Source of the DNA: Loxodes magnus
Lineage: Eukaryota > Ciliophora > Karyorelictea > Loxodida > Loxodidae
Assembly (NCBI GenBank): GCA_946699065.1
Contig: CAMPDV010000437.1
Span: 186,001 to 250,000 of the forward strand
Length of the DNA stretch: 64,000 nt
Direction: 5' to 3'
Shown: positions 1 to 64,000 of the stretch, in pieces
How positions within the stretch are numbered: position 1 is the first letter of the stretch
How the letters are laid out: every line of letters begins with the position of its first letter
Notes under the pieces: generated by a model
What the model saw: only the letters and a program-made list of their open reading frames with translations
Told to the model about the DNA's origin: nothing
Database searches by the model: none
Program-made: the position numbers and the translations under genes

Positions 1-360
1 TTCCTATTATCTATTTTCTTTTTCTTATATTTTTAAGGCTAAACTTCTAATTTAATTTATCGTGAATTTCCTGCTAACTTAATTAATAACTTATTAATAT
101 TGACAATTTTTAGCTTCTTGCTTTTAAGTTTTCTACAAATTAGAACAGATCTTCATCCTAAATATTTTGAGAGGTTTCATAAAATTTACTTTTTAAGTTT
201 TATAAAATTCTTCTTATGTTTGAAATTAAGGAATTTATATAGCTTCAAATCAAGATCCTTCTGCTTACTTACCTTTTGCATACTTAAATTCTCTTTATAC
301 ATGAACATTATTTTTTAATCACTGTCTCTTATAGTTGTCCCATTTCTATATTTCACTAAG

Positions 361-700
361 AAAATTTTGTAGCGAAAAATATCAATTTTCACTGAAGAGC
401 AAATAAGCTTCGAATAATTAGTTAAGGGGTTAAGATTCCAGGAAAAGGTAATGAGACTGAAAAAAGATATTTAGAAACTTAAGGACAACTTCAAGAAGTA
501 AGAAGTAATAGAATAAAGACTTATATCGCAAGAACAACCTCGTTACCTTTTGAAATATGCAGCAAAGTCAATTCAGCTAATCTGATAAATAAGAATAGAG
601 AGCGCGTAGCACCTCAATGGCACGCAGCTTTTTAAATTAGTTCTTATCAAATCTTAAGGAGGTCTCCACATACAAACATTCTTTTGAACCACCTGGTCTC
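361..700 (+). CDS. possible coiled-coil coding fragment
   Basis: Reading from 361 with TAA/TAG as Gln gives a charged, helix-prone stretch (ISIFTEEQISFEQLVKGL, then RLKKDIQKLKDNFKKQEVIE) typical of a coiled coil. There is no ATG at its front, and the other frames also look protein-like further on, so neither end is defined. It could be an exon of a gene that begins outside the window or a decayed remnant. I recognise no family. The first 360 bases hold nothing I can support. Confidence 0.25.
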
Positions 701-1393
701 TATAAGGTATATATAGAAATGCTTTCCTAAGATATTTTAAATCCTACCATCTTTCAACCTACTCTTGCTCATATCGCTACCCTCAAATAAGTAAGGCTTA
801 TACATAAAGGACAAATCCTTACTTATCCATGATGGTGTCTATTATGAAGTACTTACAATGTAACCTACACCGGATTACCTACTTGACTAACTAGGGCAGA
901 TCGTCCATTTTTAAAATTATATAATAAGAGTAAACTAAGCAATTCCTTTAAAATAAAATACAAAAATCTGAAAAAAGGTATAAAATACTAAGATTAACAC
1001 TATAAAGAAACTAATTAATCACCTAAAAAATGAAAGAGCACTAATTATCACTCTTGTTTAGCTTCTACTCTTTCATGCTACAACTACATTATACTATTTC
1101 TAAGATATCTGTTGGTCTTATTAGATTTAAGATTGAATTTGAGAAGTTAATAGAATTAGTTTGCGAGTAAATTGAAAAAAGTATTTAAAAATGGATCTGA
1201 AATCTAAGAAAAGAAAATTGATTTACACAAAATTGAGATAACGATAGCAAATTAGTGATTACAAGCAGTTAATAGAAAGTTTGAAATGGAATAATTTAGT
1301 AAAAGATAAATAAAAATATGATATTTAAAAGAAATTTTGATCAAAACTGATAAAATCTAGTTTAGTGAAATAATATCTGCAAAAATTATAGAA

Positions 1394-1900
1394 ATGGGAA
1401 ACAGTACGAAAAACTACAAAGGAGAATAGCGTGATGGAAAAATGCATGGATATGGTATTTATAAACTAGAAGATGGATCAAAATATGAAGGATAATGAAT
1501 AAAAGGGTTTAGAGAAGGTTTGGGAAAAATGAATTATGCAAATGAAGATATTTATTAAGGAGAATGGTTAAAAGATAAATGATAAGGATAAGGAACATAT
1601 AAGTGAAAAAACGGATCAAAATATGAAGGATCTTGAAAAGAAGATGAAAGAGAAGGTAAAGGATTAATGCATTATTCAAATGGAGATAGTTATAAAGGAG
1701 AATGATAGAAAGATAAAAAGCATGGATAAGGTCTATATAAATGAAAAGATGGACGTAATTATGAAGGATAATGAATAGAAAACTTAAAATAAGGTAAAGG
1801 ACAGATGGATAAGGTATATACAAATGAAAAGATGGAAATATATATGAAGGACAATGATAATAAGAATAAATTTTAGGAAAGTAAGCAAAGCTTTATTTCA
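1394..1900 (+). pseudogene. MORN-repeat protein, frame-broken
   Basis: From ATG 1394 the frame encodes tandem MORN repeats (YKGE-x-RDGKMHGYGIY, YEGQWIKGFREGLGKM, YQGEWLKDKWQGQGTY, YEGSWKEDEREGKGLM, YKGEWQKDKKHGQGLY, YEGQWIENLKQGKG). MORN repeats usually bind membrane lipids or scaffold complexes at the cell cortex. The conserved Trp of GEW/GQW is encoded by TGA in several repeats. At about 1801 the repeat pattern stops and resumes at 1804 in another frame (DGQGIYKWKDGNIYEGQW), with about half a repeat missing. No 16-17 nt GT-AG intron fits this break, unlike the other frame changes in the window. I therefore read it as a deletion or frameshift, either a pseudogene or a sequence error. The 3' end is undefined. 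Confidence 0.6.
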
Positions 1901-2335
1901 AGGATGGAGTGTTTTTTGATTCTTTTTACTTTAAAATGAATAAAAAATAGATTTGCAACTAATAGTAAGATATTATTAAGAAATAAAGCTTTAAAAAAAG
2001 ACTTATAGTAAGAGGGATAAAACTAATAATGACTTATATAATAAAGCTAAAATATCCTTAATAATATACTTAGTTTTCTTAAGTTAAAGGATATTTGTAC
2101 TTTATAAAAGACTAATAGCTTCTTCTACTGCTATAATTATAAACTCTAAAATATAAAGATTAAATGTTTTAGTGGAACTATCGATCATATATAAAGCAAA
2201 ATAAAGTGAATAATAAAATAAATATAGAATTAAGATATAATAAAGCTAGTCATTGATTTGAATAACTTATCTCAAAGATTGATAGATTAATTATAAAATT
2301 AGATATATTATAGTATTCTATTTAGATAATGAACT

Positions 2336-5300
2336 AACCTTAAATAAGATAAAAAGGATTAATTATCAGATTTTACTCTTTTATGCTATAAGAAAATCTT
2401 TATACTTTCTACTTTTTTACCTTATTAGAATTTAAAAAACTTAACGCTTCAAGGCTGTTTTAATGATGATGGTTTATATTTTATTGAGATGCTAACTAAT
2501 CTTGAATCTTTAGATTTAAATTCTTATTAATAAGATTAAGGACCTAGTGGCAAATTTTTAACTAAGTATTGTATGCATTTAAATAAAGTTAAAGATCTGA
2601 AACTTAAAAGTGATTAGCTTTAGTAAGCATTTATAAAAGAATATTTGGAATAAAAAGGAAAATTTATCTAGTAACTTAATATTAATGAAACTTAAACCTA
2701 ACTATTTACTTATTTATGTCCTAACTTAACTATTATTGATACTTCAATTCATGGTTCTGCATAGCAAATTCTAGATAAAGGAATAAATCCAGAAAGGTAG
2801 AGTTTAGAGTTAGAAGGGGGTTTTACTTCTGAATGTTTTTAGTAGTAGATATAAGGTAAATATGCTAAACTTAAGAAAGTTAGTATATAAAACTGTGATA
2901 GCTTTAGTGATTAAAATTTGTAGATTCTTTTATAAAATGCAAATAACATCTAGTCACTTAAATTAAAAAGTTTAGTACAACTTACTAATTCTTCTCTGAG
3001 ATAAATAGGTAATTATGGATAGAACTATCAATAAATCAGTCTAATTGACTTAAATCAAATAACACAAGAAACTTTAATTTTTATTTTCTAAGAATGTAAA
3101 AGATTAAAGGCAATAGAGCTTGATTAACTTTTCCAAATCAATGAAGAAATAGTCCAAGTGATGAAGTAGAATAATATATATTTACAAAGTTTATAACTAA
3201 GAAACTTAATATCATAAGGGAATGGAATAGATGAGATATTATAAATTAGTCAGCTAAATTATTTATAACTTAATAGTTTAGACTTAAACAATAGAGATAT
3301 CGCTAAAATACTAAAAAAAGCAACAAGATTACAAACTTTAGATTTATCTGAAACTTAAATCACAAGAAACACATTTCCAATATATGATGAAAATGATTAA
3401 TCTCATTCTATTTACAAAAGGTTAAAAAATTTAAAGGTAACTTTTTAGGATTTCTAACTTTATGAATAGTTTAAGAAAATAAAGGAGAAATATAGAAGAA
3501 TAAAAATATTTAATGGAGATAGAGAAATTTATGCTTTAAATGAAGACCTTAATTTGATTTTGTGAGATTTGGTTTAGGAACTATAATATCTTTTTTATAA
3601 ATAAACTTAAGATATTTTTATAAATTATATAAAAAATGGTTTCTAAAGTATAAATAATTAAGAATAATATTTATCTAATGTTCATTATCTTTTTTAAGGT
3701 TTTAGCACCACTTTGCAAAAATTGTTTTTCAAATTTAATTTTTTTAAATAAAAATCATCAATTTTATATTATTCTACAGTTGGCTAAATATCTAGAATAA
3801 TTAGTAACTTTTTTGAGGTACTAATTATGTTTTAGAATGGAAATATATTTTTTATATTATCTATTTACGAAATCTTTTATATGGACTTTTAGGATTAGTT
3901 TCCATTCAAATGATCATGTAAAAGCTTTTGTTTCTTTAAATTCTTAAATTAATAATTAAAAAAAATCTGGAAATTCCATTCATCACTTTAATTTGGAAAG
4001 TGATCAAACATGTTCCTTGAGATAAATAGAACGGACTACTTTATTTATTTTGGTTTTCTTAGATATTATGCTAATTTTTTCAGTGCGAAATATATAATTT
4101 TTACTCCCATCTATCTAGGTTTATACTTCTTCTAAAAATATTATAAAGTTTATATTACTATGTAAAAATCTAACTGAATGACAATATGAAACTTCTTATA
4201 GGATTGTAGATTTATATTTATATTTTTATTCATTTAAATACTTTTTAATGAAGATGCTAATTAGATTTGTCTCTTTTTTCAAAAATTAACAAGAAAGAGA
4301 GACTTTATCCCTCAAATATTTCATAAAGCTTAAATAAGTTGGGAGATCCTCCAATAAAAGATCAAATATATTCCAGTTTTAAGAACTCAGTCTTATCTCT
4401 TTTGCTGTTTTTAAGGACTTATCAATTTAACTGCAATCTTAATTATTTTTAGCTAAATAAAACTTCCATAGCTAACTTTCCTATTTAAATTACTTCATGC
4501 TAAGTTCAAATACTATTATTATTAGTATTAATTCAAGATCTTGTAATATGAGTTCTGGGACTGAATGTAGTTCAAAGGTTCTCTATCTTTCTTTTATAAA
4601 AAGAATTAGGATTTAAATCTTATACAGCATTTGGAGATTCCTTTTATTGGACTATGTCTTTATTTTCTGATATTTAAATAAAAGTTTTACTATATTAACT
4701 TATTACTCTGTCTTCTACATACTATTATACAGTCTTATCCTATTAGAGATTGAATTGCAGCTATATGGAAATTAATTATTTTATCCTAAAGCTACAAAAC
4801 TTCCTTATATATCTAAACTTTATTTTTCAACTATTTTATTCTTAACTTAATCTATCTACTACTAATATTAGATCTGCTCAGCCTTAAACTAACTCATCAA
4901 TTGATTAATTCTATATCTTTAAGTTGAATATTTTTTAGACTCATTTAAGTAAAAACAATTGTAAGCTTTTTAGTTTTTTTCAGCAATTTTAGCATCTAAT
5001 TACAAGGCCAGATTAACTTAATTTAAAACCACTATTTGTTTTGGTAATGAAATCATCAGTTTAGATATTTTTATTTAGCGTTCTTTTTTCGTTGATAAAT
5101 CTTAGTTATATTAAATAAAATGTTTTATTAATTGATGTTCCAGTTTTATGTTTTGAAGTCCTAAATCTTTCTTGCTTGTAATTGTGATTATAGATGGAAA
5201 ACTAAGTTGCTTTGCTTTTTCTATGATAAGTTAGATTATTTTCTATAAATCTTCAAGTTTATTCCCAATTAGATGTTCTACTTTTAATATATTATTTAAG

Positions 5301-6290
5301 TGATTATAACACTGAAATAGTGTATATTACATTATAAAGATACTATAACTTGATTATACTAATAAAGAGTTAAGTGTTTATCCTTTATAATTATTAAGCT
5401 AATTCAAGTGTAATTTTAGAATATATTCTAAATAGATTTATTTAGCTACTTTCTTAACTATTTAATGGCATTTAATCCTCTTTTAAATTCAGTTTTCTTT
5501 CTCATTTAAAGGAAAGAAAATTTAATCATTTATTTATGAGGTTGGATAATAAATGCGTAAAAAATCCCTTTTATATATATTAGGATTAGATATTCTCCTT
5601 TTTAGCTTTAATTAATTAATAGTTCAAAATAATAGTTTGTCCTTTGGATCTAGCTTATTACTAGTTTCCTTTATCTCTACCTACTTTAGACTTCATATTT
5701 TAAGAGTTTTCTAGTAGCTCAGAAATTCTTAAATCCTTCTTACAGATATTTTGCTCGATGCATAATAAATGGAAATCCTCTCCTTTCAGATCCCGTCTTT
5801 TAGTTTCTTCTCTTACTTGTTTTTTAATTTCTTAATTAGTTAGCTTTTTTATAGCTTTCTGTTCAAAATTGTTAAATAATCAATTTCATTAAAAAATTGA
5901 AAAATAATTTGGAAATTTAATAAGAAGCTAGAAGTTATTGAACAACCTAGATAATTAGATAGTTAAAGTAAAGCACTTGATATTTAGCCTATGAAAGATA
6001 AATAATATAAGCATATAAGCAATTACTACAATTTGTTCATTCTACTTCTTATTTTATACATTTTTGTCCTTTTTACTTTCTTAAGAGACTATATCCTTAG
6101 TTGCTTTAAATAATATGCTTTCTAGAATTAATTTTTTAATAATGCAATTTTTATTTATTTCTCTCAATCAAATAGTTAAAAGAATAATTGATGAAAGCAT
6201 ATTAATATTATCTATATAAAGCAAATCATACATAGCACTATTTTAGAAATTACTTTATTATATGCTTCACTTAACCTAACTATAATAAAT
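2336..6290 (+). CDS. LRR protein reading into a multi-pass membrane protein
   Basis: One uninterrupted frame (TAA/TAG=Gln, TGA=Trp) runs for about 3.9 kb. The first third, to about 3530, is leucine-rich repeats (PYQNLKNLTLQGC, LTNLESLDLNSY, RLQTLDLSETQIT) resembling the other LRR genes here. After about 3560 it becomes a large hydrophobic protein with many predicted membrane spans separated by charged loops (for example QKIKYIPVLRTQSYLFCCFQ and RDWIAAIWKLIILSQSYKTS). A TGA at the junction (LNLIL-TGA-DLVQEL) lies where the paralogous LRR genes stop, so this could be two adjacent genes sharing a frame, but the second part has no in-frame ATG near its start. The LRR start is not resolved. The last in-frame TGA is at 5978-5980, while protein-like sequence continues to about 6290. 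I recognise no named family for the membrane part. Confidence 0.5.
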
Positions 6291-6311
6291 TATTGTATAT
6301 AATATAAAATG

Positions 6312-6725
6312 GATGTCGGCTGTCAGGAGAACAAATAGGTAATATGGTACAGTGTATATTGCATGGCGAGTAATCTCGCACTGGATGCCACCACGGGGAA
6401 GGGTGGATAAGCTTCGTTGAGAATGACCAAATTACCCAGAGGGTTCTCTCTAGCAGTATGAAAGTTTGACTGACGGGCCTTCTAATTAATAACTTAATAA
6501 CTAATTCTTATTTGGACCTTATTCAAGAAGACTGAAGCATTTGTCTCAAGATTCAAGACTAATTTCTAATAAAAAGATTCCCCATTTGGAGAAGCTGAAG
6601 TGACTCTATGGACAAAAAGAATGAAATCAAGCTTTTGAGAATACTTTTCTTAATATTAAATATTAATACTAAAAGAGCTGCATGCCAACGAGGTGCATGC
6701 GCTCTATAATTATATTTATTTATTA
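6312..6725 (+). mobile_element. structured, GC-rich SINE-like element
   Basis: Bases 6312-6480 are far richer in GC than anything nearby. They can fold into a closed structure: CTGTCAG (6320-6326) pairs with CTGACGG (6470-6476), enclosing hairpins GCGAG-TAAT-CTCGC (6366-6379), CCACC/GGTGG (6388-6406) and AGAG-GGTT-CTCT. The 3' end carries an 11-bp hairpin (6674-6705, AGAGC...GCTCT with inner GCATGC pairs) followed by a TTTA-rich tail. The same hairpin-plus-tail ending recurs at 39462-39520 after an unrelated body. A structured RNA body with a shared 3' hairpin and simple-repeat tail is the usual layout of a SINE or another RNA-templated retroelement. A stand-alone structured ncRNA is the alternative. 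I see no RNA family I can name. Confidence 0.45.
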
Positions 6726-6964
6726 TTATTATTACCTATATACATTTAAACTATTCATTCTAGCTATCAAAAAGCAGATAAAGTGTAAATGTAATAATTT
6801 CTAAATTATAATATAATATATTTGAGTTATAATACAGCTAGTAATAAATTAGGGGTAAGTATCATTATTTATGATGCTTAGTTATTTTATCATCTTTGGT
6901 TTTTTTCTTTCACTTATATCATAATTTTCCTATATTAGCTACCTACTAACTATTTATTATAAAA

Positions 6965-9090
6965 TGGAAGAAAAGTTCAAGTATTCAGCATAATATACCT
7001 TAGGTTTTATTGAAAGAAAAGCAGGAAGAGTTGTAAGAATAAGACTCTTCAAGTGAGTGTAGTTAAACTCTTTAGAAAGAAGCCTTATAAGAGGAACAAC
7101 TAGAGATAGAAAGTAATAAGGAAGAATCTGCTTAGAATATAGAAGGATCAGAGAGGAAATATTAGCTAAAATAGTCTTTGTTTTGGAATAGCAAATATAT
7201 CTAGGATTTGCTTACTAAATTTCTAAATCTAAAGGATATAGCTTAGTTATAGTAAGTAAATAGATACTTCTATAATTTTGGCTACTTCTTTAAGAAACTA
7301 GATACTTAAATAATATAAAATGATATTTAAACTACAAAGAGTAAGATAGAATGGTTTTTAAGATAAATAAGTTAATCTGATGTTGAAGCTATTCATCTAT
7401 AAGGAAAGTTATTAGCTCTGAATGTTTGTGTATAAATAGGGAAAAATTTGGAGAAATCTATAATTCATAGAATATCAAAATTAAGAAATCCCTCTCTAAT
7501 GAAACTAAAAGAAGTTGTAATACAAAACTGACCTAATAATAATTTTGATTCCTTGCCTAATCTTTCAAATTTAAAGAGTTTAACGAATATATAAATTAAG
7601 GAAACTTCAATTAAAGAATATAATTTATACTTCATGTAAGAGTTAGTAAATTTGAGGTCGGTGTGTCTTGAAAAAGTTAATTAGATATCAGGTTAGTTTT
7701 TGGTAGACTACTGTTAAAACCTAAAAATAGAAAATCTAGAACTAGATAGTAAAATAATAGATTTCTAAAAGATAAAAGATTATTTAAAAATAAAGGGATA
7801 ATACATTCATAACATTAATATCAACTCTAATACTAAATTAGACGAACTTATTGATTTTTGCCCTAACTTAAATAAAATTGATTTAAGATTTACTAAAGAA
7901 TCTCGCTAACTTTTAGATAAAATTAAAAGGCTAGACCTTTAAAGTTTTAGCATTCGAAATGAGGAATTTTCAGAATAGGCTTTAAGAAATTTATTTGCTT
8001 GTAAGAATTAAAATCTTGAAGTTCTTGAAATTTTAAATAATAATCCATTTAAAAATGATTTTTTCCAACTAATTCTCTAAAGCACTCCTAATATAAAGAG
8101 TCTAAGTTGAACTTAAGACACAGTAATCAATTAAGTTAATAATTAGTAATAGAATGAAGATTAATAAGATATTAGCGCTACTTAGTAGAAGTTACTTTCT
8201 AGACTCGAAAATATTCGTATTAGAAATTTTCACTTATAAAGTGACTAAATTCTAAGATTTCTGCTTTAAATATCTCCTAATATTAGAACTATATAATTGC
8301 ATAACTATCAAGGTAGTAATTAATAAGTAAATAAGCAACCGAAAGAAAATGCTGCAACTTAAATTTCGCACTAATTTTGCTAGCTAGAAAGTATTTAAAT
8401 TTGGTAATAGATTTTGTTAGAGATGAAGCTATCTTAGTTATAATATAAAATTCGCCTAATCTAAAAAGTATATTATTTAAAGGGATGAGTCAAGTTAGAA
8501 ATGAAGTATTTCATTAACTAGGTATTTACACACCTAAATTAGAAAGTATTATTTGGCTAGATGTTAATCATATAACTGATGAAACTCTTAGTTTCGTCTT
8601 TTAAAGCTGCACTATATTAAAAAACATCATAATCAGACAAAACTAGTAAGTATTAAAGAGTAGTTAAATATCATAAAATCTATAAACTTAAGAGCAAGCT
8701 AATATCTCTCTAGGAGTAAGTACTTTCGAATGTAAAATGTGAGTAAAATAAACTATTAAATTATAGCATTTATAGTCATTATGACTAGAGAGACTAGGAT
8801 TAACAAATTAAGATGTAGCTTATATAATAAAAAATTGTCAAAAGATACGAACCTTAAATCTTTAAAATAATGAAGAAATAACGGAAGAAGCATTCCCTCT
8901 TAGAGATGAATCTGGGACTTTATATCCAATTTGAAATAACTTGAGAAGATTGTGCTTAAATTAATGCTGTAAAATAAATACTTAATGAATCATTGAAATG
9001 AGCCAACAATTCAAGAAAATTGTAATATCGTCTGAAAGATAGAAAGAATCAAAGGAAATGGATTTTAATGTTTTAAATACTATTATTTGA
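6965..9090 (+). CDS. F-box/LRR protein
   Basis: This is a probable substrate adaptor for a ubiquitin ligase. After a Gln/Glu-rich N-terminus, an F-box-like helix set (KFLNLKDIAQLQQVNRYFYN, about 7190-7280) is followed by some 550 residues of LRRs (NPSLMKLKEVVIQNW, NLSNLKSLTNIQIKE, NFDSLPNLSNLKSL and others) ending in TLNLQNNEEITEEAFPL and YPIWNNLRRLCLNQCC. The frame changes at 8403. Removing a 17-nt intron, 8404-8420 (GTAATAGATTTTGTTAG), restores it and gives LESIQIW-DEAILVIIQNSPNLKS, a normal LRR. TGA 9088-9090 is the likely stop, matching where the zinc-finger/F-box/LRR paralogue ends. The N-terminal start is uncertain: ATG 6964 is in another frame, and the coding frame continues slightly upstream without an ATG. 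Confidence 0.65.
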
Positions 9091-11300
9091 ATAAAAACTC
9101 TTTATAACTATATATAAGTAATTTTTTATGGTAAACATAGTTAAAGTAACCTTTAATACAAAGATTGCGAAAAATTGATAAAGCAAGTTCTAATTTATTA
9201 ATCTAGTTTGAGAGACTAAAAACTTAAGAGATATACAAAATGCTAAATAAAGTGTCTTCACTTAAATATAGATGGTTTGATTAAAGAAGGAAATATTATA
9301 AAAATAATTAAGCTATTTTTAAATTAATCCTTAAAATATATCTAGGTATTAATTTGCTAAATATAAAAGATCTTTATTGGTTATACTTAATTTAGGTAAT
9401 TTCATATTTTTTTATTTTAACTATCTAATAAAGAAAATTAAGTATCTTATAGTATAGGATTCTTCAAAATCTATAAATATAAGATTTCGTTTTCTTTTTT
9501 TCTAGTTATAATTAATTTAACTTCGAAACATATGGAGTATTTTAGCTCTAGTCGATCTAACTTTTAAGAATCATATGGTCATATCATCCATTTTAGCTTT
9601 ATTTAACTTAAATTTTCAAATATTAAATAATTTTTCTCTTTAAACTAGATTTATATAATAATATCTAATTTCAGTTTTTCTTATTTTAGCTATAAAATAA
9701 TTCCGTAGTTTGATGAATAAGTTTGAAAGGTGCTTTTAGATAAAATATAAGAATATTTAGGAGTTTAGTTATTCACATTTACATAAGAGCAATTTTCTCT
9801 TTTTGTGATATTTAAGTACGTTTAAGTAATGAATGCAACTTAATTTCTTTTTTTAAGTGTATTTTTTCAATCTTATTTACTTTAATATATCTTTCTAATA
9901 TACTAATGCTTTTCACTTTTTACCTGTTTTATTTTATTTATTCATAAAGTTAGAATTTTTTAAAGTTTAGCACATTATTGTATAAATTTTCTAAGGTAGT
10001 TAAGAAAAGCACTAGATCTTAATTTTCTAAGTTTTAAAGTATATTTATTGATTGATTAAGAACTAATAGCATATAAGTAGATATATACTTATACATAATA
10101 CATTAATACTTACTTTATTTAGTTTAAGGTATAATATATCTTTAAGTGTTAATACTTATAATCTATTAATATACTTATATTCAGTTTGCTACTTTAATTA
10201 TCCCTTTTCGTTCAAGTATAGCTATTCATTATATTCTATATGCTATTCCATTCTATCTCTTTATTTGCTATTCTAATTTTTTCCAAAAGGTCAAAATTGA
10301 GAAAACTGTATACATCTCCATGAGATAGTTTTATTGTATTCCTTTACATTTCTAAATATTATGTAGATTATCTTATCTTTGAATACGCATCTTATAATGA
10401 AGATTAGCTAATAATATATCTGCAACAGGAAAATATCTAAATATGCGTTTGTAGTCTCATTAGGTATTTTAGATAGATTAACTAAAGTATAATACACTTT
10501 TACTATCTACATATTTAAGTGATTTCTATAAAGCATTAATATCTTACTCTTTTGTATCTTCTTGCTTCTTTTGACCTATGTGATGAATACCTATTCTCTT
10601 TTTATCTAATTTTCATATAATATTCGATTAAGCTTTTTTATGATATGACTTACAAATAATAAGAGGAAGCTAATAATTTTAAAGATATAAGTTTAAATAA
10701 TAGACTTTTCTTACTTATCTATTTAGAAGCAACTTAATCAGTTATATCATTCCAATATTCATATACATAGTATTTCCTTCCCTTTTTAATTCGCTAGTTA
10801 TGCAATATCCTTTTTATTAAAACTTGATTAGCGTAGATAAACTGAATAAGATACTAGAAGTTATTTAATAAATGTAAATAGCAATGATAATTAGACTAAA
10901 GTATTTAAATAATTAGCTTTTATAAGCTAGGGAAATGATAATGTAAACAATTCTCCTTCCTATTGCTTATAGCTTCTTATATTTATGTAACTATCCTTAG
11001 AAGTTAATAATCCTTATTGCTAGAATATATACATTACTAAATCTATTTTTACATCACTTAACAAGGGATTTGATAAACTTATTTGATTATAACTTCCTAG
11101 CTGCTACTTAGATATATCATATTTAATACAGTTACAGTATTTTATTCTAAGCTTAGTTTAGCTTGCCAGTTATAATAGTCACATACTTATTTCTTGTCAT
11201 TTAGTCCTAAAGCTAAAAGAATCTATAGTAGTTTAATAAAATTGCTTTTCCTTTTGCTTATATCATAGTTGCCTATATAAACTACCAACTAACTATTCTT
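9091..11300. other. intergenic, no gene recognised
   Basis: AT-rich sequence with many short hydrophobic translations in all frames and no motif, intron or compositional signal I can trust. It separates the F-box/LRR gene from its decayed paralogue. Confidence 0.4.
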
Positions 11301-11309
11301 TACTAAATG

Positions 11310-12250
11310 GCTTAAAATACTAGAAGGTAAATAATTTAGCTTAGTGAGAATATAACTTATAAGAAGAGAGACAGGAAGATTAGATTGAATAGAAGCTTGC
11401 AAGTAAGTAAGTTTAAGCTAGTTAGAAATAAATGTAATAAAAGGAACAACTAGAGATAAAGAATAATGAAGAGGAATAGAATTAAAATATAGAGAAGCAT
11501 TAGATTAAATATTAGTAAAACTAGTAGAGTATTTGGAACTTCAAGTACATCTTTGATTAGCTCATTTGATTCTAAATATAAATTATATAGCTTAGTTACA
11601 GTAATCAAATAGACTTTTCTTTAATTTATACTATTCCTTTGAGAGACTCAGTATTTGAAGCCATAAAAATGATTCCTTATGAGCTAGAATAAAGCAGAAT
11701 GAATTTTAAGATAAACAAGTTAGTCAGATGTAGAATGAATAGCTTTAGATGGAAATTATTTGTCTTGAAATGTATGCATATAAATAAGGAATTATTTTGA
11801 GAAATCCATAAATCATAGAACTTCAAAATTTAAAAATCCCTCACTAATAAATCAAAAGAGGGTTGTAAATGCGAGCTGATCTAATAAAAATTTTGATTTC
11901 ATATTTAATCTATCAACTATAAAGAGCTTAATCTGCTTATAAATTTAAGATACTCAAATTAGAGATTAAAACTTAAATTTTATGGTAGCTAGTAAATTTA
12001 AAATCAGTGAAGCTTTAAAGAGTTGAAGAGATAAGCAGTTAATTTTTGTTAGACTACTGTCAAAATCTAAAAATAGAAAATTTATAAATAAGTTGTGTAA
12101 CGATTGAATTCTAAAGAGTTGAAGACTATTAAAAATTAAGGGGTAAAATATTCATAAAGTTAATATAAACTATAATGAAAAATTAAATGACTCTATTGAT
12201 GATTGCCCTAGCTTAAAGAAAATTATATATTTATAGTGAAGATAAGTTAT
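11310..12250 (+). pseudogene. decayed F-box/LRR paralogue
   Basis: This stretch follows the 5' half of the F-box/LRR gene at 6965-9090 at the DNA level. Examples are 11.41-11.55 kb against 7.08-7.20 kb, and 11.69-11.88 kb against 7.35-7.55 kb. Many substitutions and small indels throw the reading frame back and forth. Similarity fades near 12240, at the point equivalent to about 7900 in the intact gene, so the 3' half is missing. I read it as a truncated, non-functional duplicate. The direct orientation and 4.3 kb spacing suggest an old tandem duplication. Confidence 0.55.
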
Positions 12251-12347
12251 GGAGCATTTGGAATTAATTTTATTCCCAAGCTGGCGGTTGCTTAATTTAT
12301 AGTATAGTAAGATGAACTATTGTCTTAAATTGCGTATGAAAAGAATC

Positions 12348-15300
12348 ATGCAGATCATCATTAAAGGGAGTTCTTATTGTGCTTTTTACTTTTATAAATT
12401 TAGAAAGTAAATATTAGACTACTTCTATTATTTTGCCTATCTTTATTTAATTATTCATTAGTTACATCTCTTAACTCAGTTTGATATTTAAGGTAGCTAA
12501 GATACTAAGAGTTAATTGTTCTTATATCTTTGATTCTAGGTTTAATATCTTAGTATTTAATATCTCTCTGAAGGTAATTCATACTATTTAAATCCCATTT
12601 CTTTAATATTTATACACCATAAGACATTTCTCAACATATTAGTTTCTAAGCTATACTTATTTATTAATATTGATTAGATCGCACTTAATTTATTAATATA
12701 CAGCAAAAGAGTAAAAAAGGTTGAATAATAACTAAACGATACTTAGTAAGATATTAATGGTAATCACTTAAAATGTTTTTTCCTTTTATTATATCAAACT
12801 AATAAATTAGCTATTATTTTAATTAAGCTACTATGGTTATTTTTTGATTCTCTTAAAGGCTTTATAATACCTGTCTGTAGTTTCTCTTTTGCTTTTTATA
12901 CCAATTTTAGCTTTTTCATAGCTGTTGCTTTTATTTATTTAGATACTATTTTTATACGTTGAGGTTTTAGTGTTAAAGAGTAAGCTAAGAATTAAATGAA
13001 AGATATTGAAATATTTTATTTCCATTTTCAAATAGAAAACCAAAAGTAAATTAGGGTATATAAATTGACTCTTGTAAACATGAAGCTATAAAACTTCCTT
13101 ACTCTTAATCTTGAAGCACGTTATTAGAATCTAATCTTTTAGCCTTTATTACACATTAGCTAGAGATAGACAAAATGAGCTCCTTTTTATCTTTGAAGTG
13201 TATTTATAAATTAGATTTAAAAATGCTTTAATTACTCAATAAATTCCTGGTAGATAGGAATCTAATTGCTTTTATCTTATAATATAATACATAATATTTT
13301 CTAAATAAAGAAAATAACAAAGTCAAAGAAGAATAGTAGCTATCCTTTCTTAAGATATCTCTTATTCAGTCTTGTTTTTTCTAAAGATAGGATTCAAACA
13401 TTTAGTATCAGTATTAAAAAACTAAATGATTACTAGACAGAACCGTCTATTATTTAAATAGAAGGGAATAAGAACTATTTCTTTTAGAGATTTGTAGTTT
13501 TGTATATCATTTAAACAAATAGATCCACGTAAAAGTTTAAAGTTTTACAAGTTAATAGGTAGGATAATATACCAATTATGATTGAAGCATAAAGAAAAAA
13601 AATACTCATAGTTCTAAAAATAAAGCTTAAGAAAAGGATCGCTTCATTATCCTTATTATCTATATGTACAGCTTGAAATAAACTTTATAATGTTTAGTAA
13701 TAGGATACCAAAAATATAAATCTATTTCTTAAATAGAAGAATCAATAAAATAATATTCAATCAACTTCTAGTTCTTTACTTTAAGTCAAACTTTGATTTA
13801 TCTTATATGAATGAAATTTTTTTGCAAAGCTTTATTATAGTTGTCCTTAAAAACTAACTTCTTCTCATAATACCCACTAACATTAATGTTCTTCTTAAGA
13901 AATAATTTTTAATTCTTGATTCTAAATAAATTTCAAATATCTGAACTCGATTTATAATTATGAGCTTCTTTATAAAGCTATATTACAAAATCATTATTAA
14001 TAAAAATATACCTGCTAGTTTTAAATACATTTAATTAATATGTTTGGACATTAGTTTTTTCTATTTCATTCTAATGTCAAAAGAATAGCTATTGATTATG
14101 ACTGAAATAGTTTTAATTTGATACTAAATATTTGCTTCTTTATCTCTTATTTCTTAGTTAAAATAAATCATTTTCCATTCTTAATTTTAGCTTTCTATAT
14201 TTAATTATTAGCATGACAAAGCTACGAAAAAGTTATTTAAAAACTATATTGGAAATATATTGCTTTACTGAGAAACCTTTATAGGTCTAAGCTTATCTAA
14301 CTATTTTAAATTATATTATATGCTTATTCTTTAAAGTAGCACTCCAATTCTACTCCTAGGTTTCTTTAGTAATTTTCTTCTCTTGCTATTTTAAATGGAT
14401 TCTACTTATTTCATTATTTATCTAGTTTTACTTGGCTTTTTATTTTACTGTTTGCTTTATTTTATTTTATTTTTTCTTATTTGAGTTTAAATCTACTAGT
14501 TAATAGCCTTTTTATTCCTATTCCTATCATTTTCTTGTTTTTCTTCTTTGCTAATTTATTGTTTTGTGACAGATATCTACTACTACATTATAAAACTCCC
14601 CGTACTTCTTTATTAACCGCCTCTTTATGTTAGAACACTTAAATTTAATTTTGGTAGTAGATCTTAAAGCTTTTTATGAATTATTGCATTTAGAACTTAT
14701 AATTAAAAGTTTTTATAGCTTATATAGCATTATCATGAGATAAGCAGAAGCAATTCTTAACTTTTACTCTTCAAATTAAAAACCAAAATATAACTAGAAC
14801 ACCCTAAATCAGATTACTTTAGATTTGCAACCTTTAAATTATTTCAATTGCACTGATTTTGCTTAAGCTTTGCTTTCTCATTAAGTTAATATAGAAATAT
14901 TCTTTACCTTAACTCTACTTTCAGTTATCCCTTTTCTTACTCATATAATTTCCTTCGTTCAATGAGTGAAAAAAATCAGTTAGCTTTTTAAAAGTTCCTG
15001 TTTTATTATCACTCAATTTCGTAAAATAATTAGATTCAGAATACTCCCTCTAACATCAAATTTAAACCTCTCTTTAAATAGTAAAGAATAACTCCATATC
15101 ATGCATATAGTACTATATAAACGACAAATTCATCTCTATCATCATCTTAAATCCTATTCTAACTGAAGCTTCTTTAACAATTAAATATGATATGAAAAAA
15201 AATTCAATCTAACTAATAAGCTTGATACCTTAAATTTCGCTATTAATAAGAGAAGAAAAGCGTAATATTTTAACCTTCAATTTTAAATAGAAAAGAGCTA

Positions 15301-16910
15301 AGTTATGAAGTATCAATGGCTCATTACATTAGCAATAGAACTAAATAAAAGTATAGAAGATAAAGTTGGTAGCCATTTAATTTAGATACCTAATTAAATA
15401 AATAATCATAGCCTTAGTTAATGCTATTATACCTTTATCATTCTAAATGGTCTATAAGCTAATGCTTGAATCAATTTTAAGAAGTTTAAGACTCAAAGAA
15501 GATTGAAATATAATATAGCTTTTAGAAGTATGCTTAGTTTGCTATTAATTAAAAGGGTCACTTAAATCTCAGTTAGATATATTAATCAAAGATATTAACG
15601 ACTTTAGTATCTGAAAAATTGAATAAGAAGGGAAAGCTAATCTTAGCACTATAAATTGATTGTTAAATAACTCAATCAATATCTAGAATCTTTTTAAGTA
15701 CTAAGCATCTATATAAAGAGTTTAAAACTCTAAATAATTCCTATTTTTAACTAACTTAAATAGCTCAAACCCAATTTCTCTATTCAATAGACTCAAAAAA
15801 TAGAAGACTTCACCCTTATATTTTAAAAAATTATTTATATCTACTCATCAAATTCAAAATACCTTAAGAAGAAGAGTAGTAACTTCTTAATTGTTTAATA
15901 ATTATCGATATAAATCAGATTAAGCATAGATAACTTAAATCATTATTATAGTTTTATATAGATCAACTTCGAATTATCAGCTATAATATATCCATCAAAA
16001 TCTTTAATAGCGCTATAATCCTTAATATTTATTAGTATTCTGGTATCATTTTCTCTATAATTGAAGAGCTTATCAAATATTCTATTCTCACCTGTTAATT
16101 TCTGGGCTTATCCATAGATATCAAATATTCTTTTATTAGTTCAGAGTATTGGATTAACAAAGCTTATTTAATGATCCATTTAAAATGCTTATAAATTGTC
16201 CCTTATACTTTAAAGAAGCTAGTTATATATGTTTATTAACTCTTCTTTTAATCAACAAGGATTAAGTATTAAAACTAAAGGCTATTAATTAATAGCTTAT
16301 TAGATAAGTTTACTTTAGGTACTAATATAGACTAGCCTCCTTATATTTATACAATTGACTTATCTTCTTAAATCTAACTATGTAGTATAGCAATACTCCT
16401 AATCTAAGTTCTGCTATTCAATTAATTCCACTAGCATTCAATAAGAATAAGTTAGTACTTATAGAAAAGACTTGGTCCTAGTTAAAATGAATGTATAGCT
16501 TTAGCAAATATTCAAATATTTAATTAAATGTATTATTTAATCCTAGCTTATGAAATTATTCTACACTCTTAAAGAAGACTAAAAGGTATATAGAGCTAAC
16601 TACTATAACTAAATTATGCTATTTCTCTTTAGCTTTCTTTAAATGTATCGTTTAAATCAACTATATCTAATTATTAGTTAGCCAACCCATTCTCATTAAA
16701 TTAGCTCTATCCCTTCCTTCTTATAATCCCCATTCTCTTCAAGCTATTCAAATTAAACCTTTCAAAGATCAAAGCACTTCTTAGTTTCTATCTAGCTATT
16801 GATAAATTCTCACGAGCTCATATCACAAAAATCCCTTTCCTTTCTAATCTCCCTAGCTAGTATAATTTAAGGGTATAATAACTAGTTAAAACAAAGCAAA
16901 TTACTAGTGA
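12348..16910 (+). CDS. long membrane-protein-like reading frame
   Basis: From ATG 12348 a single frame reads as a plausible protein of about 1520 residues to TGA 16908-16910, about 310 bases before the next gene. The N-terminal two thirds contain several hydrophobic spans (for example FSFFIAVAFIYLDTIFIRW and WLFILLFALFYFIFSYLSL) between basic loops. The last third is less hydrophobic (LESILRSLRLKEDWNIIQL). In-frame TGAs would be Trp. Every frame is nearly open in this code, and from about 15306 another frame starting with ATG (MKYQWLITLAIELNKSIEDK) also reads well, so this may be two genes. I recognise no family. Confidence 0.35.
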
Positions 16911-17221
16911 CTATACTACTTACCTAATAATTCCCTTTATATAATACTTTAAAAGATCACAAGAGACCATTTTAATACTCTTTGCATACTTAATTCACTA
17001 TTTCACTCCTTAATATTTAAAATGCTTCAATAGAGTAAGCTTATAGTATACTAACAGAAATTGGATAAATAGAAAAAGCCTAAATTGATGGCTTTTAAAA
17101 TATAAGGTAATATAAGCTTCTGCCTCATAGTCCTATAACTGTAAATAAGCCTTAGAAATATATATATAATAGCTAAAATTAACTTAAGCCTAAGTTTAAA
17201 GATCAGTTCTACAATTTATAA

Positions 17222-19026
17222 ATGGGGAACTATTAATACCAAGAAGCTTTTGCTAACTGCTTTACTAAGTGCTTTTTGTAAAAAAACTAGTAACAGTGCA
17301 TGTAGTTGGAATAGACGATGGATTAAGTTGTGAGTTAGTAAGAATTTTTTTCATAGTAGGCTGGAAATTATGGTGATAAGGAGGCTGAGTTTGGTGATAA
17401 TTAATCTGAAAAGCTTTAGTTGAAAGATAGAAAGTAAAAGCTTATAAAGTTGTTTCAATCCTAGACTTTTAATGATTAAGGTATAGATCTTATATAATAA
17501 GGAAGTGCTTAACCTAACTAATCCTTTAACTATAATCCTATTTCTAAAAATCTTAGCAGAACTTACTTCTAAAAGAGAGCTTTAAGTCTCAGGCCTTTAT
17601 AGGACTTCAAACTCAATATCAACAGTTCTTCATTTGTCTAGAAAAATAAGAGCAAATTTTAAAATAAATACAAGCTGGAAAAATAGATTGGATAGGGTAA
17701 CTTTGGGAAAGTATTTATAGGAAAAAGCAAATTTGATGAGAAAACCTATGCTATTAAAATAATAAATGCTTAGTAGGATAAATAATTAATTAGGAGAGAG
17801 TATAAAATACTTAAAAGGTTTGTAAGTTAATTATTCAGGATCATCCTAATATTGTAAAGCTATTTGGAATATACGAGGAGGAGTAATATACTCAATTTGT
17901 CACTGAATATATTAGTGGATAAACTTTAGTAGAATTGATGAATCAAGGCAGTCAATTTGACTAGTTAAAGACTATGACTATAATGAAGTAAGTTTTATAA
18001 GGGGTGGCATATTTTCATTCCAATGGTATCTTACATAGAGATCTTAAGCTTGATAATATCATATGCTAGAATATAGAAGATAATGAAAACATGTGTGTCA
18101 AAATAATAGACTTTGGATTATCCATAGCCCAAGATTAAATTGAGGGAAAAAGAATAGCAGGAACGCCATAATATCTTGCTCCTGAATCTTATTCTGGAGA
18201 ATATTCAATAAAGAGTGACATTTGAAGTTGTGGAGTCATAATGTATGTGCTTTTATCACGAGAATTTCCATTTAGCAACCAAGAAATAAAAACTTTTATA
18301 TAGAACATAAATAAACTTCAAAGCTTAGAAAGTAAAGCTAAGGCATTTAGAGTTAAATTTGAAGAAAAAGAATGATTATAAATATCCGAATAAGCAAAAG
18401 ATCTAATTATTAAAATGCTAGAAGTAAATCCATAAGAAAGAATTAGCGCTTAAAAAGCTTTAAAGCATGAATGATTCAAAAGCTCAATAAAGATTAACTT
18501 CAACTTGCTTGGAGAGTATATAGAAAGGATGCTAAGCTTTCAGGTAAGCAAGAGAATAAAAATAGCAGTCTACTGATATATTGTTTCCTAGTTAATGGAT
18601 CCATAAGAAAAAATTCATATTAGAAATATCTTCACTTTTATCGATTACGATTAAGATGGAAGAATTTCTTTGAAAGATCTGATTAAATCTTTAAAAACAG
18701 TGTACAAAGTAAAGGTAAAGAAAGAAGAAGCCAAAGAAATATTTAACTCTTTGGATATTAACAATAGTGGATACTTAGAATGAAACAAGTTTCTAATTGC
18801 TTGTTTATAGTGAGACTAGATCTTAAAGAATAGCTAGTATCTTGATCTTGTTATTTAGAAATTAAATTTAAAAAAGAAGAACAAAATACACAAGAAATAC
18901 TTCTATAGATTCTTCAAAGGTAAGCTAGAAAAAGAGCAGGTAAAGGAGATAGTTTAAGAAATTTAATTTGACGACAAGGATTGCATCAGTACTGAATATT
19001 TCAAGAGAATGATGCTAGAACAGTGA
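17222..19026 (+). CDS. calcium-dependent protein kinase (CDPK), type 1
   Basis: A Ser/Thr kinase with C-terminal EF-hands, about 595 residues. The N-terminus MGNYQ with Cys at 13 and 17 predicts myristoylation plus palmitoylation, so membrane anchoring. The kinase domain (about 145-405) shows the glycine loop IGQGNFGKV, the Lys of YAIK, HRDLKLDN (about 265), DFG, APE and DIWSCG. EF-hand 1 is DYDQDGRISLKD (about 468) and EF-hand 2 is [12 protein letters not shown] (about 505), with Lys instead of Glu at position 12; a third loop is degenerate. A 17-nt intron at 17822-17838 (GTAAGTTAATTATTCAG) interrupts the codons before DHPNIV, and removing it restores the frame. Trp residues in DIWSCG, HEWF, LEWN and LQWD are TGA. 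The stop TGA follows MMLEQ. It is paralogous to the three CDPK genes further right. Confidence 0.9.
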
Positions 19027-19299
19027 AAAGGAACTTTTATTTTACTTAGTATTAAGTTAAATATTAACAATTTAGAAAATCTCTTTAATATCTTCATTTG
19101 CTTCAACAGTTTATTTTAATACACCATATAAAGGTTAAAACTAAAAAGTGTTTTAGGTGTGATAATGATGCAGATAAATACTACTAATAGCATCCTAATG
19201 CAAGCTTTATTATGAAATTAGGAGTATTAAAGTCTGGAAATTAAATTTTTAACTACTACTTTAGAATCTAAGAACTATATAATTTCTTAGCTTTAAAGA

Positions 19300-22200
19300 T
19301 TCAGATATGATAAGCTTATACTTCCTCAGTTTCATCATAGTCCCATAAAATCTTCAAAATTCTGATCTTTTTATAGTTTTACATACTCTAAATAAGTTGA
19401 TTAGACTTCTTTTTACCAAAAAACTGAAGCAACATAATACTTCCTAAGTCTCATTTATTATATATTTTAAGCTTTAAGAAAGTACTCTTTAAAGCTTATT
19501 GACTGTCTTAAAACTTCTTATCCCTTTTAATTTTTCTGAGTAACCTAATAGTTTATTTTTGACTCTTTGAAATAAAGCGAATATATGAACTATCGATTGT
19601 TTGCTTGAAACAAAGAAGAAGGCCGTAAAGAATTAAATATCTACCTATTGTAGCTAAATATTGCATCGTAGCCTTTTAGCTTCAAGAAATTATACTTAAT
19701 TAGTTGACTGACCAGAGTGAACCTTAAACTAAATTACATATAAAAGAAGCTGATAAATGTGAGGAAGGAGTTAATAACCTTAATGTACTAGAAATTAACT
19801 CATTAAAGTCTGTAAGATACTTTAATAAGCCTTTCTGATAGAAATACTTGAAATCAAATAATCAGCTTATTGCTTTTAAGGTAAATCAATATTAAAGCCA
19901 AGAGTTTGGATTTCTAAGCAATAGTTATTAAGACTCTAATATACTCAACAGAAAAGAGATTAATTGGCAGGTAAAATTAAGAAGGAAGATTTTTTAAAAA
20001 CTTGAGAATGGCTAAAATTTTAATTTTAAGGCCTAATAAACTAAAGTATCACTATATATGTTCTATCATTTTAAATCTTTGATGAGATAAAACGATTTCT
20101 ATTTTTAATAAAGTTACCTTATAGTAGCCTCGCTATAACTAAGTAAGTATATTTTATTTTTTGCTGAGAGATTAAATTTTTAAGCTTAAGGTATAATTTC
20201 ACTCTATCTACTTATGGAATTTGCAACTATACTCAAGCATTAAATTTCTACAGCTACTTTTAGCTCTACTTTGTTAAAAAGAGCTTAGAGATTTACTAAC
20301 TAATAACTACATAAAAGGTAAAATAAATAAGCGATTCTTTGCAGGTCTGAAAACAAAATACCTTAAGCCTCCTATACAAAGTATTTTAGACTTCCTCAAT
20401 AATTAATCTAATTATAAGTAGGATAATTTCTATTGAAACTAAGTCATTTAATTCTACCTAGAATAAAATAGGCTAAAGATGAAAAATTCGATAAGGTTGG
20501 TTATTAGATAGAAAAGAAAGAGAGCTAAACTAAAGCTATTAAATCTATTAACTATTATCTCTATCTACAATATAATTAAGCAGCATCTTATATAAGTTAT
20601 AGCTTTTGGAGAGTAAGAATCAGTGAGCAATCAAAACAGTGAAGATATTTATCATCATATTTTGACTGAATTAAGCATAGCAAAAATTTAGAAAGCTGAT
20701 TATTAATTTGTATAGAAGCTTATAAGCTTTATATTTGATTAATGAAATCAGATCTTTGTGAGAAATAATACAAGCATACTCTAATCATAATATGCAGGGT
20801 TCTAGTTAATAAATTGATTGTAGCAAGTATACATGTCCTCAATAGAAAAATAGCTTATATAATTTGACTACAAATCTATTTCTATAAGACAGAAATAAGA
20901 ATTTACCGAAGTCTCTCAGAAGGATCAGTTAAGCGATGAATAAATATGACTAAATTAGAAGAATGCACCAATTAAGAATTGGATTTTATATATATCCAAA
21001 CTAATAGTATAACTATTATATCTAAATTCAATCTATTTAATTAGTAGTAATATAGTAGCTTTATTATTATCCTTCTTTCCTTATATTTCTTACCTTCTTC
21101 TCTAAATTTTGTCTCCATATTATCTTAGGATATTGATTTAAGTTATATCATTTGATTATAATTAGATTAATATATTTCATTTTTTCGGGCTAAGCTTTTA
21201 ATAGTACAGAGGACTTTCTGCTTTTTCTTTAAACTGTATCTGTTTCAAATTTAGCTGTAGTATATGCTAATAAAGCCTATTAAATAATCTATGCTTTAAT
21301 AGCTCTTTCTCTTATATACTAGCTTCAGCTAATAAAGGCTTTGTCTCTTTTACTATTGTAAGAAAATCAAGGAATTTCAATTTTGTTTACTCCCCTCAAT
21401 CAACTTCTATATCCTCGAAAGAAAATCCTGCTGCTCTAAATGAAAAAGTTAAAATAGATGACTAAAAGTAAAATTTCCATTTGTGTGATTTAATACTTCT
21501 TGTGTTGAAATATACTTAGTTTAAAGCAGATTTAGTCATTAGTAAACTATAGTAAAAACTATTTAATATCTTTCTTAGAATGATAGCAGTATTAGCATCC
21601 TTCTGAAAAGGTATTTTAACAGATTGTATATAAAACTCTAATTTTTCTTAGATATCTAAACGAAAGACTATTAGATAAGCTCTAGTAATATCTCTTCACT
21701 CAACATTATAAATCAGAATCTTTAAACGAAAGTTATATAAACCTAGAGCGGACTAGTATTATTGAAGGCAATAGTTTAAGAATTAAAATGAAGCTTTAAA
21801 TATTAAGACTCTTGTCATTTATAAAATCTCTTACTTTATCTATTTAAATCATCCTTAAGATTTTTTTAAACCTATTATAGTGATTTAAAGATAAAGACCA
21901 TTGTAATAAAGTTTCTTAGTATAAAGTAATAAGCTTTTAAGGTCTCTCCAAGAACGAATTTAGTAAGTAAAGTGTTAGATAATTTCATTTTTATAGATAA
22001 GTTTTATTAATATATAATAGAAAGTTATTATGTGCTTTGGCTTAAACTTAGGAAGAGTACTAACATGAATAAGTCTATTCTTGGTAGAGACAGTACAATG
22101 GTATCTTTTAAATTTTTGAAGTTAATGAAAATGAAAAATATTCATCCCTGAAAATACTTTTTGAAGGATGGTTTAACTTATTTCAAGTTCAAGCTAGTAG

Positions 22201-23470
22201 CTTAAAATCTATTGTATTATAACCAGATCTCTATTCAATTTTGTTATCAAATTTAAGGCAAATACTCTATAAACTAGGTATCTGATTAAAATCAATCTCT
22301 TTAATTGGAAATTCTTTCTTTAAGCTTAGAAATTTTAATTAAAGATACTTTCTATTTCTCTATCTCCATTAACACATTTAAAACCTAATAATAAAGTATA
22401 GCTTCGAAAAAGGAAAAGGGTTCTAATGGAGTAAGCTTGCTATAGTACACTAAGGTTTCAAATAAATTTGTCCTCAGCTTAAGTTAACTCTGATAGATAA
22501 CTTCCTCTTGAGATAGTTAATTCTAAGGGCTTAAAGTCAAAATATTTACTGAAATAGCTAGAGGATAACTATCATCTTCTCCTACTATGGTATTTAAAAT
22601 ATCTCTAAGTGATTACCTTATCAATCTGTATTTAAAAAGCTATTTTGCCTTTCCTTTTTAATGGTTAACCAATAAAAGTCTGAGTTATTTAAATACGAAT
22701 TTTAACTATGTTGCTTCAATAATTTAATTCCAATAGAGTATTCTTTACCTAATCTCCAAAACCTTCAATTAAATCCTAAATTTAAAGTATAAGCACTATC
22801 CTGTCAATTCTATTCTACTATATCTATTCCAACATATAATAAGATTATTCTTTAAGTATAATAAATGTTCTAAGCCTGGCTAAAAGAGTCTTTGAATATC
22901 ATTTATTATTTAATCGATACTTGGTACATTTATAGATTCTTGAAGCAATAAGGAAGAAATTATTAGTACCTGCTTCATTTATTAAGCCACTGTTTTTATT
23001 ACCCCTTTAGTAAATTACCTAATAGCTAGCCTTTGAGTCTATACCTTGTTAGTGATCACATAACAGTATTATACGATCTTCATCTATTTTGCTTGAGGCT
23101 ATTTGTCCTTACTAAATACTAATTCTATTCTAAATAACCAAATCTAATCTTAATCTGTCTTCACTTTACTTATAGGAAGAAGAGCAAGTAGATATGAAAG
23201 TCAAAATACCTATTTTATTTTACTTTATGTAAGTGACTTTAATAATCCAATTGAGTTAGAAACTTACAATGCTTCTTGCAATTTTTAAGCAAAAAGTTAA
23301 ATCAAACAGCTTCAAACTTTTGAGGAATGGATATATATTAAAACTATAAGTCTGGAGTAGTATCTTCAGTTTAAATCAATATAAACAGAAGCAAAAGTAT
23401 TATCACTTAAAAAGCTAAACTTGGAAATAAAATTTTGTACCATCAATCTCATAAAGTTAAATTATACTTG
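19300..23470 (+). CDS. large multi-exon gene, unknown function
   Basis: Protein-like sequence runs through this region in three successive frames: about 19304-21320, 21322-22056 and 22074-23470. Coherent pieces include KGFVSFTIVRKSRNFNF, KENPAALNEKVKIDD and YVSDFNNPIELETYNASCNF. The second frame change fits a 17-nt GT-AG intron at 22057-22073 (GTACTAACATGAATAAG), the size seen in the kinases. I found no comparable intron for the first change near 21320. The final part is less hydrophobic and Ser/Asn-rich, as in an extracellular or luminal domain. Start, stop and family are unknown, and two genes are possible. No gene is supported between 23470 and the actin 3' end. Confidence 0.35.
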
Positions 23471-24018
23471 AAACTAAAGGAATCTTTATTATGGAATCTT
23501 CTGATGTCTTAAAGAAAGTTTAAAGAGATAAAGCTAAAAAATAAGTCAAGCTATCATCTAAAATATTTATTCTAAATAAAGATTTATTATCACTTGATAA
23601 AAAACAATTATTTTAAGAATGCTTTTTTAACTTTATCAATATGAGTATATTTTAAGAATTAGATAAAGCTATAGAAAATTATTAGATGGCTATTTAAAAT
23701 TATTCAGGCTTTATAAAAATTAGTTTCACAAATAGAATTTTCTAGTTTAGTAATGTTTAAAGATAATTCTCTACAATCATTATTAAACCTTGCTACTCTC
23801 TATTTTAAATAATAAGTAGCATCTTATAAGTCAAGATTTATTATCTACAAGAAAGAAAATAAATTTTTCTTGCAAAAGTTAAAAAGTATAAATAAGTACT
23901 TAGCTTTAAAATATTTTGGGAAGTAATAAAATAAATGTTTCGAAAGAAGCTTAATTCAGGAATAAACTCAAAGTTTATTTCCTCTTGAAAGTCTTCCTTC
24001 TAATTCTCCTTCGCTCAC

Positions 24019-25152
<1,134 letters not shown>

Positions 25153-26477
25153 TTTTTATAAAAGTATAGCAAATTCATCTTTTAAATCATTATTAATTCC
25201 GTTTACCAATTTTAAAATAGTCATATAATAATTAAGAGAGTAAACGGAGCCAGATATGATAAAGAAGATATACCAGAAACGAATAGAAGTATGGAGTATG
25301 TTAATTATGATTATTTTTAAAAGCTTTAGTTGCAAAAGATTCAAATTTAATATTTAAAGCTTCTCTTAATTATTTTAAATAAAGTATTTAACAATTTAGA
25401 TTAAGCTTTATTGTATATTAAATAAAAATTGTCTAGTTGGAGATTAAATACACAGATAATTTTTTAAATCACTAAAGCCATAAAGTCTAAATTTAATTTG
25501 TATCTTTCATTTAACTATCACTTTATAATTGACAGCATCACATTTATAGTTCTTGAACTTTTAAAAATGTTCTTAACTCTTCCTTTTTATTTTCTACAAG
25601 TTAATTTTTTATTTAGCTAATTAATTTCATATAATGCAACTTAGAGGAACCAATAATTTTAAAATAAGCAAATAAAGTTATTTTCAAATAGATACAATAA
25701 AGAGAAGTTTGTTGACTTTTCTAGATAAAATATAAAATCCTAAGCAATTTTACTTATTAACCATATTCTATTTTTTATGCATTTTCCTTACTTTTGGATC
25801 TAATAATTTAGAAAATAAAAATTTAGCTTTTCTAAGTATAAAAGGTTTATTAATTGATGTAAGGATATATTTAATTAAATAACTATTCATTTTCATAGAA
25901 ATAAGATAGTTCCTTTAATGTCATAAAAGACTGATTACTCGGATCTTATATAAACTAAATTTTTATGGATGTACTTGTTTGTAAATTAGTTTAGGCTTGA
26001 TGACTTAATTAAGACATAATTTGAGTTTGAAATTAGTGGTATTGGAGAATCTTATAATGCTATTTATTTTATAAATTAGACTAAATAGCTTTTAAGTAGT
26101 TAATTATTAAGCATCAAACTCTTAATGAAGTTATTATTATCTCTAAATATACTAGCACATCATTTTCTTCACTAAGCACTATTAAAAATAGTAATAGCAC
26201 TATATAATTTCATCCTCTGGTATAAGAAATTACGCTAAAGCTACTAAAAAAGCAGACTTAATTATGGCTTTGCTTTTATACTTATAATTACTAGTGAATG
26301 TAGAAAGCTTCATTCTTACTAACTATCATTAATTTTAGATAAACATGCTAATTTTTCTTTCTAATAGCATCCTTCTTTTTTAGATATCCTTAGTATGCTT
26401 TTGCCACTATGATTTGATATAATATAAGTGTAAGTATTATATTTGTATATTTATATAGATCATTATATATATAATAA
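25153..26477. other. actin-tRNA spacer, probable actin promoter region
   Basis: Non-coding spacer between the divergent actin and tRNA-His genes. About 140 bases next to the actin start are conserved in copy B, as is most of 25440-25760, which suggests shared regulatory sequence. I cannot point to a specific promoter element. No gene is seen. Confidence 0.4.
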
Positions 26478-26549
26478 GTCGGTGTAGTCTAGGTGGTTAG
26501 GGCACGACGTTGTGGCCGTCGAAACCGGAGTTCAAGTCTCTGCACCGAC
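26478..26549 (+). tRNA. tRNA-His (GTG), copy A
   Basis: A 72-nt cloverleaf. The acceptor stem is GTCGGTG/CACCGAC, the anticodon stem CGACG/CGTCG with loop TTGTGGC (anticodon GTG, His), and the T-arm CGGAG-TTCAAGT-CTCTG. There is no intron or encoded CCA. A T5 run directly downstream is a typical RNA polymerase III terminator. Confidence 0.97.
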
Positions 26550-26579
26550 ATTTTTATTTGTCTCAGTGTAAATAAAAAA

Positions 26580-28050
26580 TTAAAGGAGACTAAATAGAAA
26601 ATAGTAAGAATATAGCAGCCATTTAGTTAAATAGACTTAAAAATCACTTGAAGCAAAAATTAAAGAACAATGCTTACTTCAATCCATTATAATAGATATT
26701 TGAGGAAATTTAACCAATAACAATCTTTTTAGTAGCCTTAATAAATACTATGAAGTGTGAAGAAATATTAAGATCAAACTAAGAAAACTATGTAAGCTTG
26801 TCTTTTTGATTTAAATGCTAATAATCATATTTTTCATTTTAGTAATAAGAGAAGTATATTCCATTTCAGAAAAGGCAAATACTAAATTTTGCCAAATGCT
26901 TAGATTTGTAATTTTAAGAAATTTTAATTTCCATATTTTTTCACTAAGCAGTGCTTTTTAAATTAGGAGTGAGATAGATCAACAGCTGTGAGTGACTGAA
27001 GATTCTACTATGAGATAATTTTTACCTGCTATTTCAAGATCATAAAGACCATAATGACTAGAGAGCAGCATAAGATCCAGAATGATTGAAGCAATAATAA
27101 GCCAAAAGCTTTTATTCATAAGCCTTAGTTATTTTAATCTAATTAATATATTTTCATATGATAATCCTATAATAAATCAATCGTAGTTTAATAACAATAC
27201 ACATGAGACAACTTATTAGCAAAGCTTAGTTTTTAATACAGTAGTAAAATAAATAATAGACTATGCTTATATTTGGAAAATATGTTGTATGATTATTACT
27301 AAAATACGATCTTACAAGCTAAACTTCTTTTAAGCAAAAATAGCTTAATAGCATTTTTAATATTTGGAGAGTTATAAAGCCTTATATTTGTTATTAGGAT
27401 CAATATATCAAGCTAAGGTTACTAATTTTGCTTAACTACAATTTCTAAGCAGAAATATGATATCACCATAATATAAACTTAGAATATACATTAACTACAG
27501 GAATGTACAAGAACACTTAGCACTGAAGAGTCTTATTATAAATCTTATCTAAGTAATCTACTTTTTTGCTATTTAAATGCTACATCAAGCAAAAAAGATT
27601 ATCCTTAATTCTCTAAATTTAGAGTTTTGGATAAAAATATCAAAGTAAATGAGATTAAAAATTGAAAGCAAAATGGTTTTATTTATAGAGATAGTAACTA
27701 ACATGAATAAAAGCTTCAAACTAAAAGAGAAAATCATATGGAATGTGGAAAGCTAATATATTATCAATTATGTTAAATAGCAATGGAGATAAATGCTCTT
27801 TAGTTATTAAAACTGTAAATAATGGAGAAATAAAGAGTATTTTAGAGAATAAAGAAGCTAATCTGATAAACTATAAAATAAATATAAATGGAAATAAACA
27901 GAAATGCTAGTCTAATAGATCTTTAGATTTTCAAAAGTTTTGTTTTGGTTCATTAAGTCTTTATCTTATATAACTAATTTGCTATTGAAGAAAGACAAAA
28001 TAAATGAAAATGTTTATCTTATATTTTGGAATAAATATAAAGCTTGTTTC
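26580..28050 (+). CDS. multi-exon membrane protein, unknown family (left arm)
   Basis: The reading begins near the tRNA with a helical cytoplasmic segment (QTQKSLEAKIKEQCLLQ), then one strong membrane span (LVFLIQMLIIIFFILVI). A long hydrophilic region follows (SEIDQQLWVTEDSTMRQF, then YLNATSSKKDYPQFSKFRVL, KNWKQNGFIYRDSNQHEQKL and CSLVIKTVNNGEIKSILENK). Two tiny introns reconcile the frames: 27505-27520 (16 nt, GTACAAGAACACTTAG) and 27772-27788 (17 nt, GTTAAATAGCAATGGAG). The large ectodomain after a first span recalls polycystin-type channels, but no pore region is visible, so that is only a guess. The 3' end converges on the CDPK at 28203. Confidence 0.45.
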
Positions 28051-28202
28051 CTTTTCTTTTCTTTATTCATCATTGTTTGATTATTTTAGAATTATGAAAT
28101 GTTATTTATACATTTATTTAAGTTTAGATTAAATAGAGTACTATCTATATCTATTTTGACTATCTAAATTAATATAATATTAAATTAATTGTTAATTAAT
28201 CT

Positions 28203-30016
28203 TCACTATTCTAGCATCATTTCTCTAAACTACTCTGTACTTATGCTATTTTTCTCATCAAACTAAATTTCTTATAAAAGATCTTCTATCTATTCTTCAT
28301 CTAGCTTTCCACTAAAGAACTAGTAAAATTTTTGTTTTTCTATGCTTATTTAGTTTTTAGGGGCTAATATTTAGATTACTTGGTCAAGTATTTTATCTTC
28401 TACTAGAATTTAGTTCCATTATAAGCAAGCTATAAGAAACTTATCCCATTCTAAATATCCACTATTATTTATATCTAAAATGTTAAAAATCTATTTTCCT
28501 TCTTCTTTACTTACTTTATACTTTTCTACTTTTTTGAAAGATTTTAGTAAGTCTTTGTGAGAAATCCTTCCATCCTAATCTCTATCTAATGAAATAAATC
28601 CTTGCTTTAAGTCATTAAATTCTTAGGTGTCTATTAATTAGGAAACTATATACCAGTATATAGCTATGGCTATTTTCCTCTATACTGAAAATTGAAGTAA
28701 CTTTTCTATAGATTCCTCTACCAAGTTAAGTTCTACTTTCATTATATCGCTAAACCATTCGTGCCTAAGACATTGTTTAGCACTAGGTCTTTGATGTTAA
28801 TTTATTTTAAGCATTTTCTCTATTAAATCTTTAGCTTACTCTGATATTTCATCCCATCTTTCATGTCTGAACTTTACCCATAACTTTTTGAAAGTTTCCT
28901 AATCTTACTTTAACTTTTATCTATTCTAAAGGTATTTTTCTATATTATACTTTTTAAAGGGGAAATACCCAGCTAGAAGTAGGAATAGAATGACTCCACA
29001 ACTTCATATATCACTTTTGCATGAATAGTAGCCTTAAATAGACTCAGGAGATAAATAGTTTAGAGTTCCTATTATATTTTAATCTTCAAGCCGTAATTAA
29101 TTTATAGAAAACCCAAAGTCTATTATTTTGACTTATATTTAGTCCAAATTCTTTTAGTTATAGCATAGAATATTTTCCAGCTTTAAGTCTCTATGTAAGA
29201 CACCAATTGAGTGACAATAAGAGACTCCTTAAAGAACCTATTTCATTATAACTTTAGCCTTTTACTCATTTATTATATTATTTTGGTATAGTAATTTACT
29301 TAAAGTATATCCATTTATATATTCAGTTACGAAAAAAGTTTTGTCCTCCTCTTCGAATATTTCGTAAAGCTTCATTATATAAGGATGAGTCTAAATAAAA
29401 AAGTTACTATTAATTTTAGTATTTAAAATTCTCTTTAAATTCACTTGCAGCTTTAGATAGATCTTGTCGTTTTAACAGCAACTAACTTTTAGCTTAACTT
29501 GTTTTTAGCTAAATGAACTTTACCATAGCTACCTTCGCCTATTTATTATGCTAGTTCATAATTTTAAGAAAATTTATTATTGTTAATTTATATGAAGCTA
29601 GAGCTACTTATTTAGAATTTCCAAGCAGATAGAGGACTTTTTCTTTCTAGCATTTTCTTTAAAGGAGATTCTGAGCCTAAGTCTGAGTTTTAGTTAGTAA
29701 TCTAATTTTTTTTTATGCCAGTACTTGTGAGCTGTTCTTTAGATAGAGCTTAATCTCAATCAGCTAATCTAAGTAAATTTGAATCTGTTTTTTTTAAAGT
29801 ACTTACTCCTTTTGCTTTTTCGTCTTTTGCATGAGGTAATGGAGTTGTTATAATCAAAGCTTTCTTGACTTCCTTACAGTCTTAATTTTATTTTTCTAAG
29901 ACTAGCTTAGCCATTTAATCATTCTGCTACTACTAGATAAGTTGTTCACCTTAAGAACAACTAAAGCAGGTAAAGAGATTCTAGGCCTTTTAATCTGAGT
30001 CTGGACAATTTCCCAT
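28203..30016 (-). CDS. CDPK type 2 (left-arm copy)
   Basis: 598-residue CDPK. The N-terminus MGNCPDSD fits N-myristoylation with a palmitoylatable Cys4. A Cys/Gln-rich stretch (LFTCFSCSQGEQLIQQQQ) follows, then the kinase domain ([42 protein letters not shown]) and EF-hands DRDQDGRISHKD and [13 protein letters not shown] 17-nt intron at 29391-29407 lies at the same codon boundary, before (T/N)HP(Y/N)IM, as in the other CDPKs. The stop TGA is at 28205-28203. It is the inverted twin of 59319-61132 but differs in coding positions, notably MGNCPDSD against MGSCQDSG. It is convergent with the membrane-protein gene on its left. Confidence 0.92.
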
Positions 30017-30059
30017 CTTTATCTAAATAAATAGTTATTTAATTAATTTTTTAATACAC

Positions 30060-30970
30060 ATCTTTTAAAATGTAACTACATTAAGTTTGCTCTTTTTTTA
30101 TTTATTCCAAATAGAATTTTGCTGTCGTAAGTACTGCTATTTACTTAATTTTCATCTCTCCTAGAAATGTTAAGCATCTATGAGGAATTTTGCCTTTAAG
30201 TGCTAGTATAATATATCCTTTTCTCTATTAAATGTATACACTTATTTTTTATCTTAGAAATGCTTTTTTAAGATTATTAGTTAATGAAATTTGATGACTT
30301 TTTTAAAGTTTGCTGAACTTAAAGTTCGTTGAAGTTTAATTCTTAAAATGATTTTAATAACTAAGCTTATAACCAATTTTCCAATGAAAATGGTAAATTT
30401 GAACATTTAAATATTCGTAAAATAAGCGACCTATAACTATTTAAGTTGAGGTGACAAATTATAAATATCTTAGTATGCTAAGCTGCTTTATTTTACGACT
30501 AATCAATCCCTGCTTATTAAGAAAGTCAAATTTTCTATTAATTTGCTTTAACTTTAATTATACCCTTTAGCATTATCCTTACTTTCTAGCATCTTACATC
30601 TCTTTAAGCAATATTTGGATGAATATACTTATAAATCTGTAGAAGTAGCAGATGCTTAATATAAGTCTAGTAGATTTCATAAGTTAGCTAGTACTTCTAT
30701 TTCATTCTTCAGTTCATTTATTTCTTCTAAAGCATTTCTTAATTTACCTTCTAAGTTAGACTCTAGATTTAAAATCTCTTCTTACCTGTTTTTTAACAGT
30801 AAAATTAAGTTAATATTATTTAATTTTCATTACTTATGCTTATAAATCTGATTCCTATACTAGAAAAAAACCCTAATTATGCTTTTGCGAAGACAAACAG
30901 AACAAATTTTAATATCTTAATGCACTGCTTAAACTGAGATTGACTAATGCTGATTTTTTTAATTTGAGAG
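30060..30970 (-). CDS. Cys-rich coiled-coil protein (left-arm copy)
   Basis: On the minus strand a short C-x2-C segment (IKICSVCLRKS) is followed by a clear coiled coil (RQEEILNLESNLEGKLRNAL, then EEINELKNEIEVLANLW) and a C-terminal region with beta-like segments (FKFTIFIGKLVIS). N-terminal zinc finger plus coiled coil, sometimes followed by Kelch-type repeats, is a common ciliate arrangement. Only the coiled coil is certain here. The start is unresolved. It lies directly upstream of the CDPK in the same orientation, so it ends close to that gene's start. Its twin is at about 58365-59275. Confidence 0.5.
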
Positions 30971-33291
30971 AATAATTATCTAAAAGCTACATAATTTAGC
31001 TATTTAAAACATTATCAGGCTAAGACCTCAATTAATCTCCTTTTTATAAGACTTAAATTATTCTTAAAGGATTCAATTATATTATCTTTAAAAAAGGCTA
31101 CTAGAGTTTGATAAATGTATCACTCGAGTTTAAAAGGAACTTAAAATAGTTCCCATCTCTATCATTTACTAATCTATTTTGAAAGAGCAAAATGTTTCTC
31201 CTTAATTCCTTGTTTTTTAGTAAACATATAGATACTTTTTTAAACTAGAAGGAATAGCTTCTTAGATATATGATATATTCACATTGGACCATTTATTCTA
31301 AACATTTTAAGAGAATAAGAAATATTCTTAATGCTTTTATGGTTTTAAGAACGGAAAAAAATTTCAACATTCATAAAATTAAAAAAAATTGTGCGTAAGG
31401 AGTTGAAAATTTGTTCTTAGTTAAGCAAATTTAATATCTCTTTGATATTTGCTAATTTAATACAAGTAGATATTATGCAACATTTATCATATTTCTGCCA
31501 ATTTCCTTTCTTTAATTTCCATAAGTTGCTATATTATAATTAATCTTTAATTATTTTAACTTCAATCTGAGAATAGTAAATTTTCGATTGTATCCTGCAT
31601 TATATTATAAGGCTCTTAAACTACTTAATATTCATAGTTCCTCTTTGCAGTCTATTTAAAGGAATTTCTTTCTAGATTATGAAGCAAACGTTCATTTGTT
31701 TTTGATATCCTACTAATCATTATTAAAACCGCTTTATATAAAGCCATTTAATTTATATCTCATAGTCTAATAAAATTTAACTCATCACTTTAAATTTAAA
31801 TTTTTGCCTTACTAATTCTAAATTTATTGCACTAGTCATTTTTATTACTTCTAACCTTGTTTATCAAAGGATTTAAGAAGATAATTAAAAAAGGGAAGGC
31901 AAGAGGAAAGTATCATTATGGAGAGAAATTAAGAAGAAATAGAGGGATCTGCTAATGAAGCAAAATCAACCTTTTGCTCTAGGTTATTAGCACTGAAAAT
32001 TTAAGTTTAGTAAGCATGATTCATAATGTTCAAGTTCAATCTTCTTAGCATAATAGAAATTTTAAATTCTAAAAATGATTAGAATGCTTAGCAAAGCCCT
32101 TACTAATATGTATTAAGAATACTCTGCTTTTAATTTTAGTTCTACGTTTATAATAATCTCTTAGACTAGCTTTTCAATAATAAAGCAATCCTTAATCTTA
32201 AAATTATATTAAGTCAAATTTATTATTTTTGAAAGAAGTGAAAAAGTCTATAACGATAGCAGAAACTTAAGTTGATTTAAAGTTTCGATCATTAATAGCT
32301 ATCTTCTTGTTTATAAATGAAAATACTTTTTAAAATGATAAAATGGGTGGGAAAGAAGGTTTTTAATCTTTTGGGTATATCTTCTGCTTAAGTTAAGATT
32401 AATAGTTATCAATTAAAAAAATAATTACTAGGATTGAAAATTTTAGATTTAAGACTTACTATAATTAGGTAAATTTAGAAGTTGAAAGGATAAATATTAT
32501 GACAAGTCACTTATTTTTAACTATGGTGGCTGTTTTTAATTTATGAAACTAGAAAATTTCTAATTTGATTTCTATTTTAAAGAGATATTGTTAACAATAT
32601 GATAATCATATGAGTCTTTAAATAAATTAAGATATAACTTCTAATCTTAATGTTTGTTTAAGCAACTTATAATTGTAACTTAAACATTTCCTAATTGTTT
32701 AGAAATAGAAACATTCAATTTTGAAGATTGTGCTGCTTTTCTATTTATATTCTTCATTCATTCCGATAGAAGTTTTTATATCGCTGTTTATTATATTTAT
32801 TTTTCATTTTTTACCGATTGAGCAAACTTACCATTAAGCAACTACAACATTTAAAATAAATCATTTTTAAATAGTACTAAGTTCTTTCTAAAAGATGTAA
32901 TAATTTTCAAAATAACTCTCTTGTCTTTAGTTAATTCTAACAATCTACAAAGCACCCTATAGCTCACTTTGACTGAATATATTTTTCAATTTCCTTTGAA
33001 ATCTTCTTTGCTAATTATTTCTTTTAAATCAATAACTGAAATGATAAGTTTCGTTCATCTAAGATATCATAAATATCTCCGTTTAAAACCAACTTTTTTT
33101 AAGTATTAACAATAGACTACAAACTTAAAAATAATTGCAGTGAGCCTTTCATTGAATCATAAGCTAAGCTATTTGTATCCTTTTTAAATCTGGAAATTTA
33201 TTAATATCCTCACTTAAACTTAATCTAACTATTTTCTTATTTTTAAACAGATTTATAGATTAAATCTAAGAAAACTAAAATAATTAGAAAA
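30971..33291. other. no gene recognised (left arm)
   Basis: AT-rich stretch between the coiled-coil gene and the zinc-finger/F-box/LRR gene. It is mirrored at 56044-58364. It contains short runs that could be coding in several frames, but no motif or tiny intron that I can support. Confidence 0.4.
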
Positions 33292-35058
33292 ATGAATTTA
33301 CCTACATAGTAGATTTGCAACTTTTGTAGTAGGTCTAGAGAAAGGTGCCTATATATACTATAATGTGGAGATTATATCTGCTAAGGATGCTTTGATTTAT
33401 ATAGGGATCCTGAGAATAAATTAAAATGGTAGAAATGCCACTAAGATGTGAAATTAACTGATAGCAACTTAATTCAATGTAGTTAAGAAATTATACAAAC
33501 ATAAGATTAAAGTAAGCACAATGTTCAACAAACCTACATTTGAAAGAATAAAAACATACTTAATCAAATATTCTAGTTCTTAAAGAAAAGGGATATTTGC
33601 AGACTCCAATAATAAAGCAAATATCTTAATCAATTTTGCTACAATTTTAAAAGACTCAAGATACAGAAGAGTAGAAAGGTTAATTATTAGAATACTTAAA
33701 ATAAATTTGAATGAATTTTCAGATAGATTGCTCACTCAAATGTGTCCCAAATATTAATAAATGCTGGATAGTTAAAAGACAGTTTGTGTACATAAATCCA
33801 GCTAATGTTTAATAAGTGTATTTTATTCAATCAGAACAATTAAAGCCAAAGCAAGCCAGTTAGAATATAAGAAATCTAAATTCATAATTGACCTTCTAGT
33901 GTTACTCTGCCTGATATTTTACTATGCTAGAACTTATAAAAGTTAACACTTTCAGAATTCATTTTACAAGACTAATAATTTCAGTTCATAGAAAATGTAT
34001 CAAAACTTGAATTTCTTTAGCTGTATTAAATCAAACAGGTTAAAGGTAAGTTTCTGGTAGATTATTGCTAGAATTTAAATTTAAAGACTCTAGTCATTAA
34101 AAGTAAAGAAGTAGACTATAGGTATATAAGACAATTTCTAGAGGTAAAAGGAAACTTAATTGAAAACATAGAAATAAACCGAAACCAAGAAGTTGATTAA
34201 TTTATAGATTTATGCACTAACTTAAAGGTTATCGATTTATTTAGAGTTTAGAGTTCTTCAGATAATATTTTATAAACACTTAGAAATAGAAATTTAGAAT
34301 ACCTTTCAATTTGAATAGCCAACTTCAGTAACAACTCCTTTACTCATTTCTTCTCAAAATAATGGACCAAGCTGACTTTTGTAAGGATTAAGAACTGCCC
34401 TTTCTTTAACGATGATAACTTGAGTCTCTTGCTTAAAAATACACCTGGGTTATAAAAGCTATGATTATCAGAGCTAAAGTAAATTACAAATGAAACACTT
34501 TAAAAGATAGGAGTTTATGGAGTTAAGTATGAGTAAATAACAATCTAAAGCATTAATTGCATAAAAGATGAGACACTTAGATTCATTTTTTAAAATTGTA
34601 AATTGCTTAAGCATATTGAGTTAAAAGCTATTAAGGAAATTAAGAAAGAGACTCTAGAAATTCTGAGCTAGAACTGTCAATAATTAGAAGTTTTAGAAGA
34701 ATGTAAAGTAGATGGAGAAAACTGAATCTAAGATATAGTTAGAATATAAAGACTAAAATAGTTAAGCTTAAGATTTTTCTCTCTAAAGGATTCATAAGTA
34801 GCATAGTTAATATAAAACTGCAAGTTTCTTAACAAGTTGGATTTAAGTCAAAATAAAGATATTACTGAAAATGGATTTCCTTTAAAAGATGAATAAGGCC
34901 TAGTTTGTCCTATTTATAATAACTTAAGATCTTTAGACTTATATATGTGCTCATCAATTAGCTAGGAGTGAATTAAAGAAATTAAGAATAAATTTAAAAA
35001 GATAAACATTGGAGTTTACTAAAAAGAAATAGAAAAAACGGAAATTTATTTTGAGTGA
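33292..35058 (+). CDS. zinc-finger, F-box and LRR protein (left-arm copy)
   Basis: 588 residues in one frame from ATG 33292 to TGA 35056-35058. The N-terminus has a compact Cys/His set (C9-C12, C19, C25, C30-C33, C49-H50) like a small RING or B-box zinc finger. An F-box-like segment follows (NKNILNQIFQFLKKRDICRL, about 85-125). Then come AMN1-type LRRs: NLQKLTLSEFILQDQQ, LKVIDLFRVQ, LVKFLVD-type turns, LKHIELKAIKEIKKETLEIL, FLNKLDLSQNKDITENGFPL. F-box/LRR proteins select substrates for SCF ubiquitin ligases, so a zinc finger on the same chain would be notable. No intron is needed. Gln is mostly TAA/TAG and some Trp are TGA. An alternative end further downstream is possible because TGA is ambiguous. 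Confidence 0.75.
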
Positions 35059-37239
35059 AGTTAATTTGAACTGAAAGTTGTATAAATATTTTATTTTAAC
35101 TAAAAATAAAGAAATAAAATTTCTTTACTAACTATAATCTTCTTAATCAAAGAAACTTATATCAACTATCATATATAACACTTTATAACTTCCTTTAAAT
35201 AAAGGGAATAAGATATTATAATATTTTAATTAAATATAATTGTTAAGAAAGATACCTGAAGCAAATATTTCTAGCAAATGGTAATTAGCTTAAAGAGATC
35301 AAAAACTATTGAAATGATACGATAATATTTAACAATATCTTACCAATTATCTGATATCTTCAAAGACAGAGTAAAGATATACATGAGTTTTTATAGGCTT
35401 TTATTTAAATTTCCTTCTTCAAATTATTAAAAGTTATAGAAAGCTTAATCATCTCTTTTTAATAGCTTATTCATATATTTGCTTAATTAGATAAGCATTT
35501 TGAAAAAAATTAACAAAGGTTTGGTTTTATTAATATCTATGAAATAATTTATACTTAGAAATCAAATAAAAATTTAATTCAATTCATACTAATTTTTTAG
35601 ATATATTGCATACGTCAAGGAAGGCTAAGTATTTTTAAGCTTGAATATAGAAGATTTGAAACGTAAATATAGTAAAAGTATTTGCTTAAAAGAGAGGAGA
35701 TAGGTTACTTTAAGGTTTCGTTAGAAATCTATAAATTAATATTTTTAAGAATAAATGACTGTTTTAGAAAAAGTTTCTTTAGATATTTCGAAAAATAGAT
35801 TTTGAGTTTAAAAATAATCTGAAAAAACAATTAGGAGAAAAACACTCTAATATATATTATAAATTAAGATATACCAGCAAAAATTGTAGTAAGAAGGTTA
35901 ATAATTTTTAAATAATGATTGATAAAATTCAATCAGAAAAACCATATATAAGAACCAAAGCTTGATTTAAAAATTTAAGTTGGTTTTTAATAAAAATTGG
36001 TTTCTTAACTTTTATGAGTCAAATTTAAAATCTAAAAGAATTTATCTTGCTCAATAATATCAGATGAAGTAGTAAAAAATCTAAGTAAAAAAATTATTTA
36101 ATTTAAAAAAATTTAAGTAAAAATTTAGTTTAAAATAGTTGATAAATAACTTAGTTTATTTATTTAAATAATAATAATAAGAAATTTATTATATAATTTT
36201 AAGTTAAAAAAAATAATTCAAAAATATTAAAAAACATTAAATAAAATTAGTAAAAATTGGTTAATTATTACGTGAAAGAAAGAATTAAATCCAAAAAATT
36301 AAACAATAAGAAAATTTGAAAAATTTAAATAATAAATAAATATTATAAAAATGAAATAATTTAAGAATCAAAAAAATAAAAAAGTAAATAGTTAAAATTC
36401 TAAAAAGATTAAATAATAAAATTCAATAATTATTTAGATGATAAATTTAAATAAAAATAATTAATAAGAGATATATTGATTATGATTTTGCGAAAAAATA
36501 GATTTTATATTTATTGATATCATCTTTACTTATGAATCTGATATACCAACTTTTTGCTAATACTTCTTCTTAAGTTGTATGCTTTAATTTTTATAGATTG
36601 AAAGGTTTACTAATCTAAATGGTAAAAGTTATATAGTGCATCCAATAATTTTATTACTTGTTATAAGTTAAGGATTTAGTATTTAATTATGCAATATCTT
36701 CAAAGTTAAATATTAAGTTAAGTTATTCTAAGATATTTTGATTACATTTCTTAAATGCATGCAAATCATTTAATTTTAGAAAGGATAAAGTTTATAAAAA
36801 TTTAATTTATGAAAATAAAATCTAAGAATATTTTTTGAGTTTTTCAACTCCTAAACGTTTTACTTCCATTCTTTTCAAATACGGAAGGGCTTCTAGGACT
36901 CCAACTCGTTGAATAATGATTACCTTAATAATATTTTTCTTTTGCTTACTATTGTCTATTCACTTTCCTTTTCTTGAAAATTATTTGAGGTGATTTTGGA
37001 CTTAATTAAAAAGTATTTAACGTAGGTTATTAAATTTAATAGTAGACTAAAATTTTTAAAGTTTGGATAGATTCGAAAATTTAATCAATAGGCGACCTTT
37101 AATTCTACATCAGAAAGAAAGCAAGGGAAAAAAAAATCTACATATATATGAAATATTATTCCTTAGATAAGTTTTTATGCCAAATTTTTATTTCTCCAAG
37201 CTGTACTTAAAGTTAATTTTTAATAAATAAATAAAAATT
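35059..37239. other. AT-only low-complexity region, arm boundary
   Basis: Contains the inner end of the left arm (35576). From about 36000 to 36480 the sequence is almost pure A/T with AAATTTAA-type words. I see no gene. Confidence 0.5.
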
Positions 37240-38120
37240 AAAAAATTAAATGCTTCGCGTTCTTGGAGGTATTTCAACCTCTTTCACGCCAACCTTTAGA
37301 TTGCTCTAGAGACCAAATAAAAAAGTTTGAAAATCTCTATAATTCTCCTTGACATACATTTTGTCCTTGAATTCTTCTTTCTTCTAGATGCTAGATATCT
37401 TTTTTCTTGTAAATTTCCCCGAATTTGTTACAATATAATTTTTCTCTTTTTCTTTATAGATTTAGTTGTTATTGTCTCTTATTTTTGTTCTTCAACTACT
37501 TCTAATAATTTCAATATTCTTATTTGAAATTGAGAAATTTCTAACTTCTTTACCGCAGATGCTTTTGAGAGTTACAATAATAATATCTTTTTGCTTGTAG
37601 TTTAAGTTTAAATCTTGAGTTATTTTCTCCTTCAATTATCATTAGATAATTCCTTTATTAATTAAATTCCATTTAGTGCAGCAATCTGTATTAGCTTTAT
37701 TCTATTTTTTCTAACTTTTTGATCAGCTCTTTCTGCTTCTATTGTTATTTTTGAGATTAACTGCTCTAGTCTAGTTATATTTCAAAATGCGTTAAGGTCT
37801 CTTTCTTAGGTCATGAATCTTGTTTTATTTTCTCTGCAAGTTTAAGTTTTTCTATTAACTTCTTTTTGTCTTTCTTCAAATTTTTAATCTCTTCCTTGAG
37901 GTCCAGGCCACTTTAATCAGCTAATCGTAGTTTATTTACTAGTATGTGGTGAAATTCGAGACTTCCGAACGCGTTTTATTTTTAGCCTATTTCCTAGGCT
38001 TTTCTTCAGAGATAGACTCATTCTGGAGGGTGACTTTTTTGATACCTTTTTCCTGAACATAGCCTTTCTGGGATGTCGTTAATTCCTGCTTTTTGGAAAT
38101 ACTGGCTTGAATCCTGCCAT
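37240..38120 (-). CDS. basic N-terminus plus coiled-coil protein
   Basis: From ATG 38120 the minus strand begins with a basic segment (MAGFKPVFPKSRN in one frame, EKPRKQAKNKTRSEVSNF in another). From about 37900 it reads as a long coiled coil (LDLKEEIKNLKKDKKKLIEK, then LKLAEKIKQ, and QKELIKKLEKIEQSQYRLL). The frame changes near 37920, and I could not place a single 16-17 nt intron with confidence. It is probably a structural or cytoskeletal protein. The 3' end is not defined. Confidence 0.45.
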
Positions 38121-39012
38121 TTTAAAGAGAAGATAAACAAAATTATGCGCATAATGAAGAGGAAGGCTTTGCAGTCTCCTATCTCTGTCTTTAATGATTC
38201 TTATTTCATAGGCTTTAACTGACTATCATTTGAACATATTACAGCTAAACTTTTTCCAATCCTATTTTACAATTCGGAAAGAAGCTAAGAAATTCGAGAA
38301 TCCGATATAGAAAGACTCTTTAAATGCAATTAGAACTAGGGAATCTTTGTATTTTTAGTAAGTAAAAAGGTTTTATTTTTATGGAATAAATAATGACAAC
38401 TAATCATGATTTATAACTAACTTTCTATTGAAAAACTTATTGAAGATAAAATAAGTAACAAACTCTATTAAGAAGCAACTCTACACTATAGAGATATGTC
38501 CATTGCATAGATATTCAATGAACAACTTGAAGGAATTTAGAAATTTCTCGGATAAAAAATACTAAACTTAACAAGGAATATAAGAAAGAAATTATTTCAA
38601 TCTTTAATTTGTACATTTATCTTATAGTTTTAAATATGATTTATATACGCGTCATTATTCCGTGAAAAAGTTACTATGTCAATGAGGATGTAAAGACCAT
38701 TTAAACACATTTTTGAATATGTTTATTATTTAGACTCAATTAAAAATCTTTCTGGAAAAAGATTGGAAAATTAATAATTTATTGTCAATTATACATAAAT
38801 TAGCTGCTCATTCTCATAAATAAACTATATAAACCTTCAAATAAAAATATTTCACAGAGATCTACTGAAAAAAGAATCGAAATTTTAGGGATAAAACAAA
38901 AATACTTATTTGGAGTCTAAAGAAGAATAGCAAGAAAGTCTAGAAGCAACGGGGAGGAGTTGGAAGATTAAAAGAACGGTGCTTGAATTTTATTTAATAT
39001 ATATTTTTTAAA
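38121..39012. other. intergenic, no gene recognised
   Basis: AT-rich sequence upstream of the coiled-coil gene. No supported feature. Confidence 0.4.
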
Positions 39013-39520
39013 ACCGCCATAGTTGTTCGAAGGTGAACAACAAGGTCATCTTCATCAGAGGTTGGGGAAGTTAAGTACCCATAATCGACTTTATGTCATC
39101 CTCTGCATTGGTTTGGCCTCGAGACATAAGATAGACCTTCGACACTGGATTGGCTTAGCTTAGCTTAGTTTAGTTTTAATTCTGGAACGAAATAATATTG
39201 CGAGCTTCATCGGAGGTGGGGAATTTAAGTACCCATAATTGACACATGTCGTCCTCTGCTTTGGTGATGCAATGAGACACAATCATGCCATGTCCTTGGA
39301 CCTCCAACAAGTAGAAAATATTACGAGTATTCTTAAATTATATCAATATTTAATATTTTTATCAGTACTGAATAATTATACCAGTATTGAACAAGGTCTA
39401 CCAGTATCTGATAATTTTATCAGTAACAAACATTCTTGTCAGTATGAAACATTTTTTTTAAAGAGCTGCGCACCAATAAGAGTGCTAAACGCTCTATAAT
39501 CAAATTTATTTATTTATTTA
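39013..39520 (+). mobile_element. second SINE-like insert with internal duplication
   Basis: It opens with a GC-richer body containing hairpin GTTGTTC-GAAGGT-GAACAAC (about 39022-39042). A ~65-base unit occurs twice, at 39053-39115 and 39207-39270 (CATC(A/G)GAGG...GGGGAA...TTAAGTACCCATAAT). Five ~20-base units with the core CAGTA follow (about 39340-39450). It ends with AGAGC...GCTCT (39462-39495), TATAAT and a TTTATTTA tail, the same 3' ending as the element at 6312-6725. The shared ending after different bodies suggests mobilisation by one reverse transcriptase. No protein is encoded. Confidence 0.45.
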
Positions 39521-40627
39521 CATAATTAAAATGAAATATATGATTTATATCGTTAGCTTCATTTAATTAACAATTTTTATTAAAGAACATTTTATTCAAT
39601 CAAGTATGTTTATTCCTTTTCCTATAAATTTTCCAAAATTCAGTGCAATACAGCAATATTCTCTTCTTATTTTTGCTTCGGCAATATCTTTCTTGCTTTA
39701 TCAAATTCGCCTTTCATTTATCTATTCCTTGAATTAAATTAAATCAATTTGCTGCCTTCTTTATAAAGATGTCCTTATTCTTGCAATAATAGCATATTCA
39801 ATTATACATTTCTAACTAGATTAAGACTTTAATACTTCAGATAGTACATTGATAAGATTCGCAGCTTTTGGAACATTTGAAAATTGCTAGAATTGGAAAA
39901 AGACAAATAAAACATTTTTAACTTACAAGAAGAAAAAAATATAGTAGATTTTAAGCTAAAGCCTTATACAAAAGTAGAAATGCTAATATAAATAAGCTAC
40001 TGCAATTATTATTGGTTGATATAGGTAAGTTATTTTCTAATTTTTTTGTAAGAATCTAAACAAATGCTTATTTAACTTTTCCTTACTTTACTCCTCGTAG
40101 TTTACATATTTCTTTCTTATTCTTATGATAAAAAAGAATCGATAGAAAAAGATTTCCATAAGGACTTTGTACATAATTATTTCTACAGTAATCTAGTTAG
40201 ATAAATTTATCGAGTTTTACCCGAAAGAGACGAGTTCGATTCTAGATGTTGAATTTTTGTATAAATGATAATTTTAAATTAACTTAAACTTAAAAGATTA
40301 CGAACAGATTAACTATAAGGAAACTACTAATGAATATCAAATATATTTAAGTAACTTTTAGATATACAACATATTTTTTAATTCAAGGAGTGTAATTCAA
40401 AAATGATTTACTTCTGATGTTTTTTCATTTTTTGTTAAGAGATTTTAGATTTTGAAAATTAAAAAGTTGCTACCAGAATGATTGATTATGCTTAATCTCT
40501 TCAGAATTCATTCTTTGAGAGATGAAGATTTTCGCTGTTTGATATTTTGTGTTAGTGATTTATAAATATATTTGACTTAGTGCTGACCAGAATAGATTAT
40601 TTGAAAGCTTTTTTATTTATATTTAGA
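39521..40627. other. intergenic, no gene recognised
   Basis: AT-rich sequence between the SINE-like insert and the start of inverted repeat 2. Nothing supported. Confidence 0.4.
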
Positions 40628-40638
40628 TAAATAAAAAT

Positions 40639-40710
40639 GTCGGTGCAGAGACTTGAACTCCGGTTTCGACGGCCACAACGTCGTGCCCTAACCACCTAGA
40701 CTACACCGAC
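40639..40710 (-). tRNA. tRNA-His (GTG), copy B
   Basis: Same 72-nt cloverleaf as copy A on the opposite strand, with acceptor stem GTCGGTG/CACCGAC and anticodon GTG. A T5 run follows the gene on its own strand. Confidence 0.97.
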
Positions 40711-42066
40711 TTACTATACTATATCTTGATCAATATTAATATGGAATTATAATGCTTAAACTTATAATATACCAAATCATAAAATTACTTACTGAAAGAA
40801 AAAATATCTAGTTGATATAACCGCTAATGGTGATAGGTGAGGATATTATTTTCTTTATTAACAAAATGATATAAAAATAAGCACGAAAATAGAAAAGTAA
40901 GTGCATCACTTAATTAGATTGAACAAATACTCTAATAATAAGCCAAATAGGTATATGGAATTAATATTATACCTATCAATGCTTATTTAAGAAGATTATA
41001 TACTAAAATTTTTAGAGCTCTTAATAACTAAATAAAGAGATATAAAGAGTTAGATAATTCAAATTCTAGCATTGCTACCTAGGTGTGAATAAACTTTATT
41101 GTTTCTTTTTTATGCTTTAGAAAGATTTTAAAGCTGGTAAAAATATATAATCCATCCGAATAAATACAGAATTGAGTATCTTAAATAATACTAATTTTAT
41201 AATTTATAAGGAAAGATATAATTTAAGTGTTAAGAACTGAGATTATTTTAGTATAATGTGAGTTTAAGAATTTACTCAAAAAGGAAATTGCTTTTTATAT
41301 ATTTTTATGCTTTTAAAGGAAAATTTTTTCTATAGAATCGAATAGCTATTTAATGAAATATATCCTTACATAAATTAATAAGCTTTATATACTAAGCACA
41401 TACTAAATTTTTATTTATAATTTATTAGATTTAAAAGTAAGGAAAATATTATTATTTAGATTTAAAAATAGAATATAGCTAATAAGTAAAATTGCTTAGG
41501 ATTTTATATTTTATCTAGAAAAGTCAAACAAAACTTCTCTTTATTGTATCTATTTGAAAATAACTTTATTTACTTATTTTAAAATTATTGGTTCATCTAA
41601 GTTGCATTATATGAAATTAATTAGCTAAATAAAAAATTAACTTGTAGAAAATAAAAAGGAAGAGCTAAGAACATTTCCAAAAGTTCAAGAACTATAAGTG
41701 TGATGCTGTCAATTATAAAATGATAATTAAATAAAAAATATAAATTAAATTTAGACTGAATGGTTTTTGATTTAAAAACTTATCTATGTATCTAATTTCC
41801 AAATATCTAATCCTTTATATATAAACAATAAAACCAAACCTAAATAATTAAATTATTACTGAGGTAAAATAAATTTAATTCTTCTTTACATCTAAAGCTT
41901 TTAAAATTTAGTTTATTACTTACCCCATACTTCTATTCGTTTCTGGTATATCTTCTTTATCATATCTGGCTCCGTTTACTCTCTTAATTATTATATGACT
42001 ATTTTAAAATTGGTAAACGGAATTAATAATGATTTAAAAGATGAATTTGCTATACTTTTATAAAAA

Positions 42067-43200
<1,134 letters not shown>

Positions 43201-43379
43201 GTGAGCGAAGGAGAATTAGAAGGAAGACTTTCAAGAGGAAATAAACTTTGAGTTTATTCCTGAATTAAGCTTCTTTCGAAACATTTATTTTATTACTTCC
43301 CAAAATATTTTAAATATAGTAAAAAAATTATCTATTTATATTCTCTTTTGTATATACTTTTTATATATAACAATATAAA

Positions 43380-46122
43380 ATGAAAAATTTATCTGAAAAA
43401 TCCTCACATACAGAAGATAAGAATCATTCTTAAGCATCAATTCGAAAATTATCCTCGAATAAATTCAAAATATCTAAAATGAAATTGATAAGCTTTAATT
43501 TCAAGTACAAGAATTACAAGGAAAATACTAGCATCTTATTTCAAGCTCTTCAAAAATAAAGAGCGAAAGCTCATAATCAATTAAGTTCAGAATTTATTAA
43601 ATCGAAATAAAATTTAATAGGCAAGGTGAGATAACTCTAAACTTATTTCTTAAAAATATATCAATGAAAGACCCAACAAACGGGAAGCAGAATTTTCAAC
43701 CAGAAAAATTCACAACTTGAGAAAAAAAATTAATAGTGGTATTGCAGGATAAATGAATAAATTTAAAGATAATGCTGAAGATTAAAAAAAAACTAGAAAG
43801 TTTAATGTTAGGAGATGATTAAGCAATCTATAATTTACTCCAGAAGGTTTATTATACAGAAAAAGATGAACAAAGGGTATGGAATCTTGATGGACATTAC
43901 ATTAGTTCAACATAGAAGAACCTTAAATATGATCTAAATTGAACTCAATTTAAAAAGGTATCTTAAATTAAAAAGGATTCACGCAGTATTGGCAGATATT
44001 ATGATTTAGAAGAAGACTAGAACTTTATTATTTAGCAAAACTAATAAATTTTAAAAAAGTGAGGAGTCTAATTGAAAGGTGGTATCAGTATAATTAATAA
44101 TAATTACTATTATAACTAATTCAAATAAAATCTCTTAAAATGTTAAAATCCTTAAAGTAAGCCCGATTCATCTTTTTCAGAATAAGGTTTTCTATTTAAT
44201 AGTTTAAAAATTTTCTTTTAAATTTGATATTTGATATTTTAAGGGAATATTTCATCTCAATTATTTATTTTGGCTTTTCTGAAAATAATATTTTTGAAGA
44301 CCAGAAAATTCAGTGGATGAGCAATATAAATAAATTTTAGTTAGCATTAATTATTGGAATGATTCTCTTAGAAATGCTTAGCTAGATTTAAAATTATTTA
44401 AGTATTGATTTTTATTTTAAACATTTAACTTAATATATAACTCATTTAACTATTGCTTCCTCTTATTTACTTCTAATTTACACTATCTTTTCATAATTAC
44501 TAAGCAGATATTTATTTTTCTCTTAGTATTAACCCTCTTTCTATCTTCCAACTTGCAATTAAATTTTTTTTCTGTCATTAACCTGCTTTAGTATACAAAA
44601 TAAATCTTCTGATATATTTCGAATTTACGATTTAAGTTGATTTATTAATTAAGAAGAGCAAATTATTATATATATACAGTCAATCTTTATAGATTGATAC
44701 TATATTTTTACATCTTCAGTATCAAATCTTATATCTTTACCTATTTCTAAATGATCTATACTGTTTAGATTTAGATTCTGAATATTATTCCAGTGAGTAA
44801 TTAGCTATCATCTTTCTTTATAAATATAGCAAAAAACTAAGCAGCTCTTGATTTATATCTAATACCATCTTATTTTAGCTATATTTGGTATTTTATAAGT
44901 TTGATGATTGTAGTGAAATCACTCTATTAAAATGTATCCCAATCGAATATTTTACAAAGCTAGTAATTTAATATACAGCTATTAATCTCTAGTTTCTAAG
45001 CTTATTGAATATGATTATATATGCTTTTAGTAGGTAAATATATCCTTTTATTAGACCAGTTTGTATGTCTTAACAAACTAATGATTTCTGCTCTTTTTTA
45101 TCTTGATTGATAGTAACCTCTAACAGAATTTATAGTTAAACCTATTGTCTTTAGAACTATTACTTAAACATTGAGCTGCTTTCAGCTTTAGTTCATATAA
45201 TAAATCTTAGGAAACATATTTTAAGCATTGTGTTCTTCTTAAGAATCTTTATCTCCTTAGAACGAGAGATTCTCATCAGCCTTTTTTAGGCTAAAATAAA
45301 TAAGGTTTTAAATATTTAGATATTAAGCTAAATATGACATACCATAACCTTAGTACTCTAAACAAAGCATCTAAATAAATTAATCAAAGATAGCAAACTT
45401 ACTGTAAAGAAGAACCTATCTTATACTTTAATTTCGGAAGTTTAATGTAAGTTAAATAATTAAAATGTTTATTTCCAAGTTAAGCAAAGCAAAAAGACTA
45501 AGAATTAAAGAATTATTCTCAAAATAAGCTTTATCATTAAAAAGTATAAGAACTGAGTATTTTTAATGAGCTATAATAATTAAAAGGAATAAGCAGAATA
45601 CAATATTCCATGGATAAATTAAGACTGCTGAGTATCAAATTTAAGATTATAAGCTTTATCTCTTTTTTGTTTTATAGAACGCATCTTCTTAGAGTAAAAT
45701 TTAAGATAATAGTAACCATATTTTATTGTATATATTGTCATTGCTAAAGGCAACAAATAGTAAATAAGTTTAGATGGGTATTTAAAATTTATTTCTACTA
45801 TGATGAGATAAACTTTTAAAAAAAATAAAGAAAGAGAAAAAAAAATGTTAATAGGTGATGTTTCTTTCAATTTTATCGGAGTTAAAACATAAAATCTTAT
45901 AAATTAATTATTATAAAATCTAACTATCACTTTATTGTATATAGTTCTATGTATTTAGTAAGTCTTAACGAGTACTCATATCTTACAAAATATTTATTAA
46001 GAAGAAACCTTCAAGTATGTTGATTCATACTGATATTTGAGAATATAGAAGAAAGCTTATATATAAAATATGTATTAGTAAATAAGACATTTGATTTAGG
46101 CTTATCAAATATACATATATGA
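43380..46122 (+). CDS. membrane protein with basic N-terminus, unknown
   Basis: From ATG 43380 (MKNLSEKSSHTEDKNHSQAS) the frame leads to a 16-nt intron candidate at 43505-43520 (GTACAAGAATTACAAG). The spliced frame then stays open for 2.6 kb to TGA 46120-46122, about 908 residues. The spliced N-terminal half is strongly basic (REAEFSTRKIHNLRKKINSG, then FTPEGLLYRKRWTKGMESWW). The middle has membrane spans (LALIIGMILLEML, LLLIYTIFSQLL) and the end is Gln/Lys-rich. An alternative unspliced frame starting at ATG 43664 also reads plausibly, so the model is tentative. The stop lies only 38 bases from the stop of the convergent CDPK. Confidence 0.45.
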
Positions 46123-46160
46123 TTGATAAATAAATATTAAAAATTAGATTTAGATGTTTA

Positions 46161-47992
46161 TCATGCCAATATTTATTAGACACTATCCAGTATTATTTCT
46201 TTAAATTTTTCTCTGCTTATACTATTTTAATCATCAAGATCTATTTCTTAAAATATTTCTTACATTTGCATTTCATCTAATTTGCCTCTAAAAAATTAGT
46301 AAAAATGTTTCTTTTAAATTTTGTTCGAATTTTGTGAGTCTAATATTTAAATGACTAAGTCTAATATTTTATCTTCAATCAGGAGTTTCTTTCATTATAA
46401 GCAAGCTATTAGAAATTTATCCCATTCTAAATATCCACTATTATTAATATCTAATATCTAGAAAATTAGCTTTACTTCTTCTTTATTTGCCTTGTATTTT
46501 TCTATTTATTTGAATGACTTCAATAAATCTTTATTTGAAATTCTTCCATCTTAGTCTTAATCTATTAACTAGAATCCTTATCTTAAATCATTAAACACTT
46601 ATGTATCAAGTAGCAAAGATACTATATACCAATAGATAGCTATTGTTAGTTTTTTATTCACTTCAAATTATATTAGCTTATCTAAAAATTCTTCTAGTTA
46701 ATTAGGCTAAACTTTCATTATATCACTGAACCACTTATGTCTTAAACACCTTTTAGCGCTCGGTCTTTATTATGGTTCTACTTCCAACATCTTCTAAATC
46801 AGGTCTTTTGCGTCTTCTGATATTGAATATCATTTTTCTTATCAAAACTTTACCTTAAACTTTTTTCTATCTGATTGCGAACTTGAATGCTTTTAGTTCT
46901 TACCTACTTAGTCTTCTATATTATACGTTTTGAAAGGAAAAGATCCTACTAATAGTAAGTATAAAATAACGCCACAACTCCAAATATCACTCTTACATGA
47001 ATAGTTGCCAGAGCATGTCTCAGGGGATAAATAGAGTAGAGTACCTAATATGTCTTAATTTTCTAGGGACTTCTGATTTGTTGATAGTCCAAAATCTATA
47101 ATTTTTACTAGTATTTAATTAGGACTTTCAAAGTTCTAGCATAGTATATTTTCCAGTTTCAAATCTCTATGCAAAACTTCAATTGAGTGGCAATAAGAAA
47201 CTCCTTGAAGAATCTATTTCATTATAATTTTGGCTTTCTATTCGCTTATTTGACACTTCTAGTTGATGACTTTTAAAAGGCTATGTCCTTTTATGAATTC
47301 AGTTACAAAGAAAGTTTTATTTTCTTCCTCGAATATTTCATAAAGCTTCATTATATTAGGGTGATTCTAAAATTAAAAGTTACTATATTCTTCAGTATTT
47401 AGAACTCACTCTAAATTCATTTATCGTTTTTATTAGACTTCATCGTTTTTACGGCAACTTGTTTCTTACTAAGTTTATTTCTCGCCAGGTAAACCTTTCC
47501 ATAGCTTCCTCTTCCTATTTGACTTAAGACTTCGTAGTTTTCTGAAAATTTAGTATTATTAATTATTATGAAACTTGAGCTGAACAGTTAGATTTTGGCA
47601 ACTGTTACAGGACTTTGGCTGTCTAATTTTTTTTTCAAAGGAGAATCCGAATTCTCATCTTAGAATAAGTTTAGCGAATATCTTTTCTTAGAGTACAAGT
47701 TTATTTTCTTATCTTTGACTGGTGATTTATCTTTTCCTACTTGTATCTCTGACTTCGAACTTATTTTATATATAATGCTACTCTATTTTGAGATTGGATT
47801 GCTTGTTTATGGAAGAAAAATGTTTTTATCCTTCAGCTATAAAACTTCCTTAGAAGCCTGGCCTTACTTTTCAGCAATTTAATTTGTAATTTACTCAACC
47901 TGCTACTACTAGCAGATCTACTCAGTTTAAGAGCAACTAAAACAGCTTAATAAGCTTTACGTCTTTAAATTAGAGCATTTACTATTCCCCAT
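46161..47992 (-). CDS. calcium-dependent protein kinase (CDPK), type 3
   Basis: 604 residues. The N-terminus MGNSKCSN gives an N-myristoylation signal plus Cys6, followed by [18 protein letters not shown], clearly related to type 2. The kinase domain has [39 protein letters not shown] and DIWSCG. EF-hands are [12 protein letters not shown] and [12 protein letters not shown]. The 17-nt intron at 47367-47383 (GTAACTTTTAATTTTAG) is at the same codon boundary as in the other CDPKs, giving [19 protein letters not shown]. The stop TGA is at 46163-46161. It lies outside both inverted repeats, so it is an older paralogue of the type 2 pair. Confidence 0.9.
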
Positions 47993-48677
47993 TTAAGTAT
48001 TATATTAAATTATTAATTATTTAGTTAGTTTTATAATTCTTACCTAGCTATTTAACATCTAAGCACAAAGCTAGATTAACTTAAATCCAGTTACTATTAT
48101 TTTAACACATATAGCATCAATCTAATTTATTCTTTCTTTATTAATGCTTAACTTTGCTTTATCTAATTTTTTTCCTACAAAATAAAAGTAGATTTGTAAG
48201 AGTATAACGGCAGAACTTTCTAGACTGCTCCACTTAATTTTAATAGTTAAGTTCTACGCCTTTTTTTGAGAGTAATTGTGAAATGTTTATTATGCTCTGA
48301 TACTAGAAGATAAATGAGAAATATAAGATTTTAGCCACTAATATAAAGCATCCTTTCTATTTTCCTCTCTTTTTCGACCAATCTTAGTTATGCTAAATAA
48401 ATACGCTGATCTACCTTAACAGTCTCAGTACTCTTTTGATGTGAAACTTGCTATAGATATAAAATTTAATTTTATTAGCTTTAATTTTGATAATTTAGGT
48501 GTTAGTTATAATCAGTTTTCAGGTGTATGTCTTAGCTATATTACTTAAAACAATATTAAAGCGTTTATATACACTAAGTAGTGTTTATTACTCATATTGG
48601 TATTCTAGCTATAATAATTTATTCAAAAAGTAATTAAACTAGATTTAGTTAATGTTTAGATTTTATTCCTAGCCAGG
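47993..48677. other. divergent intergenic region
   Basis: AT-rich region between two divergently transcribed genes. It presumably holds both promoters. No specific element is recognised. Confidence 0.4.
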
Positions 48678-51600
48678 ATGATTAAGTTACCATCTTTATT
48701 TATTATATTAGGTTCTACTCTGAACTAGTTATTATTTACTCATTCGAAGGATATTTAACTACTACTGTCCTTCTCATAGATCTATTCATTAAATTATATG
48801 ACACCATGTATTAGTATAAGGGGATTCAGTTTTATACTCTTTGCATCTAGAACTTCAATAAGTTAGCTATTTAAAATTTTAGAGTATGCAGAAGACAATT
48901 TTAATTTTTATATCAGTAAGAATACAAAAAAGATAGGAAATGCTTAGAAGAGGCTTAATAGGATGATACTAGAGATGAATGATGACTAGATATGGCGCTT
49001 ATTATTAGCATCTTAATCTTGTAAGTTTATAGCCTTTTATTGATTTTCATTATGAGATTTATTTATAAGAGCTTGTAAGATAGATGCTATATGAGTATAG
49101 ATTAAGATAACTTCATAAGTTGTGAAGTATGATAGTCGATGATATCTTATTAGATAAGCTTTATCTTTGAAGATAGAAGATAAGGAATAGATTTGATTAT
49201 CTAACTGATAACCTTAAATATTCCTTAGATTTATTTATTATTACCACACTATTGATCATTTGACAAAATTAATGCTTCAATAGGAGCTTTATATTTAACG
49301 GAATTAGTATCTAAAGAACATCAGACTTATCGATAATTTTGGAATTTGCTTTATAATTCCTTTCTGTAAAACTAGAGCTAAGAAGTTTAGAGAAGGTTAG
49401 CTAAAAATAAGCTTGAAAGATGTGAAGAGCTCAACTTTGAATCAAAAGCTTTTACATTTTCCTCGACATTTCGAAACTAATGATACAATAGACAAATAAG
49501 TAGGATAATTAAAATCAAATTTTTACTTAATGACAATACAAAACTAAGTAAATAGAAAGAATTCGCATCTAAATATTCAGTTTTTGTATACTGAAAACTT
49601 GCTAAATTCAAAGATAGTTTTAAAAGTTTTAGAATCTAGCATATAGAAAAGATATTTTTCCAGGTTTAATTTGAGAAAGAAAATCTAACAAGCACTCAAA
49701 TATTTTTCTTTATCTCCTAGATTTATACTAACAAAATTTAGATATATATGAGTGAAATTTATGAAGCTAAAGATAGTTAATTCTGCATAGCTAGAAATAA
49801 ATATATAGGAAAGATCTAGATTTTACCCTTTAATAATATCCTTTTTAAAGGCTTTTTGCAAGTCAAAAATAAAGTAGATGGATATTATTTTGCTTGCTAA
49901 GGCTTAGCATTTTTCTTTTGATGTCTTCAAATTAAAAAGTTAAAACTTAATAAATTTTTCCAGTTAAAGCAAATTATTAAATCTAAGCTTAGATCATTTC
50001 TATTGATAAGAGTATATTAAAAAAGTTAATCTCCAAACACATGAAGATCCTTCTGTAAAATAATGCATTTAAAAGGTATGATTAAGGAGATTGTCAAATA
50101 CTTATTATGAAAGCTATCTTGTGCTTTAATCATTCCTTAAAATAAAGCTTTAATTTAAAGCATATAGTCATTTTTTCCTTTATTTCTAACAATTAGGATT
50201 TCTCTTTTGATCTAATTATTGGAAAATGATCTTTTCAAAACTAGTTTTGAACAATTTTTATGAAAAAAGGACAAAACTAAAAGACAACAAATCATTTGCT
50301 TATAATTAAATATGAAGCTCTAAATAGACTTATAAAGCTGATTATGATAACAAAGATTTTACAGAGTAGTGAGTTTTGATTACTTTATAATCTCAACTTT
50401 ATCTCAGACCTTATCTATATGCAATATGTTTATGTAGAGAACTATTTGACCTTAAGTTATATATAACTTTATTTATTTATGATTTAATATTTGAAACCTC
50501 TTTTATCTGAAAATATCTTTGAAGCATCAATTATTTATTAATTTGTACAGAGAACTCAAATTTTATTATCTTACAACCTTATATAATTTAAACTTACCAA
50601 ATCTTTAATATTCATTCAGTATTCTTATATTATTTGAGTTCTTAGAATAATTATAACTTGTAAGGCTTATAAATTTATAAAGCATTTTTAGCTTATGATG
50701 AATAAAATAAATCTCGGGTATATAAAACTAAACTTTTTATAAAAATAGGGTTGCTAATATAATTGATTGTTGTAGAAAGGAAATTGTAGATCTGAAGTTG
50801 TATATAAGAATCTCAGAATTTTATATTTTCTTTCCCCTTTTTTAATCTTCGTATCTATTATCTTTCTTCCTCATTTTACTACTAAATGAGATAAAACCAG
50901 ATTAAATCTGATGTTTGCTCAAAAATTATCTCTATATTGATCTAGCTTGATAGAATTATCATCTTTAGTTTGAAAGACTCAGAGTATATTTTGGCTGTGG
51001 AATCTTATTCTAATTTGAATTTTAAACTAATTTAAAGCTTATAAACTAAGAGCAAATTAATTTAAAGGAGTCTGCTTTATTATGATAATGATTATTTCTT
51101 TTATATATTGTCTAAGTTGCTATCCTTTTATTATAACACAAGCTATCTAAAGTCATATTTTGACTTGTTTACTTATCATGAAACTGTATTCTTTAATATT
51201 GATTTTCTTAAGATTTCATGCTTTTAAAAATACCAATTATATCATAAGACAATCATAAATAAGTTAGAACTGTTTGCTAGCACTTTTTCTATTATTATAG
51301 AGTTAAGGATTTAGGTAAATTTACGACTGATTATACTAAGCATTTAGTACTCTAGTTTGCTTGCTAGTGAAGTCTAGATTTTTTCTATAAGTTTAAGAAA
51401 ACCTCAAATTTATATTCTTTTTATCTGTGTAACTATCTAAATTTAGAAGCGGTTCTAGCACCTTTTATAATTAATATATAAAATACTTGCTAGAAAATTA
51501 TTAAAATGAAAAAGGTTTTTAAAGTTTAAAGGGTAGTATTATAAAATTCAGCTTTAAAGCAAGCTTTGAGAAATAAAAATTTGAAACTTCTAATTTTTTA

Positions 51601-53572
51601 ATGTAAAAGTCTTTTAGTCACGTAGACTCAGATTTCTTATCCTTTAATTTTAAAGAAAATTTGAATGAAAAAAGCATTTTTTCATTCTCTTTAGCTTATA
51701 AAATTTAGCCTACTTATTTAAATTTAATTAAGTATGTAAAAAATTTATAAAAATTCAGTATAAAACAACCTAATATCATTTATAATAAAGAGCTAGTTGA
51801 TAAGTTATATTCCATAGAGAAAAATAAGTATTTTGCTAAGTAGTCTTTATATCAAAAATGCTTTACTAAAAAAAGTGTTAGAATAACCTGATTGATATCA
51901 AGTGGGAAATAAAAATAAGCTTTCACTTTATTACAACAAAAGATAAAATGCTTGCACTTTCTTAAAGATTATTCAATCTTGAAAATAATAAAATTAAAAA
52001 TTGCGATTTAAGAGAAGTCTTATATAAATATGATATTCTTTGATTTTAAAAGAAATCGGGGATTAAAATTTGTATTTTTAATTATAAAATACCTTCAGTT
52101 ACATAATCATAAAAAATCTTTGTCCTTCACTTTTTATTATTTTAAATGATGCATTCAAAATAACGATTTAAGTTTTATCAGAAATTTTTATAAGCAAAAA
52201 AGGATCTATTAAACTACTAATTTGATTCTCAGGTTTTAAAGGTTTCACTGCTTTTTAGTTTTATGAACTAAGTGTAATTTTTTTTAATTCTTGCTTTAAA
52301 ATTTTTAATTTATGTTTGCTATATTTCGAATATTATTGCAATTATTCAAATTTTTGTGATTTCCAGGTTTTTTTATTTATCTCGTTCTTTCACATCTTTA
52401 ATCAACTTTTTACTAATTTTGCTTACCTCTTTAAAAATATATTTCCATTAGATTTTTAAGTTTAGATTTTTATTTGTTTCTTGCTTTTAATACTTAAGAA
52501 ATCAGCCTAAGATTTTTATCAAGCATTTATAGTTAGAATTTTATGTTACCAATAATTTAAAAGGCATAATATTTTTCTGATATCTCTTTTTTACCTTGCT
52601 TTATCTATTTTTCTTTAATAAGATAAATTCTTTCAGATTTTTAAATTTGTCTCATAAAGTTTTAAATTCCTTATATATTCAGAATCTGTCCTAAATTTTC
52701 AACCGAGCTTTGATTCTTATATATGACTTTTCGATTAAATTCTACCAATCACAATTACCAAATTATTAGCCCCCTTATTTTAATTTTTTTCGTTGATATC
52801 TCTCAGTATATAAGTCATATTGGGGTATCTTTCTCTTAATTATTCGTAATATCTAAAGAAACCTTTTATGAATGATGCTTGCCCTAAAAAATGAGGTTTA
52901 TAAATTATTAACTAAGAGCTTAAAACTAGACAATATAAAAATGAGACTAAATTTAAAAAAATGACTTATATAACAACAAGTAAAGAATTAATAAAAGAAT
53001 AAAAATTAATTTATAGACTAAGAACGCAATTAATATTTTTTAAAGCTGATCTCTCAGAAAGACATATTGATTAAGAGTAGATACTATGCATTTGTTATCC
53101 ATAAGAAAAATTTGAACACGTCTTTGATTGCTAGTATTGCAGATAAATTATATAGGAAAACAGTCTTCAGATACAAGAAAAATTATAAAACTTACACATA
53201 AACATAAATCTGAAAAGAAGGAAATAATAAATATACAATAAACAATGAAACTAATAAAAAATAGAGAAAAATTTAAAAGAAATGGTAGAATATAATCAAA
53301 TATTAATAAATTAAGAAACAAAAAAGAATAAATAAATCCTAGAAGATATTGATCTTAAGATTAAAAAAACATGGTCTAGCATAAAACAAAAACATTAACA
53401 AATAACTTGATTCTAAGAATGTTTGAGGGGAAAATAAATCCATTAGTAATATTTGAATAAAGAAGATTTAAAATAATTATTTTTAGAATGAACAAAGATA
53501 CAAGAAGAAGAGAAACTAAACTAAAAAAAATCAAATAAAAACAATAATGAAGACCTAAGAGTTTCAGAATGA
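48678..53572 (+). CDS. giant secretory/membrane protein, unknown
   Basis: Starts MIKLPSLFIILGSTLNQLLF, a convincing signal peptide, and continues in one frame for 3.56 kb. A 17-nt intron at 52242-52258 (GTTTCACTGCTTTTTAG) then switches to the frame that ends at TGA 53570-53572. The spliced length divides exactly into 1626 codons. The long N-terminal part is mixed and partly charged (CKTRAKKFREGQLKISLKDV). After the intron come several membrane spans (FQVFLFISFFHIF, FYLALSIFL, TKLLAPLFQFFSLISLSIQV). A cytoplasmic-type tail follows with a Cys cluster (ILCICYPQEKFEHVFDCQYC) and coiled coil (QRNLKEMVEYNQ-type). The order signal peptide, large ectodomain, spans, coiled tail is common in big ciliate surface proteins. 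Further introns in exon 1 are possible. Confidence 0.5.
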
Positions 53573-54276
53573 GAGTGATTCATAAAAATTATTTGATTAA
53601 GCTGAAAGGCGAATATTATTTAATTTAATTTAATTTAAGAGCTTAAAATAATCTATCTTCTCACCTTTTTAATAAAATCCTTTTACTATATTCATTATTC
53701 AAAATTTCATATTAAAGCGTCCAAAAACACTGAACTTTCTTGATATTAAGTAATATAATAAATTTTTATTTGATTTCTAAGTATAAATTATTTCATAGAT
53801 ATTAATAAAACCAAACCTTTGCTAATTTTTTTCAAAATGCTTATCTAATTAAGCAAATATATGAATAAGCTATTAAAAAGAGATGATTAAGCTTTCTATA
53901 ACTTTTAATAATTTGAAGAAGGAAATTTAAATGAAAGCCTATAAAAACTCATGTATATCTTTACTCTGTCTTTGAAGATATCAGATAATTGGTAAGATAT
54001 TGTTAAATATTATCGTATCATTTCAATAGTTTTTGATCTCTTTAAGCTAATTACCATTTGCTAGAAATATTTGCTTCAGGTATCTTTCTTAACAATTATA
54101 TTTAATTTAAATATTATAATATCTTATTCCCTTTATTTAAAGGAAGTTATAAAGTGTTATATATGATAGTTGATATAAGTTTCTTTGATTAAGAAGATTA
54201 TAGTTAGTAAAGAAATTTTATTTCTTTATTTTAAGTTAAAATAAAATATTTATACAACTTTCAGTTCAAATTAACT

Positions 54277-56043
54277 TCACTCAAAATAAATTTCCGTTTT
54301 TTCTATTTCTTTTTAGTAAACTCCAATGTTTATCTTTTTAAATTTATTCTTAATTTCTTTAATTCACTCCTAGCTAATTGATGAGCACATATATAAGTCT
54401 AAAGATCTTAAGTTATTATAAATAGGACAAACTAGGCCTTATTCATCTTTTAAAGGAAATCCATTTTCAGTAATATCTTTATTTTGACTTAAATCCAACT
54501 TGTTAAGAAACTTGCAGTTTTATATTAACTATGCTACTTATGAATCCTTTAGAGAGAAAAATCTTAAGCTTAACTATTTTAGTCTTTATATTCTAACTAT
54601 ATCTTAGATTCAGTTTTCTCCATCTACTTTACATTCTTCTAAAACTTCTAATTATTGACAGTTCTAGCTCAGAATTTCTAGAGTCTCTTTCTTAATTTCC
54701 TTAATAGCTTTTAACTCAATATGCTTAAGCAATTTACAATTTTAAAAAATGAATCTAAGTGTCTCATCTTTTATGCAATTAATGCTTTAGATTGTTATTT
54801 ACTCATACTTAACTCCATAAACTCCTATCTTTTAAAGTGTTTCATTTGTAATTTACTTTAGCTCTGATAATCATAGCTTTTATAACCCAGGTGTATTTTT
54901 AAGCAAGAGACTCAAGTTATCATCGTTAAAGAAAGGGCAGTTCTTAATCCTTACAAAAGTCAGCTTGGTCCATTATTTTGAGAAGAAATGAGTAAAGGAG
55001 TTGTTACTGAAGTTGGCTATTCAAATTGAAAGGTATTCTAAATTTCTATTTCTAAGTGTTTATAAAATATTATCTGAAGAACTCTAAACTCTAAATAAAT
55101 CGATAACCTTTAAGTTAGTGCATAAATCTATAAATTAATCAACTTCTTGGTTTCGGTTTATTTCTATGTTTTCAATTAAGTTTCCTTTTACCTCTAGAAA
55201 TTGTCTTATATACCTATAGTCTACTTCTTTACTTTTAATGACTAGAGTCTTTAAATTTAAATTCTAGCAATAATCTACCAGAAACTTACCTTTAACCTGT
55301 TTGATTTAATACAGCTAAAGAAATTCAAGTTTTGATACATTTTCTATGAACTGAAATTATTAGTCTTGTAAAATGAATTCTGAAAGTGTTAACTTTTATA
55401 AGTTCTAGCATAGTAAAATATCAGGCAGAGTAACACTAGAAGGTCAATTATGAATTTAGATTTCTTATATTCTAACTGGCTTGCTTTGGCTTTAATTGTT
55501 CTGATTGAATAAAATACACTTATTAAACATTAGCTGGATTTATGTACACAAACTGTCTTTTAACTATCCAGCATTTATTAATATTTGGGACACATTTGAG
55601 TGAGCAATCTATCTGAAAATTCATTCAAATTTATTTTAAGTATTCTAATAATTAACCTTTCTACTCTTCTGTATCTTGAGTCTTTTAAAATTGTAGCAAA
55701 ATTGATTAAGATATTTGCTTTATTATTGGAGTCTGCAAATATCCCTTTTCTTTAAGAACTAGAATATTTGATTAAGTATGTTTTTATTCTTTCAAATGTA
55801 GGTTTGTTGAACATTGTGCTTACTTTAATCTTATGTTTGTATAATTTCTTAACTACATTGAATTAAGTTGCTATCAGTTAATTTCACATCTTAGTGGCAT
55901 TTCTACCATTTTAATTTATTCTCAGGATCCCTATATAAATCAAAGCATCCTTAGCAGATATAATCTCCACATTATAGTATATATAGGCACCTTTCTCTAG
56001 ACCTACTACAAAAGTTGCAAATCTACTATGTAGGTAAATTCAT
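54277..56043 (-). CDS. zinc-finger, F-box and LRR protein (right-arm copy)
   Basis: Mirror image of 33292-35058: ATG 56043, TGA 54279-54277, 588 codons plus stop. Where I compared the two copies the coding region was identical, while the 5' flank has substitutions (for example near 56150). Domain order as for the left copy: Cys/His finger, F-box-like helices, LRRs. Both copies look intact, so both could be expressed. Confidence 0.75.
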
Positions 56044-58364
56044 TTTTCTAATTATTTTAGTTTTCTTAGATTTAATCTATAAATCTGTTTAAAAATAAGA
56101 AAATAGTTAGATTAAGTTTAAGTGAGGATATTAATAAATTATCAGATTTAAAAAGGAAACAAATAGCTTAGCTTATGATTCAATGAAAGGCTCACTGCAA
56201 TTATTTTTAAGTTTGTAGTCTATTGTTAATACTTAAAAAAAGTTGGTTTTAAACGGAGATATTTATGATATCTTAGATGAACGAAACTTATCATTTCAGT
56301 TATTGATTTAAAAGAAATAATTAGCAAAGAAGATTTCAAAGGAAATTGAAAAATATATTCAGTCAGAGTGGACTATAGGGTGCTTTGTAGATTGTTAGAA
56401 TTAACTAAAGACAAGAGAGTTATTTTGAAAATTATTACATCTTTTAGAAAGAACTTAGTACTATTTAAAAATGATTTATTTTAAATGTTGTAGTCGCTTA
56501 ATGGTAAGCTTGCTCAATCGGTAAAAAATGAAAAATAAATATAATAAACAGCGATATAAAAACTTCTATCGGAATGAATGAAGAATATAAATAGAAAAGC
56601 AGCACAATCTTCAAAATTGAATGCTTCTATTTCTAAACAATTAGGAAATGTTTAAGTTACAATTATAAGTTGCTTAAACAAACATTAAGATTAGAAGTTA
56701 TATCTTAATTTATTTAAAGACTCATATGATTATCATATTGTTAACAATATCTCTTTAAAATAGAAATCAAATTAGAAATTTTCTAGTTTCATAAATTAAA
56801 AACAGCCACCATAGTTAAAAATAAGTGACTTGTCATAATATTTATCCTTTCAACTTCTAAATTTACCTAATTATAGTAATCCTTAAATCTAAAATTTCCA
56901 ATCCTAGTAATTATTTTTTTAATTGATAACTATTAATCTTAACTTAAGCAGAAGATATACCAAAAAGATTAAAAACCTTCTTTCCCACCCATTTTATCAT
57001 TTTAAAAAGTATTTTCATTTATAAACAAGAAGATAGCTATTAATGATCGAAACTTTAAATCAACTTAAGTTTCTGCTATCGTTATAGACTTTTTCACTTC
57101 TTTCAAAAATAATAAATTTGACTTAATATAATTTTAAGATTAAGGATTGCTTTATTATTGAAAAGCTAGTCTAAGAGATTATTATAAACGTAGAACTAAA
57201 ATTAAAAGCAGAGTATTCTTAATACATATTAGTAAGGGCTTTGCTAAGCATTCTAATCATTTTTAGAATTTAAAATTTCTATTATGCTAAGAAGATTGAA
57301 CTTGAACATTATGAATCATGCTTACTAAACTTAAATTTTCAGTGCTAATAACCTAGAGCAAAAGGTTGATTTTGCTTCATTAGCAGATCCCTCTATTTCT
57401 TCTTAATTTCTCTCCATAATGATACTTTCCTCTTGCCTTCCCTTTTTTAATTATCTTCTTAAATCCTTTGATAAACAAGGTTAGAAGTAATAAAAATGAC
57501 TAGTACAATAAATTTAGAATTAGTAAGGCAAAAATTTAAATTTAAAGTGATGAGTTAAATTTTATTAGACTATGAGATGTAAATTAAATGGCTTTATATA
57601 AAGTGGTTTTAATAATGATTAGTAGGATATCAAAAACAAATGAACGTTTGCTTCATAATCTAGAAAGAAATTCCTTTAAATAGACTGCAAAGAGGAACTA
57701 TGAATATTAAGTAGTTTAAGAGCCTTATAATATAATGCAGGATACAATCGAAAATTTACTATTCTCAGAATTGAAGTTAAAATAATTAAAGATTAATTAT
57801 AATATAGCAACTTATGGAAATTAAAGAAAGGAAGTTGGCAGAAATATGATAAATGTTGCATAATATCTACTTGTATTAAATTAGCAAATATCAAAGAGAT
57901 ATTAAATTTGCTTAACTAAGAACAAATTTCAACTCCTTACGCACAATTTTTTTAAATTTTATGAATGTTGAAATTTTTTTCCGTTCTTAAAACCATAAAA
58001 GCATTAAGAATATTTCTTATTCTCTTAAAATGTTTAGAATAAATGGTCCAATGTGAATATATCATATATCTAAGAAGCTATTCCTTCTAGTTTAAAAAAG
58101 TATCTATATGTTTACCAAAAAACAAGGAATTAAGGAGAAACATTTTGCTCTTTCAAAATAGATTAGTAAACGATAGAGATGGGAACTATTTTAAGTTCCT
58201 TTTAAACTCGAGTGATACATTTATCAAACTCTAGTAGGCTTTTTTAAAGATAATATAATTGAATCCTTTAAGAATAATTTAAGTCTTATAAAAAGGAGAT
58301 TAATTGAGGTCTTAGCCTGATAATGTTTTAAATAGCTAAATTATGTAGCTTTTAGATAATTATT
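56044..58364. other. no gene recognised (right arm)
   Basis: Mirror of 30971-33291, AT-rich. It is a candidate shared promoter region for the divergent LRR and coiled-coil genes. Nothing specific is supported. Confidence 0.4.
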
Positions 58365-59275
58365 CTCTCAAATTAAAAAAATCAGCATTAGTCAATCTCA
58401 GTTTAAGCAGTGCATTAAGATATTAAAATTTGTTCTGTTTGTCTTCGCAAAAGCATAATTAGAGTTTTTTTCTAGTATAGGAATCAGATTTATAAGCATA
58501 AGTAATGAAAATTAAATAATATTAACTTAATTTTACTGTTAAAAAACAGGTAAGAAGAGATTTTAAATCTAGAGTCTAACTTAGAAGGTAAATTAAGAAA
58601 TGCTTTAGAAGAAATAAATGAACTGAAGAATGAAATAGAAGTACTAGCTAACTTATGAAATCTACTAGACTTATATTAAGCATCTGCTACTTCTACAGAT
58701 TTATAAGTATATTCATCCAAATATTGCTTAAAGAGATGTAAGATGCTAGAAAGTAAGGATAATGCTAAAGGGTATAATTAAAGTTAAAGCAAATTAATAG
58801 AAAATTTGACTTTCTTAATAAGCAGGAATTGATTAGTCGTAAAATAAAGCAGCTTAGCATACTAAGATATTTATAATTTGTCACCTCAACTTAAATAGTT
58901 ATAGGTCGCTTATTTTACGAATATTTAAATGTTCAAATTTACCATTTTCATTGGAAAATTGGTTATAAGCTTAGTTATTAAAATCATTTTAAGAATTAAA
59001 CTTCAACGAACTTTAAGTTCAGCAAACTTTAAAAAAGTCATCAAATTTCATTAACTAATAATCTTAAAAAAGCATTTCTAAGATAAAAAATAAGTGTATA
59101 CATTTAATAGAGAAAAAGATATATTATACTAGCACTTAAAGGCAAAATTCCTCATAAATGCTTAACATTTCTAGGAGAGATGAAAATTAAGTAAATAGCA
59201 GTACTTACGACAGCAAAATTCTATTTAGAATAAATAAAAAAAGAGCAAACTTAATGTAGTTACATTTTAAAAGAT
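58365..59275 (+). CDS. Cys-rich coiled-coil protein (right-arm copy)
   Basis: Twin of the minus-strand gene at 30060-30970. The C-x2-C segment ICSVC (about 58428) precedes KHKQWKLNNINLILLLKNRQ and the coiled coil NLESNLEGKLRNALEEINEL. The C-terminal part reads NIQMFKFTIFIGKLVISLV and NREKDILYQHLKAKF. It ends just upstream of the CDPK start on the same strand. The exact start and stop are not resolved. Confidence 0.5.
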
Positions 59276-59318
59276 GTGTATTAAAAAATTAATTAAATAA
59301 CTATTTATTTAGATAAAG

Positions 59319-61132
59319 ATGGGAAGCTGCCAAGACTCAGGTTAAAAGGCCTAGAATCTTTTTACCTGCTTCAGTTGTTCTTAAGGTGAACAACTTATCT
59401 AGTAGTAGCAGAATGATTAAATAGCTAAGTTAGTCTTAGAAAAATAAAATTAAGACTGTAAGGAAGTCAAGAAAGCTTTGATTATAACAACTCCATTACC
59501 TCATGCAAAAGACGAAAAAGCAAAAGGAGTAAGTACTTTAAAAAAAACAGATTCAAATTTACTTAGATTAGCTGATTGAGATTAAGCTCTATCTAAAGAA
59601 CAGCTCACAAGTACTGGCATAAAAAAAAATTAGATTACTAACTAAAACTCAGACTTAGGCTCAGAATCTCCTTTAAAGAAAATGCTAGAACGAAAAAGTC
59701 CTCTATCTACTTGGAAATTCTAAATAAGTAGCTCTAGCTTCATATAAATTAACAATAATAAGTTTTCTTAAAATTATGAACTAGCATAATAAATAGGCGA
59801 AGGTAGCTTCGGTAAAGTTCATTTAGCTAAAAACAAGTTAAGCTAAAAGTTAGTTGCTGTTAAAACTACAAGATCTATCTAAAACTGCAAGTGAATTTAA
59901 AGAGAATTTTAAATACTAAAATTAATAGTAACTTTTTTATTTAGACTCATCCTTATATAATGAAGCTTTACGAAATATTCGAAGAGGAGGACAAAACTTT
60001 TTTCGTAACTGAATATATAAATGGATATACTTTAAGTAAATTACTATACCAAAATAATATAATAAATGAGTAAAAGGCTAAAGTTATAATGAAATAGGTT
60101 CTTTAAGGAGTCTCTTATTGTCACTCAATTGGTGTCTTACATAGAGACTTAAAGCTGGAAAATATTCTATGCTATAACTAAAAGAATTTGGACTAAATAT
60201 AAGTCAAAATAATAGACTTTGGGTTTTCTATAAATTAGTTACGGCTAGAAGATTAAAATATAATAGGAACTCTAAACTATTTATCTCCTGAGTCTATTTA
60301 AGGCTACTATTCATGCAAAAGTGATATATGAAGTTGCGGAGTCATTCTATTCCTACTTCTAGCTGGGTATTTCCCCTTTAAAAAGTATAATATAGAAAAA
60401 TACCTTTAGAATAGATAAAAGCTAAAGTAAGATTAGGAAACTTTCAAAAAGTTATGGGTAAAGTTCAGACATGAAAGATGGTATGAAATATCAGAGTAAG
60501 CTAAAGATTTAATAGAGAAAATGCTTACAATAAATTAACATCAAAGGCCCAGGGCTAAACAATGTCTCAGGCATGAATGGTTTAGCGATATAATGAAAGT
60601 AGAACTTAACTTGGTAGAGGAATCTATAGAAAAGTTACTTCAATTTTCAGTATAGAGGAAAATAGCCATAGCTATATACTGGTATATAGTTTCCTAATTA
60701 ATAGACACCTAAGAATTTAATGACTTAAAGCAAGGATTTATTTCATTAGATAGAGATTAGGATGGAAGGATTTCTCACAAAGACTTATTAAAATCTTTCA
60801 AAAAAGTAGAAAAGTATAAAGTAAGTAAAGAAGAAGGAAAATAGATTTTTAACATTTTAGATATAAATAATAGTGGATATTTAGAATGGGATAAGTTTCT
60901 TATAGCTTGCTTATAATGGAACTAAATTCTAGTAGAAGATAAAATACTTGACCAAGTAATCTAAATATTAGCCCCTAAAAACTAAATAAGCATAGAAAGA
61001 CAAAAATTTTACTAGTTCTTTAGTGGAAAGCTAGATGAAGAATAGATAGAAGATCTTTTATAAGAAATTTAGTTTGATGAGAAAAATAGCATAAGTACAG
61101 AGTAGTTTAGAGAAATGATGCTAGAATAGTGA
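59319..61132 (+). CDS. CDPK type 2 (right-arm copy)
   Basis: 598 residues from MGSCQDSG to TGA 61130-61132. Kinase landmarks: IGEGSFGKVHLAKNK (about 159), [18 protein letters not shown] (about 268), KIIDFGFS, YLSPES, DIWSCG. EF-hand 1 is DRDQDGRISHKD (about 471) and EF-hand 2 is [12 protein letters not shown] (about 508), lacking the usual position-12 Glu. A 17-nt intron at 59928-59944 (GTAACTTTTTTATTTAG) sits between FQILKLI and [12 protein letters not shown]. The Trp of EF-hand 2 is TGG here but TGA in CDPK type 1. The N-terminal residues differ from the left-arm twin, which could alter membrane targeting. Confidence 0.92.
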
Positions 61133-61284
61133 AGATTAATTAACAAATCATTTAATATTATATTAATTTAGATAGTTAAAATAGATATAGATAGTACTCT
61201 ATTTAATCTAAACTTAAATAAATGTATAAATAACATTTTATAATTCAAAAATAATCAAACAATGATGAATAAAGAAAAGAAAAG

Positions 61285-62755
61285 GAAACAAGCTTTATAT
61301 TTATTCCAAAATATAAGATAAACATTTTCATTTATTTTGTCTTTCTTAAATAGCAAATTAGTTATATAAGATAAAGACTTAATGAACCAAAACAAAACTT
61401 TTGAAAATCTAAAGATCTATTAGACTAGCATTTCTGTTTATTTCCATTTATATTTATTTTATAGTTTATCAGATTAGCTTCTTTATTCTCTAAAATACTC
61501 TTTATTTCTCCATTATTTACAGTTTTAATAACTAAAGAGCATTTATCTCCATTGCTATTTAACATAATTGATAATATATTAGCTTTCCACATTCCATATG
61601 ATTTTCTCTTTTAGTTTGAAGCTTTTATTCATGTTAGTTACTATCTCTATAAATAAAACCATTTTACTTTCAATTTTTAATCTCATTTACTTTGATATTT
61701 TTATCCAAAACTCTAAATTTAGAGAATTAAGGATAATCTTTTTTGCTTGATGTAGCATTTAAATAGCAAAAAAGTAGATTACTTAGATAAGATTTATAAT
61801 AAGACTCTTCAGTGCTAAGTGTTCTTGTACATTCCTGTAGTTAATGTATATTCTAAGTTTATATTATGGTGATATCATATTTCTGCTTAGAAATTGTAGT
61901 TAAGCAAAATTAGTAACCTTAGCTTGATATATTGATCCTAATAACAAATATAAGGCTTTATAACTCTCCAAATATTAAAAATGCTATTAAGCTATTTTTG
62001 CTTAAAAGAAGTTTAGCTTGTAAGATCGTATTTTAGTAATAATCATACAACATATTTTCCAAATATAAGCATAGTCTATTATTTATTTTACTACTGTATT
62101 AAAAACTAAGCTTTGCTAATAAGTTGTCTCATGTGTATTGTTATTAAACTACGATTGATTTATTATAGGATTATCATATGAAAATATATTAATTAGATTA
62201 AAATAACTAAGGCTTATGAATAAAAGCTTTTGGCTTATTATTGCTTCAATCATTCTGGATCTTATGCTGCTCTCTAGTCATTATGGTCTTTATGATTTTG
62301 AAATAGCAGGTAAAAATTATCTCATAGTAGAATCTTCAGTCACTCACAGTTGTTGATCTATCTCACTCCTAATTTAAAAAGCACTGCTTAGTGAAAAAAT
62401 ATGGAAATTAAAATTTCTTAAAATTACAAATCTAAGCATTTGGCAAAATTTAGTATTTGCCTTTTCTGAAATGGAATATACTTCTCTTATTACTAAAATG
62501 AAAAATATGATTATTAGCATTTAAATCAAAAAGACAAGCTTACATAGTTTTCTTAGTTTGATCTTAATATTTCTTCACACTTCATAGTATTTATTAAGGC
62601 TACTAAAAAGATTGTTATTGGTTAACTTTCCTCAAATATCTATTATAATGGATTGAAGTAAGCATTGTTCTTTAATTTTTGCTTCAAGTGATTTTTAAGT
62701 CTATTTAACTAAATGGCTGCTATATTCTTACTATTTTCTATTTAGTCTCCTTTAA
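61285..62755 (-). CDS. multi-exon membrane protein, unknown family (right arm)
   Basis: Mirror of 26580-28050, with the same single strong membrane span and long hydrophilic region. Both tiny introns are conserved at 61815-61830 (16 nt) and 61547-61563 (17 nt). It converges on the CDPK at 59319-61132 and starts beside tRNA-His copy C. Confidence 0.45.
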
Positions 62756-62785
62756 TTTTTTATTTACACTGAGACAAATAAAAAT

Positions 62786-62857
62786 GTCGGTGCAGAGACT
62801 TGAACTCCGGTTTCGACGGCCACAACGTCGTGCCCTAACCACCTAGACTACACCGAC
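62786..62857 (-). tRNA. tRNA-His (GTG), copy C
   Basis: Identical 72-nt cloverleaf with anticodon GTG, in the right arm, same orientation as copy B. A T5 run follows on its own strand. Confidence 0.97.
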
Positions 62858-64000
62858 TTATTATATATATAATGATCTATATAAATATACAAATATAATA
62901 CTTACACTTATATTATATCAAATCATAGTGGCAAAAGCATACTAAGGATATCTAAAAAAGAAGGATGCTATTAGAAAGAAAAATTAGCATGTTTATCTAA
63001 AATTAATGATAGTTAGTAAGAATGAAGCTTTCTACATTCACTAGTAATTATAAGTATAAAAGCAAAGCCATAATTAAGTCTGCTTTTTTAGTAGCTTTAG
63101 CGTAATTTCTTATACCAGAGGATGAAATTATATAGTGCTATTACTATTTTTAATAGTGCTTAGTGAAGAAAATGAAGTGCTAGTATATTTAGAGATAATA
63201 ATAACTTCATTAAGAGTTTGATGCTTAATAATTAACTACTTAAAAGCTATTTAGTCTAATTTATAAAATAAATAGCATTATAAGATTCTCCAATACCACT
63301 AATTTCAAACTCAAATTATGTCTTAATTAAGTCATCAAGCCTAAACTAATTTACAAACAAGTACATCCATAAAAATTTAGTTTATATAAGATCCGAGTAA
63401 TCAGTCTTTTATGACATTAAAGGAACTATCTTATTTCTATGAAAATGAATAGTTATTTAATTAAATATATCCTTACATCAATTAATAAACCTTTTATACT
63501 TAGAAAAGCTAAATTTTTATTTTCTAAATTATTAGATCCAAAAGTAAGGAAAATGCATAAAAAATAGAATATGGTTAATAAGTAAAATTGCTTAGGATTT
63601 TATATTTTATCTAGAAAAGTCAACAAACTTCTCTTTATTGTATCTATTTGAAAATAACTTTATTTGCTTATTTTTAAAATTATTGGTTCCTCTAAGTTGC
63701 ATTATATGAAATTAATTAGCTAAATAAAAAATTAACTTGTAGAAAATAAAAAGGAAGAGTTAAGAACATTTTTAAAAGTTCAAGAACTATAAATGTGATG
63801 CTGTCAATTATAAAGTGATAGTTAAATGAAAGATACAAATTAAATTTAGACTTTATGGCTTTAGTGATTTAAAAAATTATCTGTGTATTTAATCTCCAAC
63901 TAGACAATTTTTATTTAATATACAATAAAGCTTAATCTAAATTGTTAAATACTTTATTTAAAATAATTAAGAGAAGCTTTAAATATTAAATTTGAATCTT
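62858..64000. other. tRNA-actin spacer (right arm)
   Basis: Mirror of 25336-26477. Non-coding as far as I can see. It leads toward the predicted third actin outside the window. Confidence 0.5.

Follow-up and report, generated by a model that had tools for sequence, protein, structure and literature searches.

The stretch of DNA analysed here (the window, 64,000 nucleotides in length) belongs to Loxodes magnus, a karyorelict ciliate that uses genetic code 27, in which TAA and TAG encode Gln and TGA is read as Trp or as stop, and whose macronuclear assembly amounts to 706 Mbp (Seah et al. 2024, PMC11441545). With TGA as the sole sense stop codon the longest frame in the 64-kb window is 133 aa, which requires TAA and TAG to be read as sense as well; the initial annotation was right to read TGA as Trp, but that reassignment alone is insufficient to open the frames. 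Two parts of the window, 25657-31411 and 57924-63678, are inverted copies of each other and 99% identical. The CDPK genes, one of which is carried in both copies, and the introns assigned to them are as follows.

17372..19023, + strand: CDPK gene 1, with a kinase domain and EF-hands; 5' end provisional
17822..17838, + strand: intron of CDPK gene 1, 17 nt, GT-AG, phase 0, placed by the kinase profile; splice-consensus rank in the top 0.2%
28209..29857, - strand: CDPK gene 2; 5' end provisional
29391..29407, - strand: intron of CDPK gene 2, 17 nt, GT-AG, at the gene 1 boundary, placed by the kinase profile; consensus rank in the top 0.8%
46185..47833, - strand: CDPK gene 3; 5' end provisional
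47367..47383, - strand: intron of CDPK gene 3, 17 nt, GT-AG, at the gene 1 boundary with diverged sequence, placed by the kinase profile; consensus rank in the top 1.1%
59478..61126, + strand: copy of CDPK gene 2 in the inverted repeat
59928..59944, + strand: intron of that copy, 17 nt, GT-AG, placed by the kinase profile; not independent

The spliced product of CDPK gene 1 matches Pkinase (E=3.4e-71) and an EF-hand pair (E=2.3e-12), and its intron separates the codons for ...ILKRF from those for DHPNI.... The introns were placed with a profile derived from seven kinases that lie elsewhere in this genome and have no interruption, so that the placement is non-circular for the CDPK genes. All four fell at column 56 of the profile, in phase 0 and with a length of 17 nt, as expected from the earlier claim that the four genes share one intron at one codon boundary. 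In all four genes GT-AG scored above every one of the three decoy dinucleotide pairs, and 11 of the 12 decoy runs ended in a frameshift instead. These four segments, three of them distinct, are thus supported by homology as spliceosomal-type GT-AG introns, and introns in the 16-17 nt range appear to be present in this DNA, as had been proposed.

The same boundary carries a GT-AG intron in 50 of 50 family loci (L009-L058, L009 being CDPK gene 1 of the window), a set whose last 20 members were picked because their match broke near the boundary and from which eight other kinases (L001-L008), with no intron at column 56, were kept apart. The lead of GT-AG over the best decoy was 1.0 half-bit at L057, 6.5 at L049 and at least 8.3 at the other CDPK loci. 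It could be argued that the CDPK segments are disruptions of the frame, whether indels, pseudogenes or assembly errors, or else sites of programmed frameshifting, and in the window genes a frameshift indeed trails the intron by no more than 8-19 half-bits. We find this scarcely credible, given that column and phase are identical in 50 loci, every one of them a GTA...YAG segment, that 16, 17, 19, 22 and 23 nt all restore one frame, which is unexpected for random indels, and that introns of such size are seen in published RNA-seq (PMC11441545).

Once repeated sequences had been collapsed, 19 distinct introns remained at the CDPK site, the window genes included, with lengths among the paralogues of 16, 17, 19, 21 (marginal), 22 and 23 nt. 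The claim of diverged sequence at constant length is accordingly borne out within the window, where all four introns are 17 nt and that of gene 3 has diverged, but not among the paralogues; nor can the class be called uniform when a single boundary holds 19 distinct introns of 16-23 nt. Independently of this site, the aligner placed introns of 20, 20 and 16 nt in Rab genes, and an extra 16-nt Rab intron was read by eye in L109, where the aligner reported none; among the Ras rows that spanned only part of the domain, four were read. The resulting 23 distinct introns, with the marginal 21-mer and the L109 intron counted in and 19 drawn from the single CDPK site, measure 16 (3), 17 (11), 19 (4), 20 (2), 21 (1, marginal), 22 (1) and 23 nt (1). 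Only the 21-mer, with its margin of 1.0, has a length divisible by three, a count to be read in the light of the aligner's weak power for such introns. We left out the segments of 33, 27, 117 and 15 nt that the aligner called as introns elsewhere in the kinase profile: each has a length divisible by three and could be an insertion that keeps the frame. Kinesin N-termini, considered as a second set, gave no convincing intron in 16 regions, decoys scoring about as well as GT-AG, and were excluded from every count. An ab initio consensus scan of 362 kb, redundant and drawn mostly from family loci, gave no 16-17 nt length peak outside the CDPK site.

The initial annotation had proposed 12 introns in all, and the eight outside the CDPK genes are these.

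8404..8420, + strand: listed intron; F-box/LRR paralogues are coding at this place, where the window gene has a one-base deletion
22057..22073, + strand: listed 17-nt intron, unsupported
27505..27520, + strand: listed 16-nt intron in an orphan frame
27772..27788, + strand: listed 17-nt intron in an orphan frame
43505..43520, + strand: listed 16-nt intron, in dispersed sequence 304 nt beyond the stop codon of the actin gene
52242..52258, + strand: listed 17-nt intron, unsupported
61547..61563, - strand: copy of 27772..27788
61815..61830, - strand: copy of 27505..27520

All 12 segments are GT...AG on one strand and have the lengths listed (17 nt in nine, 16 nt in three), with eight on the + strand and those at 29391, 47367, 61547 and 61815 on the - strand. 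Three sites are present twice in the inverted repeat (29391 equals 59928, 27772 equals 61547 and 27505 equals 61815), so that there are nine distinct sites rather than 12. The two strands of the window hold 322 GT...AG segments of 17 nt and 306 of 16 nt; at about one per 400 nt of strand, such a segment is cheap evidence near an uncertain frame break. Scored against the splice consensus, the six distinct sites outside the CDPK genes gave -1.8 to -16.7 bits; the 19 CDPK introns, on whose single homologous site the consensus itself leans, ranged from -1.1 to 11.7 bits.

The segment at 8404-8420 is contradicted as an intron by its own paralogues, which are coding there in 109 of 116 rows; relative to them the window gene has lost one base, which breaks the frame. 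A frameshift is the likelier reading. One may consider instead that the exon lost one base and that the stretch is now spliced out as a newborn intron, which restores the frame. This is the only break against a paralogue over about 700 codons of the F-box/LRR gene (6973-9121), removal of exactly 17 nt (GT...TTAG) does restore the frame, and the identical 17 nt recur in a second copy on contig C4957 (L062), which differs from the window gene by 18 substitutions over about 2.4 kb. Yet the spliced aligner prefers the one-base frameshift even when the intron is made cheaper (14 vs 18), the segment scores -1.8 and has a G within its core, and a GT-AG of fitting length beside a random indel is not rare. 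The C4957 copy also lacks a further base at the equivalent of 7707, which is intragenic and not in a homopolymer; this second loss looks like decay of the gene line. A newborn intron is in our view unlikely, though if it were real it would represent intron birth, and frame-breaking indels could be converted into 17-nt introns in the Loxodes genome. An all-frame comparison of two neighbouring LRR genes returned only noise, because no frame has stops.

Of the remaining segments, those at 22057 and 52242 showed no coding signal on the + strand and yielded no diverged relatives. At 27505 and 27772 the changes of frame suggested by codon scores agree weakly with the introns, the splice consensus is poor, and the relatives found for this orphan frame are limited to near-identical copies; gene finding from codon usage discriminates poorly in DNA of 25% GC and was taken as supporting evidence only. 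Around 43505 one pairwise comparison gave no codon periodicity, and a homologous 15-nt stretch occurs in five relatives.

Taken together, homology supports four of the 12 listed introns, all in CDPK genes (three of nine distinct sites); the other eight (six distinct) are without it. We put at about 0.93 the probability that the CDPK introns are real and are ordinary major-spliceosome introns of L. magnus, and that the other listed segments mostly combine a frameshift, non-coding DNA or an unsupported frame with a chance GT-AG, a judgement made from sequence comparison. Were all 12 segments instead real introns of a uniform 16-17 nt class, one would expect what is indeed seen in part: every segment is GT-AG at its listed length, the published mode for L. 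magnus is 17 (PMC11441545), the codon scores lean weakly that way at 27505/27772, and the 15 nt of the five sequences related to the 43505 region are bounded by GT and AG, where the aligner places an intron in 5 of 5 at +7 half-bits over none, albeit with a circular query, the spliced window product. We nevertheless hold this to be very improbable. At 15 nt the relatives' segment is divisible by three and shorter than the published minimum, and codon periodicity is missing at 43505; a Pfam match that is weak and falls short of the threshold (E=0.0054) runs straight through 43505; neither a coding signal nor any diverged relative speaks for 22057 or 52242; 8404 aligns to coding sequence and, like the other five sites of low consensus score, falls below the lowest CDPK intron, in its case only just; and a single site spans lengths of 16-23.

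Returning to the homology-placed introns, these are consistent with the major spliceosome. The snRNAs searched, U2 and U6, were both found in the genome, U2 with GUGUAGUAUC and an intact GUAGUA recognition motif and U6 with an intact ACAGAGA, and GT-AG beats the decoys, as befits the major U2 type. The intron core is composed of T 0.64, A 0.26, C 0.09 and G 0.01, and 20 of the 23 distinct introns carry an A at -6 or -7, a count that none of 20,000 shuffled-core trials reached; in a thinned set of 17 the count is 14, reached by 11 of 20,000 trials, and both statistics lean on related sequences given that 19 of the 23 introns share one site. The three exceptions are two 19-mers, with the A at -8, and a 20-mer, with it at -9/-10. 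Position -6 itself holds an A in 10 of the 14 introns that are 16-17 nt long and in 3 of the 9 longer ones. The suggestion that such lengths leave hardly any room for a branch site was thus overstated: a putative branch A is available in most, and Stentor splices introns of 15 nt (PMC9505925).

Most likely, then, U1 and U6 would recognise the GTAAG of the 5' site, and U2, whose GUAGUA is intact, would pick an A within a core that is rich in T and almost devoid of G, as a rule 6-7 nt before the 3' end. The next YAG after that A would serve as the 3' site, and introns would differ in length mainly in the segment that leads from the 5' site to the branch A. The range of 16-23 nt at one site may then mean that nothing is fixed but the 5' site and the distance of some 6-7 nt between branch A and 3' end, which we consider more likely than a newborn intron at 8404-8420.

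The kinship with heterotrichs to which the initial annotation pointed holds for the host. Stentor coeruleus likewise has tiny, A/U-rich GU-AG introns of the major spliceosome with a weak branch consensus, and conserves GUAGUA in U2 and ACAGAGA in U6; its introns, however, are mostly 15 nt, with 7.19% of 16 nt, rather than the 16-23 nt seen here, only GUA is stringent at its 5' site where Loxodes has GTAAG, and its branch A, found mostly at position 10 or 11, leaves a tail of 5 nt, equivalent to an A at -6 (PMC9505925); the putative branch A of Loxodes, mostly at -6/-7, lies close to this. Blepharisma stoltei resembles Loxodes in its tiny introns and in UGA=Trp, but its introns are shorter, predominantly 15 and 16 bp, and UGA is the codon named as reassigned (PMC9942806). 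About 95% of heterotrich introns are said to be exactly 15 nt and the rest 16 (PMC11441545); none of our 23 homology-placed introns is 15 nt long.

The 16-17 nt class is in fact already known, since RNA-seq lengths have been published for L. magnus: the mean is 19.3 bp and the mode 17, as the initial annotation had anticipated, 93% are up to 25 bp and most 16-25 nt, those below 16 are negligible, and multiples of three are depleted (Seah et al. 2024, PMC11441545). Our homology-placed lengths have the same mode of 17 with none under 16 (n=23, 19 at one site), and we found no difference between the introns described in that text and those reported here. The tiny introns therefore add little in themselves. 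What can be added is that at one codon boundary, across dozens of CDPK paralogues, such introns appear to have drifted from 16 to about 23 nt; neither this drift at a homologous site nor the position of the branch A features in the passages on L. magnus introns consulted (PMC11441545). The paralogue series offers natural material for studying the minimum length of an intron and the position required of its branch point. It also brings a caution, that where any stop codon can be sense, the "repair" of a suspected frame break by a GT-AG segment is weak evidence. As a separate observation on this family, some CDPK paralogues continue through the boundary without a break.

Each of the four CDPK genes in the window (genes 1, 2 and 3 and an inverted copy of gene 2) carries one GT-AG intron of 17 nt, in phase 0 and at the same codon boundary (column 56 of the kinase domain profile), as the initial annotation had proposed. 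The profile was built from seven uninterrupted kinase domains elsewhere in the genome (loci L001, L002 and L004-L008; L003 was excluded), and the spliced aligner was run under a length prior that was flat over 8-200 nt, with frameshifts permitted. Under this external profile the introns fell on exactly the coordinates first proposed in 4/4 genes. Decoys with three other dinucleotide pairs scored 8-19 half-bits below GT-AG in all 12 runs across the four genes, and the spliced product of gene 1 matches a protein kinase domain at E=3.4e-71 and, at E=2.3e-12, a pair of EF-hands.

Twelve segments had been put forward as members of one intron class, a proposal that holds in the CDPK genes but was over-extended elsewhere. 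All 12 have the lengths and GT...AG ends ascribed to them, eight on the forward strand and four on the reverse (29391, 47367, 61547 and 61815). Because long inverted repeats of 99-100% identity run through the window, three segments are the same sites counted twice, leaving nine distinct sites. These repeats, which could be either a true duplication or an assembly artefact, contain copies of CDPK, F-box/LRR, actin and tRNA-His genes, and further copies lie outside the window on the same contig (C437:268963 and C437:274556).

Repeats and other genes of the window
25336-35591 / 53744-64000, long inverted repeat pair, 99-100% identity
23905-25301 / 41918-43314, long inverted repeat pair, 99-100% identity
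42067-43200 (+) and 24019-25152 (-), two actin genes, within a 100% inverted repeat
26478-26550 (+), 40638-40710 (-) and 62785-62857 (-), three tRNA-His (GTG) genes; the arms of the large inverted repeat hold two
1475-1801 (+), 138-nt tandem repeat, inside a reading frame that has MORN repeats and then F-box and LRR matches, both weak
6964-9121 (+), F-box/LRR gene whose frame is broken by one base at about 8406, as it is in a near-identical copy on contig C4957

No frame break was seen in either actin gene; both end on TGA, with in-frame TAA and TAG read as Gln. With TGA alone as sense the longest stop-free frame of the window is 133 aa, and with TAA and TAG also read as sense frames reach 620 aa, which fits karyorelict code 27.

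The CDPK intron had been described as constant in length, yet among paralogues it ranges from 16 to 23 nt at column 56. The gene 1 protein as query gave 84 matching rows, and we examined 50 CDPK-family loci, 30 that came with the search (L009-L038, of which L009 is gene 1 itself) and 20 that were picked, nearly all for a match interrupted close to the boundary (L039-L058). Every one of the 50 has an intron at this column, of 17 nt in 27, 19 nt in 19, and 16, 21, 22 and 23 nt in one each, the 21-nt case being marginal, with a margin of only 1.0 over its best decoy. The 19 distinct sequences, window genes included, comprise 11 of 17 nt, four of 19 nt and one each of 16, 21, 22 and 23 nt. Since 8/84 rows cross the boundary in one frame by our own count, the intron seems to be absent from some paralogues. 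Among Rab genes, a different family, the aligner placed 20-nt introns in two and a 16-nt intron in one, with a Ras consensus as query; the fourth Rab intron (L109, 16 nt) was identified by eye against its paralogue, the stretch being too short for the aligner. Rather than a uniform 16-17 nt class, the CDPK boundary and Rab introns are thus short and 17-rich, with lengths of 16-23 nt.

Such tiny introns have already been published for a genome that is very probably this one: the assembly examined here has 705,730,643 bases in 7843 contigs, and the published macronuclear assembly of Loxodes magnus is given as 706 Mbp (PMC11441545). That paper reports RNA-seq introns with a mean of 19.3 bp and a mode of 17 bp, 93% of them at most 25 bp and those below 16 bp negligible, with multiples of three depleted, and describes them as longer than heterotrich introns (PMC11441545). 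The genome-wide length histogram suggested at the outset therefore already exists.

A splice matrix made from the 19 distinct CDPK introns was applied leave-one-out. Of the window's 628 GT-AG segments that are 16-17 nt long, 17822, 29391 and 47367 rank within the top 0.2-1.1%. The remaining sites ranked at 9% (8404), 14% (52242), 49% (27505), 65% (27772), 76% (22057) and 90% (43505), although a matrix built on one homologous site may be over-strict for introns elsewhere. Within the CDPK set the lowest score was -1.1, near 8404 at -1.8. When the four Rab introns were added, none of the six non-CDPK sites entered the range of the set. Some GT-AG segments outside the original list, 23 or 17 nt long, also score well on the splice consensus and are candidate introns.

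Unlisted GT-AG segments with good splice-consensus scores
4961-4983 (+)
17544-17566 (-), antisense to CDPK gene 1
41437-41459 (+)
27299-27315 (-), with a copy at 62020-62036 (+)

An intron at 8404 is contradicted by its gene family, as the segment aligns to codons in all seven F-box/LRR paralogues read (L060, L061 and L063-L067). By our own count 109/116 paralogue rows cross the site in one frame; the split occurs only in the window copy and the C4957 copy (two rows each), and the other three rows are fragments beginning near or past the site. More than 100 paralogue rows are uninterrupted, many of them on C266, C405, C524, C707 and C711. Aligned to L060, the gene is broken only here over the roughly 700 codons from 6973 to 9121, by a one-base deletion, with the remaining breaks at or past the presumed gene ends, and the aligner favoured a frameshift even at a cheaper intron cost. 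The C4957 copy shares these 17 nt and, at the position matching window 7707, lacks a second base.

The site at 43505 lies 304 nt downstream of an actin stop codon. Five relatives of this region elsewhere hold a homologous 15-nt stretch with a GT start and an AG end, in which the aligner placed a 15-nt intron in 5/5, a circular result given that the query was the spliced window product. Substitutions against one relative (43530-43800) number 37, 34 and 28 by position, giving no codon periodicity, and a Pfam match, weak and below threshold, runs across the site. For 22057 and 52242, Pfam gave no match on the strand listed, codon scores there are negative in nearly all frames, and the only relatives were the sequence itself or a near-identical copy elsewhere on that contig. 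At 27505/27772, likewise with no Pfam match and with relatives limited to near-identical copies on the same contig, the best-scoring frame shifts as it should for two introns, one of 16 and one of 17 nt, with small scores.

Conserved domains seldom contain introns in some families, while in others introns occur within them. For TCP-1, 22/29 rows extend across almost the full domain without a change of frame. Among 124 kinesin rows, coordinate arithmetic gives one gene (C133) with a split of 31 nt, not a multiple of three; more than 25 rows start late in the domain, and the upstream DNA of 16 gave no decision either way. Some of the 150 Ras rows scored, from 721 candidates, are partial over the domain, and the partial rows read had introns. 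Family-level intron density alone tells little about the window.

The U2 snRNA genes retain GUGUAGUAUC and U6 retains ACAGAGA, and these intact motifs point to an ordinary major spliceosome. Across 23 distinct introns, with 64% T and 1% G in their cores, an A occurs at -6 or -7 in 20, matched by 0/20,000 core shuffles; in a thinned set of 17 it does so in 14, matched by 11/20,000. In Stentor the branch A is mostly nucleotide 10 in introns of 15 nt and nucleotide 11 in those of 16, so that a tail of 5 nt follows it (PMC9505925). Literature listings on this point contained no account of where the branch lies in Loxodes. On the simplest reading, Loxodes would retain nearly Stentor's tail after a putative branch A, the extra bases of its introns would go into the loop, and its 5' site (GTAAG) would be longer than that of Stentor. 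The U2 snRNA genes are multicopy, often in inverted pairs about 0.5-1.5 kb apart (L104 on C120; contigs C515 and C2784), and among the U2 matches listed all 29 rows fall on three contigs.
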